In this document: positions 1-64,000 of the stretch, in pieces | How the letters are laid out: every line of letters begins with the position of its first letter | Position numbering within the stretch: position 1 is the stretch's first letter | Assembly (NCBI RefSeq): GCF_001636055.1 | Contig: NZ_CP011789.1 | Location: forward strand, 1,984,001-2,048,000 | Length of the DNA stretch: 64,000 nucleotides | Direction of reading: 5' to 3' | From: Pseudomonas putida | GTDB lineage: Bacteria; Pseudomonadota; Gammaproteobacteria; Pseudomonadales; Pseudomonadaceae | Program-made: the position numbers and the translations under genes | Notes under the pieces: model-generated | What the model was told of the DNA's origin: nothing | The model's input: only the letters and a program-made list of their open reading frames with translations | Databases searched by the model: none

Positions 1-1
1 C

Positions 2-1276
2 AAGGTCTTGCGCCAGGTGGCGCACGAGGACGTTGTGCTGGTCGCGCAGGTCAAGCAGGTCAGCGAGCAGTTGGCCCGTGCCACGCTTTATCTGCTGGCT
101 GACGAACTGGTGCGCTACCCGGTGACCGAGCAGCAGCAGCGGTTGGCGCAGATCAGGCAGAGCAAGGGGTTCGGCTTCGACATCGCCCTGCAGCGGATCG
201 AGCGGGTAGGGCTGGACGACGATCAGCGGCGTCGGGTAGAGGAAGGCGACACGGTGATGGCGCTGGGGCGCGATGGTGACTCGATCCGCGTATTCGCCGG
301 TTTGTCCGGCTCGCCATGGGTGCTGGAAATCGGCCCGCTGTACCAGCTCAACCCTTATCCTCCGCAATTGTTGATCCTGATCGCCTTTCTCGGCCTGTGC
401 CTGATCGGGTTGGTGGTGTACCTGCTGGTGCGCCAGCTCGAGCGCCGTGTCTCGGGGTTGGAGATGGCGGCCTCGCGCATCGCCCAGGGCAGCCTCGAAA
501 CCCGCGTGCCGGCGGGCGATGCGGACTCGGTCGGGCGTCTGGCGGCGGCGTTCAATGGCATGGCCGAGCATTTGCAGCGTTCGCTGAGCATGCAGCGTGA
601 GCTGGTGCGGGCGGTGTCCCACGAATTGCGCACGCCGGTGGCGCGCCTGCGCTTCGGCCTGGAGATGATCGAGAGCGCCAGCACCGAGCAGGCGCGGAGC
701 AAACACCTGGCGGGCATGGACAGCGATATCCAGGACCTGGACCGGCTGGTCGACGAGATGCTCACCTACGCGCGCCTGGAGCAGGGCGCGCCGGCCCTGA
801 AGTTCCAGCGCATCGACCTGGACAGCCTGCTCGATCGGGTGATCGATGAACTGGCGCCGCTACGCGCGGATGTGCGGGTGACTCGCGGGGCGTGTGAGCT
901 GGGCGAAGACCAGTTGGCCTGGGTCGAGGCCGAACCGCGCTACCTGCATCGGGCGCTGCAGAACCTGGTGAGCAATGCCATGCGCCACGCCGAGTCCGAG
1001 GTGCGCCTGAGCTTTCAGCTCGGCCAGCAACGTTGCCGCATCGAGGTCGAGGACGACGGTCCGGGGATTCCCGAAGGCGTCTGGGACCGCATCTTCACGC
1101 CCTTCACGCGCCTGGATGACAGCCGTACCCGTGCCTCGGGAGGGCATGGCCTGGGCCTGTCGATCGTGCGGCGGATCATCTATTGGCACGGTGGACGGGC
1201 GCAGGTGGGGCGCAGCGAGGCGCTGGGTGGCGCCTGCTTCAGTCTGAACTGGCCACGACAGCAGGCGCCGGGGTGA
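2..1276 (+). CDS. RstB-like sensor histidine kinase, 5' end outside window
   Basis: Inner-membrane two-component sensor kinase, cut by the window edge; the frame is open to the first base, so the true start lies upstream. What remains is the end of a periplasmic sensor region, one hydrophobic segment (about 358-430), a HAMP region, and a HisKA domain with the phospho-acceptor box VSHELRTP (His codon at 620-622). The ATPase domain shows N-box NLVSNAMRHA, G1 box DDGPGIP, F box FTPFTRL and G2 box GHGLGLSIV, so it looks catalytically intact. The layout resembles RstB of RstA/RstB. The partner regulator would be just upstream, out of view, and the signal is unknown. The gene ends 3 bp from the convergent phosphopantetheinyl transferase gene. 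Confidence 0.85.
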   Translation, partial: KVLRQVAHEDVVLVAQVKQVSEQLARATLYLLADELVRYPVTEQQQRLAQIRQSKGFGFDIALQRIERVGLDDDQRRRVEEGDTVMALGRDGDSIRVFAGLSGSPWVLEIGPLYQLNPYPPQLLILIAFLGLCLIGLVVYLLVRQLERRVSGLEMAASRIAQGSLETRVPAGDADSVGRLAAAFNGMAEHLQRSLSMQRELVRAVSHELRTPVARLRFGLEMIESASTEQARSKHLAGMDSDIQDLDRLVDEMLTYARLEQGAPALKFQRIDLDSLLDRVIDELAPLRADVRVTRGACELGEDQLAWVEAEPRYLHRALQNLVSNAMRHAESEVRLSFQLGQQRCRIEVEDDGPGIPEGVWDRIFTPFTRLDDSRTRASGGHGLGLSIVRRIIYWHGGRAQVGRSEALGGACFSLNWPRQQAPG

Positions 1277-1279
1277 GGC

Positions 1280-1981
1280 TCAGGCGCTGATCAGGCTGAG
1301 CAGGTGGCCGTCCTGCAGGCAGAACTGGCCATCCAGTTCGCGGCCGTGGTGCCACTCGCTCGACAGGTCGGTGAGCAGGCGCAGGCGTGCGTGGCCCGCG
1401 GCGTCCCACTCCAGCACTTCGGCGTGTTCGAAGTAGAAGCGCTTGAGGGTCAGGGGGTAGAGGGCCTTGAACAGGCTTTCCTTGAGCGAGAAGGTCAGGG
1501 TCACACCGAGGCCAATCCTTGAACGGTCCAGGCGCTGCAACTCGTCGGCGGTGAGGATCTCGCCCGCCAGGCGCTCGGCGCGCTCGTCGTCGAGCAGGTT
1601 TTCCTGGTCCAGGCCGATGCCCTGGCAGGCGCCTTCATGGGCGACCACGGCAGCGGCCCAGCCCTGGCCATGGGTGATCGAACCTCGGATGCCGGCGGGC
1701 CAGATCGGTGAGCGGTCTTCGTGGCTGCCCGGAACATAGTCGCGGCCATCCAGACGTTGCAGCGCCGCGCGGGCACAGACCCGGCCGGCCAGGTACTCGG
1801 CCTGGCGCTTGGCTACCGAGCGCTGCAGGCTGGGGCTCTGTGCAATGCCCGCGCGCTGGAAGTCGTCCGCGGCCAGGCGCTTGGGATCGAAGGCGCAACT
1901 GACCAGCACCGCGCCGGGGAGGGGCTGGGGCAGGGGCCAGTGGTGCTGGAGTGGGGTGCAGCAGGTGGGGAGTCTGTCCAT
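1280..1981 (-). CDS. 4'-phosphopantetheinyl transferase (EntD/Sfp superfamily)
   Basis: Transfers phosphopantetheine from CoA to a serine of carrier proteins (acyl, peptidyl or aryl), activating fatty-acid, NRPS or siderophore synthases in the cytoplasm. The 233-residue protein has the family hallmarks: SITHGQGWAAA, the Mg2+-binding GIGLDQENL stretch, and the FSLKESLFKALYP motif. An upstream in-frame start would add 20 residues, but they are encoded in a REP element (GCGGGCAAGCCCGC) and look spurious, so the ATG at 1981 (MDRLPTCC) is preferred. Pseudomonas often carries a single such enzyme (PcpS type) serving both primary and secondary metabolism. The carrier proteins it modifies here are not visible in the window. 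Confidence 0.88.
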   Translation of the reverse strand: MDRLPTCCTPLQHHWPLPQPLPGAVLVSCAFDPKRLAADDFQRAGIAQSPSLQRSVAKRQAEYLAGRVCARAALQRLDGRDYVPGSHEDRSPIWPAGIRGSITHGQGWAAAVVAHEGACQGIGLDQENLLDDERAERLAGEILTADELQRLDRSRIGLGVTLTFSLKESLFKALYPLTLKRFYFEHAEVLEWDAAGHARLRLLTDLSSEWHHGRELDGQFCLQDGHLLSLISA

Positions 1982-2009
1982 GGGCGGTATTGTGCCAGTT
2001 CCGGCCCTT

Positions 2010-2033
2010 TCGCGGGCAAGCCCGCTCCTGCAG
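2010..2033. repeat. REP element, single copy
   Basis: Contains the palindromic core CGCGGGCAAGCCCGCTCCTG found elsewhere in this window. It sits between the start of the phosphopantetheinyl transferase gene and the end of the dienelactone-hydrolase-like gene. Confidence 0.8.
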
Positions 2034-2064
2034 GTGCGCAAAGAACTCGTAGGGGCTTGGGCCC

Positions 2065-2856
2065 CTACTTGAACGCCTGCTTGAAGAACGCCTGCATGTC
2101 CTTCCAGGAGCTTTCATCTGCCGCCTTGTCATAGCCGATGTCCGGCCCGCCATGCGCGCCATGACTCAAGCGGTCCGCATCCGGGTTGGTAAAGCCATGC
2201 TTGGCCCCGGGAATGCCAACGAACTGCATGTCTGCTCCGGCATCCTTCATTTCTTTCTTGAAGGCTTCGACCTGCTCGGCCGTGACCATGCTGTCGGCCT
2301 CGCCATGCTCGACCAGGATCTTCGCCCTGACCACGCCCGGTTTGGCCGGTGTCTGGGTGACCAGCGCGCCGTGGAAACTCACCACACCATCGAGCTTCTC
2401 GCCCCGGCGTGCAGCGTCGAGCACTACCTTGCCGCCGAAGCAGTAGCCGACGGCGCCCAGCTGGTGCTTGTTGGTGTTGGGTTGCAGCTTGAGCAGTTCG
2501 AGCCCGGCGTCGAAGCGTCGCGCCGCTGCTGCTGGATCCTTGAGCGCTGCCGCCATGAACGCCTGGGCGTCCTGCGGGTGCTCGGTGTGCTTGCCGTCGC
2601 CATACATGTCGATGGCCAGCGCGTTGTAGCCCAGCGCCGCGAGGTCGCGGGCGCGGCGTTTGGCGTAGTCGTTCAGCCCCCACCATTCATGCACCACGAC
2701 CACACCGGGGCGCTTGCCCTCGATGGCGTCGTCATAGGCGTAGTAGCCGATCAGCGCAGTGCCGTCGGCGTCCTGGTAGCGGATCTCGCGGGTCTGTACC
2801 GCCGCCTGGGCGAAGGCGGCGCTGCACATCAGGGCCAGGGCAAGCAGTGAACGCAT
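2065..2856 (-). CDS. Dienelactone hydrolase family protein, exported
   Basis: Alpha/beta hydrolase of the dienelactone hydrolase family, 263 residues from the ATG at 2856, which has a GGAG-type ribosome-binding site just upstream. A longer frame exists but would precede the signal peptide. The N-terminus (MRSLLALALMCSAAFAQA) is a Sec signal peptide, suggesting a periplasmic enzyme. The family's cysteine nucleophile lies in GYCFGG, the acid in EHGEADSM and the histidine in KHGFTNP; VHEWWGLND is the conserved N-terminal loop. Substrate cannot be inferred: family members act on dienelactones and other esters. It is transcribed away from oprH. Confidence 0.85.
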   Translation of the reverse strand: MRSLLALALMCSAAFAQAAVQTREIRYQDADGTALIGYYAYDDAIEGKRPGVVVVHEWWGLNDYAKRRARDLAALGYNALAIDMYGDGKHTEHPQDAQAFMAAALKDPAAAARRFDAGLELLKLQPNTNKHQLGAVGYCFGGKVVLDAARRGEKLDGVVSFHGALVTQTPAKPGVVRAKILVEHGEADSMVTAEQVEAFKKEMKDAGADMQFVGIPGAKHGFTNPDADRLSHGAHGGPDIGYDKAADESSWKDMQAFFKQAFK

Positions 2857-2894
2857 GAGGGGGTCTCCAGGAAAGATGCAGCCGTATCGGGTTC

Positions 2895-2933
2895 GTTCAG
2901 CCAAGGTTCAGCCGGGGTTCAGGAGCGGTTCAG
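2895..2933 (+). promoter_or_regulatory. Two tandem PhoP boxes upstream of oprH
   Basis: Four GTTCAG half-sites start at 2895, 2906, 2917 and 2928, each exactly 11 bp apart, forming two consecutive GTTCAG-N5-GTTCAG PhoP boxes. A possible -10 element, TACTCT, lies at 2945-2950, the spacing expected for direct PhoP activation. oprH starts at 2993. The known biology is Mg2+-limitation control of oprH-phoP-phoQ by PhoP. Confidence 0.85.
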
Positions 2934-2992
2934 GGCGCCCTGCTTACTCTAGCCCCCAGACCGAAACAGCGCACCTACTGGAGTAACAAAGC

Positions 2993-3598
2993 ATGAAAGC
3001 ACTCAACACCCTGATGGTTGCCATGGCTGTTTGCGCAGCTGGCGTTACCGCCACCGCCCAGGCCGACGACACCTTCGCCAGCCTGACCTACGGCCAGACC
3101 AGCGACAAGGTCCGCAAGTCCGGCCTGCTGCAACGCAACACCGACAACTTCAACGCTGACGGCATCATCGGCAAGGACAGCACCTGGGGCCTGCGTGTCG
3201 GCCAGATCAACGATCAAGGCCGTTACTACCTGACCTACGACAACGTTTCCGGCGATCACAGCGGCGTCAAGCTGCGTCAGGAAAACCTGCTTGGCAGCTA
3301 CGATGTGTTCCTGCCGATCACCGACACCACCAAGCTGTTCGGCGGTGGCAGCGTGGGCGTCACCAAGCTGACCCAGACTTCCTCCGGTTATAGCCGCGAC
3401 ACCGACTATGGCTACGCAGTCGGCCTGCAGGCCGGTGTTCTGCAACAGGTCACCGACAATACCTCGGTGGAACTGGGCTACCGTTACCTGACCAGCAATG
3501 CCGCCACCGAACTGTCTTCGCACGGTGGCCCGAAGGATGGCACCCTGCGCCTGAAGAGCAGCGCCCAGACCTACCTCGCCGCCAGCTACAAGTTCTAA
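2993..3598 (+). CDS. oprH: Outer-membrane protein OprH
   Basis: Small outer-membrane beta-barrel of 201 residues, with a signal peptide cleaved near ATAQA and a C-terminal phenylalanine (SYKF) as expected for barrel assembly. Alternating polar and hydrophobic strands run through the mature part. OprH binds lipopolysaccharide and stabilises the outer membrane when Mg2+ is scarce, contributing to polymyxin and aminoglycoside tolerance in P. aeruginosa. The name rests on size, signal peptide and barrel features, and on position: it lies directly before phoP and behind tandem PhoP boxes. Start chosen at 2993, with a GGAG ribosome-binding site in the leader. Confidence 0.85.
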   Translation: MKALNTLMVAMAVCAAGVTATAQADDTFASLTYGQTSDKVRKSGLLQRNTDNFNADGIIGKDSTWGLRVGQINDQGRYYLTYDNVSGDHSGVKLRQENLLGSYDVFLPITDTTKLFGGGSVGVTKLTQTSSGYSRDTDYGYAVGLQAGVLQQVTDNTSVELGYRYLTSNAATELSSHGGPKDGTLRLKSSAQTYLAASYKF

Positions 3599-3706
3599 GG
3601 TCGAGGCTCATCGAACCGGCAGGGGTTTCCCGTGCCGGTTCGCTGTTATGCTGTGCCGGCCCTGATCGCTCGGCGATTCGGGAGATTTAGACAAAGGAGA
3701 TGCGGC

Positions 3707-4384
3707 ATGAAATTGCTGGTGGTCGAGGACGAGGCGCTACTGCGCCATCACCTGTATACGCGTCTTGGCGAGACCGGGCATGTGGTGCAGGCGGTGGGCG
3801 ATGCCGAAGAGGCGCTTTACCAGGCCGAGCAGTACAACCATGACCTCGCCGTGATCGACCTGGGCTTGCCAGGCATGAGCGGGCTGGACCTGATCCGCCA
3901 GTTGCGTAGCCAGGACAAGACCTTTCCCATCCTGATTCTCACCGCCCGCGGCAACTGGCAGGACAAGGTCGAAGGCCTGGCCGCCGGTGCCGACGACTAT
4001 GTGGTCAAGCCTTTCCAGTTCGAAGAGCTGGAGGCGCGCCTGAACGCGTTGCTGCGTCGTTCCAGCGGCTTTACCCAGTCCACTATCGCTGCAGGCCCGC
4101 TGGTGCTTGACCTCAATCGCAAGCAGGCAACGCTGGACGAGCAGCCGCTGGCGCTCACCGCCTATGAATACCGGATTCTCGAATACCTCATGCGCCATCA
4201 CCAGCAGGTGGTGGCCAAGGACCGTCTGATGGAGCAGCTCTACCCAGACGACGAGGAGCGCGACCCCAACGTCATCGAAGTATTGGTCGGCCGCCTGCGC
4301 CGCAAGCTCGAGGGCGACAACGGCTTCAAACCCATCGACACCGTGCGCGGCCTGGGCTACCTGTTCACCGAGCGCTGCCGATGA
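3707..4384 (+). CDS. phoP: Response regulator PhoP
   Basis: OmpR-family regulator, 225 residues, of the Mg2+/cationic-peptide PhoP-PhoQ system. The receiver has the acidic pair near E7-D8, the phospho-acceptor D51 (AVIDLGLPGMSG), a conserved Thr in ILTARG and Lys in VVKPF. The C-terminal winged helix carries ALTAYEYRILEYL and VLVGRLRRKL. Start at 3707 is set by the strong AAAGGAGA ribosome-binding site at 3693-3700; an upstream in-frame start would add 25 residues that do not match the family. Its stop overlaps the phoQ start (ATGA), showing translational coupling. Likely autoregulated through the PhoP boxes before oprH. Confidence 0.94.
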   Translation: MKLLVVEDEALLRHHLYTRLGETGHVVQAVGDAEEALYQAEQYNHDLAVIDLGLPGMSGLDLIRQLRSQDKTFPILILTARGNWQDKVEGLAAGADDYVVKPFQFEELEARLNALLRRSSGFTQSTIAAGPLVLDLNRKQATLDEQPLALTAYEYRILEYLMRHHQQVVAKDRLMEQLYPDDEERDPNVIEVLVGRLRRKLEGDNGFKPIDTVRGLGYLFTERCR

Positions 4385-5727
4385 TCCGCTCGCTGCGCCT
4401 GCGCCTGATGCTGGCCGCAGCGCTGCTGGCCCTGCTGTTCATGCTGGCGCTGTTGCCGGCGCTGCAGAAGGCCTTCAGCCTGGCCCTGCAGGAGTCGATC
4501 GAGCAGCGCCTGGCCTCGGATGTCACCACCATGATCTCGGCGGCGCGCATCGAGCATGGGCATCTGCAGATGCCCGAGCTGCTGCCCGACGAGCGCTACA
4601 ACCTGCCCAACATGGGCCTGCTTGGCTACATCTTCGACCGCGAGGGCCGGCTGGTCTGGCGTTCACGCGCCACCGCCGACAAGCACATCAACTATCAACC
4701 CCGCTATGACGGTCGCGGCAACGAATTCGCGCGGATCCGCCAGGACGACGGCGACGAGTTCTTCGTCTATGACGTCGAGGTCAAGCTGCTCGGCGGCAAG
4801 AGTGCGGCGTTCAGCATCGTCGCGTTGCAACCTGTGCGCGAGTACCAGCACACCCTCGATGGCCTGCGCGAGAAGCTCTACCTGGGCTTTGGTGCGGCCT
4901 TGCTGGCGTTGATGGTGCTGCTCTGGGCCGGCCTGACCTGGGGGCTGCGATCGTTGCGTCGCCTGAGCCGAGAGCTGGACGAGGTGGAAAGTGGCGCCCG
5001 TGAAGGGCTGAGCCGTGAGCACCCACGCGAGCTGCTGCGCCTGACCGGCTCGTTGAACCGCCTGCTGCACAGCGAGCGCGAGCAACGTCAGCGTTATCGC
5101 GACTCGCTGGATGACCTGGCGCACAGCCTCAAGACTCCGCTGGCGGTACTGCAGGGGGTTGGCGAAAGCATGGGCCAGCGCAGCGACGAGCGCGAGCAGG
5201 CGCGGGTGCTGCAAAGCCAGATCGAGCGCATGAGCCAGCAGATCGACTACCAACTGCAACGTGCCAGCCTGCGCAAGAGTGGCCTGGTGCGGCACAAGGT
5301 GCGCCTTGCGCCGGTGCTCGAAAGCCTGTGCAACACGCTGGACAAGGTCTATCGCGACAAGCGTGTCACCGTGACCTTGAGCATTCCCGAACAGGCATGG
5401 GTGCCGATCGAGGAGGGCGCCCTGCTCGAATTGCTCGGCAACTTGCTGGAGAACGCCTATCGCTTGTGCCTGGGGCAGGTGCGGGTAAGCCTGGAGCAGT
5501 TGCCTGGGCAGCAGGTCTTGTGTGTCGAAGATGACGGCCCCGGTGTGCCGCCCGGCCAGCGCATGCGCATTCTGCAGCGCGGCGAGCGCCTGGACAGGCA
5601 GCATCCGGGGCAGGGGATCGGGCTCGCGGTGGTCAAGGACATCATCGACAGCTTCGATGCCCGGCTTACGCTGGATGATTCGCCCCTGGGCGGGGCGGCA
5701 TTCAGGATCGTGTTCAACCTGGAGTGA
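4381..5727 (+). CDS. phoQ: Sensor histidine kinase PhoQ
   Basis: Inner-membrane sensor kinase of 448 residues. Transmembrane segment 1 is at about residues 5-25, a periplasmic sensor follows, and segment 2 lies at about 160-185 (GFGAALLALMVLLWAGLTWG). HAMP, then HisKA with DDLAHSLKTPLAVL, then an ATPase domain with NLLENAYRL, EDDGPGVP and GQGIGLAVVKDI. It phosphorylates PhoP in low Mg2+ and probably dephosphorylates it in high Mg2+. Overlaps phoP by 4 bp in the oprH-phoP-phoQ operon. A REP pair lies just downstream. Confidence 0.93.
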   Translation: MIRSLRLRLMLAAALLALLFMLALLPALQKAFSLALQESIEQRLASDVTTMISAARIEHGHLQMPELLPDERYNLPNMGLLGYIFDREGRLVWRSRATADKHINYQPRYDGRGNEFARIRQDDGDEFFVYDVEVKLLGGKSAAFSIVALQPVREYQHTLDGLREKLYLGFGAALLALMVLLWAGLTWGLRSLRRLSRELDEVESGAREGLSREHPRELLRLTGSLNRLLHSEREQRQRYRDSLDDLAHSLKTPLAVLQGVGESMGQRSDEREQARVLQSQIERMSQQIDYQLQRASLRKSGLVRHKVRLAPVLESLCNTLDKVYRDKRVTVTLSIPEQAWVPIEEGALLELLGNLLENAYRLCLGQVRVSLEQLPGQQVLCVEDDGPGVPPGQRMRILQRGERLDRQHPGQGIGLAVVKDIIDSFDARLTLDDSPLGGAAFRIVFNLE

Positions 5728-5745
5728 TCTTGCGGGCGGGGGCCT

Positions 5746-5814
5746 CATCGCGGGCAAGCCCGCTCCTGGATAGCCGATGAATCCAACCCCTGGGGGCTTG
5801 CCCGCGAAGCCCCA
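5746..5814. repeat. Paired REP elements after phoQ
   Basis: Two REP cores in opposite orientation: TCGCGGGCAAGCCCGCTCC at 5749-5767 and a GGGCTTGCCCGCGAAGCCCC copy at 5795-5814. They could fold into one large hairpin and protect or terminate the phoQ transcript. Confidence 0.8.
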
Positions 5815-5830
5815 AGCATTTGCTCGTATC

Positions 5831-5932
5831 GGGCGGATTCCCGCCATCGTCCTTGTACGAATCTCGCCACCGGGCGGAAATCCGCCAATCCATCCCTGTC
5901 GATCCGCCCTGTCCTTGGGCAGAAATTTCCCG
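5831..5932 (+). promoter_or_regulatory. Three palindromic repeats upstream of dctA, candidate DctD sites
   Basis: Three related inverted repeats lie at 5831-5845 (GGGCGGATTCCCGCC), 5872-5886 (GGGCGGAAATCCGCC) and 5917-5932 (GGGCAGAAATTTCCCG), 41 and 45 bp apart, about four helical turns. They sit 35-150 bp upstream of the sigma-54-like promoter. dctA is classically activated by the enhancer-binding protein DctD, so these are the natural candidate binding sites; that assignment is inference. Together with the REP pair and the promoter they account for most of the 383-bp gap 5728-6110. Confidence 0.6.
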
Positions 5933-5965
5933 AAAACACGGGCCTTGCACCTGATTCGGGCATTT

Positions 5966-5981
5966 TGGCATCACCCTTGCT
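5966..5981 (+). promoter_or_regulatory. Sigma-54 (-24/-12) promoter of dctA
   Basis: TGGCATCACCCTTGCT matches the RpoN consensus TGGCAC-N5-TTGCA/T with exact GG-to-GC spacing. It lies about 130 bp upstream of the dctA start, giving a long 5' leader. Confidence 0.8.
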
Positions 5982-6107
5982 AAAGATCTGGCAGAGGCCT
6001 GCTCAGGCAGCTCGAACACAACGACAAATCCCTCCAGGTGCAGGAGGGTTCGCGCTTTAGGTGCCTCGCCCTGGGAAGGGTGAAACGGCACACTTGAGGA
6101 TAATTAA

Positions 6108-7436
<1,329 letters not shown>

Positions 7437-7457
7437 TAGCGGTTGGAGCGATATGAG

Positions 7458-7485
7458 AAAGGCGACCTTCGGGTCGCCTTTTTTT
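7458..7485 (+). terminator. Rho-independent terminator of dctA
   Basis: Stem AAAGGCGACC / GGTCGCCTTT with a TTCG tetraloop, followed by a run of seven or more T. Confidence 0.92.
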
Positions 7486-7531
7486 ATGCTCGGTTTTTGC
7501 GGTGATCAGACAGGCCCGCGAATGCATTGGG

Positions 7532-8026
7532 TCATTCGACGCGTGTCTCGCCGCTGTACACCAGGATCTCCCGGCAGCGCCGGCACAGATAGCGACGTCC
7601 CTGGCGCACCAGCTTGTGCCGCTGGGCGCTGAACGCAAAGTCGCTGTCTGCACAGGGGCAGCGGTAGATGTAGCGGGTCGCCACGCGGCGCTGCACCTCA
7701 TAGTTGTGGCAGCGGTTGGGCGGCAGTTCGTAGACCCCGCGCATGATCAGTTGCCACTCCTCGCCATGGGCCTGGATGCGGTCACCGAACAGTTGATGGG
7801 CGATCAGGTGGGCGACTTCATGGGCCACGGTCTGGCGCAGGAAGTCATCCTGGTTCTCGCGGTACAGCTGCAGGTTGAAGCGCAGCAGGTTCTCGTGCAG
7901 ATGAGCGACACCGGCCTTCTGGCCGCGCAGCTTGAAGCTGACTTCCGGGCGCGGGAAGGGGCGTTTGAAGAAGGTTTCGGCTTGCTGGTAACAGGTTTCG
8001 ACGCGTTGCTTGAGTAGCTCGGGCAT
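7532..8026 (-). CDS. sprT: SprT family zinc metalloprotease-like protein
   Basis: Protein of 164 residues with the zinc-binding HEVAH motif at residues 69-73 and a third ligand region further on (HGEEW). A C-terminal zinc ribbon is made of Cys pairs in YRCPC and CRRCRE. The family is related to the eukaryotic SPRTN protease; its bacterial role is not settled. The ATG at 8026 (MPELLKQ) is preferred because GGAG lies about 12 bp before it; the in-frame ATG at 8053 has no clear ribosome-binding site. It is convergent with dctA and probably monocistronic. Confidence 0.85.
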   Translation of the reverse strand: MPELLKQRVETCYQQAETFFKRPFPRPEVSFKLRGQKAGVAHLHENLLRFNLQLYRENQDDFLRQTVAHEVAHLIAHQLFGDRIQAHGEEWQLIMRGVYELPPNRCHNYEVQRRVATRYIYRCPCADSDFAFSAQRHKLVRQGRRYLCRRCREILVYSGETRVE

Positions 8027-8153
8027 GGCGGGATGATTCTCCTGACGCGCCATTATGCCGCAAGCCCTGCACGCTTGCCGAGCCGCCGGTCAGCACGAAG
8101 CCAGAGGCCGCCAAAACGGCGGCCTCTGGCCCGACGCCCCAGTGTTGGTGTTT

Positions 8154-8753
8154 CTAATTGGTGTAGACCGGCCCCACGCCAAGCCCCCAGATGATCACGG
8201 TGGCGGCCATGATCGCCACCAGCACCACCAGGCCCACCGCCAGCACGGAGCTGGAGAACAGGAAGCCTTCGTCGGTGGGGATGTTCATGAAGGTCGGCAG
8301 CCCGACATACAGCAGGTAGACCGTGTAGCAGATGGCCGCTGTGCCCAGCAGCATGCCCAGCCACAGGTGAGGGTAGAGCGCCGCCAAGCCGCCGAGGAAC
8401 AGTGGCGTGGCGGTGTAGGTTGCAAAGGCGATGCACTGTGCCATCGAGGGGTTGGCATCGTAGGTGCGCGCCATCCAGTGGATGAAGGCCCCCATCACCG
8501 CCACCCCGGCAAGCATCGCCAGGTAGGACATGACGCTCATCCACAGCGCGCTTTCCATGGTCAGCATCACCGGTGGTCGATCACCGATCACCCAGCCGAC
8601 CTGGGTGGTGCCGATAAAGGCGGACACCGCCGGAATCGCTGCCAGGATCAGGGTGTGGGTCAGGTACATGTGGCTGATGCTTTCTTCTTCACCGCGAATC
8701 TCCCGCCATTCCTGGTCGGGATGGGTAAACAGCCCCAGAACGTGATGGATCAT
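8154..8753 (-). CDS. Yip1 family integral membrane protein
   Basis: Protein of 199 residues starting MIHHVLGLFTHPDQEWREI, followed by about five hydrophobic helices, matching the bacterial Yip1/DUF1282 family. It probably resides in the inner membrane; no specific function is known. The start at 8753 fits the family N-terminus; the longer open frame running upstream into the ttcA promoter lacks family features. Divergent from ttcA, with 251 bp between the two start codons. Confidence 0.8.
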   Translation of the reverse strand: MIHHVLGLFTHPDQEWREIRGEEESISHMYLTHTLILAAIPAVSAFIGTTQVGWVIGDRPPVMLTMESALWMSVMSYLAMLAGVAVMGAFIHWMARTYDANPSMAQCIAFATYTATPLFLGGLAALYPHLWLGMLLGTAAICYTVYLLYVGLPTFMNIPTDEGFLFSSSVLAVGLVVLVAIMAATVIIWGLGVGPVYTN

Positions 8754-9004
8754 GCCGGTCACTCCTATCGTCGTCGCCAAACGCCCCCCAAGCGGAGCGC
8801 CTGTGGCCGAGGCCAGGCAACCGATCAAGCGGTAATATGGCCTTATGTCGCAGTATAGGAAGCAGAACCCGGCACAAACCCGGCTTTTTAGAGCAAATCG
8901 CGCTGTCGGCGGCGCTGTTGATTCTTTATCGGAATGGCCTACGCCTGTGCTCGGTTTGTGCGTAAAATAGCCGGCTTTTGTCACACCTCGCGGATCCAAG
9001 CGCT

Positions 9005-9829
9005 ATGGGCACCCTCTCGGTCAACCAGAACAAACTGCAAAAACGCCTGCGTCGTCTCGCCGGCGAAGCCATCACCGACTACAACATGATCGAGGATGGC
9101 GACAAGGTCATGGTCTGCCTGTCCGGCGGCAAGGACAGCTACACCATGCTCGATGTTCTGCTGCACCTGCAGAAGGTGGCGCCGATTTCGTTCCAGATCG
9201 TCGCGGTGAACATGGACCAGAAGCAGCCAGGCTTCCCCGAGCATGTGCTGCCGGCCTACCTCAAGACCCTCGGCGTCGAGTACCACATCGTCGAGAAGGA
9301 CACTTACTCGGTGGTCAAGGAACTGATCCCCGAAGGCAAGACCACCTGCTCGCTGTGTTCTCGCCTGCGCCGTGGCACGCTGTACACCTTCGCCGACGAG
9401 ATCGGTGCGACCAAGATGGCGCTGGGCCACCACCGCGACGACATCGTCGAGACCTTCTTCCTCAACATGTTCTTCAACGGCGCGCTCAAGGGCATGCCGC
9501 CCAAGCTGCGCGCCGACGATGGTCGCAACGTGGTGATCCGTCCGCTGGCCTACTGCAGCGAGAAGGATATCCAGGCTTACTCGGACATGAAGGAATTCCC
9601 GATCATCCCGTGCAACCTGTGCGGTTCGCAGGAGAACCTGCAGCGCCAGGTGGTCAAGGACATGCTGGTGGAGTGGGAGCGCAAGCACCCGGGGCGTACC
9701 GAGAGCATCTTCCGCGCCCTGCAGAACGTCGCGCCTTCCCAACTGGCCGACCGCGACCTGTTCGACTTCACCAGCCTGAAGATCGACGAGAGCGCCACCC
9801 CGCGTTTCCTCGACGTGCTGAACATCTGA
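9005..9829 (+). CDS. ttcA: tRNA 2-thiocytidine(32) synthetase TtcA
   Basis: Adds sulfur to C32 of certain tRNAs using ATP and an Fe-S cluster. The 274-residue protein carries the PP-loop SGGKDS at residues 40-45, the CxxC motif in [11 protein letters not shown], and a second cysteine pair in PCNLCGSQ, with [12 protein letters not shown] between them. Start ATG at 9005; a few in-frame codons upstream lack family similarity. It lies 4 bp before the DNA glycosylase gene, so the two are probably co-transcribed. Confidence 0.94.
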
Positions 9830-9833
9830 CCTC

Positions 9834-10505
9834 ATGCGCGACTATCAGTGGCTGCACGAGTACTGCATCAATCGCTTCGGCTCGGCCAAGGCGCTCGAAG
9901 CGTTCCTGCCGCAACCGCGCACGCCGGCGCAGTTGCGCGACATCACTGACGACCGCTACCTGTCGACCCTGGCCCTGCGCGTGTTCCGCGCCGGGCTCAA
10001 GCACAGCCTGGTGGACGCCAAGTGGCCGGCGTTCGAGCAGGTGTTCTTCGGTTTCGACCCGGAGAAGGTTGTACTGATGGGCGCCGAGCATCTGGAGCGC
10101 CTGATGCAGGACGAGCGCATCATCCGCCACCTGGGCAAGCTCAAGAGCGTGCCGCGCAATGCGCAGATGATCCTCGACGTGACGAAGGAGAAGGGCAGTG
10201 TCGGTGCCTTTATCGCCGACTGGCCCGAGACCGATATCGTCGGCTTGTGGAAGTACCTGGCCAGGCATGGCAACCAGTTGGGTGGGTTGTCGGCGCCGCG
10301 CTTCCTGCGCATGGTCGGCAAGGATACCTTCATCCCCACCGAGGACATGGCAGCAGCCTTGATCGCACAGAAGGTGATCGACAAGCAGCCCACCAGCCAG
10401 CGCGACCTGGCGCTGGTGCAGCAGGCGTTCAACCAGTGGCATGAAGAGAGTGGCCGGCCGCTGTGCCAGTTGTCGGTGATGCTGGCGCATACCGTCAATC
10501 ATTGA
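9834..10505 (+). CDS. DNA-3-methyladenine glycosylase I-like protein
   Basis: Protein of 223 residues resembling the Tag branch of the HhH-GPD superfamily, which excises alkylated bases in base-excision repair. The stretch IIRHLGKLKSVPRNAQMI resembles the Tag region around the active site, and DIVGLWKYLARHGNQLGG the following helices. I do not see the full set of classical Tag zinc ligands, so it may be a divergent member with altered specificity. Immediately follows ttcA (4-bp gap) and ends at a bidirectional hairpin. Confidence 0.7.
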   Translation: MRDYQWLHEYCINRFGSAKALEAFLPQPRTPAQLRDITDDRYLSTLALRVFRAGLKHSLVDAKWPAFEQVFFGFDPEKVVLMGAEHLERLMQDERIIRHLGKLKSVPRNAQMILDVTKEKGSVGAFIADWPETDIVGLWKYLARHGNQLGGLSAPRFLRMVGKDTFIPTEDMAAALIAQKVIDKQPTSQRDLALVQQAFNQWHEESGRPLCQLSVMLAHTVNH

Positions 10506-10511
10506 GTCCTC

Positions 10512-10550
10512 GTTTAAGCCATCGCGGGCTTGCCCCGCGATGGCTTAAAC
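10512..10550. terminator. Bidirectional hairpin between convergent genes
   Basis: Perfect inverted repeat with arms GTTTAAGCCATCGCGGG and CCCGCGATGGCTTAAAC around a short loop, containing a REP-like core. It separates the Tag-like gene from the convergent DUF2069 gene and can serve both. Confidence 0.75.
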
Positions 10551-10557
10551 GCCAAGC

Positions 10558-11919
<1,362 letters not shown>

Positions 11920-12006
11920 GACGGGTCGCATCCAGCTGGGTGTGGCGGCTATTCTAACCGCAGCGACCGACATTTCATGCCTTAAAACTTCGAGAAGGAT
12001 TGACCC

Positions 12007-12474
12007 ATGGCAAGGCGTTTGGCAGCTGCACTGGCCATCACCGCGAGCCTTTTGCTCGGCGGCTGCGGTGCGGACTACGGCGTGGACCAGCACGGCAATA
12101 TGGTGAAGGCCGAGCAGATCGACGGGCACTGGCTGGTGCTCAACTACTGGGCCGAGTGGTGCGGACCTTGCCGCACCGAGATCCCCGAACTGAACACGGC
12201 GGCCAAGCAATGGTCTGCCCAGGGCATCAAGGTGGTAGGGGTGAACTTCGACGGGCTGCAGGGCGACGACCTCAAGCAGGCCGTGCAGGCGCTGGGCATC
12301 GACTTCACCGTGCTGGCCCAGGACCCGGCCGAACGTTACGAGCTGCCTCGCAGCGAAGCACTGCCGGTGACCTACATCATCGACGACAAGGGCAAGGTGC
12401 GTGAGCAGTTGCTCGGTGAGCAGACGCTCGAAGGGCTGCAGGCGAAGATCAAGGCGCTCAAGGGCGGCGCCTGA
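12007..12474 (+). CDS. TlpA-like thioredoxin-fold lipoprotein
   Basis: Probable membrane-anchored periplasmic thiol-disulfide protein of 155 residues. A lipoprotein signal peptide ends in LLLGGC with the modified Cys at residue 20, and the redox site WCGPC is at residues 51-55, followed by the PVTYIIDDKGKV strand with its cis-proline. It belongs to the TlpA/ResA group. Client proteins cannot be deduced. Start ATG at 12007 follows AAGGA. Divergent from the arsC-like gene. Confidence 0.88.
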   Translation: MARRLAAALAITASLLLGGCGADYGVDQHGNMVKAEQIDGHWLVLNYWAEWCGPCRTEIPELNTAAKQWSAQGIKVVGVNFDGLQGDDLKQAVQALGIDFTVLAQDPAERYELPRSEALPVTYIIDDKGKVREQLLGEQTLEGLQAKIKALKGGA

Positions 12475-12493
12475 CCTGTTGTCGGGGCTGCTT

Positions 12494-12603
12494 CGCAGCC
12501 CATTCGCGGCGCGAGGCCGCTCCTACAAGAGCTCCGCAACTTCTGAATACTGCGGTGTTACTTGTGGGAGCGGCCTCGCGCCGCGAATGGGCCGCGCAGC
12601 GGC
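12494..12603. repeat. Large inverted repeat (REP-related)
   Basis: Two long arms built on GGCGCGAGGCCGCTCC and GGAGCGGCCTCGCGCC, flanked by CTGCTTCGCAG-type and GCCGCGCAGCGGC hairpins. It is a second repeat class in this window, distinct from the GCGGGCAAGCCCGC type. It lies between convergent genes and probably ends both transcripts. Confidence 0.75.
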
Positions 12604-12614
12604 CCCGATGCACT

Positions 12615-13019
12615 TCAGCCTTCCTCAGGCCAGAAGCGCAGCGGCTTGCCTTCGGCCGGCCAGAAGCGGATCTGCTCGATCGCTGACACATCCCAGCGCT
12701 GCACCGTTTCCAGGGCCTGGAGGAAGCGCTGCTCCTGCTCCATCAATGCCGGTGCACACAGCTTGCGGGTCTTGCCGACCTTACCGAAGCTCAATTTATC
12801 GCCGTCCAGGGTATAGCTGGCGAACCAATGGTTGCAGCCCGCATTGCCATAGGCGCGGCCATCATCGGCCAGGGTGAGGGTCAGGTGGCTGTAGTCGATC
12901 AGCGGGCGTTCGCCGATCCACTCCAGCACATAGCTGCGCTCCTGCTGCAGTTTGGAAGGCTGCGCCGCGCAGCCGAACAGGCCGCCGAGCAGCGCGGCGC
13001 AGATCAACAGGTGTTTCAC
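12615..13019 (-). CDS. META domain lipoprotein
   Basis: Putative lipoprotein of 134 residues with lipobox LFGC (Cys17) after a short hydrophobic segment, followed by a META/HslJ-like domain (GRAYGNAGCNHWFASYTLDGDKLSFGK is the central part, read in pieces: GNAGCNHW and LSFGKVGKTRKLC). META proteins are small envelope proteins of uncertain function, some linked to stress tolerance. The start is a GTG at 13019 whose codon overlaps the stop of the upstream gene (GTGA), so the pair is translationally coupled. Confidence 0.8.
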   Translation of the reverse strand: MKHLLICAALLGGLFGCAAQPSKLQQERSYVLEWIGERPLIDYSHLTLTLADDGRAYGNAGCNHWFASYTLDGDKLSFGKVGKTRKLCAPALMEQEQRFLQALETVQRWDVSAIEQIRFWPAEGKPLRFWPEEG

Positions 13020-13453
13020 TGGGCGCTTCCCTGGCAGTTGCGGCACAGGTGACGCTCGCCCTGGCTGCTCCAGCCCAGCTCCGCGATGCGTGCATTGGCG
13101 GCGGGCTGGCGGGCCTTCTTGCCGAGCTTTGCATCGACGGCGAATTCGAAGTCGAGCACGGCCTCGCAGCTGTCGCACTTGACCTGCCAGGTGAGGATTT
13201 CCAGTTCGTTGAACACCGGGCCGCTGGCCACGGCAACCCACTGGCCGCGCGGGTTGATCAGGTGACGGACGCTCTCGACGGTCAGGCGCATGGACAGGTC
13301 CTTGCTGCCTTTGAGCGTCACCAGCAGGACGTCGCCTTTGTGCATCGATCCGCCGTTGCCGGTTACCTGGTAGCGGCCTGGCACCAGCGCGCGGCATTCG
13401 ATCAGGGTGTGTTGCGGGTTGAAAAGGGTGTAGCGGAAATCGTGCTCGACCAT
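13016..13453 (-). CDS. Conserved hypothetical protein with zinc-ribbon-like cysteines
   Basis: Protein of 145 residues from the ATG at 13453 (MVEHDFRYTLF). It has a beta-rich N-terminal half and four cysteines in two CxxC pairs (CDSC and CRNC) that could bind zinc. I do not recognise the family, and no enzymatic motif is visible. Coupled to the downstream META lipoprotein gene by a GTGA overlap. A GGAG ribosome-binding site precedes the start. Confidence 0.7.
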   Translation of the reverse strand: MVEHDFRYTLFNPQHTLIECRALVPGRYQVTGNGGSMHKGDVLLVTLKGSKDLSMRLTVESVRHLINPRGQWVAVASGPVFNELEILTWQVKCDSCEAVLDFEFAVDAKLGKKARQPAANARIAELGWSSQGERHLCRNCQGSAQ

Positions 13454-13478
13454 GGGTCCTCCAGAAATGCCGCGTATC

Positions 13479-14468
13479 CTACCCTGTGACCGTGTTTTGC
13501 GCATCGCCTGCTGCCCAGCGGGCGATGTTGTCCTGGGTGGTCGCGGCAATCGCTTCCAGCGCTTCGCGGGTCAGAAACGCCTGGTGCGCGGTGACGATCA
13601 CGTTGGGGAAGGTCAGCAGCCGGGCCAGCACGTCGTCCTGTAGCGGCAGGTCGGAGCGGTCCTCGAAGAACAGTTGCGCCTCTTCTTCATAGACATCCAG
13701 GCCCAGGTAGCCGAGCTGGCCGCTCTTGAGCGCGTCGATCAGCGCCGGGGTATCGACCAGCGCACCGCGCCCGGTGTTGATCAGCATGGCACCGGGCTGC
13801 AGGCGCGCGAGGCTCTCGGCGTTGATCAGATGACGGGTGTGCTCGGTCAGCGGGCAATGCAGGCTGATGATCCGTGCCTGGCCAAGCAGTTCGGGCAGTT
13901 CCAGATAGCGGGCACCGAGGGCCAGCAGCTCGGGGTTGGGGTAGGGGTCGTAGGCCAGCAACTGGCAGCCGAAGCCGGCCATGATGCGGGCGAACGCAGC
14001 ACCGATCTGCCCGGTGCCGACCACGCCCACGGTCTTGCCGTGCAGGTCGAAGCCGGTCAGGCCATGCAAGGTGAAATCGCCTTCGCGGGTGCGGTTGTAG
14101 GCGCGGTGCAGGCGGCGGTTGAGGGCCAGGATCAGCGCTACCGCGTGCTCGGCCACGGCGTGCGGCGAATAAGCTGGGACGCGCACCACCGTCAGCCCAA
14201 GGTGTGCAGCAGCCGCCAGGTCGACATGGTTGTAGCCCGCCGAACGCAGGGCGATCAGCCGTGTACCACCGCTGGCCAGGCGTTGCAGGACTTCGGCGCC
14301 CAGATCATCGTTGATGAAGGCGCAGACCACCTCGAAGCCCTGGGCCAGTGGGGCGGTGTCCGGGGTGAGGCGAGCGGATTGGAAATGCAGCTCCAGGGCG
14401 CGGCTGGCGGCGGCCTGGGTGAAGCTTTCCTGGTCGTAGTGCTGGCTGCTGAACAACAGGACGCGCAT
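13479..14468 (-). CDS. ldhA: D-lactate dehydrogenase (2-hydroxyacid dehydrogenase)
   Basis: NAD-dependent enzyme of 329 residues reducing pyruvate to D-lactate. It shows the Rossmann motif GVVGTGQIGAAFARI, the catalytic Arg in LIALRSAGYNHVD, the Glu in DVYEEEAQLFFED, and the His in VTAHQAFLT. ADP-binding and dimerisation segments are in place and the length is typical of LdhA. Start ATG at 14468. It lies downstream of gacS on the same strand, an arrangement usual in the P. putida group. Confidence 0.9.
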   Translation of the reverse strand: MRVLLFSSQHYDQESFTQAAASRALELHFQSARLTPDTAPLAQGFEVVCAFINDDLGAEVLQRLASGGTRLIALRSAGYNHVDLAAAAHLGLTVVRVPAYSPHAVAEHAVALILALNRRLHRAYNRTREGDFTLHGLTGFDLHGKTVGVVGTGQIGAAFARIMAGFGCQLLAYDPYPNPELLALGARYLELPELLGQARIISLHCPLTEHTRHLINAESLARLQPGAMLINTGRGALVDTPALIDALKSGQLGYLGLDVYEEEAQLFFEDRSDLPLQDDVLARLLTFPNVIVTAHQAFLTREALEAIAATTQDNIARWAAGDAQNTVTG

Positions 14469-14499
14469 GGTGGAGATTCCTTCGGTGTGTCGTCGACGA

Positions 14500-17254
<2,755 letters not shown>

Positions 17255-17451
17255 ACCTGTCTCCTGTCATGTGCGTGCGGGCCGTCGCGAGTGGACGGGA
17301 TCCCGCAGAACGTTACTCCGCACGCACCGGTAATGCACTTTGTTTGTGCGGGTTTTTTATGGCGCGCGGCGCTGGCAAGGGCATTGGTCGACACTCGGTT
17401 GCCAGAACGGCGTCCCTCGCCAATAATCGCGCAACTGAGAATTCATGGCAG

Positions 17452-18174
17452 ATGCCAATGCATACCGTATCCATTCACGACTCAAGCATCCTCGCCATCG
17501 AGGACGATCCGGTGCTCGGCGCCTACCTGCACGAGGAGCTGCAGCGCGGCGGTTTCCGCGTGACCTGGTGCCGTAATGGCCTGGAAGGCTTGGAAACTGC
17601 TGGCCGCGAGGCCTTCGATGTGGTGTTGCTGGACATCCTGCTGCCAGGGCTCAACGGTCTGGACGCCCTGGCGCAACTGCGCCGGCGCAGCGCCACGCCG
17701 GTCATCCTGATGTCGGCGCTGGGGGCCGAGGCGGACCGTATCAGCGGTTTCCAGCGCGGTGCCGACGACTACCTGCCCAAGCCCTTCAGCATGGCCGAGC
17801 TGCGCGTGCGCATCGAGGCGATCCTGCGCCGGGTCGCCCTGGAGCGCCGGCATCAAGCGCCGCGTGACGTCTTGCCGGGGCAACTGCATTTCGACGACCA
17901 GGCCTGCGACGTGACGCTCGACGGGCAGGCTGCGGGGCTCACGCCCAGTGAATATCGCCTGCTCGACACCCTCAATCGCAGCCAGGAGGAGGTGTTGAGC
18001 AAGCCCTTCCTTTACCAGCAGGTCCTGCAACGTGGCTATTCACGCCATGACCGCAGCCTGGACATGCATGTCAGCCAGATCCGTCGCAAGCTCAAGGGTA
18101 TCGGTTATCACGAGCGCCAGGTGCGCACGGTATGGGGCAAGGGCTACGTGTTCTGTGCCGGCGAGGCAGACTGA
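17452..18174 (+). CDS. OmpR-family response regulator
   Basis: Regulator of 240 residues with a receiver domain (AIEDDPVLGAYL, phospho-acceptor D61 in VVLLDILLPGLNG, conserved Lys in LPKPFSMAELR) and a winged-helix effector (LTPSEYRLLDTL, DMHVSQIRRKLKG). Start at the ATG at 17452 or 17458; neither has a strong ribosome-binding site. The next gene, 2 bp downstream, is its likely cognate sensor kinase. Divergent from gacS. Stimulus and targets unknown. Confidence 0.87.
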   Translation: MPMHTVSIHDSSILAIEDDPVLGAYLHEELQRGGFRVTWCRNGLEGLETAGREAFDVVLLDILLPGLNGLDALAQLRRRSATPVILMSALGAEADRISGFQRGADDYLPKPFSMAELRVRIEAILRRVALERRHQAPRDVLPGQLHFDDQACDVTLDGQAAGLTPSEYRLLDTLNRSQEEVLSKPFLYQQVLQRGYSRHDRSLDMHVSQIRRKLKGIGYHERQVRTVWGKGYVFCAGEAD

Positions 18175-18176
18175 GC

Positions 18177-19610
18177 ATGCTCGATCGTCGATCGCTGTTC
18201 TGGAAGCTGGCGGTGCTGCTGGTGGGCTTCTGCCTGCTGATGATCGGCCTGAGCTACACCTGGGGCCGGCATATGGAAACCCAGAACGCCTTCTTGTCCG
18301 AGCCTGCCCGGCAGCTGTTGCGCGGTTATGCCGCCGAGGCCGAGCAGGCCTGGAACCAGGGTGGCCGCGAAGGCCTCGAGCGCTGGTTGCTGGACATGCG
18401 CCAGCGTGAGTCGGGCTGGATCGCGGTGCTCGATGGCAACTTGCGTCCGCTCGCCGGGGCTCGCTTGTCCACGGAGGAAATCCAGCGCCTGACCCGCCTG
18501 CGCGGCGTCGACTGGCCGATGAGCAGGCGCAGCGTCGACCAGCCCTGGTTGCGCTTGCCGTTCCCCCAGGCTCCCGAGCAGGGCATGCTGGTGATCGAGT
18601 TGCCCCAGCGCCTGACCCCCGGCCAGTACCGGTTGCTCTGGCGGATCATCACCAACGGTGTGATGCCGGGTCTTTTCACCCTGCTGCTGTGCGTGGGCCT
18701 CTACCGGATGCTGATCGTGCCGCTGAACCAGTTGCGCGAGCAGGCCAATGCCTGGCGTGCCGACCAGCTTTCGGCGCGGCTCGATTCGCGCACGATCGGT
18801 CGTGACGACGAGTTGGGCGAGCTGGCGCGTGCCTTCGACCAGATGGCCGAGCGCCTGCAGGGCACCGTGGCCCTGCAGCAGCAACTGTTGCGCGACTTGT
18901 CCCACGAGATGCGCACGCCACTGAGCCGCCTGCGTGTGGCCTGCGAGGGCGAGACCGACGTCGCGCGCCTGCGCGAACGCCTCGAACGGGAACTCGATTG
19001 CATGCAGCAACTGGTCGAGGACACCCTGCAACTGGCCTGGCAGGATGCCGAGCGTGCGCCGATGAACCTTGAGCCCATCCAGCTTCAGGCCCTGTGGGAC
19101 CTGCTGGTGGAGAATGCCTGCTACGAAAGCGGTTGGGCAGCGCAGCGGTTGCAGTGCACGTTGCCGGCCAGCTGTTGGGTGGAGGGTAATCTCAACCACC
19201 TGGCCCAGGCGCTGGAGAACATGCTGCGCAATGCCATCCGCCACTCACCGCATGACGGGGTGGTGCGCCTGAGTGGCCAGCGCGAGGGCAATCACTGGCA
19301 GTTGTTCCTGGAAGATGAAGGCGGCGGGGTGGATGACGACGATCTGGAAAGGATCTTCGCGCCGTTTTCCCGGCTCGACGGCTCGCGCCCCGGGGATGGA
19401 GGCTTTGGGCTGGGGCTGAGTATCGCCCGCAGTGCGATCCAGCGTCAGGGCGGCAGGCTGTGGGCCGAGAATGGGCAACGGGGGTTGCGACTGTGCATGC
19501 GCCTGCCTTGTGTCGACACCGAGGGCTTGGCAGGTAAGCCTGCTGCTGAAAAGGCTTTCACTGTTCTTGCGAGCGCGAGTTTGCCCGCGCAGGGTTCGGC
19601 ACCCATATAA
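18177..19610 (+). CDS. Sensor histidine kinase, partner of preceding regulator
   Basis: Inner-membrane kinase of 477 residues with transmembrane segments near residues 8-24 and 165-185, a periplasmic loop between them, HAMP, HisKA (RDLSHEMRTPLSRLR) and an ATPase domain (NMLRNAIRHS, EDEGGGVDDDD, FAPFSRLDG, GFGLGLSIARSA). G1 reads DEGGGV rather than the usual DxGxGI, a mild deviation. The last 30 residues, after MRLPC, look like read-through of repeat-like DNA before the cysM promoter. Start ATG at 18177, 2 bp after the regulator's stop. Confidence 0.88.
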   Translation: MLDRRSLFWKLAVLLVGFCLLMIGLSYTWGRHMETQNAFLSEPARQLLRGYAAEAEQAWNQGGREGLERWLLDMRQRESGWIAVLDGNLRPLAGARLSTEEIQRLTRLRGVDWPMSRRSVDQPWLRLPFPQAPEQGMLVIELPQRLTPGQYRLLWRIITNGVMPGLFTLLLCVGLYRMLIVPLNQLREQANAWRADQLSARLDSRTIGRDDELGELARAFDQMAERLQGTVALQQQLLRDLSHEMRTPLSRLRVACEGETDVARLRERLERELDCMQQLVEDTLQLAWQDAERAPMNLEPIQLQALWDLLVENACYESGWAAQRLQCTLPASCWVEGNLNHLAQALENMLRNAIRHSPHDGVVRLSGQREGNHWQLFLEDEGGGVDDDDLERIFAPFSRLDGSRPGDGGFGLGLSIARSAIQRQGGRLWAENGQRGLRLCMRLPCVDTEGLAGKPAAEKAFTVLASASLPAQGSAPI

Positions 19611-19705
19611 CTACCTGCTATATCTCCCAGCGATTGCGTGATATGGCGGCGCGTCCTTTGCCGGTATGATAGGCGCCCCTGCCGTCCTGATTGCGAAACA
19701 CGCCC

Positions 19706-20605
19706 ATGACCTTGCAGTACCCAACCATCGCCGATTGCGTCGGCAACACCCCTCTGGTCCGCCTGCAGCGTATCGCCGGGCAGACCAGCAATACTCTCCT
19801 GCTCAAGCTCGAAGGCAACAACCCGGCCGGCTCGGTCAAGGACCGTCCGGCGTTGTCGATGATCACCCGCGCCGAACTGCGCAACCAGATCAAGCCTGGC
19901 GACACCCTGATCGAGGCAACCTCCGGCAACACCGGCATCGCCCTGGCCATGGCGGCGGCGATCAAGGGTTACAAGATGATCCTGATCATGCCCGACAACT
20001 CCACGGCCGAGCGCAAGGCGGCGATGACCGCCTATGGCGCCGAGCTGATCCTGGTGACCAAGGAAGAAGGCATGGAAGGGGCGCGCGATCTGGCCGAAAA
20101 GCTGCAGGCCGAAGGTCGCGGCCTGGTGCTCGACCAGTTCGCCAACGGCGACAACCCGATTGCCCACTACACCAGCACAGGTCCCGAGATCTGGCAGCAG
20201 ACCCAGGGCAACATCACCCACTTCGTCAGTTCCATGGGCACCACCGGCACCATCATGGGCTGCTCGCAGTACCTCAAGGAACAGAACCCGGCGGTGCAGA
20301 TCGTCGGCCTGCAACCGATGGAAGGCTCGGCCATTCCCGGTATTCGCCGCTGGCCGGAGGAATACCTGCCGAAGATCTTCGACGCCACCCGCGTCGATCG
20401 CGTGGTGGACATGTCCCAGCAGGAAGCCGAAGACACCACCCGTCGCCTTGCACGCGAAGAGGGCATTTTCTGCGGTGTGTCCTCCGGCGGTGCGGTCGCG
20501 GCGATGCTGCGTCTGTCCCGTGAAGTGGAAAATGCCGTGATGGTCGCGATCATCTGCGACCGCGGCGACCGTTATCTCTCCACCGGCCTGTTCGACGCGA
20601 CCTGA
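19706..20605 (+). CDS. cysM: Cysteine synthase B
   Basis: PLP enzyme of 299 residues making cysteine from O-acetylserine and sulfide or thiosulfate. PLP lysine K45 lies in [10 protein letters not shown], followed by the substrate loop [12 protein letters not shown] and the phosphate-binding glycine-rich loop [11 protein letters not shown]. The [11 protein letters not shown] stretch is typical of CysM rather than CysK. Start ATG at 19706. Stop overlaps the rlmD start by one base. Confidence 0.93.
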
Positions 20606-21969
20606 TGTCCAGAAAGAAAAGCAACAGCAGCGGCCTGCGCTTCCAGCCAGCCGGCGGCGACCGCACCCCACAGGTGCCGGTGGGCAAGAAACAACGCCTG
20701 GACATCGAACGCCTGGCCGGTGACGGACGCGGCATCGCCTTTGTCGAGGGGCGCACCTGGTTCGTCAGTGGTGCCCTGGCGGGCGAGGCGGTCGAGGCGC
20801 GGGTGCTCAATGCCCGCGGCAAGATCGTCGAAGCACGCCTTGAGCGCGTGCTGCAGGCCAGCCCCGAGCGGCGCGAGGCGCCGTGCCGGCATTACGCCCG
20901 CTGCGGCGGTTGCAACCTTCAGCACCTGCCCCACGAGGGCCAGCTGGCGCTCAAGCAGCGCCTGCTCGCCGAGCAGTTGCAGCGCGTAGCCGGTGTGCAG
21001 CCTGATGAGTGGGCCGCACCGCTGGCCGGGCCGGAATTCGGCTACCGCCGTCGCGCGCGCATCGCCGTGCGTTGGGATGTGAAGGCGCGCGAGCTGCAGG
21101 TCGGTTTTCGCGCCGAAGCCAGCCAGGACATCATCGCCATCGACGATTGCCCGGTGCTGGTACAACCCTTGCAAACCATCCTGCGACATTTGCCGACCGT
21201 GCTGCGCAGCTTGAGCAGGCCTCAGGCGCTGGGGCATGTGGAATTGTTCAGCGGCACCGCCGAGGCAGTGCTGGTACGCCATGTAGCGCCGCTGGCCGAT
21301 GACGACCTGGCGCGCCTGCAGGCGTTCTGCGAGCAGGCGGGTGCGCAACTGTGGCTGCAGGGCGAGGGTGAGCCGGCGCCACATGATGGCGCCGCGAGAC
21401 TTGGGTTTGACCTTGCCCCTTGGGGGCTGGAGCTGGCGTGGCGACCGGGCGACTTCGTGCAGGTCAATGCCCAGGTCAACACCTTGATGATCCAACAGGC
21501 GCTGGCGTGGCTTGCGCCGCAACCGGACGAACGGGTACTGGACCTGTTCTGTGGCCTGGGCAATTTTGCCCTGCCGCTGGCTCGCCAGGCCCGTGAAGTG
21601 GTGGCGGTGGAAGGTGTGCAGGCGATGGTCGATCGGGCCGCCGCCAACGCCGCGAGCAACAATGTGCATAACGCACGGTTTTTTCAGGCCGATTTATCGC
21701 AGTCTTTGGCAGGTGCCGAATGGGCCGCCGAGGGCTTTTCTGCGGTACTCTTGGACCCACCGCGCGACGGTGCCTACGAGGTGGTGCAAAGCATCGCACG
21801 CCTGAAGGCCAGGCGGCTGGTCTATGTATCGTGCAACCCCGCCACGCTGGCGCGAGACGCGCAGGTGCTGGTCGGCCAGGGGTACCGGTTAAAAAGGGCC
21901 GGGATTCTCGACATGTTTCCTCAGACGGCGCATGTCGAGGCCATGGCGTTATTCGAAGTGGGCCAGTAA
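20605..21969 (+). CDS. rlmD: 23S rRNA (uracil-1939-C5)-methyltransferase RlmD
   Basis: SAM-dependent methyltransferase of 454 residues that makes m5U1939 in 23S rRNA. The N-terminal TRAM domain is followed by iron-sulfur cysteines C94, C100 and C103 ([10 protein letters not shown]) and a fourth Cys in DDCPVLVQ. The catalytic domain has [14 protein letters not shown] for SAM binding, DPPRDGA, and the nucleophile region [10 protein letters not shown]. Coupled to cysM by an overlapping stop/start and followed by relA. Confidence 0.94.
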
Positions 21970-22065
21970 CGGCTGGCCCCTTGGTGCGGCTTCCACGGAC
22001 GGGAAGCGGCACGGTTGATTGCCAGTGCACCCGCGAGGTGCGCTGTATGGAAAGGTAAACGAAAC

Positions 22066-24306
22066 ATGGTACAGGTGAGAGTGCACCAGCCGGTCAACAC
22101 CGACGGCAGTATCAATCTCGAAGCATGGCTGGATCATGTGGTGAGCGTCGATTCGGCGCTGGATCGCACGGCGCTCAAGGAGGCCTGCGATTTCGCCCAG
22201 GAAGTCGAGAAGAAGGGCAACCCGGCCAAGCATTCCTGGGCCGACGGGACGTCGAGCTTCCAGGCGGGGCTCGAGATCGCTGAAATTCTCGCAGACCTCA
22301 AGCTCGACCAGGACTCGCTGGTCGCTGCCGTGATCTATCGCTCGGTCCGCGAAGGCAAGGTCACCCTGGCCGAGGTCGGCCAGCGTTTCGGCCCGGTGGT
22401 CTCCAAGCTGATCGACGGCGTGCTGCGCATGGCCGCCATCAGCGCCAGCCTCAGCCCGCGCCAGTCGCTGGTGCTGGGCTCGCAGGCGCAGGTCGAGAAC
22501 CTGCGCAAGATGCTCGTGGCCATGGTCGACGACGTACGCGTCGCCCTGATCAAGCTGGCCGAGCGGACCTGCGCCATCCGCGCGGTGAAGGCCGCCGATG
22601 ACGAAAAACGCCTGCGCGTGGCGCGCGAGGTGTTCGACATCTACGCACCGCTCGCTCACCGCCTGGGCATCGGCCATATCAAGTGGGAGCTGGAAGACCT
22701 GTCCTTCCGCTACCTGGAGCCCGACCAGTACAAGCAGATCGCCAAGCTTTTGCACGAGCGGCGGCTGGACCGCGAGCGCTTCATCAGCGATGTGATGAAC
22801 CAGTTGCAGAACGAGCTGCTGGCCACCGGAGTCAAGGCCGACATCAGCGGTCGGGCGAAACACATCTATTCGATCTGGCGCAAGATGCAGCGCAAGGGCC
22901 TGGAGTTCAGCCAGATCTACGACGTGCGTGCGGTGCGCGTGCTGGTGCCGGAAATCCGCGACTGCTATACCGCGCTGGGTATCGTCCACACCTTGTGGCG
23001 CCACATCCCCAAGGAGTTCGACGACTACGTCGCCAACCCCAAGGAAAACGGCTACCGCTCGCTGCACACCGCGGTGATCGGCCCCGAGGGCAAGGTGCTC
23101 GAGGTGCAGATCCGTACCCACGGCATGCACGAGGAGGCCGAGCTTGGTGTCTGCGCGCACTGGAAGTACAAGGGCACCGACGTCAAGTCCAGCTCCAACC
23201 ACTACGAAGAGAAGATTTCCTGGCTGCGCCAGGTGCTGGAGTGGCACGAGGAACTGGGCGACATCGGCGGCCTGGCCGAACAACTGCGGGTCGACATCGA
23301 GCCGGACCGGGTCTACGTGTTCACCCCTGATGGTCACGCCATCGACCTGCCCAAGGGCGCCACGCCGCTGGACTTCGCCTACCGCGTGCACACCGAGATC
23401 GGCCACAACTGCCGTGGCGCCAAGATCAACGGTCGCATCGTACCGCTGAACTACAGCCTGCAGACCGGCGAGCAGGTGGAGATCATCACCAGCAAGCAGG
23501 GCAACCCGAGCCGCGACTGGCTGAACTCCAACCTTGGCTACGTCACCACCTCGCGTGCGCGGGCAAAGATCGTCCATTGGTTCAAGCTGCAGGCGCGCGA
23601 CCAGAACGTCGCTGCCGGCAAGACCCTCATCGAGCGCGAACTCAGCCGCCTGGGCCTGCCGCAGGTGGACTTCGAGCGCCTGGCGGAAAAGGCCAACGTC
23701 AAGACCGCCGAGGACATGTTCGCTGCGCTGGGGGCCGGTGATCTGCGCCTGGCGCACATGGTCAACGCCGCCCAGCAGTTGCTCGAGCCGGAGCGCATCG
23801 AGCCGGTCGAGCTGGTGCCGCGCCCGGCGCGCGGGACCCGATCGGGCAAGCGCAACGACATCCAGATCCAGGGCGTAGGCAACCTGCTCACGCAGATGGC
23901 CGGTTGCTGCCAGCCGCTGCCGGGCGACGCCATCGTCGGCTACATCACCCAGGGCCGCGGCGTGAGCATTCACCGCCAGGACTGCGCCTCGGTGCTGCAG
24001 TTGGCGGGCAAGGAGCCGGAGCGCATGATTCAGGTGAGTTGGGGGCCGATTCCGGTGCAGACCTACCCGGTCGACATCGTCATCCGCGCCTACGACCGCC
24101 CGGGCCTGCTGCGCGACGTTTCGCAGGTGCTGCTCAACGAGAAGATCAACGTGCTGGCGGTCAATACCCGCTCGAACAAGGAAGACAACACCGCGCTGAT
24201 GTCGCTGACCATCGAGATTCCAGGCCTGGATGCGCTGGGGCGCTTGCTCGGACGGATCTCGCAGTTGCCGAACATCATCGAGACGCGGCGTAATCGTACG
24301 CCTTGA
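22066..24306 (+). CDS. relA: GTP pyrophosphokinase RelA
   Basis: Ribosome-associated (p)ppGpp synthetase of the stringent response, 746 residues. Order: a degenerate HD region (HSWADGTSSFQAG, lacking the HD pair of an active hydrolase); the synthetase with DVRAVRVLV, NPKENGYRSLHTAV and EVQIRTHGMHEEAE; TGS domain (YVFTPDGHAIDLPKGATPLD); a zinc-finger-like region (GCCQPLPGD, HRQDC); and a C-terminal ACT domain (DRPGLLRDVSQVL). Start ATG at 22066. The REP pair downstream separates it from mazG. Confidence 0.95.
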   Translation: MVQVRVHQPVNTDGSINLEAWLDHVVSVDSALDRTALKEACDFAQEVEKKGNPAKHSWADGTSSFQAGLEIAEILADLKLDQDSLVAAVIYRSVREGKVTLAEVGQRFGPVVSKLIDGVLRMAAISASLSPRQSLVLGSQAQVENLRKMLVAMVDDVRVALIKLAERTCAIRAVKAADDEKRLRVAREVFDIYAPLAHRLGIGHIKWELEDLSFRYLEPDQYKQIAKLLHERRLDRERFISDVMNQLQNELLATGVKADISGRAKHIYSIWRKMQRKGLEFSQIYDVRAVRVLVPEIRDCYTALGIVHTLWRHIPKEFDDYVANPKENGYRSLHTAVIGPEGKVLEVQIRTHGMHEEAELGVCAHWKYKGTDVKSSSNHYEEKISWLRQVLEWHEELGDIGGLAEQLRVDIEPDRVYVFTPDGHAIDLPKGATPLDFAYRVHTEIGHNCRGAKINGRIVPLNYSLQTGEQVEIITSKQGNPSRDWLNSNLGYVTTSRARAKIVHWFKLQARDQNVAAGKTLIERELSRLGLPQVDFERLAEKANVKTAEDMFAALGAGDLRLAHMVNAAQQLLEPERIEPVELVPRPARGTRSGKRNDIQIQGVGNLLTQMAGCCQPLPGDAIVGYITQGRGVSIHRQDCASVLQLAGKEPERMIQVSWGPIPVQTYPVDIVIRAYDRPGLLRDVSQVLLNEKINVLAVNTRSNKEDNTALMSLTIEIPGLDALGRLLGRISQLPNIIETRRNRTP

Positions 24307-24320
24307 GACTGCGTCGCCCC

Positions 24321-24386
24321 CATCGCGGGCAAGCCCGCTCCTGCAGGTGCAGCGTGATTCCTGTAGGAGCGGGCTTGCCCGCGATG
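24321..24386. repeat. Paired REP elements between relA and mazG
   Basis: Two nearly perfect inverted copies, CATCGCGGGCAAGCCCGCTC at 24321-24340 and its complement at 24367-24386, separated by about 25 bp. They can fold into one long stem. Confidence 0.9.
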
Positions 24387-24409
24387 AAGGCACTGCCGAA
24401 GGACCTGTA

Positions 24410-25243
24410 ATGACCTACACCCTAGACGACCTGCTCCACCTCATGGCCCGCCTGCGCGATCCGCAATACGGCTGCCCCTGGGATCTCGAGCAGGACTACA
24501 CCAGCATCGTCAAGCACACCATCGAGGAAGCCTACGAGGTGGCCGACGCCATCGAGCAAGGCGATTTCGCGCAGTTGCAGGGCGAACTCGGCGACCTGCT
24601 GTTCCAGGTGGTCTACTACAGCCAGCTGGCGCGGGAGGAGGGACGTTTCGAGTTTGCCGGCGTGGTTGATTCAATCACCCGCAAGCTGATCCGCCGCCAT
24701 CCGCACGTGTTCCCCACCGGTGACCTCTACGCCGCACCCGACATCCCGCGCTTGAGCGAGGCGCAGGTCAAGTCGCGCTGGGAAGAGATCAAGGCCGAGG
24801 AGCGCGCCGAGAAGAGCACCCCCGAACAGCTCTCGCTGCTCGACGATGTTCCCGGCGCCTTGCCGGCGCTGTCGCGTGCGACCAAACTGCAGAAGCGCGC
24901 GGCCACCGTCGGTTTCGACTGGCCCGAGGCGTTGCCGGTGCTGGACAAGGTCCGCGAGGAGCTCGACGAGGTATTGCAGGCCATGGCCGATGGCGATGAC
25001 CAGGCACTGGAAGACGAAGTCGGCGACCTGCTGTTCGCCGCCGTGAACCTGGCCCGTCACCTCAAGCAGGATCCGGAAAACGCCCTGCGCCGCGCCAACC
25101 GTAAGTTCGAACGACGTTTCCGCTTCATCGAGCAGGCATTGCGCGACACTGGCCGACCGATCGAAGATTGTAACCTTGACGAGTTGGATGCCCTCTGGGG
25201 CGAAGCCAAACGTCAGGAAAAGAACCTGCCCAGCTGCGGCTGA
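24410..25243 (+). CDS. mazG: Nucleoside triphosphate pyrophosphohydrolase MazG
   Basis: Hydrolyses NTPs to NMP and pyrophosphate, cleaning nucleotide pools and in E. coli lowering (p)ppGpp. The 277-residue protein has two MazG folds: the first with CPWDLEQDYTSIVKHTIEEA and ELGDLLFQVVYY, the second with VREELDEVLQAM and DEVGDLLFAAVNLARH. Metal-binding EExxE/ExxD residues are intact in both halves. Start ATG at 24410, just after the REP pair. It lies between relA and a DUF2058 gene. Confidence 0.94.
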   Translation: MTYTLDDLLHLMARLRDPQYGCPWDLEQDYTSIVKHTIEEAYEVADAIEQGDFAQLQGELGDLLFQVVYYSQLAREEGRFEFAGVVDSITRKLIRRHPHVFPTGDLYAAPDIPRLSEAQVKSRWEEIKAEERAEKSTPEQLSLLDDVPGALPALSRATKLQKRAATVGFDWPEALPVLDKVREELDEVLQAMADGDDQALEDEVGDLLFAAVNLARHLKQDPENALRRANRKFERRFRFIEQALRDTGRPIEDCNLDELDALWGEAKRQEKNLPSCG

Positions 25244-25269
25244 GCCGATGCATAAGTGAGTGAACACCG

Positions 25270-25809
25270 ATGAGCCTTTCCCTTCGCGATCAATTGCTCA
25301 AGGCCGGTCTGGTCAACCAGAAGCAGGTCTCCCAGACCAACAAGGCCGAGAAGAAACAGAAACGCCTGGAACACAAGGGCCAGGTCGAGGTGGACGACAG
25401 CCAGCAGCGCCTGGCCAAGGAAGCCATGGCCGACAAGGCCAAAAAGGACCAGGAACTGAACCGCCAGGTGCAGGAGAAGGCCGAGCAGAAGGCCCGTGCC
25501 GCACAGGTCAAGCAATTGATCGAGGCGACCCGCCTGCCCAAGCTGACCACCGAGGACTACTACAACTTCGTCGACGACAAGAAGGTCAAGCGCATTGCCG
25601 TCAACGCCCTGATGCGCAGCAAGCTGAGCAACGGCTCGCTGGCGATCGTCGCCCATGGCGGCGGCTACGAAGTGATCCCGCGCGAGGCGGCGGTGAAGAT
25701 CCAGGAACGCGATCCCAAGCGCATCCTGCTGCTCAACACCCATGTCGAGGAGGCCGATGAAGATGATCCATATGCGGCCTACAAGATCCCTGACGATCTG
25801 ATGTGGTAA
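25270..25809 (+). CDS. DUF2058 family protein (YaiL-like)
   Basis: Soluble protein of 179 residues. The first 90 residues are very rich in Lys, Gln and Glu and likely form a long coiled coil (KAEKKQKRLEHKGQVEV and DKAKKDQELNRQVQEK). The C-terminal half is compact and ends in DPYAAYKIPDDLMW, as in DUF2058/YaiL proteins, which have been found nucleoprotein-associated; function unresolved. Lies 26 bp after mazG and is followed by a strong terminator. Confidence 0.85.
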   Translation: MSLSLRDQLLKAGLVNQKQVSQTNKAEKKQKRLEHKGQVEVDDSQQRLAKEAMADKAKKDQELNRQVQEKAEQKARAAQVKQLIEATRLPKLTTEDYYNFVDDKKVKRIAVNALMRSKLSNGSLAIVAHGGGYEVIPREAAVKIQERDPKRILLLNTHVEEADEDDPYAAYKIPDDLMW

Positions 25810-25815
25810 ATGACG

Positions 25816-25840
25816 AAAACCCCGCTCAGGCGGGGTTTTT
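25816..25840 (+). terminator. Rho-independent terminator after the DUF2058 gene
   Basis: AAAACCCCGC-TCAG-GCGGGGTTTTT hairpin with T-run, 7 bp after the stop codon. Confidence 0.92.
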
Positions 25841-25853
25841 CGTGGGGGAGATC

Positions 25854-26036
25854 TTATTGTGTGCCGCGTTGGCTCTCGAGGGTCTCGAGCTCCTGGCGGT
25901 ACTGGTGGGCTTCATGCTCGTTGTGGAACATGCCGACCAGTTGGCCCTGCTGGTGTACGTCCCAGATCCGCACGCCAGCGGCCAGGCCTTCGTGGGACAT
26001 TCTCGATTCGTCGCGTTCGGTTACTTGGACAGTCAT
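25854..26036 (-). CDS. Small conserved hypothetical protein (60 aa)
   Basis: Sixty-residue protein, MTVQVTERDESRMSHEGL onward, with a compact predicted beta-alpha pattern (GVRIWDVHQQGQLVGMFHNE, then EAHQYRQELETLE). No known motif; I do not recognise a function. ATG at 26036 is preceded by GGAG at good spacing; a longer in-frame start at 26078 would run through the palindrome described below. It is convergent with the DUF2058 gene. Confidence 0.7.
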   Translation of the reverse strand: MTVQVTERDESRMSHEGLAAGVRIWDVHQQGQLVGMFHNEHEAHQYRQELETLESQRGTQ

Positions 26037-26060
26037 CGGTAAACTCCACTTCTGTTGGTC

Positions 26061-26077
26061 TGCGACACTGTGTCGCA
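26061..26077. promoter_or_regulatory. 17-bp perfect palindrome, candidate operator
   Basis: TGCGACAC-T-GTGTCGCA lies 25-41 bp upstream of the small protein's start codon on the minus strand, within its expected promoter or leader. The half-site TGTCGCA is typical in form of a dimeric repressor site. The regulator is not identified. Confidence 0.5.
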
Positions 26078-26182
26078 CACCTTCTTTATAGAGTTTGTTA
26101 GCAGGCTAAGTAAATAAAACGACGATGAAACTATGTTCATGAAACGCGCTGCGCTTGATCCCATCGCGGCGCTCCTGCAAGC

Positions 26183-26211
26183 CAAAACAAAGCCCCGCAC
26201 CAGGCGGGGCT
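26183..26211 (-). terminator. Terminator of the DUF3108-purN-purM transcript
   Basis: On the minus strand, AGCCCCGC-CTGGT-GCGGGGCT followed by a T-rich stretch (TTGTTTTGG), about 35 bp after the DUF3108 stop codon. Confidence 0.85.
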
Positions 26212-26244
26212 CGGGCTACAGCAGGTTACAGCGCAGGGAACGGA

Positions 26245-26955
26245 TCAGTTGCCCTTCACCGTCCTGCCATCGACCGTACCATCCTGCAGCACGATCACGT
26301 ATTCCTTGCCATCGGTCTCGACCTGGCGCAGTTGCACCAGCAGGTAGTCCCAGTCCTTGGCGAACCACAGCTCGGTGATGCGCTTGCTCTGGCTTGGGTC
26401 GCGCACGCGCTCGACCTTGACCGCATCGACCTGGCCGGTCTTGGTGGCAACCTTCTCGGTGCCCAGCACGCGGAAGTCGTAGGTGTCGATCTCGTCACCG
26501 TCGACCACCTGGTACGTCATGCTCTTCTTGCCCGCTGCCACGTCATGTTGCAGGGCCAGTTGATAGGACGACTTGTCCAGCACCCCACGGTTGAGCGGCA
26601 GGCTGATCGCATCGCCACGGTCGCTACCGGTGACTTTCTTGCTGTTCCAGTCGAAGTCCAGGTCGACCTTCTTCGCCTTGCCCAGGCCGCCACGCTCGAA
26701 GTGATACTTCTGCGGCAGCAGGGTGTCGTTGTCCATGCGCACCGTGCTCTGTTCGGTCAGGCTGGCGATCATCATGGAGGCTTTGAAGTTGAGGTCCCAG
26801 GTACCGTTGGCGTTCTTGACCAGGCTGCGTTCGGCGGTGCCGCTCATGGGCAGCTGTTTCCAGTCGGCGGTGTAGCTGGCCGAGAAAGGCTTCAGATCAG
26901 CTGCCTGAAGGGGCAGGGCGAGCACGGCGAGAGCCAATAGCAGGGCGCGACGCAT
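26245..26955 (-). CDS. DUF3108 domain exported protein
   Basis: Protein of 236 residues with a Sec signal peptide (MRRALLLALAVLALPLQAAD) and a beta-rich mature part of the DUF3108 family (FSASYTADWKQLPMSGTAER, ITELWFAKDWDYLLVQLRQ). Expected in the periplasm. Function unknown. It follows purN by 8 bp on the same strand, an arrangement common in Pseudomonas, so it is probably read through from purM-purN and ends at the terminator. Confidence 0.82.
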   Translation of the reverse strand: MRRALLLALAVLALPLQAADLKPFSASYTADWKQLPMSGTAERSLVKNANGTWDLNFKASMMIASLTEQSTVRMDNDTLLPQKYHFERGGLGKAKKVDLDFDWNSKKVTGSDRGDAISLPLNRGVLDKSSYQLALQHDVAAGKKSMTYQVVDGDEIDTYDFRVLGTEKVATKTGQVDAVKVERVRDPSQSKRITELWFAKDWDYLLVQLRQVETDGKEYVIVLQDGTVDGRTVKGN

Positions 26956-26963
26956 ATATTCTC

Positions 26964-27617
26964 CTAGGGTCGAATCAAGTGACCGCTGGCCGCCAGCGGC
27001 TGGCCATCCAGTAATGCACCTTGTTCGCCCAGGCGCAAGCGTCCTTCGGCGAACCAGCGCACCGCCAGCGGGTAGATCTGGTGTTCCTGTTGGTGGACCC
27101 GTTGTGCCAGGCTCTGCGCATCGTCGCCTGGCGCGACCGCTACCACAGCCTGTACGACCAAGGGCCCGCCGTCGAGTTCCTCGGTGACGAAATGAACACT
27201 GCAGCCGTGCTCGGCGTCACCGGCATCCAGAGCCCGCTGGTGAGTGTGCAACCCTTTGTACTTGGGCAACAGCGACGGGTGGATGTTGAGCAGGCGCCCC
27301 TGGTAGTGGCGCACGAAGGCGCCACTGAGGATGCGCATGAAGCCGGCCAGCACCACCAGGTCGGGGGCGAAGCCATCGATCAGTTGCATCAGCGCCGCGT
27401 CGAATGCTTCGCGCCCGTCGAAACCACCGTGCTCGAGCACGGCGGTGTCGATCCCGGCAGCTTTGGCCCGTTGCAGGCCAAAGGCGTCGGGGCGGTTGGA
27501 AATCACCGCGCGGATCCGCGCGCTACCGTGTTCGGCGTGGATGCTGTCGATCAGGGCTTGCAGGTTGCTGCCGGAGCCCGACAGCAGTACGACGACATTG
27601 CAGGTCTTGCTCGGCAT
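26964..27617 (-). CDS. purN: Phosphoribosylglycinamide formyltransferase PurN
   Basis: Transfers a formyl group from 10-formyl-THF to GAR, third step of purine synthesis. The 217-residue protein shows the nucleotide loop VVLLSGSGSNLQAL, catalytic Asn and His in NIHPSLLPKYKGLHTH, and the folate-binding FVTEELDGGP loop with its Asp. Start ATG at 27617 shares its first base with the purM stop, so expression is coupled. The longer frame upstream overlaps purM and is not credible. Confidence 0.94.
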   Translation of the reverse strand: MPSKTCNVVVLLSGSGSNLQALIDSIHAEHGSARIRAVISNRPDAFGLQRAKAAGIDTAVLEHGGFDGREAFDAALMQLIDGFAPDLVVLAGFMRILSGAFVRHYQGRLLNIHPSLLPKYKGLHTHQRALDAGDAEHGCSVHFVTEELDGGPLVVQAVVAVAPGDDAQSLAQRVHQQEHQIYPLAVRWFAEGRLRLGEQGALLDGQPLAASGHLIRP

Positions 27618-28675
27618 CAGTGTGCCTTGAGGTTCTGCAGCTCGACCTGGGCAGCGCCTTCGGCGGCCACGTCGATGCGGCCGATCACCCAAGGCTTCTC
27701 ACCGGCCTGGCGCAGGACGTTCAGGGCGTTGTCGACCTGGTCCTGGGCCACGCAGATGACCATGCCTACGCCGCAGTTCAGTACGCGGTGCATCTCGTGC
27801 TCGTCGACGTTGCCTTTCTGTTGCAGGAAGTCGAACACCGCCGGACGCTGCCAGCTGGCCACGTCGACCACGGCCTGGGCGCCTTTTGGCAGGACGCGCG
27901 GGATGTTGTCCAGCAGGCCGCCACCGGTGATGTGGGCCATGGCCTTGACCGCGCCGGTCTTCTTGATCAGCTCCAGCAGCGGCTTGACGTAGATGCGGGT
28001 CGGCGCCATCAGCAGGTCGGTCAGCGGCTGGCCGTCGAGCTGGGTGTTCTCGATGTCGGTGCCGGACACTTCGAGGATCTTGCGGATCAGCGAGTAGCCG
28101 TTGGAGTGCGGGCCGGAGGAAGGCAGGGCGATCAGGGCGTCGCCGGTGACCACTTTCGAGCCGTCGATGATTTCCGACTTCTCCACCACGCCGACGCAGA
28201 AACCGGCCAGGTCGTAGTCTTCGCCCTCGTACATGCCTGGCATCTCGGCGGTTTCACCACCGACCAGCGAGCAACCGGCCAGTTCGCAACCGGCGCCGAT
28301 GCCGGTGACCACGGTGGCGGCCACGTCGACATTCAGCTTGCCGGTGGCGTAGTAGTCGAGGAAGAACAGTGGCTCGGCGCCGCAGACCACCAGGTCGTTG
28401 ACGCACATGGCGACCAGGTCCTGGCCGATGCTGTCGTGCTTGTTCAGGTTCAGCGCCAGGCGCAGCTTGGTGCCGACGCCGTCGGTGCCGGAGACCAGCA
28501 CCGGCTGCTTGTAGCCGGCCGGGATCTCGCAGAGGGCGCCGAAGCCGCCCAGGCCACCCATGACTTCAGGGCGTGCGGTGCGCTTGGCGACGCCCTTGAT
28601 GCGTTCGACCAGTGCTTCGCCGGCGTCGATGTCTACACCGGCGTCTTTGTAGCTCAGGGAGGGTTGCTTGCTCAT
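27617..28675 (-). CDS. purM: Phosphoribosylformylglycinamidine cyclo-ligase PurM
   Basis: ATP-dependent AIR synthetase, fifth step of purine synthesis, 352 residues (typical length). Motifs are [11 protein letters not shown] at the N-terminus, [49 protein letters not shown] and [17 protein letters not shown]. First gene of the purM-purN-DUF3108 unit. A 271-bp gap separates it from the divergent DUF2066 gene and must hold both promoters; no clear operator was recognised there. Confidence 0.95.
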
Positions 28676-28946
28676 TGATCCAGGCCTTTAAGGGGGAGGG
28701 ATTCAGGAAAACGACCAGCGCGGCCAAGGCCGGCTCGGGAAGCGGCGGCTGCCTGTACGTGACTGGTCTGCGAAGGCGCGCGATTTTATCAGGGTTGCCC
28801 GGCAGCGGCCATCCTCCATTGAACGGCAAGTGGCGAGCGGTAGGCTATAAGAGTAGACAGACAGCACCGGCGCGCGCTTTTGCTTGCCGCTGACAGCGTG
28901 CAGCTTGTAGCTTCTGCCCTGAAAGTCATCTGGACAGGAATCCTTC

Positions 28947-30011
28947 ATGCGTTTTCTCAATTACCTGGCAGTGGTTTGGGTAGGGCTGATCGGTGCAACG
29001 GCACAGGCCGAGACCGTATCGGGCCTTTACCAGGTCCGCGAGCCTGTCGATGGGCAGGGCAGCGAGGCGCGGACCCAGGCCACCGCCAAGGCACTCGACA
29101 CCCTGGTGCTGCGCCTGACCGGCGATGCCAAGGCGACGCAGAACCCGGCGGTGGTCGCCCTGCGCAAGGATCCGCAACAGATCATCAATCAGGTTGGCAG
29201 CGACGCCGGCCCACCTGAAGCGGTGGTGGTGGAGTTCGACCCCGGCAGCACCGAGCGCGCCCTGCGCCAGGGCGGCCTGGCCCTGTGGGGCAGCAATCGG
29301 CCGTCGATTCTTGGCTGGTGGCTGTACGACAGTGTCGAGGGCAGCAGCCTGGTCGGAGATGGCCAGAGCAGCGCCGAGCCGCTGCGTCGCGCAGCCCAGC
29401 ACCGTGGCCTGCCGCTGCGCCTGCCGCTGGCCGACCTGCAGGAACAACTGGTGGCCAATGCCAAGCAGCTCGAAGGCAACGACCCGGCGCCGCTGCGTGA
29501 GGCGTCCGAGCGCTATGGCGCCGATGCCCTGCTGGCTGTGCACGCCCACGAAGCCGACGGCAAGTGGCAAGGCAAATGGCAACTGTGGCTGGGCGAGCAG
29601 CGCGAGCAGGGCACGGCAGAGGGGGCCGACCAGGCCGCGCTGGCCGATGCGGTGATGCTGGCGATCAGCACGCGCCTGGCACCCCGTTACGTCACCCGCC
29701 CGGGCGCGAGCAGCGACCTGCAGGTCCAGGTGCAGGGCATGAACCTGCAGCGCTACGCCGAACTGCTGCGTGTGCTCGAGCCCTATGGCCCGCGGCTGCA
29801 GATGGCCGACGGCGACACGCTGACCTATACGGTCACCGGCAATCGTGAACAACTGCGCGCGCAACTGGGGCTGGCGCATCTGCAGGAGGTGCCCGTCGAA
29901 CCGGCGCCAGCCGCCGCTCCCGCTCCCGTAGCAGAGGCAGCGCCCGGCCAGGCGGTCGCCCCGCAGGCGGCTGCGCCAAAGCCGTTCGATGGCCTGCGTT
30001 TTCGCTGGTAA
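28947..30011 (+). CDS. DUF2066 domain exported protein
   Basis: Protein of 354 residues with a signal peptide ending near IGATAQA, then a DUF2066 domain (GLYQVREPVDGQGSEARTQA, LRLTGDAKATQNP, GWWLYDS region). The last 45 residues are Ala/Pro-rich (APAAAPAPVAEAAPGQA), a probable linker or tail. Periplasmic; function unknown. Often found between purM and the PerM-like gene in Pseudomonas, as here. Confidence 0.83.
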   Translation: MRFLNYLAVVWVGLIGATAQAETVSGLYQVREPVDGQGSEARTQATAKALDTLVLRLTGDAKATQNPAVVALRKDPQQIINQVGSDAGPPEAVVVEFDPGSTERALRQGGLALWGSNRPSILGWWLYDSVEGSSLVGDGQSSAEPLRRAAQHRGLPLRLPLADLQEQLVANAKQLEGNDPAPLREASERYGADALLAVHAHEADGKWQGKWQLWLGEQREQGTAEGADQAALADAVMLAISTRLAPRYVTRPGASSDLQVQVQGMNLQRYAELLRVLEPYGPRLQMADGDTLTYTVTGNREQLRAQLGLAHLQEVPVEPAPAAAPAPVAEAAPGQAVAPQAAAPKPFDGLRFRW

Positions 30012-30023
30012 GGAGCCGCGAAC

Positions 30024-31097
30024 ATGACTGATGTACGCCGTTGGGTATGGTTGGGCATAGCCCTGCTGATCGCCGTCCTGCTGTACCTGCTGCACAACAT
30101 CCTCTCGCCGTTCCTGGTGGGCATCCTGCTGGCGTACCTGGCCGACCCGCTGGTCGATCGCCTGGAGCGCCTGGGCCTGTCGCGCACCTGGGGCGTGGTG
30201 GTGGTGTTCAGCCTGTTCACGCTGGTGTTCCTCGCCTTGCTGCTGGTACTGGTGCCGATGCTGGCCAAGCAGTTGCTGCGCCTGTACGAGCTGGCGCCGC
30301 AGATGCTCGACTGGCTGCAGCATGTGGCCCTGCCGTGGGTGCAGAGCCGGCTGGGCCTGGCCGATGGCTTCTGGAAGTTCGACAAGATCAAGGCTGCCAT
30401 CGGCGCGCACATGGGCCAGACCACCGACATCGTCGGCATCGTCCTGTCCCAGGCCACCGCCTCGAGCCTGGCGCTGATCGCCTGGCTGGCCAACCTGGTG
30501 CTGATCCCGGTGGTGGGCTTCTATCTGCTGCGTGACTGGGACCTGATGATGGCCAAGTTGCGCAGCCTGCTGCCACGCCAGCGTGAAGACCAGGTGGTGG
30601 GGCTGGCGGGTGAGTGCCATGAGGTGCTGGGGGCGTTCGTCCGCGGCCAACTGCTGGTCATGCTGGCGCTGGGCGTGATCTACGCGGTCGGGCTGTCGCT
30701 GATCGGCCTCGAGCTGGGGCTGCTGATCGGCCTGCTGGCGGGGTTGGCGGCCATCGTGCCGTACATGGGCTTCATCGTCGGCATCGGTGCAGCGCTGATC
30801 GCCGGGTTGTTCCAGTTCGGCGGCGACCTGTACCCGATGCTGGGCATCGTCGCGGTGTTCATGGTCGGCCAGGCCCTTGAGGGCATGGTGCTGACCCCGC
30901 TGCTGGTGGGCGACCGCATTGGCCTGCATCCGGTGGCGGTGATCTTCGCCATCCTGGCCGGCGGCGAGCTGTTCGGCTTCACCGGCGTGCTCCTGGCGCT
31001 GCCGGTGGCGGCGGTGATCATGGTGCTGCTGCGCCATGTGCACGACCTGTATAAAGAGTCGGATATGTACGCCGGGGATATCGATCCCGAGCTTTGA
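30024..31097 (+). CDS. AI-2E family transporter (PerM-like)
   Basis: Inner-membrane protein of 357 residues with about eight hydrophobic helices, the family arrangement (LSPFLVGILLAYLADPLVDRLE near the N-terminus; LGLLIGLLAGLAAIVPYMGF and GDRIGLHPVAVIFAILAGGELFGFTGVLLALP near the end). The family contains the AI-2 exporter TqsA and the permease PerM, but substrate cannot be assigned. It is 12 bp after the DUF2066 gene, so probably one operon. In P. putida genomes, as I recall, hda follows; here mqo does. Confidence 0.85.
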   Translation: MTDVRRWVWLGIALLIAVLLYLLHNILSPFLVGILLAYLADPLVDRLERLGLSRTWGVVVVFSLFTLVFLALLLVLVPMLAKQLLRLYELAPQMLDWLQHVALPWVQSRLGLADGFWKFDKIKAAIGAHMGQTTDIVGIVLSQATASSLALIAWLANLVLIPVVGFYLLRDWDLMMAKLRSLLPRQREDQVVGLAGECHEVLGAFVRGQLLVMLALGVIYAVGLSLIGLELGLLIGLLAGLAAIVPYMGFIVGIGAALIAGLFQFGGDLYPMLGIVAVFMVGQALEGMVLTPLLVGDRIGLHPVAVIFAILAGGELFGFTGVLLALPVAAVIMVLLRHVHDLYKESDMYAGDIDPEL

Positions 31098-31360
31098 ACC
31101 TCCCAATCGCCCGGCCCATGTGCCGGGCGAGCCCCTGGGACAACCCGCCACCTTGACGTTCCCGCCGCCAATTTGTTTGTGCTGGCGTTTCGGTTACAAT
31201 CCGCAATCGTTTCAGCCGACCCAGGTCAATCAGACCAATGGCTGAAGCGTGTAAGGGTTCTCTGGCTGCTGAACAATGATCACAAAAAGCCTGCGCTGAA
31301 GAACAAGAAACACCTGGGCCAGCCACAGGCCCCCTCCGTTCTACTGACTGGAAGTGATCA

Positions 31361-33004
31361 ATGTTCAAAAAAGCTGGCAAGACCTTGCTGGGTCTGGCTG
31401 TCGCGGCGAGCTTCATGCAAGCGCACGCCGACGAAGCCAAGAAAGTCGATGTGCTCCTGATTGGCGGCGGCATCATGAGTTCGACCCTGGGCGTATGGCT
31501 CAGCGAACTGGAGCCGAGCTGGTCGATGGAAATGGTCGAGCGCCTGGATGGCGTCGCCGAGGAAAGCTCCAACGGCTGGAACAACGCCGGTACCGGCCAC
31601 TCCGCGCTGGCTGAGCTGAACTACACCCCGATGGACAAGGACGGCAAGGTCAACATCTCCAAGGCGATCGAGATCAACGAAGCCTTCCAGGTGTCGCGCC
31701 AGTTCTGGTCCTGGCAGGTTCGCCAGGGCGTGCTGAAGAACCCGAAATCGTTCATCAACACCACCCCGCACATGAGCTTCGTCTGGGGCGACGACAACAT
31801 CGCCTTCCTGAAGAAGCGTTACGAAGCACTGCAGGCGAGCCCGCTGTTCCGCCCGATGCAGTTCTCCGAAGACCACGCGCAGATCGCCAAGTGGGTCCCG
31901 CTGATGATGGAAGGGCGTGACCCGAACCAGAAGCTGGCCGTGACCTGGACGCCGATCGGCACCGACGTCAACTTCGGCGAGATCACCCGCCAGTTCGTCG
32001 GCCACCTGCAGACCCGCGACAACTTCAAGCTGAAGCTGTCCAGCGAAGTGCAGGACATCACCCGCAACAAGGACGGCTCCTGGCACGTCGAGTACAAGAA
32101 CCTGAAGGATGGCAGCACCTCTGCCACCGACGCCAAGTTCCTGTTCATCGGTGCCGGCGGCGGCGCCCTGAAGCTGCTGCAGAAGTCGGGCATTCCTGAA
32201 GCCAAGGAATACGCAGGCTTCCCGGTTGGCGGCTCGTTCCTGGTGACCGAGAACCCGACCGTTGCCATGCAGCACATGGCCAAGGCCTACGGCATCGCCT
32301 CGACCGGCGCGCCACCCATGTCGGTTCCGCACCTGGACACCCGCGTGCTGGACGGCAAGCGCGTGATCCTGTTCGGGCCATTCGCCACCTTCTCGACCAA
32401 GTTCCTGAAGAACGGCTCGTACCTGGACCTGCTGAGCAGCACCACCCTGCACAACGTCTGGCCGATGACCAAAGTGGGCATCGAGCAGTACCCGCTGGTC
32501 GAGTACCTCGCTGGCCAGGTGATGCTGTCGGATGACGACCGCTTCGAAGCCCTGCGCACCTACTTCCCGAACGCCAAGAAAGAAGACTGGCGCCTGTGGC
32601 AGGCCGGTCAGCGCGTGCAGATCATCAAGCGTGACGAAGAGAAGGGCGGTGTGCTGAAGCTGGGCACCGAAGTCGTGGCGTCCGAAGACCGCACCATCGC
32701 CGGTCTGCTGGGTGCTTCGCCAGGCGCCTCGACCGCTGCGCCGATCATGCTCAACGTACTGGAAACCGTGTTCAAGGAGAAGGTCGCCACGCCTGAGTGG
32801 CAGGCCCGCATCCGCGAAATCGTGCCGAGCTACGGTACCAAGCTGAACGATTCCGCTGCTGCCGTGCAGAAAGAGTGGAACTACACCGCTGAAGTGCTGC
32901 AACTGGAGAAGCCGCCGGTCATCGACCAGAGCGTCGGGACCAGCACCGGTGTCGAGTCGACCGCACCTGCCGAGAGCAAGGCTGCCAACGACATGGCGCT
33001 GTAA
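31361..33004 (+). CDS. mqo: Malate:quinone oxidoreductase
   Basis: FAD-dependent, membrane-associated enzyme oxidising malate to oxaloacetate and passing electrons to quinone, replacing or supporting NAD-malate dehydrogenase. The 547-residue protein has the FAD motif [17 protein letters not shown], the conserved [22 protein letters not shown] stretch (read as NNAGTGHS), and [14 protein letters not shown] near the C-terminus. The N-terminal 22 residues look like a signal peptide ([15 protein letters not shown]), seen in some Pseudomonas Mqo paralogues. A 263-bp leader precedes it and a double hairpin follows. Confidence 0.93.
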
Positions 33005-33019
33005 GCTGCCTGAGGAGAT

Positions 33020-33089
33020 GGCCTGTCGTCCGACAGGCCGTTGCCTGAAAAGCCACGAGGATCGCCGCAGGCGGGCTCGTGGCTTTTTT
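33020..33089 (+). terminator. Double hairpin terminator of mqo
   Basis: First stem GGCCTGTCG/CGACAGGCC (33020-33039), then AAAAGCCACGAG/CTCGTGGCTTTTTT (33048-33089) ending in a T-run. Confidence 0.88.
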
Positions 33090-33121
33090 GTGCCTGGTTA
33101 CAGTGTTTTGTGGCAGCGAGT

Positions 33122-33213
33122 CCCTGTGGGAGCGGGGCTTGCCCGCGAACACCGGCGAAGCCGGTGCCATCCACCGCGGCGTTCTTTTCGCGGGCAAGCC
33201 CGCTCCCACAGGG
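33122..33213. repeat. Paired REP elements
   Basis: Inverted copies of CCCTGTGGGAGCGGGGCTTG and its complement (arms at 33122-33148 and 33187-33213) flank a smaller ACCGGC/GCCGGT hairpin. They separate mqo from the convergent HrpK-like gene. Confidence 0.9.
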
Positions 33214-33232
33214 ATGGATTGCAATCAGTGGT

Positions 33233-36200
33233 TCAATGATCCACGTGCAACTTGTCGTCCAGGCGGTTGCTCGACGAGCCATTCTTCTGCGGCGTCTCGT
33301 CGAAATGCTTCCATTCGGCCTCCTGGAAGCGGAACAGGCTGTCATCCTCCGGCGCCTCGCGGTCGCCGTAATGGTGGATCGAGTAGTGGGCATACTCGAC
33401 CTTGTCCGCCCAGTCGCCCTGCAACAATCCATCGGCCGCCAGGTCCCGGTACCAGTCGTTTTCCTTCTCGCTGGCCTTCTGCCGTTTGTTGTGATCGACG
33501 AAGTAACCGATGATCCCGCCGATCACCCCCAGCACCACGCCCACCAGGAAGAAAGGCCCGGTCAGCGCTGCGGCCGTGCCTGCACCGAACAGGCTGGCAG
33601 CACCGAGTACACCGGCCGAGGCACCGAAGGCACCGCCGGCGATCTGCAGCCCACCGGAGGCCTTGGCCAGCGGATCGCCATCCTTGATTGCGTTCTTGAT
33701 GGTGAAGGCCCCCAGGACGATGTCGGCGAAACCACCGGCAAGGTCGGTGGCCGGACCCAGTACCTTGATCACCGACCCCGCAATCTTCGCCGCCTTGCCC
33801 GGTGGCAGCTTGACCGTGCCGGAGGCTGATACGGCGTCCTCCAGGCGCTGGGTAATGCCGCCATAGGCGTTCTTGGCGGCGTTGGCGTTGCCTGCGCCGT
33901 CACCGAGCACGTCGGAAAAGTCCCCGAGCTTGCTGCCGGGCAGGGTATCGAGCGCTTCGGCGATCTTGGCCTTGGTGCTCGCCGGCAGCTCGCTGAGCTT
34001 GAATTCGAACTTCGGCTCCTGGATCCCGCCCTTGCCCCAGATCTCCGGCAGGGTCTTGTCCAGGCCGAGGAAATCAACCAACCCGCTCTTGCCGACCAGC
34101 CCGCCGATGGCATCGCCGACCTTGGCGAAGTGGCTGCCAGCGCCGGCAAAACTGACGAAGTCCTTGGCGATCGACAGGCGTTGCTGCCAGGTCTCGCCCA
34201 GCTTGCCGCCCTGGCCGACCAGTTGATAGATGCCCGAGAACAGGTTCACCCCGGCACCCAGCGTGCCGAGGATGCCCTTGCTGTTGAGGGCGCTGAACAC
34301 CTCGCCGAGGGTGCCGCGGTCGGCAATCGGCACATAGGGCTTGGACAGCACGGTCTTCAGGTCGGCCTCGCTGATGCTGCCCTTGGCCATGTCGATCTGC
34401 GACAGCTCTTCGAGCACCTTGGTGACCACCGAGGACTTCTGCTTGCCCTGCAGCCCCTCTTCGAGAAACTTCTCGATGACCTCCTGGGTGCGCCGCGGCA
34501 TGTCCAGCAGCGAGCCCTTGAGCACACTCTTGAGCAGGCCGAACAGGTCCTTGGTGGCCAGCTCCTTGTTCTCGTCGGAAATCTTGCTCGGGTCGCCGAC
34601 CAGGTCATTGAGGTCGCTGGTCAGGCCGTCGGCCTGGATCGACTGGGCCGCCTTGGTCGCCGCCTCCGGATCGAACAACGACAAGGCCGAGAGCGTATTG
34701 TTGAGGTCTTCCTTGGCCTCGTGGTCCTTGCCCTGCTTCTGCAGGTCCTTGAGGTAGGCGATGTAGTCGGGGTTGTTGGTCAGGTCGAGCAGCTTCTGCT
34801 TGACCTCGTCCTTGTTGGGGATGCGGTTGAGCGCATCGTCCATCTTCGACTTGTAGTCCTTCTGGATGGTCTCGTCGGCGAACAGGGTGCTGATCTGCTC
34901 CTTGAGCTTGCCGCCGTCGATGATGTCGTGCATGTCGGCGGAGGTGAGCTCGGTCTGCTCCTTGTCGAACACCCGCCATGTGCCGCCGAAGGCGCCGGGC
35001 TCTTCCTCGTAGCCGGTGATGCCGCGGCCGTTCTGGTAGGCAGCCTGCGCTTCGAGGGCGCGGACCAGCTTGGCGCGCGGGTCGTCCTTGGCGATCGAGC
35101 CGTCCTGCACGCCCTTGCGGTAGCTGTCGAGCAACTCTTTGGTGGCCAACTCGCCCACGGTCAGTTCGGGCGAGGACGCATCCTTCTCATCGGCCTTGAC
35201 CCCGGTCTTGAGATTGAGCGCATCGAGTTCCTCGCGCGGTGGCAGGTTGTACTTGCTGCGGGTCTCATCGACCTCGCCCTTGGTCCAGCCTTCCCACTTG
35301 CCGACCACTTCGTCGTACAGCTGTGGGCTCAGCTCCTTGGAGACGATGAACTTGCCCTCGTCGGTCTCGAAGCGGATCAGGCCATCGCCCAGCTCGTCCG
35401 GCGAGCCGAAGGACATGTCCTTGTTCTTGAGAAAATCGTTGGGGCCGGCGAGCTTGTAGCCCTCCTTCTCGCTGTCGTGGATCTTGCCCCAGGTGTCGTT
35501 GGCGGTCGCCACCTGCTTGAACAGCTCCGGCGAGATGTCGCGCGAGACCACGACCTTGGTGCCGTCGTGGGTTTCGTAGGTGAGGACATTGTCTTCCTGG
35601 CCGGTGGTCCAGCCGAAGCCCTTGTAGTCGTTCAGGCCCGGGGCCTGGGTGTTGGCATCGGCCAGCACGGCACCGTTGTCCAGTGCGGTGCGGATGTCGC
35701 CAGCCTTGGCCGGGTCGCTGTAGACCTCGTGCAGGCCGGCCAGGTAATCGAACAGCTTGGGGTTGTCGTCGCGGGCGACCACCACTTTCTCGCCATTGTG
35801 TTCGTAGCGGATAAGGTCCGGGCCGACCTCGTCGCGGGCACCGATGGCCGTGCCGTCGAAGGGCGGCCAGACTTCATTGTCAGTGGCACGCCGGTAGCCG
35901 TCGGCTTCGCTGGCCTGCAGGCCCGAGAGGCTGTCATAGGCACTGGCGGCGGCCTTGTACAGCTCGGGATTGTCGCGCTCGGACACCACGTACTTGCTGC
36001 CATCCTGGGTCTCATAGCGGATCACGCCCGGGCCGACTTCCTCGGCCGGGCCCACGGCGCGGAAGTCGCCAAGCGCGCCGGGTACCTGCTGGTCGGCGCC
36101 GGCCCATTGGTAGCCATCGGCGATGCTGCTGTTGATGCCCGAGAGTGCCTTGTAGTCCTGCGAGACCTGTTTGAACAGGTCAGGGTTGTCCTGCTCGGCG

Positions 36201-36658
36201 ACGATGTAGGCCTTGCCGTCGGCGGTCTGGTAGCGGATCAGGCCGGGGCCGACTTCGTCAGCGGCACCGATGGCCTTGTAGTCAGCGAGGGTAGCGGGGG
36301 CCTGGGCGTCCTTGCCGAGCAGTTCGTAGCCGTCCTGCTTGCTCTTGGCGATGGCCTCCAGTGCCGGGCGGGCCTCGACGATCTGTTGGTAGAGCTTGGG
36401 GTTGGTGGCCTTGCTGACCAGCACGGCATCGCCTGCGGTCGTCACGTAGCGCACGGTGTCGGCCCCCTGGGCGCCAGGGGCTTCGATCGAGGCCAGCTCG
36501 CCCAATGCGGGCATCTGCTCGTCGGGCTTGGCACTGCGGTAGCTGTCGGCGTTGCGCTCGCTGTTGGCGAGCAGCACGCGGAAGGTGGCGGCGGGCTTGT
36601 GGTCGCGTGGCTCTGACAGTTTGATGTCGGCGCTGCGGGTGAGGGGGCTGGTCGACAT
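33233..36658 (-). CDS. Large repeat protein with HrpK-like C-terminal half, paralogue 1
   Basis: Protein of 1141 residues, start ATG at 36658 preceded by AAAGGAG. The N-terminal 450 residues hold six imperfect repeats of about 70-76 residues, each with a core like GLIRYQTADGKAYIVAEQDN, anchored near residues 68, 139, 211, 281, 357 and 426. The middle is helical and charged. Residues about 1001-1052 form a long Gly/Ala-rich hydrophobic segment (FFLVGVVLGVIGGIIGYFV), followed by an acidic, aromatic tail. No Sec signal peptide is seen. The segment DGSIAKDDPRAKLVRALEA is shared exactly with the second large protein at the window end. The C-terminal half resembles the HrpK type III effector/translocator family by general pattern; that match is from memory. 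Probable T3SS substrate forming or entering membranes; function unproven. Confidence 0.55.
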   Translation of the reverse strand: MSTSPLTRSADIKLSEPRDHKPAATFRVLLANSERNADSYRSAKPDEQMPALGELASIEAPGAQGADTVRYVTTAGDAVLVSKATNPKLYQQIVEARPALEAIAKSKQDGYELLGKDAQAPATLADYKAIGAADEVGPGLIRYQTADGKAYIVAEQDNPDLFKQVSQDYKALSGINSSIADGYQWAGADQQVPGALGDFRAVGPAEEVGPGVIRYETQDGSKYVVSERDNPELYKAAASAYDSLSGLQASEADGYRRATDNEVWPPFDGTAIGARDEVGPDLIRYEHNGEKVVVARDDNPKLFDYLAGLHEVYSDPAKAGDIRTALDNGAVLADANTQAPGLNDYKGFGWTTGQEDNVLTYETHDGTKVVVSRDISPELFKQVATANDTWGKIHDSEKEGYKLAGPNDFLKNKDMSFGSPDELGDGLIRFETDEGKFIVSKELSPQLYDEVVGKWEGWTKGEVDETRSKYNLPPREELDALNLKTGVKADEKDASSPELTVGELATKELLDSYRKGVQDGSIAKDDPRAKLVRALEAQAAYQNGRGITGYEEEPGAFGGTWRVFDKEQTELTSADMHDIIDGGKLKEQISTLFADETIQKDYKSKMDDALNRIPNKDEVKQKLLDLTNNPDYIAYLKDLQKQGKDHEAKEDLNNTLSALSLFDPEAATKAAQSIQADGLTSDLNDLVGDPSKISDENKELATKDLFGLLKSVLKGSLLDMPRRTQEVIEKFLEEGLQGKQKSSVVTKVLEELSQIDMAKGSISEADLKTVLSKPYVPIADRGTLGEVFSALNSKGILGTLGAGVNLFSGIYQLVGQGGKLGETWQQRLSIAKDFVSFAGAGSHFAKVGDAIGGLVGKSGLVDFLGLDKTLPEIWGKGGIQEPKFEFKLSELPASTKAKIAEALDTLPGSKLGDFSDVLGDGAGNANAAKNAYGGITQRLEDAVSASGTVKLPPGKAAKIAGSVIKVLGPATDLAGGFADIVLGAFTIKNAIKDGDPLAKASGGLQIAGGAFGASAGVLGAASLFGAGTAAALTGPFFLVGVVLGVIGGIIGYFVDHNKRQKASEKENDWYRDLAADGLLQGDWADKVEYAHYSIHHYGDREAPEDDSLFRFQEAEWKHFDETPQKNGSSSNRLDDKLHVDH

Positions 36659-36988
36659 GCCGTGAAACTCCTTTCGTCGGGGCAGAAAGGGCGCAAGGCG
36701 TGTCAGTGTTGCTGGACGCTCGGCGACCCTCGAGGCGGCTCGACGGTAGCAGAACAAGATGTAAGCAAAGATTTCAGTGCGCGGGAATTCACAACGTTTT
36801 ACGTCTGTGAAACAGCGGTCCTGATCGGTACGGCAGAGGCAATAACCCTACCGTTAATCCGATTATTTTACCTATGGCAAATGGCCAGCTAGCCTGCAAA
36901 TCAGCGTCAGGGATAACGCTGAATACTGGGACCATGAAGGGCCCGCCTCTTGTGTCGTCCCGACGCTTTATCTGCTGAGGAGACGATA
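36659..36988. other. Divergent intergenic region, 330 bp
   Basis: AT-richer than its surroundings and without a credible gene. It must hold the promoters of the HrpK-like gene (minus) and the cytochrome-c operon (plus). A tandem pair AATTCACAAC-GTTTTACGTC lies at 36786-36805 and resembles the pair upstream of the T3SS operon; TCTGTGAAAC follows at 36804-36813. Confidence 0.6.
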
Positions 36989-38341
36989 ATGAGAAAACGA
37001 CCGAAACACCTGGCCTGCCTGGGCGCAGGCTTCACCAGCGTACTGGCCATGGCCGCTGTGGCAGACAGCCCCGTGCTGTCGCCGCAGATTCCCTTCGATG
37101 TCACCGTCGTGGCACCGCCCACACCTACCCTTGAAAGCCTGCAGCACGATTTCGACCTGTTGTCGTGGAAGACCTTCGTCGCCCTGAACTGGCCGGCCAA
37201 GCCCGATGGCAGTGCCGACACCGATGCACCGATCGGCAAGCCGAACACAACGACGGTGTGGGAGTCGTGGAAGGAGAGTTACGAGATCTTCCTGCCCAAG
37301 GGGCAGAAACCTGTAGGTTGGCACGAGAAAGCCCCGCTTCCCGCGGCCTGTGAGGGCAAGGGCAACCTGCCTGTGCTGCAGCAGATGGGCAAGGTCGCCG
37401 GAGTGCTCGATGAGTTCATCCAGCCGTTCAAGACCGGGCCACTGGTCGACCAGAGCGGGCAGTACACGCGCAACGCGATCATGGTCAACCAGCCGATGTT
37501 CGACGATATCGTCAACAACGGCCTCTACAGCAAGGAGGGGCAACAGGCGTTCCTCGGCAAGAGCGACAACCGCATCGCCTTTGCCTGCGGTTCGAACGAG
37601 GATAAGCGGGTCGGCGCGATCATGGTCAAGTCGGCCTGGAAGGTCCTCGACGCAAGCGACAAGGCCGATGAGTTCCATGCCGTCGATGCGCTGGTCTACA
37701 CCCCGGGCAATGACGATCCGGACAAAGGGGCGCTCATCCCCGAGTCGTGCAGTGCGCAGAAGGTCGGCCTGGTCGGGCTGCACATCGTGCACAAGACCCA
37801 GGACGCGCAGCAGTGGGTGTGGTCGACGTTCGAGCACGTGCGCAACGTGCCGGAAAAGACCACGCCGGTGAGTGAGCGCAAGGGGCCGTACCTGTTCTAT
37901 GACGCCAAGGCCGATCGGCCGATCAACGAGCCGCCGGCGCAGCCGTGGGATCCGTCGAAAAAGGCCGAGCCATCGCAGATCGTGCGCGAGATTCCGATCA
38001 CTGCCGCCGCCCAGGCGCTCAACCAGCAGTGGCGAGGCGCGCTGGCCGGCACGGTCTGGGCCAACTACCAACTGGTCAGTACGCAATGGCCGACCAAGCC
38101 CGCCAAGGATCCGAAGTGCCAGGTACCGGACCCGGTCAATCCCTTGGGCTCTCCGGCGCCAAGCTTCCTGGCCAACGCGACGCTGGAAACCTACAACCAG
38201 GGCACCGTGCCGCAGGCGTCTTCGAGCTGCATGGAGTGCCACAACAACGCGACCACCCGGGTGACCGAGTCGCCGCGCACCAGTTTCGCCGACTTCACCT
38301 TCCTGCTTGAACGTGCCCAATCCACTGGCGCCAAGGAGTGA
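36989..38341 (+). CDS. Exported c-type cytochrome-like subunit
   Basis: Protein of 450 residues with a signal peptide (LACLGAGFTSVLAMAAVADS) and a single heme-c motif CMECH at residues 414-418 near the C-terminus. The rest is unlike classical multi-heme dehydrogenase cytochromes; I do not recognise the large N-terminal domain (DLLSWKTFVALNWPAKPDG). It starts an operon with a small subunit and a GMC oxidoreductase, so it probably accepts electrons from the flavoprotein in the periplasm. RBS GAGGAG at 36977-36982 fixes the start. Confidence 0.7.
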   Translation: MRKRPKHLACLGAGFTSVLAMAAVADSPVLSPQIPFDVTVVAPPTPTLESLQHDFDLLSWKTFVALNWPAKPDGSADTDAPIGKPNTTTVWESWKESYEIFLPKGQKPVGWHEKAPLPAACEGKGNLPVLQQMGKVAGVLDEFIQPFKTGPLVDQSGQYTRNAIMVNQPMFDDIVNNGLYSKEGQQAFLGKSDNRIAFACGSNEDKRVGAIMVKSAWKVLDASDKADEFHAVDALVYTPGNDDPDKGALIPESCSAQKVGLVGLHIVHKTQDAQQWVWSTFEHVRNVPEKTTPVSERKGPYLFYDAKADRPINEPPAQPWDPSKKAEPSQIVREIPITAAAQALNQQWRGALAGTVWANYQLVSTQWPTKPAKDPKCQVPDPVNPLGSPAPSFLANATLETYNQGTVPQASSSCMECHNNATTRVTESPRTSFADFTFLLERAQSTGAKE

Positions 38342-38345
38342 TGCC

Positions 38346-38843
38346 ATGAACGACCAGAACCTGCAGAACTTCATCGAGCTTTCGGCACTGCTGACGGGCC
38401 TGTCCAGCGACCACCTTGCTCCGTCCGACGACCCGGTCAACCTGCCACCGGTGTTTTTCGCCACAGCGCAAAGCGGCATGGGCGCGGCAGCCTTCAGCCA
38501 TCTGCTGGAGCTGTTTGTCAGCCTCAAGGGTCGGCCCGAGAAAGAGATCGCCGCCGCCATTCTGGACCGCAAGGATTCACCGATCGCCCAAGGCGCGCGT
38601 TCGATCATGAAGCTCTGGCTGCTGGGCAGTTGGTACCAGCCCTACGACCTGAAGGACGCGCAGAAAACCCAAGGTGATATCCACGTGGTTTCCGACCAGG
38701 CCTACAAGGAAAGCTGGGCGTGGAAGATCGCCCAGGCCCATCCCATGGGCTACAGCCAGTATCACTTCGGCTACTGGGCCGAGCAGCCACCAACCCTCGA
38801 GCAATTCACCGGTGTCAAAGCCAAGGAAGGGCAGCAGCCATGA
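38346..38843 (+). CDS. Small subunit of a GMC-type dehydrogenase
   Basis: Protein of 165 residues resembling the small subunits of membrane-bound sugar dehydrogenases (sorbitol, fructose and gluconate types): an N-terminal LSALLTG.... region, IAAAILDRKDSPIAQGARSI, LWLLGSWYQPY and a late WKIAQAHPMGYSQYHFGYW stretch. Such subunits usually carry a Tat signal that exports the flavoprotein with them; none is visible here. Lies 4 bp after the cytochrome gene and overlaps the next start (ATGA). Confidence 0.72.
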   Translation: MNDQNLQNFIELSALLTGLSSDHLAPSDDPVNLPPVFFATAQSGMGAAAFSHLLELFVSLKGRPEKEIAAAILDRKDSPIAQGARSIMKLWLLGSWYQPYDLKDAQKTQGDIHVVSDQAYKESWAWKIAQAHPMGYSQYHFGYWAEQPPTLEQFTGVKAKEGQQP

Positions 38844-41062
38844 GCCTCGTACAAGCCAAGAACATCGAGCAAGCCGATGTGATCGTCGTGGGCGCCGGCA
38901 TGGCCGGCAGCGTGATGGCCTACCAGTTGGGCCTGGCCGGGCTCAAGGTACTGGTGCTGGAGTCGGGGCCGGCGATTCCGCCGAACCGCAGCGAGTACCT
39001 GGAGCGTTTCTACACCGCGGTGCTCAAATCGCCTGAATCGCCCTATCCGCCTGAGCAGAGCGAGCAGACCCCGGACAAGCAGTTCGCCCCCCGGGCCACC
39101 ATCCAGGACCTGATCACCGCCGGCGGCAGCGACCCGCACAAGGAGCAGAAAAGCTACCTGGTACAAAAGGGGCCACTGCTGTTCGCCAGCACCTACGAGC
39201 GGGTCGGTGGCGGCACCATGTGGCACTGGATGGGCACCGCACTGCGCCTGTTGCCCAATGACTTTCGCATGAAGTCGGCCTACAACGTCGGGGTCGATTG
39301 GCCGATCAGCTATGCCGACCTGCAGACCGCGTACTGCCGCGCCGAGGAGGAGATGGGCGTGTCTGCCGACGTGGCGGCCCAGTCCTACCTCGGCGTGACC
39401 TTCCCCGAGGGCTACCAGTACCGCATGCACGGCATCCCGCCTTCGCTGGTCGACCAGGGCGTGGCCAAGGCAATCGACGGCAAGCGCTATAACGGCATCA
39501 CGCTGAAGGTGCGCCCGACCCCGGCCGGACGCAACTCGCAGAACGACAACGGGCGGCGGGTCTGTGCCGGTAATACCAGCTGTACGCCGATCTGCCCGAT
39601 CCAGGCCAAGTACGATGCCACCGTGACCATGGCCAAGGCGCTGGACACCGGCAACGTGCGCATCCTCTACCAGACCGTGGCCAGCAAGGTGCTGGTGACC
39701 GACAAGCAAGTCAGTGGCATCGAGTTCATCCAGTACCAGGCCGATGGCAAGCGCAATGATGGCGTAGCCCAAGGCCAGCGTTACGTCATCGCCGCCCATG
39801 CCATCGAGACGCCGAAACTGCTGCTCAACTCCAAGAGCAAGGATTGGCCGGATGGGGTTGCCAACAGCAGCAAGCAGCTTGGCTGTGGCTTGTCGGACCA
39901 CCCGGTGTACCTGGCCTGGGGCCTGATGCCCGAGGGTAAACCGCTGTTCCCGTTCCGTGGCCCGCTGTCGACTTCAGGCATCGAGGAAATGCGTGACGGC
40001 GACTTTCGCAGGAAACATGCGGCCTGGCGTATCGAGATCGGCAACGAGGGCTGGAACTGGTCGCAGGAGGACCCGTACAAGGCCGTTTGCGACTACATCG
40101 ACGGGACCAACGAAGGCGGGACCAACCCCAAGACGTCGGCGCTGTCTGGCAAGGAGCTGGTGCAGCAGCTCAACAGCGTGCTGACTCGCCAGTTCCGCCT
40201 GGGCTTTCTGGTCGAGCAGTTGGAAAAAGACCCGGACAAGGCGCTGTGTCGAGTGAAGGTCAGCGATACCCTCACCGATGGCCTCGGACTGGCTCGACCG
40301 GAGATCGAATATGATTTTTCCGACTACACCAAGGAAGGGTTCAGGCAGGCGCGTTTGGCCGCAACGCACATCATCACCGAGCTGATGGGCGCCAGCGAGC
40401 TGACCAACTTCCATCCAGACAAGAACGGCGGACCGCAAACGGTGTTCGATTATGGCAACGAACGCTATGCGTTCTATGGCGCGGGGCACCTGATGGGCAC
40501 CTACCGCATGGGTAGCGACCCGGGCAAGTCGGTGGTCGACAAGCAGCAGCGCAGTTGGGACCACAAGAACCTGTTCCTGGTCGGCGACGGCGTGTTCCCC
40601 ACCACCGGCACCGCCAACCCGACCCTGACCATCACCGCGCTGACCTTCCAGGCTGCCGATGTGGTGGCCAGCGACCTGCTTGCGCGCACCGTCGAGGTCC
40701 AGGCCAACCAGGCCTGGCAGGGGACCGGGGTGCAGGTCAATGGCCACAGTTGGCAGTTGGCGGTGTGCAAGGGCGGGCAGTGGACGGCCAACCCGGCGAC
40801 CGGGTTCGTGGGCGCCAGGGGTAATGCCGGTTTGATCGCCAAGTCCGGCTATACCTTGCCCGGGCAGAACGAAGGTGCGCTGATCGGCCGTATCGGCAGC
40901 AACGGAACGCCGTTCCTGGTGGGGGACAAGGTGCAGTTGCCCCGCGGTCAGAAGGGCGAGCTGCAGTTGTGCATCAATGACGATCTGCAGGGGCGCTACG
41001 GGGTTGGTCTGCGCGACAACCTGGGCAGCTTGAGCGTCGAGCTGAGCTTCGGATCCTTGTAG
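38840..41062 (+). CDS. GMC oxidoreductase fused to a LecA (PA-IL)-like domain
   Basis: Flavoprotein of 740 residues. FAD-binding GAGMAG lies at residues 18-23 (DVIVVGAGMAGSVMAYQL), GGGTMWHWMGTALRL follows, and the catalytic end has HLMGTYRMGSDPGKSVVD and GTANPTLTITALTFQAAD. After about residue 615 comes a separate domain of about 121 residues with GALIGRIGSNGTPFLVGDKV and LQLCINDDLQGRYG.....DNLGSLSVEL. This aligns by eye with P. aeruginosa PA-IL (GALVMKIGNSGTIPVNTG; IYNDVPGTYGNNSGSFSV), a calcium-dependent galactose lectin of the same size. One Ca ligand Asp appears kept; a five-residue insertion alters the rest. Probably a sugar or alcohol dehydrogenase with a carbohydrate-targeting tail. 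Confidence 0.8.
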   Translation: MSLVQAKNIEQADVIVVGAGMAGSVMAYQLGLAGLKVLVLESGPAIPPNRSEYLERFYTAVLKSPESPYPPEQSEQTPDKQFAPRATIQDLITAGGSDPHKEQKSYLVQKGPLLFASTYERVGGGTMWHWMGTALRLLPNDFRMKSAYNVGVDWPISYADLQTAYCRAEEEMGVSADVAAQSYLGVTFPEGYQYRMHGIPPSLVDQGVAKAIDGKRYNGITLKVRPTPAGRNSQNDNGRRVCAGNTSCTPICPIQAKYDATVTMAKALDTGNVRILYQTVASKVLVTDKQVSGIEFIQYQADGKRNDGVAQGQRYVIAAHAIETPKLLLNSKSKDWPDGVANSSKQLGCGLSDHPVYLAWGLMPEGKPLFPFRGPLSTSGIEEMRDGDFRRKHAAWRIEIGNEGWNWSQEDPYKAVCDYIDGTNEGGTNPKTSALSGKELVQQLNSVLTRQFRLGFLVEQLEKDPDKALCRVKVSDTLTDGLGLARPEIEYDFSDYTKEGFRQARLAATHIITELMGASELTNFHPDKNGGPQTVFDYGNERYAFYGAGHLMGTYRMGSDPGKSVVDKQQRSWDHKNLFLVGDGVFPTTGTANPTLTITALTFQAADVVASDLLARTVEVQANQAWQGTGVQVNGHSWQLAVCKGGQWTANPATGFVGARGNAGLIAKSGYTLPGQNEGALIGRIGSNGTPFLVGDKVQLPRGQKGELQLCINDDLQGRYGVGLRDNLGSLSVELSFGSL

Positions 41063-41080
41063 TCCGCGATGGCAGGATGG

Positions 41081-41099
41081 GCACCGGCGTGGCCGGTGC
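41081..41099. terminator. Short hairpin between convergent genes
   Basis: GCACCGGC-GTG-GCCGGTGC stem-loop between the GMC gene and the convergent permease gene; no T-run on the plus strand, so termination strength is uncertain. Confidence 0.55.
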
Positions 41100-41106
41100 T
41101 CTCCGA

Positions 41107-42429
41107 TCACGCTTCTTCGAAATGCATCTCTGGCGGCTGCTTGCTGAACCCACCCGTCAGCACGGCCAGATACAGGATGCCCGCCGCCAGCCAGGCCAGG
41201 CCCAGGTAGATCGCCAGGTGATCCAGGCTCACCATCAGCCACAGGTCTGCCCCCAGACCGATCAGCGGGAACACCAGGAACAGCAGCACCGCGCGTGGCC
41301 CGGGTTCGCCACGGCCGATCCAGTAGTGGAACACCACCGACAGGTTGACCAGGCTGAAGGCCAGGAAGGCGCCGAAGTTGATGAACGAGGTGGAAGTGGT
41401 GACATCCATGTGCAACGCCAGCAGCGCCACCACGCCGCACAGCACGATGCTGCCGACCGGGGTGCCGAAGCGCTCGCTCAGGCGCCCGAAGAATGCCTTG
41501 GGCAGTACACCGTCACGCCCCATGGCGAACAGCAAGCGCGAGGCGCTGGCCTGGGCGGACAGCCCCGAGGTGAACTGGCCGACGATCAAGCCGACCAGGA
41601 ACAGGCTGACGAACAGGTCGCCACCGATGTTGCGGGCGATCTCGTAGGCCGCCGAGTCGGCGTTTTCGAACTGGGTGGAGGGGTGGGCAAGCTGCACGAA
41701 GTAGCTGGCGGCGATGAACAGGAAGCCACCGATCAGGGTAATCAGCAGGATTGCCCGCGGGATGTTCTTGCGCGGCTCGTGGGTTTCCTCGGTCAGGGTA
41801 CTCACGGCATCGAAGCCCAGGAACGAATAGCAGGCAATCGCTGCACCGCTCATGATCAGCGGCAGTTGCACGCCTTCCTTGAAGAACGGCTCGAGCGACC
41901 ACAGCGGTTTGCTCGCGTCCCCCAGCACATAGTGGATCGCCAACACCACGAAGGCCGCCAGCACCAGGAATTGCACCAGCATCAGCGCGCCGTTGATGTT
42001 CTTCGCCAGGCGCAGGCCGACCACGTTGATCGCTGTGGTCACGCCGATGAACGCCAGCACCCACAGCGCCTGTGGCACGGCGGGGAAGGCCGAGTGCAGG
42101 TAGGCAGCGCCGATCAGCCAGATGGCCATGGGCAGGAACAGGTAGTCGAGCAGCACGCCCCAGCCGGCCAGGAAGCCCAGTTTCGGGCTGATCGACTTGC
42201 GCACATAGGTGTAGGCCGAGCCCGCCACCGGGAAAGCGGCGGCCATGCGCCCGTAGCTCAGGGCGGTGAACAGCATGGCGACGGAGGCAGCGAGGTACGC
42301 AGAGGGGACCACGCCGCCAGTGGTGTCGGCGAGGATGCCGAAGGTGCCGAGGACGATGATCGGGGTCATGTAGGCGATGCCGAACAGCACCACCGCACTG
42401 AGCGAAAGGGTTCGCTTGAGTCGGGCCAT
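41107..42429 (-). CDS. APC family amino-acid/polyamine permease
   Basis: Inner-membrane permease of 440 residues with about twelve hydrophobic helices and APC motifs: VVLFGIAYMTPIIVLGTFGI at helix 1, FPVAGSAYTYVRKSISPKLGFLAGW, ACYSFLGFDAVSTLTEETHEPRKNIPRAI, and ASRLLFAMGRDGVLPKAFF. The closest named type by pattern is the putrescine/amino-acid importers (PuuP-like), but substrate is not determined. RBS GGAG before ATG at 42429. On the same strand as the nitrilase-family gene 138 bp upstream, so uptake and hydrolysis of one amide-type compound is plausible. Confidence 0.85.
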   Translation of the reverse strand: MARLKRTLSLSAVVLFGIAYMTPIIVLGTFGILADTTGGVVPSAYLAASVAMLFTALSYGRMAAAFPVAGSAYTYVRKSISPKLGFLAGWGVLLDYLFLPMAIWLIGAAYLHSAFPAVPQALWVLAFIGVTTAINVVGLRLAKNINGALMLVQFLVLAAFVVLAIHYVLGDASKPLWSLEPFFKEGVQLPLIMSGAAIACYSFLGFDAVSTLTEETHEPRKNIPRAILLITLIGGFLFIAASYFVQLAHPSTQFENADSAAYEIARNIGGDLFVSLFLVGLIVGQFTSGLSAQASASRLLFAMGRDGVLPKAFFGRLSERFGTPVGSIVLCGVVALLALHMDVTTSTSFINFGAFLAFSLVNLSVVFHYWIGRGEPGPRAVLLFLVFPLIGLGADLWLMVSLDHLAIYLGLAWLAAGILYLAVLTGGFSKQPPEMHFEEA

Positions 42430-42567
42430 TACTGCTTACTCCAGATTATGTTTGTTATGCAGAGTCGAAATCGACGCAAAAAATGGCATCCCTTGCCCGT
42501 CGCGGGTCAGCGCTTTGCAGTCTGCGTGACCCTCAGGATTGTTGAGTTCCCTATAGATGCGGTGGTG

Positions 42568-43392
42568 TCAGCGGTTATCGATGATCAGCTCGCGCAGGCC
42601 GTTATCGTGCTCGCGCACTTCGCCCGGCAGGACGAAGCGGCGCTCGGCCAGGTAGCTGTAGTCGCGACGGGCAACATCCAGTTGCGCCAGGTCCAGTTCC
42701 AGCCCGATGCGGCACTCCTCGCGCCCGGCTTCGCAGAGCAACTGCCCGTACGGGTCGACCACCGCGCTGCCGCCGGCGAACACCAGGGCGCCATCACCCT
42801 CGCCGACGCGGTTGACCATCACCGCGAATGCCTGGTTTTCCATGGCGCGGCCACTGATCGCGGTGCGGTGGGTCGGCCCGTAGGGGTCCATGTTGCCGTT
42901 GGTCACCAGGATCAGCTCGACGCCCAGTTGGCCGAGGGCGCGGGCGCTTTCAGGGAACTCGATGTCGAAACAGATCAGCAAGCCGACCCGCACCCCCTTG
43001 AACAGCGTGGTGGCGTAGCGGTCGCCCGGAGTGAAGATGCCGCGGTCCGACGCCCACAGGTGGGTCTTGCGGTATTTCAGGGCGATGCCTTCAGCGGTGA
43101 TCAGCAGGGTGGTGTTGTAGAAGCGGCCGTCTTCACCCGCTTCGGCCATGCCGACCACCACGCCGACGTCACGTTCGCGCGCTGCCTGTTGCACGGCGCG
43201 TACGCTTGGGCCGTCAAGGGGTTCGGCGAGGGTTGCGATGTTGTCTTCGCTGGGGAACCCCATCAGCTGGGTTTCAGGGAAGACCACCAGGTCGGTGCCG
43301 GCAGGGCAGGCGTGGATCGCCTCCAGGGTGCGGCTCAGGTTGTAGGCGGTGTCACCGTCGCGGCCCACCAGTTGCACGAGTTCGACCTTCAT
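42568..43392 (-). CDS. Carbon-nitrogen hydrolase (nitrilase superfamily)
   Basis: Cytoplasmic hydrolase of 274 residues with the catalytic Glu-Lys-Cys triad: FPETQLMGF, YRKTHLW and LLICFDIEFPE. Family members cleave amides, N-carbamoyl compounds or nitriles. The start is either ATG at 43392 (MKVELVQL, preferred because the fold starts here) or ATG at 43404; neither has a clear ribosome-binding site. Paired with the downstream permease and divergent from the LuxR-type regulator, which may control it. Confidence 0.86.
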   Translation of the reverse strand: MKVELVQLVGRDGDTAYNLSRTLEAIHACPAGTDLVVFPETQLMGFPSEDNIATLAEPLDGPSVRAVQQAARERDVGVVVGMAEAGEDGRFYNTTLLITAEGIALKYRKTHLWASDRGIFTPGDRYATTLFKGVRVGLLICFDIEFPESARALGQLGVELILVTNGNMDPYGPTHRTAISGRAMENQAFAVMVNRVGEGDGALVFAGGSAVVDPYGQLLCEAGREECRIGLELDLAQLDVARRDYSYLAERRFVLPGEVREHDNGLRELIIDNR

Positions 43393-43569
43393 TGCTGTTC
43401 TCATAGACCCAATCTTTTATTGAAATGCCGGAGCCATGGCGGTGACATGACCGCCCGGTGAAAAACGGTCAGAATGCGCATCGGACCGAGGCAAGGCTTG
43501 CCCGAGTATGCGTCGGGCACCGTATCAGGGGTAATTACGCCCACGTGGTAACCCAACAGGGGTAGAGGC

Positions 43570-44355
43570 ATGAACCTTACGCTGCAGGACTTGGCCTGGC
43601 ACCGCTCGGTCGGTCACCTGGTCGAGACGCTCGACAAGCCCGGCTTCTGGCTCGCCCTGGTGCGCCTGCTCGATCAGTATGTGCCGTTCGACAGCTGGGT
43701 GGCCTTGCTCTTCAGCAATGGTAGACCGCAAGTGTTCGCCGAGTGTCCAGGCGAGGATGGCGGGCCCGACCCGCTGTTCCAGGACTACCTCAAGGGCCTG
43801 TACCTGCTCGACCCGTTCTACATCGCCAGCCGCGAGGCGCCGGGCAGCGGCCTGTTCCAGCTGGCGGACGTGGCGCCGGAGTGCTTCGAGCAGACCGACT
43901 ACTACCAGCGCTACTTTCGCCTGAACGTGGTCGCCGACGAGGTGCAGTTCAATGTCCAGCTCGAGAAGGAGCGCACCTTGTGCCTGTCGCTGGGGACCAA
44001 GGGGCGTTTCAGCGCCGAGCAGATCACCCTGCTCGACCTGCTGCGCCCCTGGGTGGCCGGGCTGATGCGCCAGCGCATGACGTTCGAGCGTGAATTACTG
44101 GAGCAGGCAACGCCACCGGCGCCACGCTGGCAGAGTCGCCTGGAGGAAACCGTCGAGGCGCTGCAGACACCCCTGACGGCACGGGAACTGGAAGTGGGGC
44201 GCTTGATGCTCAGTGGTTGTTCGAGCAAGGAAATAGCGCGCAAGCTGGCGATATCCGCCGAGACCGTGAAAGTGCACCGCAAGCACATGTACAGCAAATT
44301 GGGCATCAAGTCACAGTCCGAGTTGTTCTCGCTGTTTCTGCAGGCGCAAAGTTGA
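43570..44355 (+). CDS. LuxR-type transcriptional regulator
   Basis: Regulator of 261 residues. The C-terminal HTH of the GerE/LuxR type is clear (LTARELEVGRLMLSGCSSKEIARKLAIS, ETVKVHRKHMYSKLGIKSQSEL, read in pieces). The N-terminal 180 residues lack an autoinducer-binding signature and a receiver Asp. It is divergent from the nitrilase-family gene and lies directly upstream of the type III secretion operon, so it could control either; the sequence does not decide. RBS GGGGTAGAGG before the ATG at 43570. Confidence 0.83.
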   Translation: MNLTLQDLAWHRSVGHLVETLDKPGFWLALVRLLDQYVPFDSWVALLFSNGRPQVFAECPGEDGGPDPLFQDYLKGLYLLDPFYIASREAPGSGLFQLADVAPECFEQTDYYQRYFRLNVVADEVQFNVQLEKERTLCLSLGTKGRFSAEQITLLDLLRPWVAGLMRQRMTFERELLEQATPPAPRWQSRLEETVEALQTPLTARELEVGRLMLSGCSSKEIARKLAISAETVKVHRKHMYSKLGIKSQSELFSLFLQAQS

Positions 44356-44610
44356 TTGAGTTCACAGAAGTCATTATTTATCCGTTCATCCTGCCGCCTT
44401 GTAATATTTGCCCTGTAGTGCCTCCTGGGTGACTACGTTTGTTCGATAACTGAACTTCACTGCCGGCTGTTTCGACCAGGAAAACAGCGCGTATTACCCA
44501 ATCCGAGACATTCCAAGGTATTCGGTCCTCCAGCTGAAGGCCTTGCTGTGCCTGGCTTGTAGCCTGTGTAAAGACGCTGCATGGTGATTTGTATCAAGAG
44601 TTTTCCCAAC

Positions 44611-44630
44611 CTTTCACAACGTTTCACAGC
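44611..44630 (+). promoter_or_regulatory. Tandem 10-bp repeat upstream of T3SS operon 1
   Basis: CTTTCACAAC immediately followed by GTTTCACAGC: two 10-bp units on the same helix face, 140 bp upstream of the first gene. Related pairs lie at 51455-51474 and 36786-36805. A candidate activator site; the regulator is unknown. Confidence 0.5.
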
Positions 44631-44649
44631 AGTGGCGAATATTCATTGC

Positions 44650-44670
44650 CTAACATGGGTCCCGTGTTAG
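44650..44670. promoter_or_regulatory. 21-bp inverted repeat in the T3SS leader
   Basis: Arms CTAACATGGG and CCCGTGTTAG flank a single T, with one mismatch that would pair as G-U in RNA. It lies 20 bp downstream of the tandem repeat and may be an operator or an mRNA hairpin. Confidence 0.5.
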
Positions 44671-44769
44671 AGAGCGACTGCCTACATCCCCTTCGGTCGC
44701 TGTCTTGCACGGACTTCTACCCGCCTCAAAGCGGCTTCTTACGAATCCCTATCCTGAAGGAGTATCACC

Positions 44770-44934
44770 ATGAGCAACGTACCTCCAGCAAGCAGCGGTG
44801 GCGGCGCAGACGCAGCAATCGCCAAGATGGAAGCCACTTTCAACATGGCTATCGAGAAGTCGGCCCAGATCACCGAGCTGACCACTGCCAAGAAGGCTGA
44901 GCTCGACGCCACCAAACAGCGTCCGCAGAACTGA
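44770..44934 (+). CDS. 54-residue T3SS leader-gene product, candidate needle/pilin
   Basis: Small protein MSNVPPASSGGGADAAIAKM... of 54 residues, below usual gene-calling size limits. The start has a strong GAAGGAG ribosome-binding site. After a Gly/Ser-rich N-terminus the chain is a single Ala/Lys/Glu-rich amphipathic helix (EATFNMAIEKSAQITELTTA), with no cysteine and no signal peptide. Small size, helix, polar composition and first place in a T3SS operon suit a secreted filament subunit (SctF/HrpA-type) or a small chaperone. No family match is recognised. 72 bp before the sctD start. Confidence 0.65.
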   Translation: MSNVPPASSGGGADAAIAKMEATFNMAIEKSAQITELTTAKKAELDATKQRPQN

Positions 44935-45006
44935 CGTTGTGCCTTGCGGGCGGGGGTTGCTCCGCCCGCATGTCTTGCAACGATGCATTTTTCGGCAAGG
45001 GCCTGA

Positions 45007-45975
45007 ATGGCCGTTGCCCGTGGTATTCACGGTGGTGCCCCGCCCATGACAGCCCTTACCGCTCTGGCCGCCGTCACCGGTGGCGCGACAGCCTCCAAGC
45101 CGGTACTCAGCGTCACCCAGGGTCTGCACCAGGGTGGCCGGATCAGTCTGGACGGCACCCAGTACACCTTCGGCAGCACACCTGATGCCGACTTCATTCT
45201 CAATGACCCGGGCGTCGAGCCCCGCCATCTGGTATTGCGCCTGGCAGACGGCAAGGTCGCAGTCGAGGCCGTGGGCGGCGAAGTGCGGGTCGAAGACCCG
45301 CAGGGGCGGGCGATCATCGTTCCGCTCGGCAGCGGTTATCGCGCTCAGTTGCCGCTGCGTATCGCCTTGGGCGAGGCGCAGTTGAGCCTGGAGCACGAAC
45401 AGCCCGCGCGCGCCGCTGCCGCAATCGCACAGCCCCAGCACGCCTCGGCACTCACCCGCACCCACGTTGCGCTGGCGCTGGGCCTGATGCTGATCTGCGC
45501 CTTCGCCTACGCCATGCGTGGCGAGCCACCCAAACCCCTGGCCGCCAGTGTGACCCCCGTACCGCGCGCGCCGCAGCTGCCTTCGCTGGCGCAGGCCCAT
45601 CAATGGCTGGGGCAGCAGTTGCTGGCCAACGGCCTGGAAGGCGTACGGCTCAGCGAAGCAGGCGGGCAACTGGTGGCCGAGGGGCGCCTGGACCTGACGC
45701 AGAAGGCGCGCTGGCTCGCCGTACGCCAGGACTACGACCAACGCTACGGCCAGCAGGTGATGCTGCACAGCACGGTCACCGCCCAGGCCGATGTCGCCCG
45801 TCCACGGGTGCGCTTCCAGGCGGTGTGGTTCGGCAACAACCCCTATGTGATCAGCGAAAGCGGCAAGCGCCTCTATCCCGGCGCGGCCTTGGCCGACGGC
45901 TGGATGCTGGAACGTATCGACAGCGACCAGGTGATCCTGGCCAGGGGTGAAGAACGCTTCACCCTGACCTTATAG
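45007..45975 (+). CDS. sctD: T3SS inner-membrane ring protein SctD
   Basis: Bitopic inner-membrane protein of 322 residues building the outer of the two inner-membrane rings. An N-terminal cytoplasmic FHA-like domain (residues about 33-128: GLHQGGRISLDGTQYTFG, DFILNDPGVEPRHLVLRL), one transmembrane helix (153-170, THVALALGLMLICAFAYAM), and a periplasmic part ending in GEERFTLTL. Start ATG at 45007 has AAGGG ahead of it; ATG at 45046 (309 residues) is an alternative. By analogy HrpQ/YscD. Nine bases separate it from the next gene. Confidence 0.82.
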   Translation: MAVARGIHGGAPPMTALTALAAVTGGATASKPVLSVTQGLHQGGRISLDGTQYTFGSTPDADFILNDPGVEPRHLVLRLADGKVAVEAVGGEVRVEDPQGRAIIVPLGSGYRAQLPLRIALGEAQLSLEHEQPARAAAAIAQPQHASALTRTHVALALGLMLICAFAYAMRGEPPKPLAASVTPVPRAPQLPSLAQAHQWLGQQLLANGLEGVRLSEAGGQLVAEGRLDLTQKARWLAVRQDYDQRYGQQVMLHSTVTAQADVARPRVRFQAVWFGNNPYVISESGKRLYPGAALADGWMLERIDSDQVILARGEERFTLTL

Positions 45976-45983
45976 GACCGAGC

Positions 45984-46346
45984 ATGAGGATCGAACCGCG
46001 GCCATTGTTGCCGTCTTCCACCGAAAAGACCCCCTCCGTCGAGGCCGTACGCCCGCTACAGGCACGCCCCAACGCCCGCTTCGATGCGCTGCTGGGCAAG
46101 CGTGAAGTGGCTGGCCGCCGTTCGCTGCGCGCAGAGCTCGAGCAAGCCTGTGCCGGCGAGGAGATCAACCCGGACCTGTTCAGCGGCACCCGCGCGCTGG
46201 ACCTGTTGCAGTACCTGCTGGACGAAGTCATGCCGTCGCTGGATGCCGAACCGGAGATCCGCGAGCTGGCCGAAGACCTGCTTCGTGAAGAGATCCACCT
46301 GCGCCAGTCCCTGGAGCAGCAACGCGCCGAGGTGCAGGAACCATGA
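45984..46346 (+). CDS. Small T3SS protein in SctX position
   Basis: Hydrophilic protein of 120 residues, Pro-rich at the start (RIEPRPLLPSSTEKTPS), then helical (LLQYLLDEVMPSLDAEPEIRELAEDLL and LRQSLEQQRAEVQ, read in pieces). No membrane segment. Length and order directly before a TPR protein and sctV match yscX-yscY-yscV of Ysc-type systems (YscX is 122 residues), but I see no convincing residue-level similarity. Its stop overlaps the next start (ATGA). Confidence 0.55.
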   Translation: MRIEPRPLLPSSTEKTPSVEAVRPLQARPNARFDALLGKREVAGRRSLRAELEQACAGEEINPDLFSGTRALDLLQYLLDEVMPSLDAEPEIRELAEDLLREEIHLRQSLEQQRAEVQEP

Positions 46347-46681
46347 TGTCCCGCGAACGACACGACAGCATCGAACTGCTCAAGGGCCTGGGCGACCTCT
46401 ACCGCCGCAGCGGTCAGCCCCAGCGCGCGCTGGTGATGCTGTTGATCGCCGCGCAGATGGCCCCCCAGGACGGCACGCTGCTGCGCTACCTGGCCATGGC
46501 CTTCACCGACAGCGGCAACGCCAGCCGCGCCCTGAACGCACTCGACCGCCTCACCGAGCAGGAAGGCGAGTCACCCGGCCTGTTGCTGCTGCGCAGCCAT
46601 GCGCTGTGGCGCGGTGGGCGCAAGGACGAGGCGCGTCAGTGCTTCAAGCGCTACCTCAGTGCACGCAGGGCCGCCCGATGA
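46343..46681 (+). CDS. TPR protein in SctY position, likely T3SS chaperone
   Basis: Protein of 112 residues made of three tetratricopeptide-like helix pairs (LLKGLGDLYRRSGQPQRALVM, LLRYLAMAFTDSGNASRALN, LLLLRSHALWRGGRKDEARQ, in pieces). Cytoplasmic. YscY (114 residues) is likewise a TPR-like chaperone for YscX and binds SctV, and its gene lies directly before sctV, as here. Overlaps both neighbours by 4 bp (ATGA). Start ATG at 46343; the ATG at 46346 would also serve. Confidence 0.6.
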   Translation: MMSRERHDSIELLKGLGDLYRRSGQPQRALVMLLIAAQMAPQDGTLLRYLAMAFTDSGNASRALNALDRLTEQEGESPGLLLLRSHALWRGGRKDEARQCFKRYLSARRAAR

Positions 46682-48819
46682 GCCCGCTCGATCGCCTCAA
46701 CGGCCTGGCGCGGGCGGCGTCCCAGCGCACCGACGTGATCATCGTGTCGTTCATGCTGATGGCCATCGCGATGATGATCATCCCGCTGCCGACCTACCTG
46801 GTCGACGGCCTGATCGGCCTGAACATCGCCCTGAGCATGCTGATCCTGATCGTCGCCTTCTATATCAACCACTCGGTGGAGTTCTCGGCGCTGCCGCCGC
46901 TGATCCTGCTGAGCACCCTGTTCCGCCTGTCGCTGTCGATCACCACCACGCGGTTGATCCTGCTGCACGGCGATGCCGGCCATATCGTCCAGGCGTTCGG
47001 TGACTTCGTCATCGCAGGCCAGGTGGTGGTTGGCCTGGTGGTGTTCCTGATCATCACCGTGGCGCAGTTCGTGGTCATCACCAAAGGTGCCGAGCGGGTT
47101 GCCGAGGTGGCCGCGCGCTTCACCCTTGATGCCATGCCCGGCAAGCAGATGAGCATCGACAACGACCTGCGCAATGGCGACATCGACCAGGCCGAAGCCC
47201 GTCGCCGTCGTTCGCGCCTGGAGCGTGAAAGCCAGATGTTCGGCGCCATGGACGGTGCGATGAAGTTCGTCAAGGGCGACGCCATCGCCGGCCTGGTGAT
47301 CCTCGCGGTGAACCTGCTGGGCGGCATGCTGATCGGCATGGTCGAGCGCGACATGCCGTTCGGCACCGCAGTGCACACCTATTCGCTGCTGACCGTCGGT
47401 GATGGCCTGATCGCACAGATTCCGGCGCTGCTGATTTCGGTGGCGGCCGGCACCGTGGTCACCCGCGTCAACAGCGACGGCGCCAGCGGTGACCTGGGGA
47501 CGGAGATCATTCGCCAGTTGGGCGCCAGCCATCGTGCCTTGTTCCTCACGGCATTGATCCTGCTGGGCATCGGCCTGCTGCCGGGCTTCCCGGCGGCGGT
47601 GTTCTTCGTGCTTGCCGCAGTGCTGGCTGGCTCGGCGTTCTACCTCAAGCGTCGCCAGGCGGCCGAGCAGGCTGAGCCGGTGCAAGCGCCGGAGGCCGAG
47701 GATGAACCCCAGGTGCCAGCGGTGGAGCCCAGCGTGTCGGCGAGCAAGCCGCTCAACTGCCGCATCCTCCTGGTCATGGGGCCGGGCCTTGCGGCCAGTG
47801 CGCCGGAGCAGCCGCTGCGCCAGCGCTTCGAGGCGCTGTGCCACGAGATCCGTGGCGAGCTCGGCATCGATGTGCCCTTGGCCGCCGTGCATGTGGACGC
47901 GAAGAGCGCCGCCCAGCGCTTCGTCATCGAACTTGAAGGCGTGCCGGTGAGCGAAGGTGAACTGCCTGCCGATTGCCTGCTGCTCAGGGACGACCCGGTC
48001 AATGTGCAGTTGCTCGACATCCCGATGATCGAAGCCGACTCGCCCCTGGCTGCGCGCAGCGCCCACTGGATCGCTCGTGAGTACCAGGAGCGTCTGGAAC
48101 AGGCGGGCATCGGCTTCATGCTCCCCGAGGAAGTGCTACGGGCGACGGTCGAGCGCACCCTGCGCCGCTACGCGGCCGATTTTCTCGGCATCCAGGAGAC
48201 CCGTGCGCTGCTGGAAAGCATCGAGGGCAGCTATGGCGAACTGATCAAGGAAGTGCTGCGCAACCTGTCGTTGCAGCGCATGGCCGAAGCCCTGCGCTAC
48301 CTGGTTGCAGAGGGGGTGTCGATCCGCAACCAGCGCGCCTTGCTTGAGGCCATGGTCGACTGGGGTGGACGCGATGCCGACGCCGCGCACCTGGCCGAGC
48401 ACCTGCGCGCCGCCCTGGCCCGACAGATCAGCCACCAATATGCCGACCGCAACCGGGTGATCAGCGCCCTGGTGCTGGCGCCGGCTTTGGAGCAGCAGTT
48501 GCGCACGGGCATGCGCCGTCAGGACGGTGGCCGCGAGGCGATTCCCGAGCAGGTCAGCCGCGCCTTGATGCTGCAACTGCGCCAGGCCTGCGAGCGCCTG
48601 CCCGAAGACCGCACCAGCGTACTGCTGGTGCACCCGGAACTGCGCCGCCACCTGCGCCGCTTGGTGCTGCGTGGCGACATGGAGCTGGCCGTGCTGTCGT
48701 TCCGCGAGCTGGCCGGTGAATACAACCTGCAGGCCGTGGGCACCCTCGAACTTGGCGACACCTCTCAACGCCGCTCCACCAGCGGCGCTTCGGTCACTTC
48801 TCTGGCGAGTGCTTCATGA
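46678..48819 (+). CDS. sctV: T3SS export gate protein SctV (HrcV/FlhA family)
   Basis: Major export gate of 713 residues: about eight N-terminal transmembrane helices and a large cytoplasmic domain that forms the nonameric ring binding chaperone-substrate complexes. The family signature RFTLDAMPGKQMSIDNDL is present, as are AARFTLDAMPG and NLLGGMLIGM. The C-terminal domain from about residue 360 is complete, ending in LHPELRRHLRRL-type export-domain sequence and a short tail. Start overlaps the upstream TPR gene (ATGA), and the stop overlaps the secretin start. Confidence 0.94.
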   Translation: MSPLDRLNGLARAASQRTDVIIVSFMLMAIAMMIIPLPTYLVDGLIGLNIALSMLILIVAFYINHSVEFSALPPLILLSTLFRLSLSITTTRLILLHGDAGHIVQAFGDFVIAGQVVVGLVVFLIITVAQFVVITKGAERVAEVAARFTLDAMPGKQMSIDNDLRNGDIDQAEARRRRSRLERESQMFGAMDGAMKFVKGDAIAGLVILAVNLLGGMLIGMVERDMPFGTAVHTYSLLTVGDGLIAQIPALLISVAAGTVVTRVNSDGASGDLGTEIIRQLGASHRALFLTALILLGIGLLPGFPAAVFFVLAAVLAGSAFYLKRRQAAEQAEPVQAPEAEDEPQVPAVEPSVSASKPLNCRILLVMGPGLAASAPEQPLRQRFEALCHEIRGELGIDVPLAAVHVDAKSAAQRFVIELEGVPVSEGELPADCLLLRDDPVNVQLLDIPMIEADSPLAARSAHWIAREYQERLEQAGIGFMLPEEVLRATVERTLRRYAADFLGIQETRALLESIEGSYGELIKEVLRNLSLQRMAEALRYLVAEGVSIRNQRALLEAMVDWGGRDADAAHLAEHLRAALARQISHQYADRNRVISALVLAPALEQQLRTGMRRQDGGREAIPEQVSRALMLQLRQACERLPEDRTSVLLVHPELRRHLRRLVLRGDMELAVLSFRELAGEYNLQAVGTLELGDTSQRRSTSGASVTSLASAS

Positions 48820-50138
48820 TCGGTTCATCACGCATCGGCGCTGTGTTTCATTACCGTTTGTGGCTGGGTCTGGCCGGCATGCTGCTGTCGTTGCTGGCCT
48901 GCGCCGACGAGATCGCAGTGGGCAGCCACGGTCGCCTGGACCTGGCATCGGGCGAGGGCAGGGTGCTGCATTTCAAGGCGCCGGTGGCCTCGGTGCTGGT
49001 TGCCGAGCCGGGCATCGCCGACCTGCAAGTGGTGTCCGACGGGGTGATTTACGTGTTCGGCAAGGCGCCGGGGCAGACCAGCCTGATCGCCCTGGACGAT
49101 GCGGGCAAGCAACTGGCGGCCTTGAACCTGTCGGTGAACAACGCGACCCAGAGCGTCAGCCGTCCGCTGCAAGACCTGCATCCGGCCAGCGGCGCCCAGG
49201 TCAGCGCCGTGGGTAACCAGCTGGTGGCCAAGGGCTTGGTCAGGGATGTCGGCGAAGCCAGTGACCTCAATGCATTGCTCGACAACCAGAGCCCGGTACC
49301 AGCGGTCAACGCCGCGACCTATGCCGGTTCTGCCCAGGTCAACATCCGTGTGCGCTTTGCCGAAGTCTCGCGTTCCGAGCTGCTGCGCTACGGGGTGAGC
49401 TGGAACGCACTGTTCAACAACGGCACCTTTTCCTTTGGCTTGATCACCGGTGGTCGCCTCGCCGCCGACGCCGCCAGCGGTGCATCGAATGTCATCAGCG
49501 CCGGCCTCAGCTCGGGCAACGTCAACATCGACTCGATGCTTGAAGCCCTGCAGAGCAATGGCGTGCTGCAGATCCTCGCCGAGCCGAACATCACCGCCAT
49601 GACCGGGCAGACCGCAAGCTTCCTGGCGGGCGGTGAGATCCCCGTGCCGGTGCCGGTCAACCGTGATCTGGTGGGCATCGAGTACAAGCCTTTCGGTGTC
49701 TCGCTGCTGTTCAGCCCGACGCTGCTGCCCAACGGCCATATCGCCTTGCAGGTGCGCCCCGAGGTCAGCAGCCTGATGGGCTCGGACACCACCGACGTCA
49801 ACGGTTACCGGGTGCCGTCGTTCCGCGTGCGACGCGCCGATACCCGGGTCGAGGTCGGCAGCGGCCAGACCTTCGCCATTGCCGGCCTGTTCCAGCGCGA
49901 AAGCAGCCAGGACATGGACAAGGTGCCGATGCTCGGCGACATGCCGATCCTGGGCAACCTGTTCCGCTCCAAGCGTTTCCAGCGCAACGAGACTGAACTG
50001 GTGATCCTGATCACCCCGTACCTGGTGCAGCCGACGCGCGAGCGCGACCTGGCCACGCCCCTCGATGCCCTGCCGGGCCCTGCGACCGCTTCGGCGGGGC
50101 CACGCAGTGGCGGCAAGTTCGGCTTCTACATGAACTGA
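48816..50138 (+). CDS. sctC: T3SS outer-membrane secretin, CpaC/RhcC2-like
   Basis: Secretin of 440 residues with a signal peptide (LAGMLLSLLACADE). The N-terminal domain (KAPVASVLVAEPGIADLQVV, GVIYVFGKAPGQTSLIALD) is the pilus-secretin N domain typical of CpaC/RcpA in Tad systems, followed by a BON-like piece (GNQLVAKGLVRDVGEASDL). The secretin core shows VNIRVRFAEVSRS, LAEPNITAMTGQTASFLAGG and VPMLGDMPILGNLFRS. It lacks the N0-N1 part of HrcC/YscC; a separate NolW-like gene follows at 51504, the split seen in rhizobial rhcC1/rhcC2. Forms the outer-membrane channel. Confidence 0.88.
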   Translation: MIGSSRIGAVFHYRLWLGLAGMLLSLLACADEIAVGSHGRLDLASGEGRVLHFKAPVASVLVAEPGIADLQVVSDGVIYVFGKAPGQTSLIALDDAGKQLAALNLSVNNATQSVSRPLQDLHPASGAQVSAVGNQLVAKGLVRDVGEASDLNALLDNQSPVPAVNAATYAGSAQVNIRVRFAEVSRSELLRYGVSWNALFNNGTFSFGLITGGRLAADAASGASNVISAGLSSGNVNIDSMLEALQSNGVLQILAEPNITAMTGQTASFLAGGEIPVPVPVNRDLVGIEYKPFGVSLLFSPTLLPNGHIALQVRPEVSSLMGSDTTDVNGYRVPSFRVRRADTRVEVGSGQTFAIAGLFQRESSQDMDKVPMLGDMPILGNLFRSKRFQRNETELVILITPYLVQPTRERDLATPLDALPGPATASAGPRSGGKFGFYMN

Positions 50139-50150
50139 CCGGGAGCGACC

Positions 50151-50585
50151 ATGAAATCGATCTTTTCCATGTCGATGATCAGCGCCCCCGCAGGGCGCTG
50201 CTGGCTGTTGCCATTGGCACTGCTGGCTGGCTGCCAGACACACCTGGAGCCGGTCTCCTACTCCCCTGATTTCCAGCACAAGACACTGGCCAACGGCAGC
50301 ACCGAGATCCTGCCGGTGGAATGCCTGAAACCGGCGAGCAAGGATGACTTCGGGCTGGACGAGGACTTCGTGCCACTGCTGCCGCCGGGCTGCGCCAACA
50401 ACCTCACGCTGATGCGCATGGTCGAGCAGCCGGACGACCTGGCCCAGGGGCGGCCGACGGGCCCGACCATGGCGGCGCCCGTGGGGCGCGCCGCACAGGT
50501 CTACATCGAGGGTTACGATCGCGCCGAGCTGCGTCGACGCCAGGATGAGCAGCAAGCACGCGCCGATCGCCAGGAGAAGCAATGA
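50151..50585 (+). CDS. CpaD-like lipoprotein of the secretin module
   Basis: Outer-membrane lipoprotein of 144 residues with lipobox LLAGC (Cys28). The stretch PPGCANNLTLMRMVEQPDDL followed by GRPTGP and a Tyr-Asp end matches the CpaD pattern (GCA..NLA.MV..P.DL....GP) of Tad pilus assembly proteins, which accompany CpaC. Its place directly after the CpaC-like secretin supports a pilotin or secretin-stabilising role in this T3SS. RBS GGGAG before ATG at 50151. The Gln/Arg-rich C-terminus probably forms a helix. Confidence 0.75.
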   Translation: MKSIFSMSMISAPAGRCWLLPLALLAGCQTHLEPVSYSPDFQHKTLANGSTEILPVECLKPASKDDFGLDEDFVPLLPPGCANNLTLMRMVEQPDDLAQGRPTGPTMAAPVGRAAQVYIEGYDRAELRRRQDEQQARADRQEKQ

Positions 50586-50605
50586 AACGCGCCCATGTCC
50601 AGGTG

Positions 50606-51391
50606 CTAGCGACCGTCCACCAGTCCCAGCTCGCGGGCCTGGGCCTGGGCATCCGGGATCGCCTTGATGCGCCGGGCTTCGTTCAGCAGCGTCTGGCGTT
50701 CGCTGGCGGAGAGATCGTCCAGGGGCAGGCCGGCGACATCCTGCTCGCGGCCGGCCAGTACGGTGACCAGCAGTTCGTTGCGCTGGTGCCGGGGCAGGGC
50801 ACGCGGCGACTGGCCGACCACGCGCACGGTGTCCAGGGCCCGTTGCGCCTGACCGCCGAGGGCGTAGGCCAGGGCCAGGTTGCAGCGGGTATCGAGGTTG
50901 TCCGGTGCCAGCGCCAACCCCTTGCTGAAGGCCCCTTGAGCGGCCGCTGCCTGGCCGCGCAGGATCTGCGCAATGCCCAGGCGGTTCCAGGCATCGGCGC
51001 TGTTGCCACGCTCGGCCGCCTGGGTCAGGGACGTGACCGCACGCTCCAGCTTGCCCTGGCGCAGTTGGGCGCTGCCCAGCCCCAGCAGGGCGTCGAGGTT
51101 GTCCGGCTGCAGTTCAAGTGCCTGCTGGTAGGCCCGCTCGGCAGCGCGCGCGTCGCCTGCGGCCAGCGTGGTATCGCCCAGCTTCTGCCAGGCTTCGGGA
51201 TGGCGCCCAGGTTGCTGCGCGGCATTCTGGTAGAGCGCCGCAGCCGAGGCGGCATCGCCGCGCTGCTGCAGATCGCCCGCCAGGTGCATGAGGCGGTCGT
51301 AGCCCTCGTCGGCAGTGTGTGGCTGGCTGGTGCAGGCGCCGAGCAAGGTGCTGGCGATCAGAAGCAGGGTGGACGGCAAACGCTTGGGCAT
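50606..51391 (-). CDS. TadD-like TPR lipoprotein
   Basis: Lipoprotein of 261 residues (lipobox LLGAC, Cys20) with five or more TPR units (AWQKLGDTTLAAGDARAAERAYQQAL and DAWNRLGIAQILRGQAAAAQG in pieces) and a C-terminus like Tad-system TadD (LPRHQRNELLVTVLAGREQD, then NEARRIKAI). TadD helps localise or assemble Tad secretins. It is the only gene of the cluster on the minus strand, convergent with the CpaD-like gene (20-bp gap) and divergent from the NolW-like gene. Start ATG at 51391 chosen for the signal peptide; an upstream ATG at 51424 is possible. Confidence 0.78.
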   Translation of the reverse strand: MPKRLPSTLLLIASTLLGACTSQPHTADEGYDRLMHLAGDLQQRGDAASAAALYQNAAQQPGRHPEAWQKLGDTTLAAGDARAAERAYQQALELQPDNLDALLGLGSAQLRQGKLERAVTSLTQAAERGNSADAWNRLGIAQILRGQAAAAQGAFSKGLALAPDNLDTRCNLALAYALGGQAQRALDTVRVVGQSPRALPRHQRNELLVTVLAGREQDVAGLPLDDLSASERQTLLNEARRIKAIPDAQAQARELGLVDGR

Positions 51392-51454
51392 GGACAGGAC
51401 TCGAGCGGACGACTGAGTGGCCATTCTAGCGACTTGATGTGTGATTTCGACTGC

Positions 51455-51474
51455 GCTTCATACGATTTCACAGC
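51455..51474 (+). promoter_or_regulatory. Tandem repeat upstream of T3SS operon 2
   Basis: GCTTCATACG followed by ATTTCACAGC, resembling the pair at 44611-44630; TCACAGCTGTGA at 51469-51480 is itself a palindrome. It lies about 30 bp upstream of the NolW-like start, in the divergent region shared with the TPR gene. Confidence 0.4.
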
Positions 51475-51503
51475 TGTGAGCCGCGCCAGGGAGGTAATCG
51501 CCC

Positions 51504-52082
51504 ATGCGTAGCCTGCTCTGGCTCACCAGCATGCTGCTGGTTCTGCTGTCGTTGCCGGTGCGCAGCGACGAGGGCAAGGGCGAGCCCGACTGGTTCGCCC
51601 AACCCTACGCCTATGCCCTGGTCGACCAGGACCTGCGCGGCGCCCTGAGCGAGTTCGGGCAGAACCTGGAGCTGGTCGTGGTGGTCTCCGACAAGGTCCG
51701 CGGCAAGGCCCGCAGCCCGTTGCGCAGCAGCACTGCCGGCGACTTCCTCACCCAGCTGTGCGACAGCAACGCGCTGGGTTGGTACTACGACGGCAACGTG
51801 CTCTACATCAATAGCAACGATGAAGTGGCCACGCGCCTGTTCCGTCGCCAGCCCGGGTTGGACCTGGAGCAGTTGCGCGACTACCTGCAAAGCCTCGATG
51901 TGTACGGCCGCCAGTTGTCGCTGCGCCCTGGCGCCGAGCGCGACGAACTGCTGGTTTCCGGACCGCCCGCCTACCTGAACATGATCCAGCAGCACCTCGA
52001 CAACCGACCCCAGCCCGTCGCGACGTCCGCAGCCTCCCGGAGTATCCGGGTGTTCCGCGGCGCCAGCGTCAGCGATCACTGA
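51504..52082 (+). CDS. NolW/RhcC1-like N-terminal secretin component
   Basis: Exported protein of 192 residues with a signal peptide (LLVLLSLPVRS). It has the N0 domain of T3SS secretins (LRGALSEFGQNLELVVVVSD, LWYYDGNVLYINSNDE-like GWYYDGNVLYIN) and a following NolW-type N1 domain (LRDYLQSLDVYGRQLSLR, ELLVSGPPAYLNMIQQHL) but no pore domain. It would supply the periplasmic collar missing from the CpaC-like secretin, as RhcC1 (NolW) does for RhcC2 in rhizobia. First gene of the second operon. RBS GGGAGG ahead of ATG at 51504. Confidence 0.82.
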   Translation: MRSLLWLTSMLLVLLSLPVRSDEGKGEPDWFAQPYAYALVDQDLRGALSEFGQNLELVVVVSDKVRGKARSPLRSSTAGDFLTQLCDSNALGWYYDGNVLYINSNDEVATRLFRRQPGLDLEQLRDYLQSLDVYGRQLSLRPGAERDELLVSGPPAYLNMIQQHLDNRPQPVATSAASRSIRVFRGASVSDH

Positions 52083-52104
52083 AAAACCACCCAGGAGAAG
52101 CCCC

Positions 52105-52320
52105 ATGGCCGTTACCCCGATCGATACCCCCGGCAGCACCCCGAGCAGCGCCGAAGCGCGCTTCGATGCGGCGCTCGACAAGTCCCAGGACGCCTCCGAC
52201 GATCCAAGCTTCCAGGAGGCGCTGGTGAACCAGGCCGTGCTGATCGGCGGGCAGTTCATCATCATGCCCAAGGCCCAGGAAATGCTGAACGAAGCCCAGT
52301 CTTCGGACGACGACGAGTAA
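52105..52320 (+). CDS. 71-residue T3SS protein in SctF position
   Basis: Small acidic protein of 71 residues with a Ser/Pro-rich N-terminus, helical centre (EALVNQAVLIGGQFIIMPKA) and an acidic tail (SSDDDE). No signal peptide. It stands directly before the sctI-like and sctJ genes, the place of hrpA/sctF in hrpA-hrpB-hrcJ operons, and its length fits a needle subunit. The sequence does not settle whether it is a needle subunit, a co-chaperone or another small export protein. RBS AGGAGAAG before ATG at 52105. Confidence 0.6.
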   Translation: MAVTPIDTPGSTPSSAEARFDAALDKSQDASDDPSFQEALVNQAVLIGGQFIIMPKAQEMLNEAQSSDDDE

Positions 52321-52326
52321 ACGGCC

Positions 52327-52761
52327 ATGACAGCCAGTCTCGCGACCACGGCGGCACTGCCGCCGTCAGGAGGACAAGGGGGGCTCGGTGCCTCCCAGAA
52401 CCTCTTCGAAAACATGGCCAACAGTGCCAAGGGCATGCCTGAAGGTGCCAGCCCTCACCAGATCGGTGAAAGCCTGATGCAGCGCCTGGACGGCTTCATC
52501 GACCGCTCGCGCACCTTCAGCGCTCGGGCCGAGTCACTCAGTCACGGCAGCCCGGCGATGCCATCGTCGACCCCGGCCGCAGGCCCGTCGCCGTTCGTGC
52601 CCACCGGCGCCGAGGGCGCGCCCAAGGTCGGTGATACCCAGGTCGCGAACATCGTCCAGTCGCTTGGGCGGATGTTCGATTACTCCATCGAAACCCAGAT
52701 GGTGGTACGTGGCGCGACCCAGGTTTCCGGCTCCGCCAACACCCTGCTCAAAGGACAATGA
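52327..52761 (+). CDS. sctI: T3SS inner rod protein SctI (YscI/HrpB-like)
   Basis: Protein of 144 residues with a disordered Gly/Pro/Ser-rich centre and a conserved C-terminal helix (IVQSLGRMFDYSIETQMVVR, then GSANTLLKGQ) matching the YscI/HrpB end, where the last Leu-Leu-x-x-Gln pattern is typical. It forms the inner rod linking the export gate to the needle. Lies 6 bp after the 71-residue gene and 4 bp before sctJ. Confidence 0.78.
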   Translation: MTASLATTAALPPSGGQGGLGASQNLFENMANSAKGMPEGASPHQIGESLMQRLDGFIDRSRTFSARAESLSHGSPAMPSSTPAAGPSPFVPTGAEGAPKVGDTQVANIVQSLGRMFDYSIETQMVVRGATQVSGSANTLLKGQ

Positions 52762-52765
52762 ATCG

Positions 52766-53548
52766 ATGACCCGTCGTTGGCGAGCCCTGCGTGTGCTGAT
52801 CGTCGTCGCCCTGGCCAGCCTGTTGCAGGCCTGTGACATGGACTTGTACAGCAACCTCAGCGAGCGCGAGGCCAATGCCATGCTCGCGGTGTTGCTGCGC
52901 GACGGCATCCCGGCCTCGCGCAAGGTCCAGGACAACGGCCAGATGAAGATCGTGGTGGACGAGCGTCGCTTTGCCGACGCCATGGCCCGTCTCGACGAGG
53001 CCGGGCTGCCGGGGCAGTCGTTCTCCAACCTGGGCGAAGTGTTCAAGAGCAACGGCCTGGTGTCCTCGCCGGTGCAGGAACGTGCGCAGATGGTCTACGC
53101 CCTGAGCGAAGAGCTGTCGCACAGCGTCTCGCAGATCGACGGCATCGTGTCGGCGCGGGTGCATGTGGTGCTGCCGGACAACGACTTGCTCAAGCGGGTG
53201 ATCTCCCCGTCGTCGGCCTCGGTGCTGGTGCGCTATGACGCCAACACCGACATCAATCCGCTGATCCCGCAGATCAAGACCCTGGTCGCCAACGGCATTT
53301 CCGGGCTCAGCTATGACGGTGTGTCGGTGACCGCGATCAAGGCCGCTGCCCCCAGGAGCGAAGACGAGGGGCAGCCGCGCCTGGTCAGCGTGATGGGTAT
53401 CTGGATGCTCGAACAAGATGCGTCCCGCGCGCGTCTGCTGCTCGGTGGCAGCCTGCTGGTGGTGCTGGCCCTGGCCGGGCTGTTGGGCTGGCGGCACTGG
53501 CAGCAGCGTCGTGGTCGTGCGCTGTACAGCCTGTCGGAGGCGCCATGA
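52766..53548 (+). CDS. sctJ: T3SS inner-membrane ring lipoprotein SctJ
   Basis: Lipoprotein of 260 residues with lipobox LLQAC (Cys23) and the YscJ/FliF fold: LYSNLSEREANAMLAVLL, GLPGQSFSNLGEVFKSNGLV, SARVHVVLPDND, SASVLVRYD and a C-terminal transmembrane helix (LLLGGSLLVVLALAGLLGW). Forms the inner ring under SctD in the periplasm. Start ATG at 52766; overlaps sctK by 4 bp. Confidence 0.93.
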   Translation: MTRRWRALRVLIVVALASLLQACDMDLYSNLSEREANAMLAVLLRDGIPASRKVQDNGQMKIVVDERRFADAMARLDEAGLPGQSFSNLGEVFKSNGLVSSPVQERAQMVYALSEELSHSVSQIDGIVSARVHVVLPDNDLLKRVISPSSASVLVRYDANTDINPLIPQIKTLVANGISGLSYDGVSVTAIKAAAPRSEDEGQPRLVSVMGIWMLEQDASRARLLLGGSLLVVLALAGLLGWRHWQQRRGRALYSLSEAP

Positions 53549-54171
53549 GCCTGATGCCCCAATGGCAGGCCCTGCTGGGGCAGCCTCTGGCCTTTGTCGA
53601 CCGGCGCCACCTGCGCCGCTGTTTCGCCGAGAACGTCGCCGGTGCGCAGATCCAGGCATTGATCGAGTCGCCGCGTTTCCAGGCGCGCCTGCAGGCGTTG
53701 ATGCTGGCGCATTTCCAGTTGCAGCCGTTGGATCAGGTGTCGCAACCGACCGAACAGGACCTGCCGGTGTTGCTGCTGGCTCCGCAGGATTTCGCCCGTT
53801 TGCCGCGGCTGTGTGGGGCCATCTGGCACGGTGCGACCTTGGGCCGGGAAATCCGTCGCGAGGTGGTCGAGCACCTGCGCCAGGGGCTTGGGCATGAGGT
53901 CTTCGGCCTGGCCATTGCTCACCGCCAGTGGGGCGGGGCAATGGACCTGTTGCGCCAGCCTGACGATCTGCTGGCCGCCATCGACCACGACGGTGCGCGC
54001 TGCGTGCAGGCCTGGTTCGACGAGCAGCCCGCCGACCTGCGCGATTGGCTGCAACTGCGCCTGCCGCTGCCTGTGGCGGAAGGTTCGGCATCGTTGGCCG
54101 ACCCTGGCATCGTGCGTCGGGTCGCCGCCTTGCTGATGCCGTTGTCCGAGAACCGGGAGAGCGTGCAATGA
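53545..54171 (+). CDS. sctK: T3SS sorting platform accessory protein SctK-like
   Basis: Cytoplasmic protein of 208 residues, hydrophobic-leucine-rich, located between sctJ and sctL where hrpD/yscK (sctK) lies in other systems. Conserved-looking stretches are VDRRHLRRCFAENVAG and RLCGAIWHGATLGREIRREV, the second resembling the SctK core. SctK links SctQ pods to the SctD ring. Overlaps both neighbours by 4 bp (ATGA). Confidence 0.7.
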   Translation: MSLMPQWQALLGQPLAFVDRRHLRRCFAENVAGAQIQALIESPRFQARLQALMLAHFQLQPLDQVSQPTEQDLPVLLLAPQDFARLPRLCGAIWHGATLGREIRREVVEHLRQGLGHEVFGLAIAHRQWGGAMDLLRQPDDLLAAIDHDGARCVQAWFDEQPADLRDWLQLRLPLPVAEGSASLADPGIVRRVAALLMPLSENRESVQ

Positions 54172-54758
54172 GTCAGCTGCCCAGCCGTCCGGCATCGCGC
54201 ATCCTGCGTGCCGCCGAGGTCCAGGCCTGGACCGATGGACGCGATTACCTGCAGGCCGCCCGCGATGAGGCCGAACGTATCCGAGAAGACAGCGCACGCT
54301 GGCTGGAGCAGGCCCGTGCCGACGGTTTCGAGCTCGGCCGTGCCAAGGGCGCCGAGGCGGTCAGCGAGTTGCTGGCCGACACTGCCGCCAAGGTCGAGGC
54401 CTATCTGGCAGGGTTGGAAAACAGCCTGGCTGACCTGGCCCTGGGCATCGCCCGAGAAGTGCTGGAGAGCTTAGGTGACGCCGAGCGTACCGTGCTGTGC
54501 ACGCGCAAGGCGCTGGTTGCGTTTCGCCAGGACCAGGCGCTGACACTGTTCGTGCCGCGCCTGGAAGTGGAGGCCGTGCGCCGCCGCATGCACGGCGAAA
54601 CGGATGGCCTGGCGGCGATTGCCGTGGAGTCCGATGATCAATTGCAGCCCGGTCAGGCTCGCCTGAGCAGCCCGGTCGGTTCGGTGGAACTGGGGCTGGA
54701 CGCCCAGTTGCAGGCGCTGCGCCGCAGCCTGTTGCCGTTCGCCGAGGTGACGCCGTGA
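54168..54758 (+). CDS. sctL: T3SS ATPase regulator SctL (HrpE/FliH family)
   Basis: Protein of 196 residues with an N-terminal charged coiled coil (YLQAARDEAERIREDSARWL) and a C-terminal domain ending LQALRRSLLPFAEVTP. The GLENSLADLALGIAREVLES stretch is typical of the FliH/SctL family. It binds SctN as a dimer and tethers it to SctQ. ATGA overlap with sctK and GTGA overlap with sctN indicate tight coupling. Confidence 0.88.
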   Translation: MSQLPSRPASRILRAAEVQAWTDGRDYLQAARDEAERIREDSARWLEQARADGFELGRAKGAEAVSELLADTAAKVEAYLAGLENSLADLALGIAREVLESLGDAERTVLCTRKALVAFRQDQALTLFVPRLEVEAVRRRMHGETDGLAAIAVESDDQLQPGQARLSSPVGSVELGLDAQLQALRRSLLPFAEVTP

Positions 54759-56077
54759 GCCTGCAAGCGTTGTTGCCGCGCCTGCACGCGCGCCTGGGCG
54801 ATGCCCGGCCACGGCCGATGAAGGGCACCATTCGCAGCATTCGTGGTGTGCTGTTGCGCGCCAGCGTCGCCGGGGTGCGCATCGGCGAGCTGTGCCGCCT
54901 GCACGACCCGTCCAGTGGTCGCGCCCTGGCGGCAGAGGTCATCGGTTTCGATGGCGACGAGGCGATTCTCTCGCCGATCGGCTCGCTCGAAGGCTTGTCG
55001 ACGCGCACCGAGATCACCGCCACTGGCGAGGCGCTGGGGGTGAGTGTGGGCGATGGCCAGTTGGGGCGGGTCATCAGCCCCATGGGCGATTACCTCGATG
55101 GTGATCGCCAGCCGCCGCTGGGGCCGATGCGCCGCTATCCGCTGCAGGCCGAGCCCCCCGAACCCTTCGCCCGACAAGTGATCGTCGATCCGCTGTCGGT
55201 GGGGGTTCGCGCCATTGACGGGCTGCTGACCCTGGGCCGCGGCCAGCGCATGGGCCTGTTCGGCGAGCCGGGGGTGGGCAAGTCGTCGCTGCTCGCCAGC
55301 ATGGTGCGCAACACCGATGCCGACGTGGTGGTGATCGGCCTGATCGGCGAGCGTGGCCGCGAGGTGCGCGAGTTGCTCGATGTGCAGCTCGACGCCCAGG
55401 CCCGCGCGCGCACCGTGGCGGTGGTCGCCACTTCCGATCGCCCAGCCGCCGAGCGTGCCCGGGCTGCCTACGTGGCAACGGTGCTGGCCGAGTATCACCG
55501 CGACCAGGGCCGCAACGTACTGCTGCTGATGGACAGCCTGACCCGCTTTGCCCGCGCCCAGCGCGAGATCGGCCTGGCGGTGGGCGAGCCGCCGACCCGC
55601 CGCGGTTACCCGCCGTCGTTCTTCTCGGCCCTGCCGCGCCTGCTGGAGCGTGCCGGCCCCGCTGCCCGGGGCAGCATCACGGCGCTGTACACGGTGCTCA
55701 CCGAAGGTGACGCCGCGACCGATCCGGTGGCCGAGGAGGCGCGCTCGATTCTCGACGGCCATGTGGTGCTCAGCGCCGAGCTGGCCCAGCGCAACCATTT
55801 TCCCGCCATCGATGTGCTGCGCAGCCGCAGCCGCCTGATGGAGCAGGTCGCCAGCCCTGAGCAACGCCAGCTGGCCATGCGCATGCGTGAGCTGATGGCG
55901 CGGCGCAACGATATCGAGATGCTGATCCGCATCGGTGAATACGCCGCCGGCAGCGACCCACTCGCGGACGAAGCGATCGCCCGCCACGCCGCTATCGAAG
56001 CTTTCCTGCGCCAGTCGGCGGCGGAGCCGAGCGGCGCCCGACAAACCCTGGAACACATGCGCAAGGTGCTGGCATGA
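54755..56077 (+). CDS. sctN: T3SS ATPase SctN (HrcN)
   Basis: ATPase of 440 residues that unfolds and releases chaperone-bound substrates. Walker A GEPGVGKSS at residues 170-178, Walker B in NVLLLMDSLTRFARAQREIG, and the family stretch GEPPTRRGYPPSFFSALPRLLERAG. The start is GTG at 54755, overlapping the sctL stop (GTGA). All catalytic residues appear present. Confidence 0.95.
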   Translation: MSLQALLPRLHARLGDARPRPMKGTIRSIRGVLLRASVAGVRIGELCRLHDPSSGRALAAEVIGFDGDEAILSPIGSLEGLSTRTEITATGEALGVSVGDGQLGRVISPMGDYLDGDRQPPLGPMRRYPLQAEPPEPFARQVIVDPLSVGVRAIDGLLTLGRGQRMGLFGEPGVGKSSLLASMVRNTDADVVVIGLIGERGREVRELLDVQLDAQARARTVAVVATSDRPAAERARAAYVATVLAEYHRDQGRNVLLLMDSLTRFARAQREIGLAVGEPPTRRGYPPSFFSALPRLLERAGPAARGSITALYTVLTEGDAATDPVAEEARSILDGHVVLSAELAQRNHFPAIDVLRSRSRLMEQVASPEQRQLAMRMRELMARRNDIEMLIRIGEYAAGSDPLADEAIARHAAIEAFLRQSAAEPSGARQTLEHMRKVLA

Positions 56078-56090
56078 GAGAGGAGCGCCC

Positions 56091-56564
56091 ATGAAAAGTC
56101 ATGAATTGAAAAGCCTGCAGACCCTGCGCCAATTGCGTGAACAACGGGCGTCCGCACAACTGGCCGCGCAGCGCCAGCTCTGCCGCGAAACCCATGCTGC
56201 CCTCGACGATGCCCGCCAGCGGCTGTGCCTGGCGCGGGAAACCTCCGCGCTTGAGGCAGAAAAACTCTACGGTCGCTTCAGCGAGGGGCTGTCGGTCAAG
56301 GCCTGGCTCGCTGCGCAGGTGCACCTGTCGGAGCTGGAGGACGAACAGGAGACGCTGCTGGGCAACCTGGACGAGGCCCACGACTACCACCAGCAACAGG
56401 AGCAGACCCAGGAGAGCCTGCGTCAGGCCCATGTCGCTCGTCAGCGCCAGGCCGATGCCTGGGACTCCCTGGTCGAAGACCACGCCCTGGGTGAGCGCCG
56501 CATCGGGGAAGCGCAGGATGAGGGCGAAGACCTGTTTGCCCCCTTGCTGGATCTCACGCCTTGA
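56091..56564 (+). CDS. sctO: T3SS central stalk protein SctO (YscO/HrpO-like)
   Basis: Protein of 157 residues predicted as one long coiled coil, rich in Gln, Glu, Arg and Leu (LRQLREQRASAQLAAQRQLC, QQQEQTQESLRQAHVARQRQ). SctO proteins are coiled-coil stalks linking the ATPase to the export gate and are recognised mainly by position between sctN and sctQ. Start ATG at 56091 with GAGGAG ahead. No separate sctP gene lies between it and sctQ. Confidence 0.8.
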   Translation: MKSHELKSLQTLRQLREQRASAQLAAQRQLCRETHAALDDARQRLCLARETSALEAEKLYGRFSEGLSVKAWLAAQVHLSELEDEQETLLGNLDEAHDYHQQQEQTQESLRQAHVARQRQADAWDSLVEDHALGERRIGEAQDEGEDLFAPLLDLTP

Positions 56565-57589
56565 CCCTCCAGACCACCGAGGTGCCCGCCGACGCGCTGG
56601 CCTTCGAGCACAGCCTGGAGCGCCTTGATCCGCAGTGGCAGGCCCTGCACCAGCGCCTGCATCGGCCGCGCCAGCCCTGGCAGGGACAGTTGGGCGGGGC
56701 GCCGCTGAGTGTCGCCTGGGCGTCGAGTGGTGCGGCGATGGATGAACCCCAGCTTGAGTTGTGGCTGTCGCTGGGCGACTCGCCCGTGCAACTGCGCGTG
56801 CCAGCCCGTGCCCTCGACCTGCTCGGCTTGCCCGAGGGGCTGTTATTGCCGAGCCTGCCCGCGGCGCTGTTGCTGGAGCAGGCGCTGCTGACGCTGATCG
56901 CGCCGCTGGAGCACCTGTTCGCGCAGCCGATCCACGTGCTCGATCGCGCGCTCACGCAGTGCGTCGAATTGGCGCCACTGAGCCTTGGCCTGGAGGTACG
57001 CCTGGGTGACAGCGCGCTGGCGATGCAATTGCGCTGCGATGCCGCGACCTGGGCCGAGATTGCCGTGTTGCTGGAGCAGCATGCCGCGCCCATGCCCCAC
57101 GACCTCGGTGGCCTGGCGCTGACGCTGGGCGTCGACGGCGGCGAGGCCTGGCTCAGCCTGGTCGAGTTGCGCAGCCTGCTGCCGGGCGATGTGGTCATGC
57201 TCGATCCCTGGCCGGACGATCATCTGCGCCTGCACCTGGACGACCAGTGGCAAGCCCGTGTGCAGCGCGACGGACAACGCCTGCAGCTAATCGAACCCCC
57301 TATCACCGCGCTTGCCTTGAAGGAGCGACACATGAGCGAACAGGGCACCGGGCCGAGCCTGGACAGCAGCCTTGACGAGCTGCAACTGAAATTGGTCTGC
57401 CAGTTCGGCAGCGTCGAGTTGAGCCTCGCGCAACTGCGCGAGCTGGGCGTGGGCAGCGTGCTGGAGCTGGCGCCGCGCATGCACGAAGGCGTCGACCTGA
57501 TGATCAACGGCCGCCGCGTCGGCCAGGGTCAACTGGTGAAGATCGGCGACGGCCTGGGCGTGCGCCTGCTGAGCTTTGCTGCATCATGA
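56561..57589 (+). CDS. sctQ: T3SS sorting platform C-ring protein SctQ
   Basis: Protein of 342 residues forming cytoplasmic pods under the injectisome. A weakly conserved N-terminal region is followed by a first SpoA-like domain and a clear C-terminal SpoA domain (LKLVCQFGSVELSLAQLREL, LMINGRRVGQGQLVKIGDGL). It appears to start with TTG at 56561, overlapping the sctO stop (TTGA); no other start fits the N-terminal frame. It includes an internal start for a short C-terminal product. Stop overlaps sctR (ATGA). Confidence 0.88.
   Translation: MTLQTTEVPADALAFEHSLERLDPQWQALHQRLHRPRQPWQGQLGGAPLSVAWASSGAAMDEPQLELWLSLGDSPVQLRVPARALDLLGLPEGLLLPSLPAALLLEQALLTLIAPLEHLFAQPIHVLDRALTQCVELAPLSLGLEVRLGDSALAMQLRCDAATWAEIAVLLEQHAAPMPHDLGGLALTLGVDGGEAWLSLVELRSLLPGDVVMLDPWPDDHLRLHLDDQWQARVQRDGQRLQLIEPPITALALKERHMSEQGTGPSLDSSLDELQLKLVCQFGSVELSLAQLRELGVGSVLELAPRMHEGVDLMINGRRVGQGQLVKIGDGLGVRLLSFAAS
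57319..57589 (+). promoter_or_regulatory. Internal ribosome-binding site and start for SctQ-C
   Basis: Within sctQ, GAAGGAG at 57319-57325 lies 6 bp before an in-frame ATG at 57332 (codon 258). Translation from here gives an 85-residue SpoA-domain product, MSEQGTGPSLDSSLDELQLK onward. The spacing is ideal and better than that of the sctQ start itself. SctQ-C products are known in Yersinia (YscQ-C) and Salmonella (SpaO), and P. syringae has separate hrcQA and hrcQB genes. Confidence 0.75.
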
Positions 57590-58242
57590 GTGGCTACCAG
57601 CCAAACCTGATCGAGATCATCCTGGTCGTCGCCTCCATCGGCTTGATTCCGCTGGCGGTGGTGACTCTGACCGGGTTCCTGAAGATCTCCGTGGTGCTGT
57701 TCCTGATCCGCAACGCCCTGGGTGTGCAGCAGACCCCGCCGAACCTGGTGCTCTATGGCATCGCGCTGATCCTGTCGGTGTACGTCACCACGCCGGTGAT
57801 CGGCGACATGTACCGCGCGGCGCAGAGTCATGGCCTGCAACTGGAGAATGCCGAGCAGTTGAAAGAGCTGGGCGAGGCGATCAGGCCGCCCTTGCAGGCG
57901 CACCTGTCGCGCTTCGCCAACGAGAGCGAGCGCGGTTTCTTCGTCCAGGCCACGCAGAACGTGTGGTCCGAAGAGGCCCGCGCCGAGCTGCGTGACGACG
58001 ACCTGGTGGTGCTGATCCCGGCGTTCGTCAGCTCCGAGCTGACGCGGGCGTTCGAGATCGGATTCCTGCTGTACATCCCCTTCTTGGTGGTCGACCTGCT
58101 GGTGTCCAACGTGCTGATGGCGATGGGCATGTCGATGGTGTCGCCGACCTTGATATCGATACCGCTGAAGCTGTTCCTCTTCGTTGCGCTGAGCGGCTGG
58201 TCGCGCTTGATGCATGGTCTGATTCTGAGCTACGGGAGCTGA
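57586..58242 (+). CDS. sctR: T3SS export apparatus protein SctR (HrcR/FliP)
   Basis: Core export-gate membrane protein of 218 residues. Family stretches are TGFLKISVVLFLIRNALGVQQ (read as FLKISVVLFLIRNALG), ALILSVYVTTPVIGDMY, and IPAFVSSELTRAFEIGFLLY with IPFLVVDLLVSNVLMAMGM. Together with SctS and SctT it forms the helical pore. ATGA overlap with sctQ. Confidence 0.95.
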   Translation: MSGYQPNLIEIILVVASIGLIPLAVVTLTGFLKISVVLFLIRNALGVQQTPPNLVLYGIALILSVYVTTPVIGDMYRAAQSHGLQLENAEQLKELGEAIRPPLQAHLSRFANESERGFFVQATQNVWSEEARAELRDDDLVVLIPAFVSSELTRAFEIGFLLYIPFLVVDLLVSNVLMAMGMSMVSPTLISIPLKLFLFVALSGWSRLMHGLILSYGS

Positions 58243-58246
58243 GCCG

Positions 58247-58516
58247 ATGGGCCAGGACGTGTTCCTTTCGTTGATGAAGCAGGCGCTGATGACGGTGTTG
58301 CTGCTGTCGGCGCCAGCGCTGGGGGTGGCGATCATCGTCGGCCTGAGCGTGGGTCTGTTGCAGGCGCTGACGCAGATCCAGGACCAGACCTTGCCGCAGG
58401 TGGTCAAGCTGGTGGCGGTGCTGCTGCTGATCGTCTTCGTCGGCCCGCTGCTCGCCGGGCAGGTGATGGGGCTGGGCAACCAGGTGCTGGACAACTTCGC
58501 GCTGTGGACGCGCTGA
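58247..58516 (+). CDS. sctS: T3SS export apparatus protein SctS (HrcS/FliQ)
   Basis: Two-helix membrane protein of 89 residues with LLLSAPALGVAIIVGLSVGL, QALTQIQDQTLPQVVKL and VGPLLAGQVMGLGNQVL, all FliQ-family hallmarks. Start ATG at 58247, 4 bp after sctR. The 7-bp gap to sctT places it inside the same transcript. Confidence 0.94.
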   Translation: MGQDVFLSLMKQALMTVLLLSAPALGVAIIVGLSVGLLQALTQIQDQTLPQVVKLVAVLLLIVFVGPLLAGQVMGLGNQVLDNFALWTR

Positions 58517-58522
58517 CCGGGC

Positions 58523-59341
58523 ATGGACGCAGGTTTCGTCAATGCCTTCCTGGAGATCGCCTACCCGGTGATCAGTTCGGCCGCGCTCTCCACGGCCCGC
58601 GCCATGGGCGTAGTGGTGATCACCCCGGCCTTCAACCGTCTGGGCCTGACCGGGATGATCCGCACCTGCGCCGCCGTGGCGATCTCGGTGCCGATGTTCC
58701 TGCCGGTGTTCTCGGCCTTCACCGCTACCCCCGAGCTTGGCGGGTTCTGGCTGGCGGGCTTGTTGATCAAGGAGTTCCTGGTCGGATTGGTGGTCGGTTT
58801 GTTGTTCGGCATCCCGTTCTGGGCCGCGGAAGTGGCGGGGGAACTGATCGACCTGCAGCGTGGCTCGACCATGGCGCAACTGGTGGATCCGCTGTCGTCG
58901 GGTGAATCCGGGGTGATGGCGACCTTGCTCACGGTGATGCTGATCGCGCTGTACTTCATGTCGGGTGGCTTCATCCTCATGGTCGATGGCTACCTGCACA
59001 GTTACCAGTTATGGCCGGTGACCCAGTTCACGCCGTTGTTCGCCGGTTCTGCGCTGACGGCGGTGCTGTCGATACTCGACCAGGTGATGCGCATCGGGGT
59101 GCTGATGGTGTCGCCGTTGCTGATTTCGTTGCTGATCACCGACCTGATGCTCGCCTACCTTTCGCGCATGGCGCCGAGCCTGCACATCTTCGACCTGTCG
59201 CTGCCGGTGAAGAACCTGTTCTTCACCATTCTGATGGTGATCTACATCGGCTTCCTGGTGCCGCTGATGCTTGATCAGCTTGCGGAGTTCCGCGGCACGG
59301 TCGGGGTGCTGCAGAGCCTGGTGGAGGGGGGGAATGGCTGA
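58523..59341 (+). CDS. sctT: T3SS export apparatus protein SctT (HrcT/FliR)
   Basis: Membrane protein of 272 residues with about eight hydrophobic segments. Family stretches include RAMGVVVITPAFNRLGLTGM, EFLVGLVVGLLFGIPFWAAE, GELIDLQRGSTMAQLVDPLS and LMLAYLSRMAPSLHIFDLSL followed by PVKNL. Completes the SctR5-S4-T1 export core. Its end overlaps the sctU start by 8 bp. Confidence 0.93.
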   Translation: MDAGFVNAFLEIAYPVISSAALSTARAMGVVVITPAFNRLGLTGMIRTCAAVAISVPMFLPVFSAFTATPELGGFWLAGLLIKEFLVGLVVGLLFGIPFWAAEVAGELIDLQRGSTMAQLVDPLSSGESGVMATLLTVMLIALYFMSGGFILMVDGYLHSYQLWPVTQFTPLFAGSALTAVLSILDQVMRIGVLMVSPLLISLLITDLMLAYLSRMAPSLHIFDLSLPVKNLFFTILMVIYIGFLVPLMLDQLAEFRGTVGVLQSLVEGGNG

Positions 59342-60380
59342 CACCAGCGAAGAGAAGTCGCAGCCGGCAACGGACAAGAAACTCAAGGACGCACGCAAGA
59401 AGGGGCAGGTCGCCAAGAGCCAGGACCTGGTATCGGGGGTGGTGATCCTGCTCTGCACCCTGTGCATCGCCATCCTGGCGCCACGAGCCAAGGCCCAGGT
59501 CACGGCGCTGGTGGACCTGACTGCGCAGATCTACATCGAACCCTTCGCCACGGTGTGGCCGCGCCTGCTCGATACCGCCGAGCAACTGCTGATCGGCATC
59601 ACCCTGCCGGTGATGGCGGTGACGGTGACGGCCGTGGTGCTGACCAACCTGGTGACCATGCGCGGGTTGGTGTTCTCGGTCGAACCGCTCAAGCCGGATT
59701 TCAAGCGCATCAACCTGGCCGAGGGTTTCAAGCGCATCTTCGCCATGCGCAACGTCGTGGAGTTCCTCAAGGGCCTGGTCAAGGTGCACTTGCTGGGGCT
59801 GGCGTTCTACGTGGTCGGGCGCCATGCGCTGCAGGCGCTGATGGAGTCGTCGCGGTGTGGGCCCGAGTGCCTGCAGTCGACCTTCCTGCTGGTGCTCAAG
59901 CCGCTGGTGTTCACTGTGCTGGCGGCGTTTCTGGTGCTGGGGGCGGCGGATGTGCTGATGCAGCGCTGGCTGTTCGGCCGCGACATGCGCATGACCCGCA
60001 GCGAGCAGAAGCGCGAGCGCAAGGATATCGATGGCGATCCGTTGATCAAGCGCGAGCTGCGCCGCCAGCGCCAGGAGATGCAGGCCATGGCGACCAAGCT
60101 GGGACTGGGCCGGGCGTCGTTGATGGTGGGCGTGGCCGGTGGCTGGGTGGTGGGTTTGCGCTATGTGCGCGGGGAGACGCCGGTGCCGGTGGTGGTGTGC
60201 CAGGCCGAGCCTGAGGAGAGCGCGCGGATGCTTGGCGAAGCTGCGCAACTGGGGATCGCCCATGCCATGGATGCCCGCCTGGCGGCCGAGCTTGCCCGGC
60301 GCACCGTGGCGGGGGATCCGGTGCCGGACAGCACCTTCCAGGCGGTAGCGGATCTGCTGGTGGCTGCGCGGTTGATCTAA
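59334..60380 (+). CDS. sctU: T3SS export switch protein SctU, NPTH motif missing
   Basis: FlhB/HrcU-family protein of 348 residues: N-terminal TSEEKSQPATDKKLKDARKK and GQVAKSQD, four membrane segments, a linker (MTRSEQKRERKDIDGDPLIK, RRQRQEM) and a cytoplasmic domain ending in SctU-like LAAELARRT..GDPVPDSTFQAVADLL. In the family the cytoplasmic domain self-cleaves between Asn and Pro of an NPTH motif just before YAVALRY. Here the equivalent site reads VAGG-WVVGLRY (codons 267-270, 60132-60143). Everything around it is conserved and the frame is open, so the protein is probably functional but uncleaved. Start ATG at 59334. Confidence 0.92.
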   Translation: MADTSEEKSQPATDKKLKDARKKGQVAKSQDLVSGVVILLCTLCIAILAPRAKAQVTALVDLTAQIYIEPFATVWPRLLDTAEQLLIGITLPVMAVTVTAVVLTNLVTMRGLVFSVEPLKPDFKRINLAEGFKRIFAMRNVVEFLKGLVKVHLLGLAFYVVGRHALQALMESSRCGPECLQSTFLLVLKPLVFTVLAAFLVLGAADVLMQRWLFGRDMRMTRSEQKRERKDIDGDPLIKRELRRQRQEMQAMATKLGLGRASLMVGVAGGWVVGLRYVRGETPVPVVVCQAEPEESARMLGEAAQLGIAHAMDARLAAELARRTVAGDPVPDSTFQAVADLLVAARLI

Positions 60381-60442
60381 GCCCCGGCAGAGATAGCTCG
60401 GCTCTTGTCACCGCGAACACCGGAGCCGCCGATGCCATGCCA

Positions 60443-60576
60443 CCCTGTGGGAGCGGGCTTGCCCGCGAAAGGAACACCGCGATGCATGGCACCGGCTATG
60501 CCGGTGTTCGCGGGCAAGCCCGCTCCTACAGAGGCAGTGTGGCCCTTGTGGAGCGGCGAACCGCCGCTCCACAAGG
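60443..60576. repeat. Paired REP elements plus hairpin after sctU
   Basis: Inverted REP arms (CCCTGTGGGAGCGGGCTTGC at 60444-60463 and complement at 60509-60530) around a CACCGG/CCGGTG hairpin, then a second stem CCTTGTGGAGCGGCG/CGCCGCTCCACAAGG at about 60544-60576. They separate sctU from the convergent HrpK-like gene and probably end both transcripts. Confidence 0.85.
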
Positions 60577-60586
60577 CAAGGGTTTG

Positions 60587-63500
60587 TCAGCCGTTGTCCA
60601 CCGGCTTGTACGGCCCGCCATAACCATCACCGACCATCGAGATGATGTTGCCGTTGTCGTCGATCCAGTCCGAGGGCTTGAGCGAGTACTTGTAGTCTTC
60701 CGAACGGCGGTTGTTGCCGTCGCCGATGTAATCCGGATGATCGACGCGATGGTCGCCGCGGATGCTCGAGCGTGCATCCCACTCTTCCTTGCGGAAGTCG
60801 AAGATGCTGCGATCGCCCGGCGCGTCGCGCTGGCCCCAATCGGAAAGGTAGGTCTGCAGCCACACATAAGCCTCGTCGCCGTTGGGCTTGAGCAGGCCGT
60901 CCTGCTTGAAGTCCTGGATCTGATCCCAGTTCTGCAGCGAGATCTTGTGCAGCTTGTGCGACTTGACGTCGTTGAGGATCGCACCGACGAAGGAGAACAC
61001 CCCGGAGAACAGGAACCCCACCGGCCCGAGCAAGGGCACCAGGCGCCCGGTGACACCGAACACCCCGGCGACACTGCCGGCTGCACCGAACAGGCTGCTG
61101 ACGCCACCTGCGACCGACAAGGAACCGGAAGCGATCTTGATCGGGTCTTTCTCGCGCACGCCGTCGCGGATGGTCAGGCCACCCATGACCACGCCGATCA
61201 CCCCACCGACCACGTCGGCACCAGCGCCGATGACCTTGATCGCACTGCCGGCGAAGCGTGCGATCTTGCCTGCGCCGACCACGCCGCCACGCTTTTCGAT
61301 ACCACTCTCGATGCCCTGGTGCAGCTTGTTCATCGTGGCTTCGTCGAACGGCTGGCCGTTGAGCGCCTTGCCGACATCCTTACCGTCGGCCATGGCATCG
61401 TCGATGATGTTGTAGTACTGATTCTGCACATCCTGCACGCTGCGCGGGATCTCGGGCCCCGCAGTGCCTGGCTTGCTCCAGATGGTCGGCACCGAGCGGT
61501 CCAGGCCCATCAGCTTGTAGGCGTTGGTGCCGAACGCCTTGTCGAAGGCCTTGGTGCCGAGGGTGGCGAAGTGCGAACCGGTGCTGAGGAAACCGATGAA
61601 GTCGTTGGCGATGCCGGCCCGCTCGCGTGGGGTGTCGGCCAGCGTGCCGCCCTTGCCGGCCAGCTGGTAGATCGCCCGCCCCAGAGAGATTGCACCGCCC
61701 ATCGAGCCGAGCACGCCATTGTCGCTGAGGAAGGACAAGGTCTTGACGAAGGCGCCGCGGTTTTCCGCGCTCAGGTTCGGCATCAGCTCGGTGCTGACCG
61801 CCTTGTTGATGTCGTCGAGGGTGATCTTGCCGTTGGCCTGCCAGGTGTCGCCCAGGTTGCTCATGACCTTGCCGAAATCGGTGGCCATGTCCTTGTCCTT
61901 GAGCAGCATCTCGACGAACTTCTCGTAGGTCGCCAGCGACCTGCGCGGGATGCCGTCGCCGCCGGCCTTGAGGGCCTGGAGCATGAGCAGGGTCTGGTCG
62001 GTGGTGGCCAGCGCGGTGTTGTCGTCGGAGATCTTGCTGGGGTCGGCGATCAGCTTGTCCAGCTCCATAGTGTAGCCGTCGATCTGCAGGTTCTGCAGGA
62101 ACTGGTCGGCCTTGGCCGGATCGATGTCGGCGAGCCCTGCGTAGGCGCTGCGGATTTCACGGGTGGCAAGCTCGGTCTGGCCGTTGGCCTGCAGGTCGTT
62201 GATGTACTTGACGAAGTTCTCCGAGGAGGTGCTGTCGAGCAGCTTCTGGCGGGTTTCGTCGACTTTCGCCGAGCCGCCTTCGACCTTGCCCAGGGCGGCG
62301 TCGTGCTTGCTCTTGAGGTCGGCGACGATGGTCGGGTCGCCGAGCAGTTCGCCGAGCTGGGCATCGATGGCCTTGGCATCGAAGATCTCGTCGCGCACAT
62401 CGCGCGAGGTCACGGTGATCGGGTCGCTGGCGTTGCCATGGTTGCCAAAGCCATGCTCAGGGATGATCGACATGCCATGGTCGGCCATGCTCTTGGCTTC
62501 CAGCGCCCGAACCAGCTTGGCCCGTGGGTCGTCCTTGGCAATGCTGCCGTCCTTGATCCCGGCGCGGTAGCCATCGACCAGGTCGCGGATGGCCAGGTCG
62601 CGTACCGACAACGGCTGGCCGTCATCGTCCTTCTCGGTGGTGGCGAGCTCATCCACCGAGACCTCCTTGAGCGGCGGCAGGCCATGGTCGGCGCGCAGCT
62701 TGTCGACGTCGGTGACCTGCTCGGCAATGCTGCTGCGGTAGTCGGCGATCTGTTCGAACATCTGCGGGTTGTCGAACTGCGAGACGATGATCTTCTGCTC
62801 TTCGCCGCCGGGCTTGCGCTGGGTGAAGGCGATCAGGCCCGGGCCGTAGTCGCCGATGCCGCCGACGCTCATGATGTCCTCGGTCGAGGCCAGGTAGTCG
62901 TCCGGGCCAGCCTTGGTGTAGCCGTCGCCCTTGGCCTTTTCCAGACCGGCGAGGGTCTGGCCCTTGGTGCTGTAGTCGAGGAAGGCTTCGGGGGAGACGT
63001 CGCGCGATACCACCACCAGCTTGCCGTCGGCCTTGGTGACCACCAGGATGCCGTCGGTGGGCGCATCGACCTTGCTGATGTCGTTCATCCCCAGGGTGCC
63101 CTCGGCACGGGTCTGCAGGTGCTGGTCGGGCAGCTTGTGGGCGTTCTTGATGTAGTCGAAGGCGGGCGTGCCCTTGGTCGTGTCCAGCGCGTGCAGGAAG
63201 TCGTACAGCTGGCTGCCGCGGTTCTCCGGGGCGGGCTGGTTGGCGGCGGCGGAGGGGACGCTGTCGAGCGAGTCGTAGCCGCGGTCGTGGGCCTTGGCGT
63301 CGTCGCGGCTGATCGCGTACTTGTGGCCGTCGTGCTCGAACAGGATGACGTGGGCGTCCTTGTCTTCGGAAACCACCTTGAGCTTGTCCACGTCCAGGCC
63401 GCCGGGCAGGCCGGTGACCTGCTCGTAGCCGGCGGCCTTGGCGTCGTCCAGTGCGACACGGGTCTTGCCGGCGCCGCTGTAGGCGGCATAGGCCTCCGGC

Positions 63501-64000
63501 GTGATGCCCTCGGCGATGATGACCTCGCGGCCGTTGGTGAGCTTGACCTTGAGCACGCCGTCGGTGGCTTGCTCCACCGACTGGATGTTGTCCAGCAGGA
63601 AGCCGCCGTCGTCCTTGCGCAGCAGCGACTGGCTCGGGTCGGTGAGGCCGGCGACGATCAGGTCGTGGGCTGGTGTGCCCTGGGTGTCGGCCAAGGTGTC
63701 GAGCAGGTTGTAGAGCTGGGTGCCGTGGTCGGGGCCGCGGTCTTCACGGGTCGGCACGGCATGGCCGAAGCGCAGGTTCTCGAAGGTCTCGTAGCCTGGC
63801 TGGCTGTCCTGCGCGGCCTTCTCGCTGATCTGGTACTTGTTGGCGCCGTGCTCGAAGTAGATGACGCCGTTGTCCTTGTCCTGCGCGACGATCTTCAGCT
63901 TGCCGATATCGAGGGTTTCCGGCAGCTCGGTGATGTCCTTGTAGCTGTCGGCATCGGCGGGCTTGTCGTGCGACACGCTGCCGCCGCCGTCGTTGGCCGC
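60587..64000 (-). CDS. Large repeat protein with HrpK-like C-terminal half, paralogue 2, 5' end outside window
   Basis: Frame of at least 1137 residues running off the window edge; a GTG at 63976 is in frame, but the coding pattern continues beyond it. The N-terminal half has repeat cores like those of paralogue 1 (GLIAFTQRKPG, HVILFEHDGHKYAISRDDAK, ILVVTKADGKLVVVSRDVSP). The middle shares DGSIAKDDPRAKLVRALEA exactly, then IRRS/IPRRS, LGSMGGAISLGRAIYQLAGK and FIGFLSTGSHFATLG, which match paralogue 1 in order. A hydrophobic Gly-rich stretch (VPLLGPVGFLFSGVFSFVGA) precedes a charged aromatic tail. It is convergent with sctU. Likely a T3SS translocator or effector; the HrpK link is from recalled family pattern. 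Confidence 0.55.
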   Translation of the reverse strand, partial: AANDGGGSVSHDKPADADSYKDITELPETLDIGKLKIVAQDKDNGVIYFEHGANKYQISEKAAQDSQPGYETFENLRFGHAVPTREDRGPDHGTQLYNLLDTLADTQGTPAHDLIVAGLTDPSQSLLRKDDGGFLLDNIQSVEQATDGVLKVKLTNGREVIIAEGITPEAYAAYSGAGKTRVALDDAKAAGYEQVTGLPGGLDVDKLKVVSEDKDAHVILFEHDGHKYAISRDDAKAHDRGYDSLDSVPSAAANQPAPENRGSQLYDFLHALDTTKGTPAFDYIKNAHKLPDQHLQTRAEGTLGMNDISKVDAPTDGILVVTKADGKLVVVSRDVSPEAFLDYSTKGQTLAGLEKAKGDGYTKAGPDDYLASTEDIMSVGGIGDYGPGLIAFTQRKPGGEEQKIIVSQFDNPQMFEQIADYRSSIAEQVTDVDKLRADHGLPPLKEVSVDELATTEKDDDGQPLSVRDLAIRDLVDGYRAGIKDGSIAKDDPRAKLVRALEAKSMADHGMSIIPEHGFGNHGNASDPITVTSRDVRDEIFDAKAIDAQLGELLGDPTIVADLKSKHDAALGKVEGGSAKVDETRQKLLDSTSSENFVKYINDLQANGQTELATREIRSAYAGLADIDPAKADQFLQNLQIDGYTMELDKLIADPSKISDDNTALATTDQTLLMLQALKAGGDGIPRRSLATYEKFVEMLLKDKDMATDFGKVMSNLGDTWQANGKITLDDINKAVSTELMPNLSAENRGAFVKTLSFLSDNGVLGSMGGAISLGRAIYQLAGKGGTLADTPRERAGIANDFIGFLSTGSHFATLGTKAFDKAFGTNAYKLMGLDRSVPTIWSKPGTAGPEIPRSVQDVQNQYYNIIDDAMADGKDVGKALNGQPFDEATMNKLHQGIESGIEKRGGVVGAGKIARFAGSAIKVIGAGADVVGGVIGVVMGGLTIRDGVREKDPIKIASGSLSVAGGVSSLFGAAGSVAGVFGVTGRLVPLLGPVGFLFSGVFSFVGAILNDVKSHKLHKISLQNWDQIQDFKQDGLLKPNGDEAYVWLQTYLSDWGQRDAPGDRSIFDFRKEEWDARSSIRGDHRVDHPDYIGDGNNRRSEDYKYSLKPSDWIDDNGNIISMVGDGYGGPYKPVDNG

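Follow-up and report, generated by a model that had tools for sequence, protein, structure and literature searches.

A rhizobial-type type III secretion locus of Pseudomonas putida with a putative Tad-type outer-membrane exit

According to Abby and Rocha (2012, PMC3459982), the secretin of rhizobial type III secretion systems (T3SS) is derived from that of Tad systems. In Rhc subgroup I, the Tad-type secretin RhcC2 is adjoined by a CpaD-homologous lipoprotein (Y4xK) and is accompanied by a TadD-like pilotin, Y4yS, whose loss lowers RhcC2 (Mercante et al. 2015, PMC4311626); the gene order there is nopC-nopA-rhcD-rhcV-y4yS (PMC3973906). A later commentary (Gazi 2015, PMC4500985) described subgroup II clusters as being without y4yS and asked why a conserved secretin should have a non-conserved pilotin. 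For T3SS-2 of P. syringae and of NGR234, Gazi et al. (2012, PMC3574062) reported a split secretin, an opposite-facing TPR ORF between hrcIIC1 and hrcIIC2, and an SctY-like TPR ORF before hrcIIV; the TPR ORFs are treated there among chaperones and regulators, and the terms 'CpaD', 'Tad' and 'lipoprotein' are absent from the main text. In Tad systems, the terminal residues of RcpA bind TadD (PMC10499894). Caulobacter does not require its TadD homologue, CpaO, and the CpaD of this bacterium has, between its lipobox and its C-terminal segment, a domain that is predicted to be OmpA-like and proposed to bind peptidoglycan (PMC13170226). A hybrid T3SS is therefore not new as such, since rhizobial systems have already been described largely in these terms (PMC3459982, PMC4311626, PMC4500985); in the literature found, a CpaD-like partner lipoprotein is not discussed for subgroup II.

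We analyzed a stretch of 64,000 nucleotides from Pseudomonas putida (NZ_CP011789.1, positions 1,984,001 to 2,048,000), hereafter the window, in which a first-pass annotation had placed a hybrid T3SS at positions 44770-60380. Our analysis confirmed this locus as a rhizobial-type T3SS of Rhc subgroup II (Table 1). The sct genes named earlier are found at their coordinates, with SctI and SctK assigned by position, size and conservation only, as neither has a family match. The export core (SctD, J, L, N, O, Q, R, S, T, U and V) is present, as is a split secretin consisting of a T3SS-type N part (C1) and a Tad-type C2; no needle, SctP, SctW or translocon was identified at the locus. The 54-aa ORF upstream of sctD, which has no Pfam or NCBIfam match, occupies the place of subgroup I nopA and is, from its position only, a needle or pilin candidate. 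The true start of sctU is probably further downstream than 59271. The split secretin, the antisense TPR gene and the SctY-like ORF are shared with T3SS-2 of P. syringae and NGR234 as described in PMC3574062, and the fetched loci of P. syringae, P. amygdali, P. cerasi and pNGR234b contain the same trio of secretin, CpaD-like and TPR genes, the TPR gene of pNGR234b lying on the secretin's strand.

Table 1. Features of the locus and its upstream flank (positions within the window)
Feature	Position	Strand	Evidence or remark
LuxR-type (GerE) regulator	43570..44355	+	upstream of cluster; PF00196 64.2 bits
54-aa ORF	44770..44934	+	just upstream of sctD; 39/39 Pseudomonas loci, 67-94% identity
sctD	45007..45975	+	PF16697, PF21934, PF23893 over cut-off; TIGR02500 77.8 bits, under cut-off 86
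SctX position (name presumed from position)	45984..46346	+	no family match; 39/39 loci
SctY chaperone (TPR)	46343..46681	+	NF052415 79.1 bits, cut-off 70
sctV	46678..48819	+	TIGR01399 770.6 bits, over cut-off, on longer ORF
RhcC2-type secretin (CpaC N domain and secretin domain)	48816..50138	+	PF13629 and PF00263
GFYMN tail, secretin C-terminus	50121..50135	+	proposed pilotin-docking peptide
Short CpaD-like lipoprotein ('mini-CpaD')	50151..50585	+	hhalign to CpaD set; PF09476 in relatives
TadD-like TPR lipoprotein, proposed pilotin	50606..51391	-	TadD profile; lipobox Cys20
112-bp intergenic region, divergent TPR and rhcC1 genes	51392..51503		sequence
RhcC1/NolW-like protein, N0-N1 part of T3SS secretin	51504..52082	+	TIGR02516
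Conserved 71-aa ORF	52105..52320	+	39/39 loci; no family match
SctI position	52327..52761	+	position and conservation only; no family match
sctJ	52766..53548	+	TIGR02544 213.2 bits, over cut-off, longer ORF; PF01514 92.1 bits
SctK position	53545..54171	+	position and conservation only; no family match
sctL	54162..54758	+	PF06635 over cut-off; TIGR02499 63.8 bits, under cut-off
sctN ATPase	54755..56077	+	PF00006, PF18269 over cut-off; TIGR02546 582.8 bits, under cut-off 604.75
sctO	56091..56564	+	PF07321 25.8 bits, under cut-off 28.8
sctQ	56561..57589	+	PF01052 over cut-off; TIGR02551 92.6 bits, under cut-off 100.8
sctR	57586..58242	+	TIGR01102 272.7 bits, over cut-off
sctS	58247..58516	+	PF01313 over cut-off; TIGR01403 74.1 bits, under cut-off 76.5
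sctT	58523..59341	+	TIGR01401 191.5 bits, over cut-off
sctU	59271..60380	+	PF01312 over cut-off; TIGR01404 264.1 bits, under cut-off 358

The CpaD-like gene was found in 40 of 398 Pseudomonas genomes, including the source genome, and the CpaD-like, TPR and C1 genes have identical order and strands in all 39 Pseudomonas neighbourhoods fetched. We also compared 79 distinct named loci, kept from 90 confirmed stretches and spanning several bacterial families; they overlap in species with the 39 Pseudomonas loci, and the two sets are not independent samples. The secretin gene adjoins the CpaD-like gene in 79/79 and the TPR gene comes next in 75, where it is antisense in 69; three of the four misses have at most 504 bp of contig left. 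In Ochrobactrum (L248) and Paracoccus (L082), the secretin and CpaD-like genes are present with no TPR gene in the examined stretch, and a Klebsiella plasmid (L077) has a different ORF in its place. The gene beyond the unit is rhcC1 in Pseudomonas and Halomonadaceae and sctU in rhizobia. CpaB, CpaE, CpaF, TadB and TadC had no match in the 12-kb stretches of the 79 loci (blastp, E<=1e-4), and the set of Flp pilin, CpaF motor, TadB/C and CpaB was not found beside the window secretin. In one R. etli subgroup III stretch, a C1 relative is present and matches to the secretin, CpaD-like and TPR proteins were not found. Both this absence of all three and the contiguous unit in 75/79 named loci are new here.

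We consider it probable, at roughly two chances in three, that this subgroup II T3SS uses a three-protein Tad-type outer-membrane exit, made of the secretin and the TadD-like and CpaD-like lipoproteins, with RhcC1 as an adaptor. Gene content, homology, the tree position of the secretin, conserved order, tail conservation and the R. etli absence are the parts of this reading that were shown. The locus resembles subgroup I in its Tad-type secretin, neighbouring CpaD homologue and TadD-like TPR lipoprotein, and it resembles the RcpA-TadD (PMC10499894) and CpaC-CpaD (PMC13170226) assemblies in secretin family, tail and both lipoprotein partners. It differs from a Tad system in lacking pilin, motor and alignment genes, in serving a T3SS, and in combining a short CpaD with an added RhcC1. 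The earlier suggestion that a whole Tad module was recruited can be kept insofar as the secretin travels with CpaD and TadD relatives, but only the outer-membrane trio was seen; this subassembly was likely recruited en bloc.

The CpaC N domain reported earlier for the secretin is present (PF13629, 68.8 bits) together with the secretin domain (PF00263, 151.6 bits), both above cut-off, and the best PDB match is RcpA (8odn, 183 bits, against 24.5 for InvG and 27.6 for MxiD). In a first tree, RhcII and RhcI secretins fell with Tad secretins, apart from SctC (support 100/99), and the locus secretin lay in the clade of NGR234 T3SS-2 (RhcII, 100/97), so that the grouping is with Tad and not with HrcC/YscC-type SctC. 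In a second tree, 19 of the 20 Tad rows had a CpaD match, the exception being a Vibrio plasmid row that had no CpaD check; here both Rhc groups were on the side of the CpaD-linked Tad secretins (100/98), and RhcII joined Inquilinus and Paracoccus (100/99; NGR234 row left out). Among the three unit proteins, this placement in Tad by tree applies to the secretin alone. One secretin of the tree and tail comparisons (L004) lies in the host's own Tad locus.

Since the RhcI and RhcII secretins are not joined in either best tree, subgroups I and II might have acquired their exits in separate events, each from a different Tad locus. The partners also differ, the subgroup I CpaD being full length (187-220 aa) with the TadD-like gene of pNGR234a elsewhere, behind rhcV, whereas in subgroup II the CpaD is short and the trio contiguous, with the TPR gene adjoining. 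We regard independent capture as somewhat unlikely, as the AU test does not reject a single clade (p 0.19 and 0.281) and Abby and Rocha (2012, PMC3459982) infer one acquisition.

In 48/48 secretins the C-terminus consists of GF plus three residues, an invariant feature that is likewise new here. Counted by eye, GF or GY occurs within the last six residues in 23/23 CpaD-linked secretins compared with 2/16 others. The GF tail occurs in 0/10 SctC proteins (those with an open frame bearing the secretin motif among the 20 loci L094-L113). Since the tail sits where RcpA binds TadD, we propose GFYMN as a putative docking peptide for a pilotin; the TPR gene is kept in one locus (L262) although its secretin tail reads GLIFK. 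The protein described earlier as NolW/RhcC1-like matches the N-terminal part of TIGR02516 (positions 2-160, 82.5 bits) and the N-domains of EscC, MxiD and InvG in the PDB, which bears out its description; it is an N0-N1 remnant of a T3SS secretin.

The CpaD-like lipoprotein (lipobox LLAGC, Cys28) by itself falls under both curated cut-offs, in Pfam (PF09476, 22.9 bits, E 7.9e-5, cut-off 31.1) and in NCBIfam (TIGR02522, 16 bits, cut-off 94.45). PF09476 is matched by 18 of its 20 relatives (E<=0.01), and comparison of its profile with a set of 24 CpaD proteins gave an hhalign probability of 97.3% (E 2.3e-11, 69 columns). The first-pass annotation had staked its CpaD assignment on such profiles: the failure is real for the curated cut-offs and does not extend to profile-profile comparison, by which the relation stands. 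The string quoted for it, GCANNLTLMRMVEQPDDL, is the conserved C-terminal CpaD segment (C..GCA..NL..M...DL) and not the lipobox. The next conserved cysteine lies 30 residues from the lipid cysteine, and the stretch from lipobox to C-terminal segment measures 22-48 residues in 20/20 short CpaDs against 103-140 in 23/24 CpaD proteins; the domain in this interval is absent from the window protein. Judged from its sequence, the protein keeps the C-terminal CpaD segment without the domain before it, which is new here. Because this middle domain is absent and the curated cut-offs are missed, we class it as a CpaD relative and not a full CpaD. Its AlphaFold2 model was poor (pLDDT 65) and was set aside; its profile matched none of the solved structures searched (best E 0.17). 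A short CpaD also occurs in one Tad locus (L152).

The TPR lipoprotein called TadD-like in the earlier annotation is present, with at least three TPR stretches and a lipobox (LLGAC, Cys20), but lies on the minus strand, opposite to the secretin. A TadD profile searched against the whole genome ranked it first of 12 matches (75.2 bits; next 49.9), and profile comparison gave a probability of 99.65% (hhalign, E 4.4e-25, 252 columns), the alignment running from position 13 to 247 of 269 and taking in the C-terminal SP.A..R.RQN..LV region. By these profile comparisons, no other protein of the host genome matches alphaproteobacterial-type TadD as well, and the match extends over nearly the full length; this is new here. 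Y4yS matches the same TadD profile (E 1.3e-22), and a gamma-type TadD profile also scores high on the window protein (E 2.3e-20). A lipobox, by a loose pattern, is found in 75/75 TPR proteins of the named loci. Fold comparison left PilW, PilF, MamA and eukaryotic TPR proteins tied, with a TadD chain not among the matches listed. PDB sequence searches with the TPR protein and gamma TadD returned general TPR matches and were set aside as not diagnostic.

An improbable alternative is that the secretin, with the adjacent CpaD-like gene, alone came from Tad, the TPR lipoprotein having been added from a PilF/PilW-type lineage with a convergent likeness to TadD. Its lead of 25 bits in the TadD ranking and the near-complete alignment argue against a separate origin, and so does the opposite-strand layout, which is common in CpaD-bearing Tad loci. 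Among fetched CpaD-bearing Tad loci with a detected tadD, 10/11 have it antisense, compared with sense orientation in 9/9 Tad loci without CpaD. Sense tadD occurs in three CpaD-bearing loci (Azospirillum, Pseudosulfitobacter and L152), and because of these the antisense rule is 10/13, also new here. Gene order and strand at the window locus match many CpaD-bearing Tad loci. The TPR lipoprotein is proposed as a putative pilotin for the subgroup II secretin; a TadD-like gene need not be a pilotin, since CpaO is dispensable in Caulobacter (PMC13170226).

The host genome has its own Tad locus, with its own secretin (32% to the window secretin); at E<=0.001, Flp and TadE are matched nowhere in the genome except at 5.53 Mb. 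That the two lipoproteins serve this pilus, or another envelope function, and stand here by chance is highly improbable, as the host Tad locus contains a TadD-like gene of its own and gave no CpaD match with the A1 and A2 profiles, and both genes stay with the T3SS in 75/79 named loci of several families. A genome-wide PF09476 search (E<=0.001) returned nothing, and is a weak control because it missed the window's own CpaD-like gene; the comparison of the host Tad stretch with the A1 and A2 profiles serves better as a control.

Under the favoured reading of a Tad-type exit on an Rhc II T3SS, the inner-membrane rings, export gate and ATPase would be those of an ordinary T3SS, and the RhcC2 secretin would form the channel, its variable linker ending in the GF tail. 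We infer the binding, piloting and anchoring steps as follows. The TPR groove of the TadD-like lipoprotein would bind the tail, and the lipoprotein would escort the secretin as far as the outer membrane and allow assembly, as TadD does for RcpA; the short CpaD-like lipoprotein would bind the secretin in the way that CpaD binds CpaC in models (PMC13170226). RhcC1, as the leftover N0-N1 of a former T3SS secretin, may bridge the Tad-type secretin and SctD, as Abby and Rocha proposed (PMC3459982). The block would have come from an alphaproteobacterial-type Tad locus. Through this locus and its relatives, subgroup II gains a definite pilotin candidate, a partner lipoprotein and a short testable peptide. 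The locus also suggests that a secretion system can take over the outer-membrane part of Tad as a transferable unit, using a remnant of its former secretin as the adaptor. A more elaborate version is doubtful: two Rhc lineages separately took a CpaC-CpaD-TadD block, in subgroup II, CpaD was reduced to the segment that binds the secretin, and the TadD-like pilotin docks on the GF tail. If true, this would make the Tad outer-membrane complex an exit module that is self-contained and portable. In the intergenic region between the TPR and rhcC1 genes, one weak sigma70-like site lies on the minus strand (51450-51423).

The T3SS cluster is set out in the table; no needle protein, SctP, gatekeeper or translocon was identified among its genes. 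Profile searches bore out what the first-pass annotation had observed, namely a CpaC-type secretin (RhcC2-type, C2) accompanied by a CpaD-like lipoprotein, a tetratricopeptide (TPR) lipoprotein and a separate RhcC1 protein (C1). The secretin contains a CpaC N domain and a secretin domain. Among solved structures its top match by far was RcpA of the Pseudomonas aeruginosa Tad system (183 bits), versus 27.6 bits for MxiD and 24.5 bits for InvG, both T3SS secretins. C1 matched the T3SS secretin model over positions 2-160 and also the N-domains of EscC, MxiD and InvG.

Order and coordinates of the T3SS cluster and adjoining features in the window
Feature	Coordinates	Strand
T3SS cluster	44770-60380	
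54-aa ORF	44770-44934	
sctD, SctX position, SctY, sctV		
Secretin (C2)	48816-50138	+
CpaD-like lipoprotein	50151-50585	+
TPR lipoprotein	50606-51391	-
C1 (NolW-like)	51504-52082	+
71-aa ORF	52105-52320	
SctI position, sctJ, SctK position		
sctL, N, O, Q, R, S, T, U		
1129-aa protein	60587-63976	-

In a tree of 74 secretins, those of subgroup II of the Rhc-type systems, to which this cluster belongs (16 rows, 100/97), and of subgroup I (3 rows, 100/100) fell among Tad secretins, while seven T3SS SctC rows stood apart from all of these (100/99; long branches flagged), the placement that the first-pass annotation had predicted. In a second tree (52 rows), subgroups I and II grouped on the same side as 20 Tad rows (100/98), 19 of which have a CpaD match, the remaining row being a Vibrio plasmid whose CpaD status was not checked. 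A single clade of subgroups I and II was not rejected by either tree (p 0.19 and 0.281, respectively). The earliest branches of the subgroup II clade in the second tree were Inquilinus and then Paracoccus, the latter on a long branch, followed with weak support (93/51) by a Hyphomicrobiales MAG together with an Ochrobactrum; all four are alphaproteobacteria under established taxonomy. The host genome, a 5.81-Mb single contig with relatives in Pseudomonas, carries a Tad locus of its own at about 5.53 Mb, and with the two secretins at 32% identity, that of the T3SS did not arise by recent copying of the other. That locus (5523500-5537500) encodes CpaB, secretin, CpaF, TadB, TadC and a sense-strand TadD-like gene, with no CpaD match in this stretch. 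The hybrid nature of Rhc systems claimed in the first-pass annotation holds but is already in print: Abby and Rocha (2012, PMC3459982) assigned RhcC2 a Tad origin and proposed that RhcC1 joins SctD to the Tad-type secretin.

The CpaD-like lipoprotein, whose closest relative among the named genomes listed is from P. wayambapalatensis RW3S1 (97% identity), falls under the curated family cut-offs as a single sequence, and its relation to CpaD emerged at the level of the family. PF09476 matched 18 of 20 relatives at E<=0.01, as well as 24/24 comparison CpaD proteins (21 Tad and 3 subgroup I), and profile-profile comparison of the two sets gave a probability of 97.3% (E 2.3e-11) over 69 columns on the C-terminal side. 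The distance from the lipid cysteine to the next conserved cysteine is 22-48 residues in all 20 CpaD-like proteins, versus 103-140 in 23 of the 24 comparison proteins, and therefore the intervening domain has been lost. The single exception belongs to a Tad locus (L152) whose CpaD is equally short (1911-2294, 127 aa); this locus also matches CpaB, CpaE, CpaF, TadB, TadC and TadD. Caulobacter CpaD is required and has been modelled as spokes surrounding CpaC, and its N-terminal part is predicted to be OmpA-like and proposed to hold peptidoglycan (PMC13170226). On the simplest reading, the T3SS form would have retained the part that touches the secretin. The AlphaFold2 model of the CpaD-like protein was of poor quality.

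The TPR lipoprotein was compared with a profile of nine TadD proteins from CpaD-bearing Tad loci, with no T3SS protein included; two came from named alphaproteobacteria and seven from Pseudomonadota outside the window's class, taken as alphaproteobacteria. Against the host genome it ranked first of 12 matches, at 75.2 bits over positions 13-247 of 269, the runner-up having 49.9 bits and the host Tad locus's TPR gene 28.3 bits, a ranking that upholds the protein's description as TadD-like. Profile-profile comparison gave 99.65% probability (E 4.4e-25, 252 columns) with the nine TadDs, a C-terminal stretch being common to both within the alignment, and six gamma-type TadDs aligned over 207 columns at E 2.3e-20. 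Because TPR profiles match one another widely, the ranking within the genome is the more telling test. The predicted model is confident (pLDDT 90.8), and a fold search with it placed PilW and PilF among the top rows, although such a search does not separate TPR proteins. Y4yS of pNGR234a, the TadD-like pilotin of subgroup I, matched the same profile at E 1.3e-22; its M. loti homologue has genetic evidence (Mercante 2015, PMC4311626).

Following a variable linker, the secretin ends in GF plus three residues in 48/48 sequences (47 subgroup II, one Paracoccus), G and F being invariant. GF or GY occurs within the last six residues of 23/23 CpaD-linked secretins, versus 2/16 others in a 39-locus set and 0/10 SctC proteins; two subgroup I secretins terminate in LGFIIE. 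In P. aeruginosa, the last four residues of RcpA bind a groove of TadD and are needed for assembly (PMC10499894). Across the 79 loci described below, the tail is GF/GY in 77, the exceptions being L248 (Ochrobactrum sp. RH2CCR150; GLIIK) and L262 (GLIFK). L248, where no TPR gene was found within 6 kb, likewise lacks the aromatic residue; L262 has lost this residue yet keeps its TPR gene, so a tie between this residue and the presence of the TPR gene is suggestive only.

The CpaD-like gene is present in 40/398 Pseudomonas genomes, the window's included, and all 39 fetched Pseudomonas neighbourhoods have the TPR gene, oppositely oriented, between the CpaD-like gene and C1. The 79 named loci listed, partly of the same species as these neighbourhoods, span Pseudomonas, Stutzerimonas, Halomonadaceae, rhizobia, Ochrobactrum, Inquilinus and Bordetella genomosp. 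4. The secretin gene adjoins the CpaD-like gene in all 79 and the TPR gene comes next in 75 (antisense 69, sense 6); three of the other four have <=504 bp of contig remaining, and the fourth is L248. Beyond the unit lies rhcC1 in Pseudomonas and Halomonadaceae versus sctU in rhizobia, and thus the three genes stay together as their surroundings change. CpaB, CpaE, CpaF, TadB and TadC had no match in the 12-kb stretches of these loci. The reading first suggested, recruitment of a whole Tad assembly module, is upheld at its core but narrowed to the likely recruitment of an outer-membrane trio with a reduced CpaD. A 45-kb stretch of R. etli p42d (subgroup III) held a C1 relative (E 1.9e-6) and no secretin, CpaD or TadD profile match at E<=0.1, in agreement with Gazi's remark that rhcC2 is absent from subgroup III.

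An antisense TPR gene is frequent in Tad loci that carry CpaD, too. Among the 36 Tad and 3 Rhc loci fetched (39 in all), a CpaD match lay beside the secretin in 23. Where tadD was detected it was antisense in 10/11 CpaD-bearing Tad loci and sense in 9/9 without CpaD; it was not detected within the stretch in the remaining 16 Tad loci. Counting Azospirillum and Pseudosulfitobacter, both with tadD in sense orientation, the antisense share among CpaD-bearing loci is 10/13. In three loci from a single family (L180-L182) the order is cpaB, cpaC, cpaD, cpaE, then antisense tadD, which minus cpaE is the T3SS order.

An opposite-facing TPR ORF has been described in P. syringae T3SS-2 (PMC3574062), and two open-licence PMC papers mention PSPPH_2522 and PSPPH_2523 by name. 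For subgroup I, Y4yS has been reported as TadD-like and mlr8762 as having CpaD homology (PMC4311626). No TadD-like pilotin or CpaD-like partner was found assigned to subgroup II among the open-licence PMC papers listed by the searches. Our analysis adds a candidate pilotin and a candidate partner for this subgroup, plus a candidate docking peptide open to test.

Several further loci were observed. The trio also accompanies the subgroup II T3SS of Bordetella genomosp. 4 (L269). Klebsiella pneumoniae plasmid NZ_CP035384.1 (L077, 17987-47171) carries a subgroup II rhizobial-type T3SS in which an unannotated ORF, which looks like a transposase, occupies the expected place of the TPR gene; two further Klebsiella plasmids, NZ_CP142387.1 and NZ_CP099261.1, match the secretin and CpaD-like gene. 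Paracoccus sp. TOH plasmid p3 (L082) has a divergent T3SS with a CpaC-type secretin and CpaD-like protein, then a transglycosylase; this stretch, which begins at the record's first base, gave no TadD-like match. Another trio, on S. meliloti pSymA (L086, 8905-11150), combines a secretin of Tad type with a small ORF resembling a lipoprotein and with a TPR lipoprotein; pilus gene annotations are absent from the 19-kb stretch. Within the window, the 54-aa ORF upstream of sctD occupies the nopA place and is conserved at 67-94% across 39 loci, and the 71-aa ORF behind rhcC1 is also conserved; neither has a family match. The 1129-aa protein adjoining sctU has nothing over the Pfam cut-off and no NCBIfam match. 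A relative (37-86%) follows sctU, on the same strand, in 10/39 loci, many stretches stopping short of that place, and Halomonas locus L079 likewise has one (35%).
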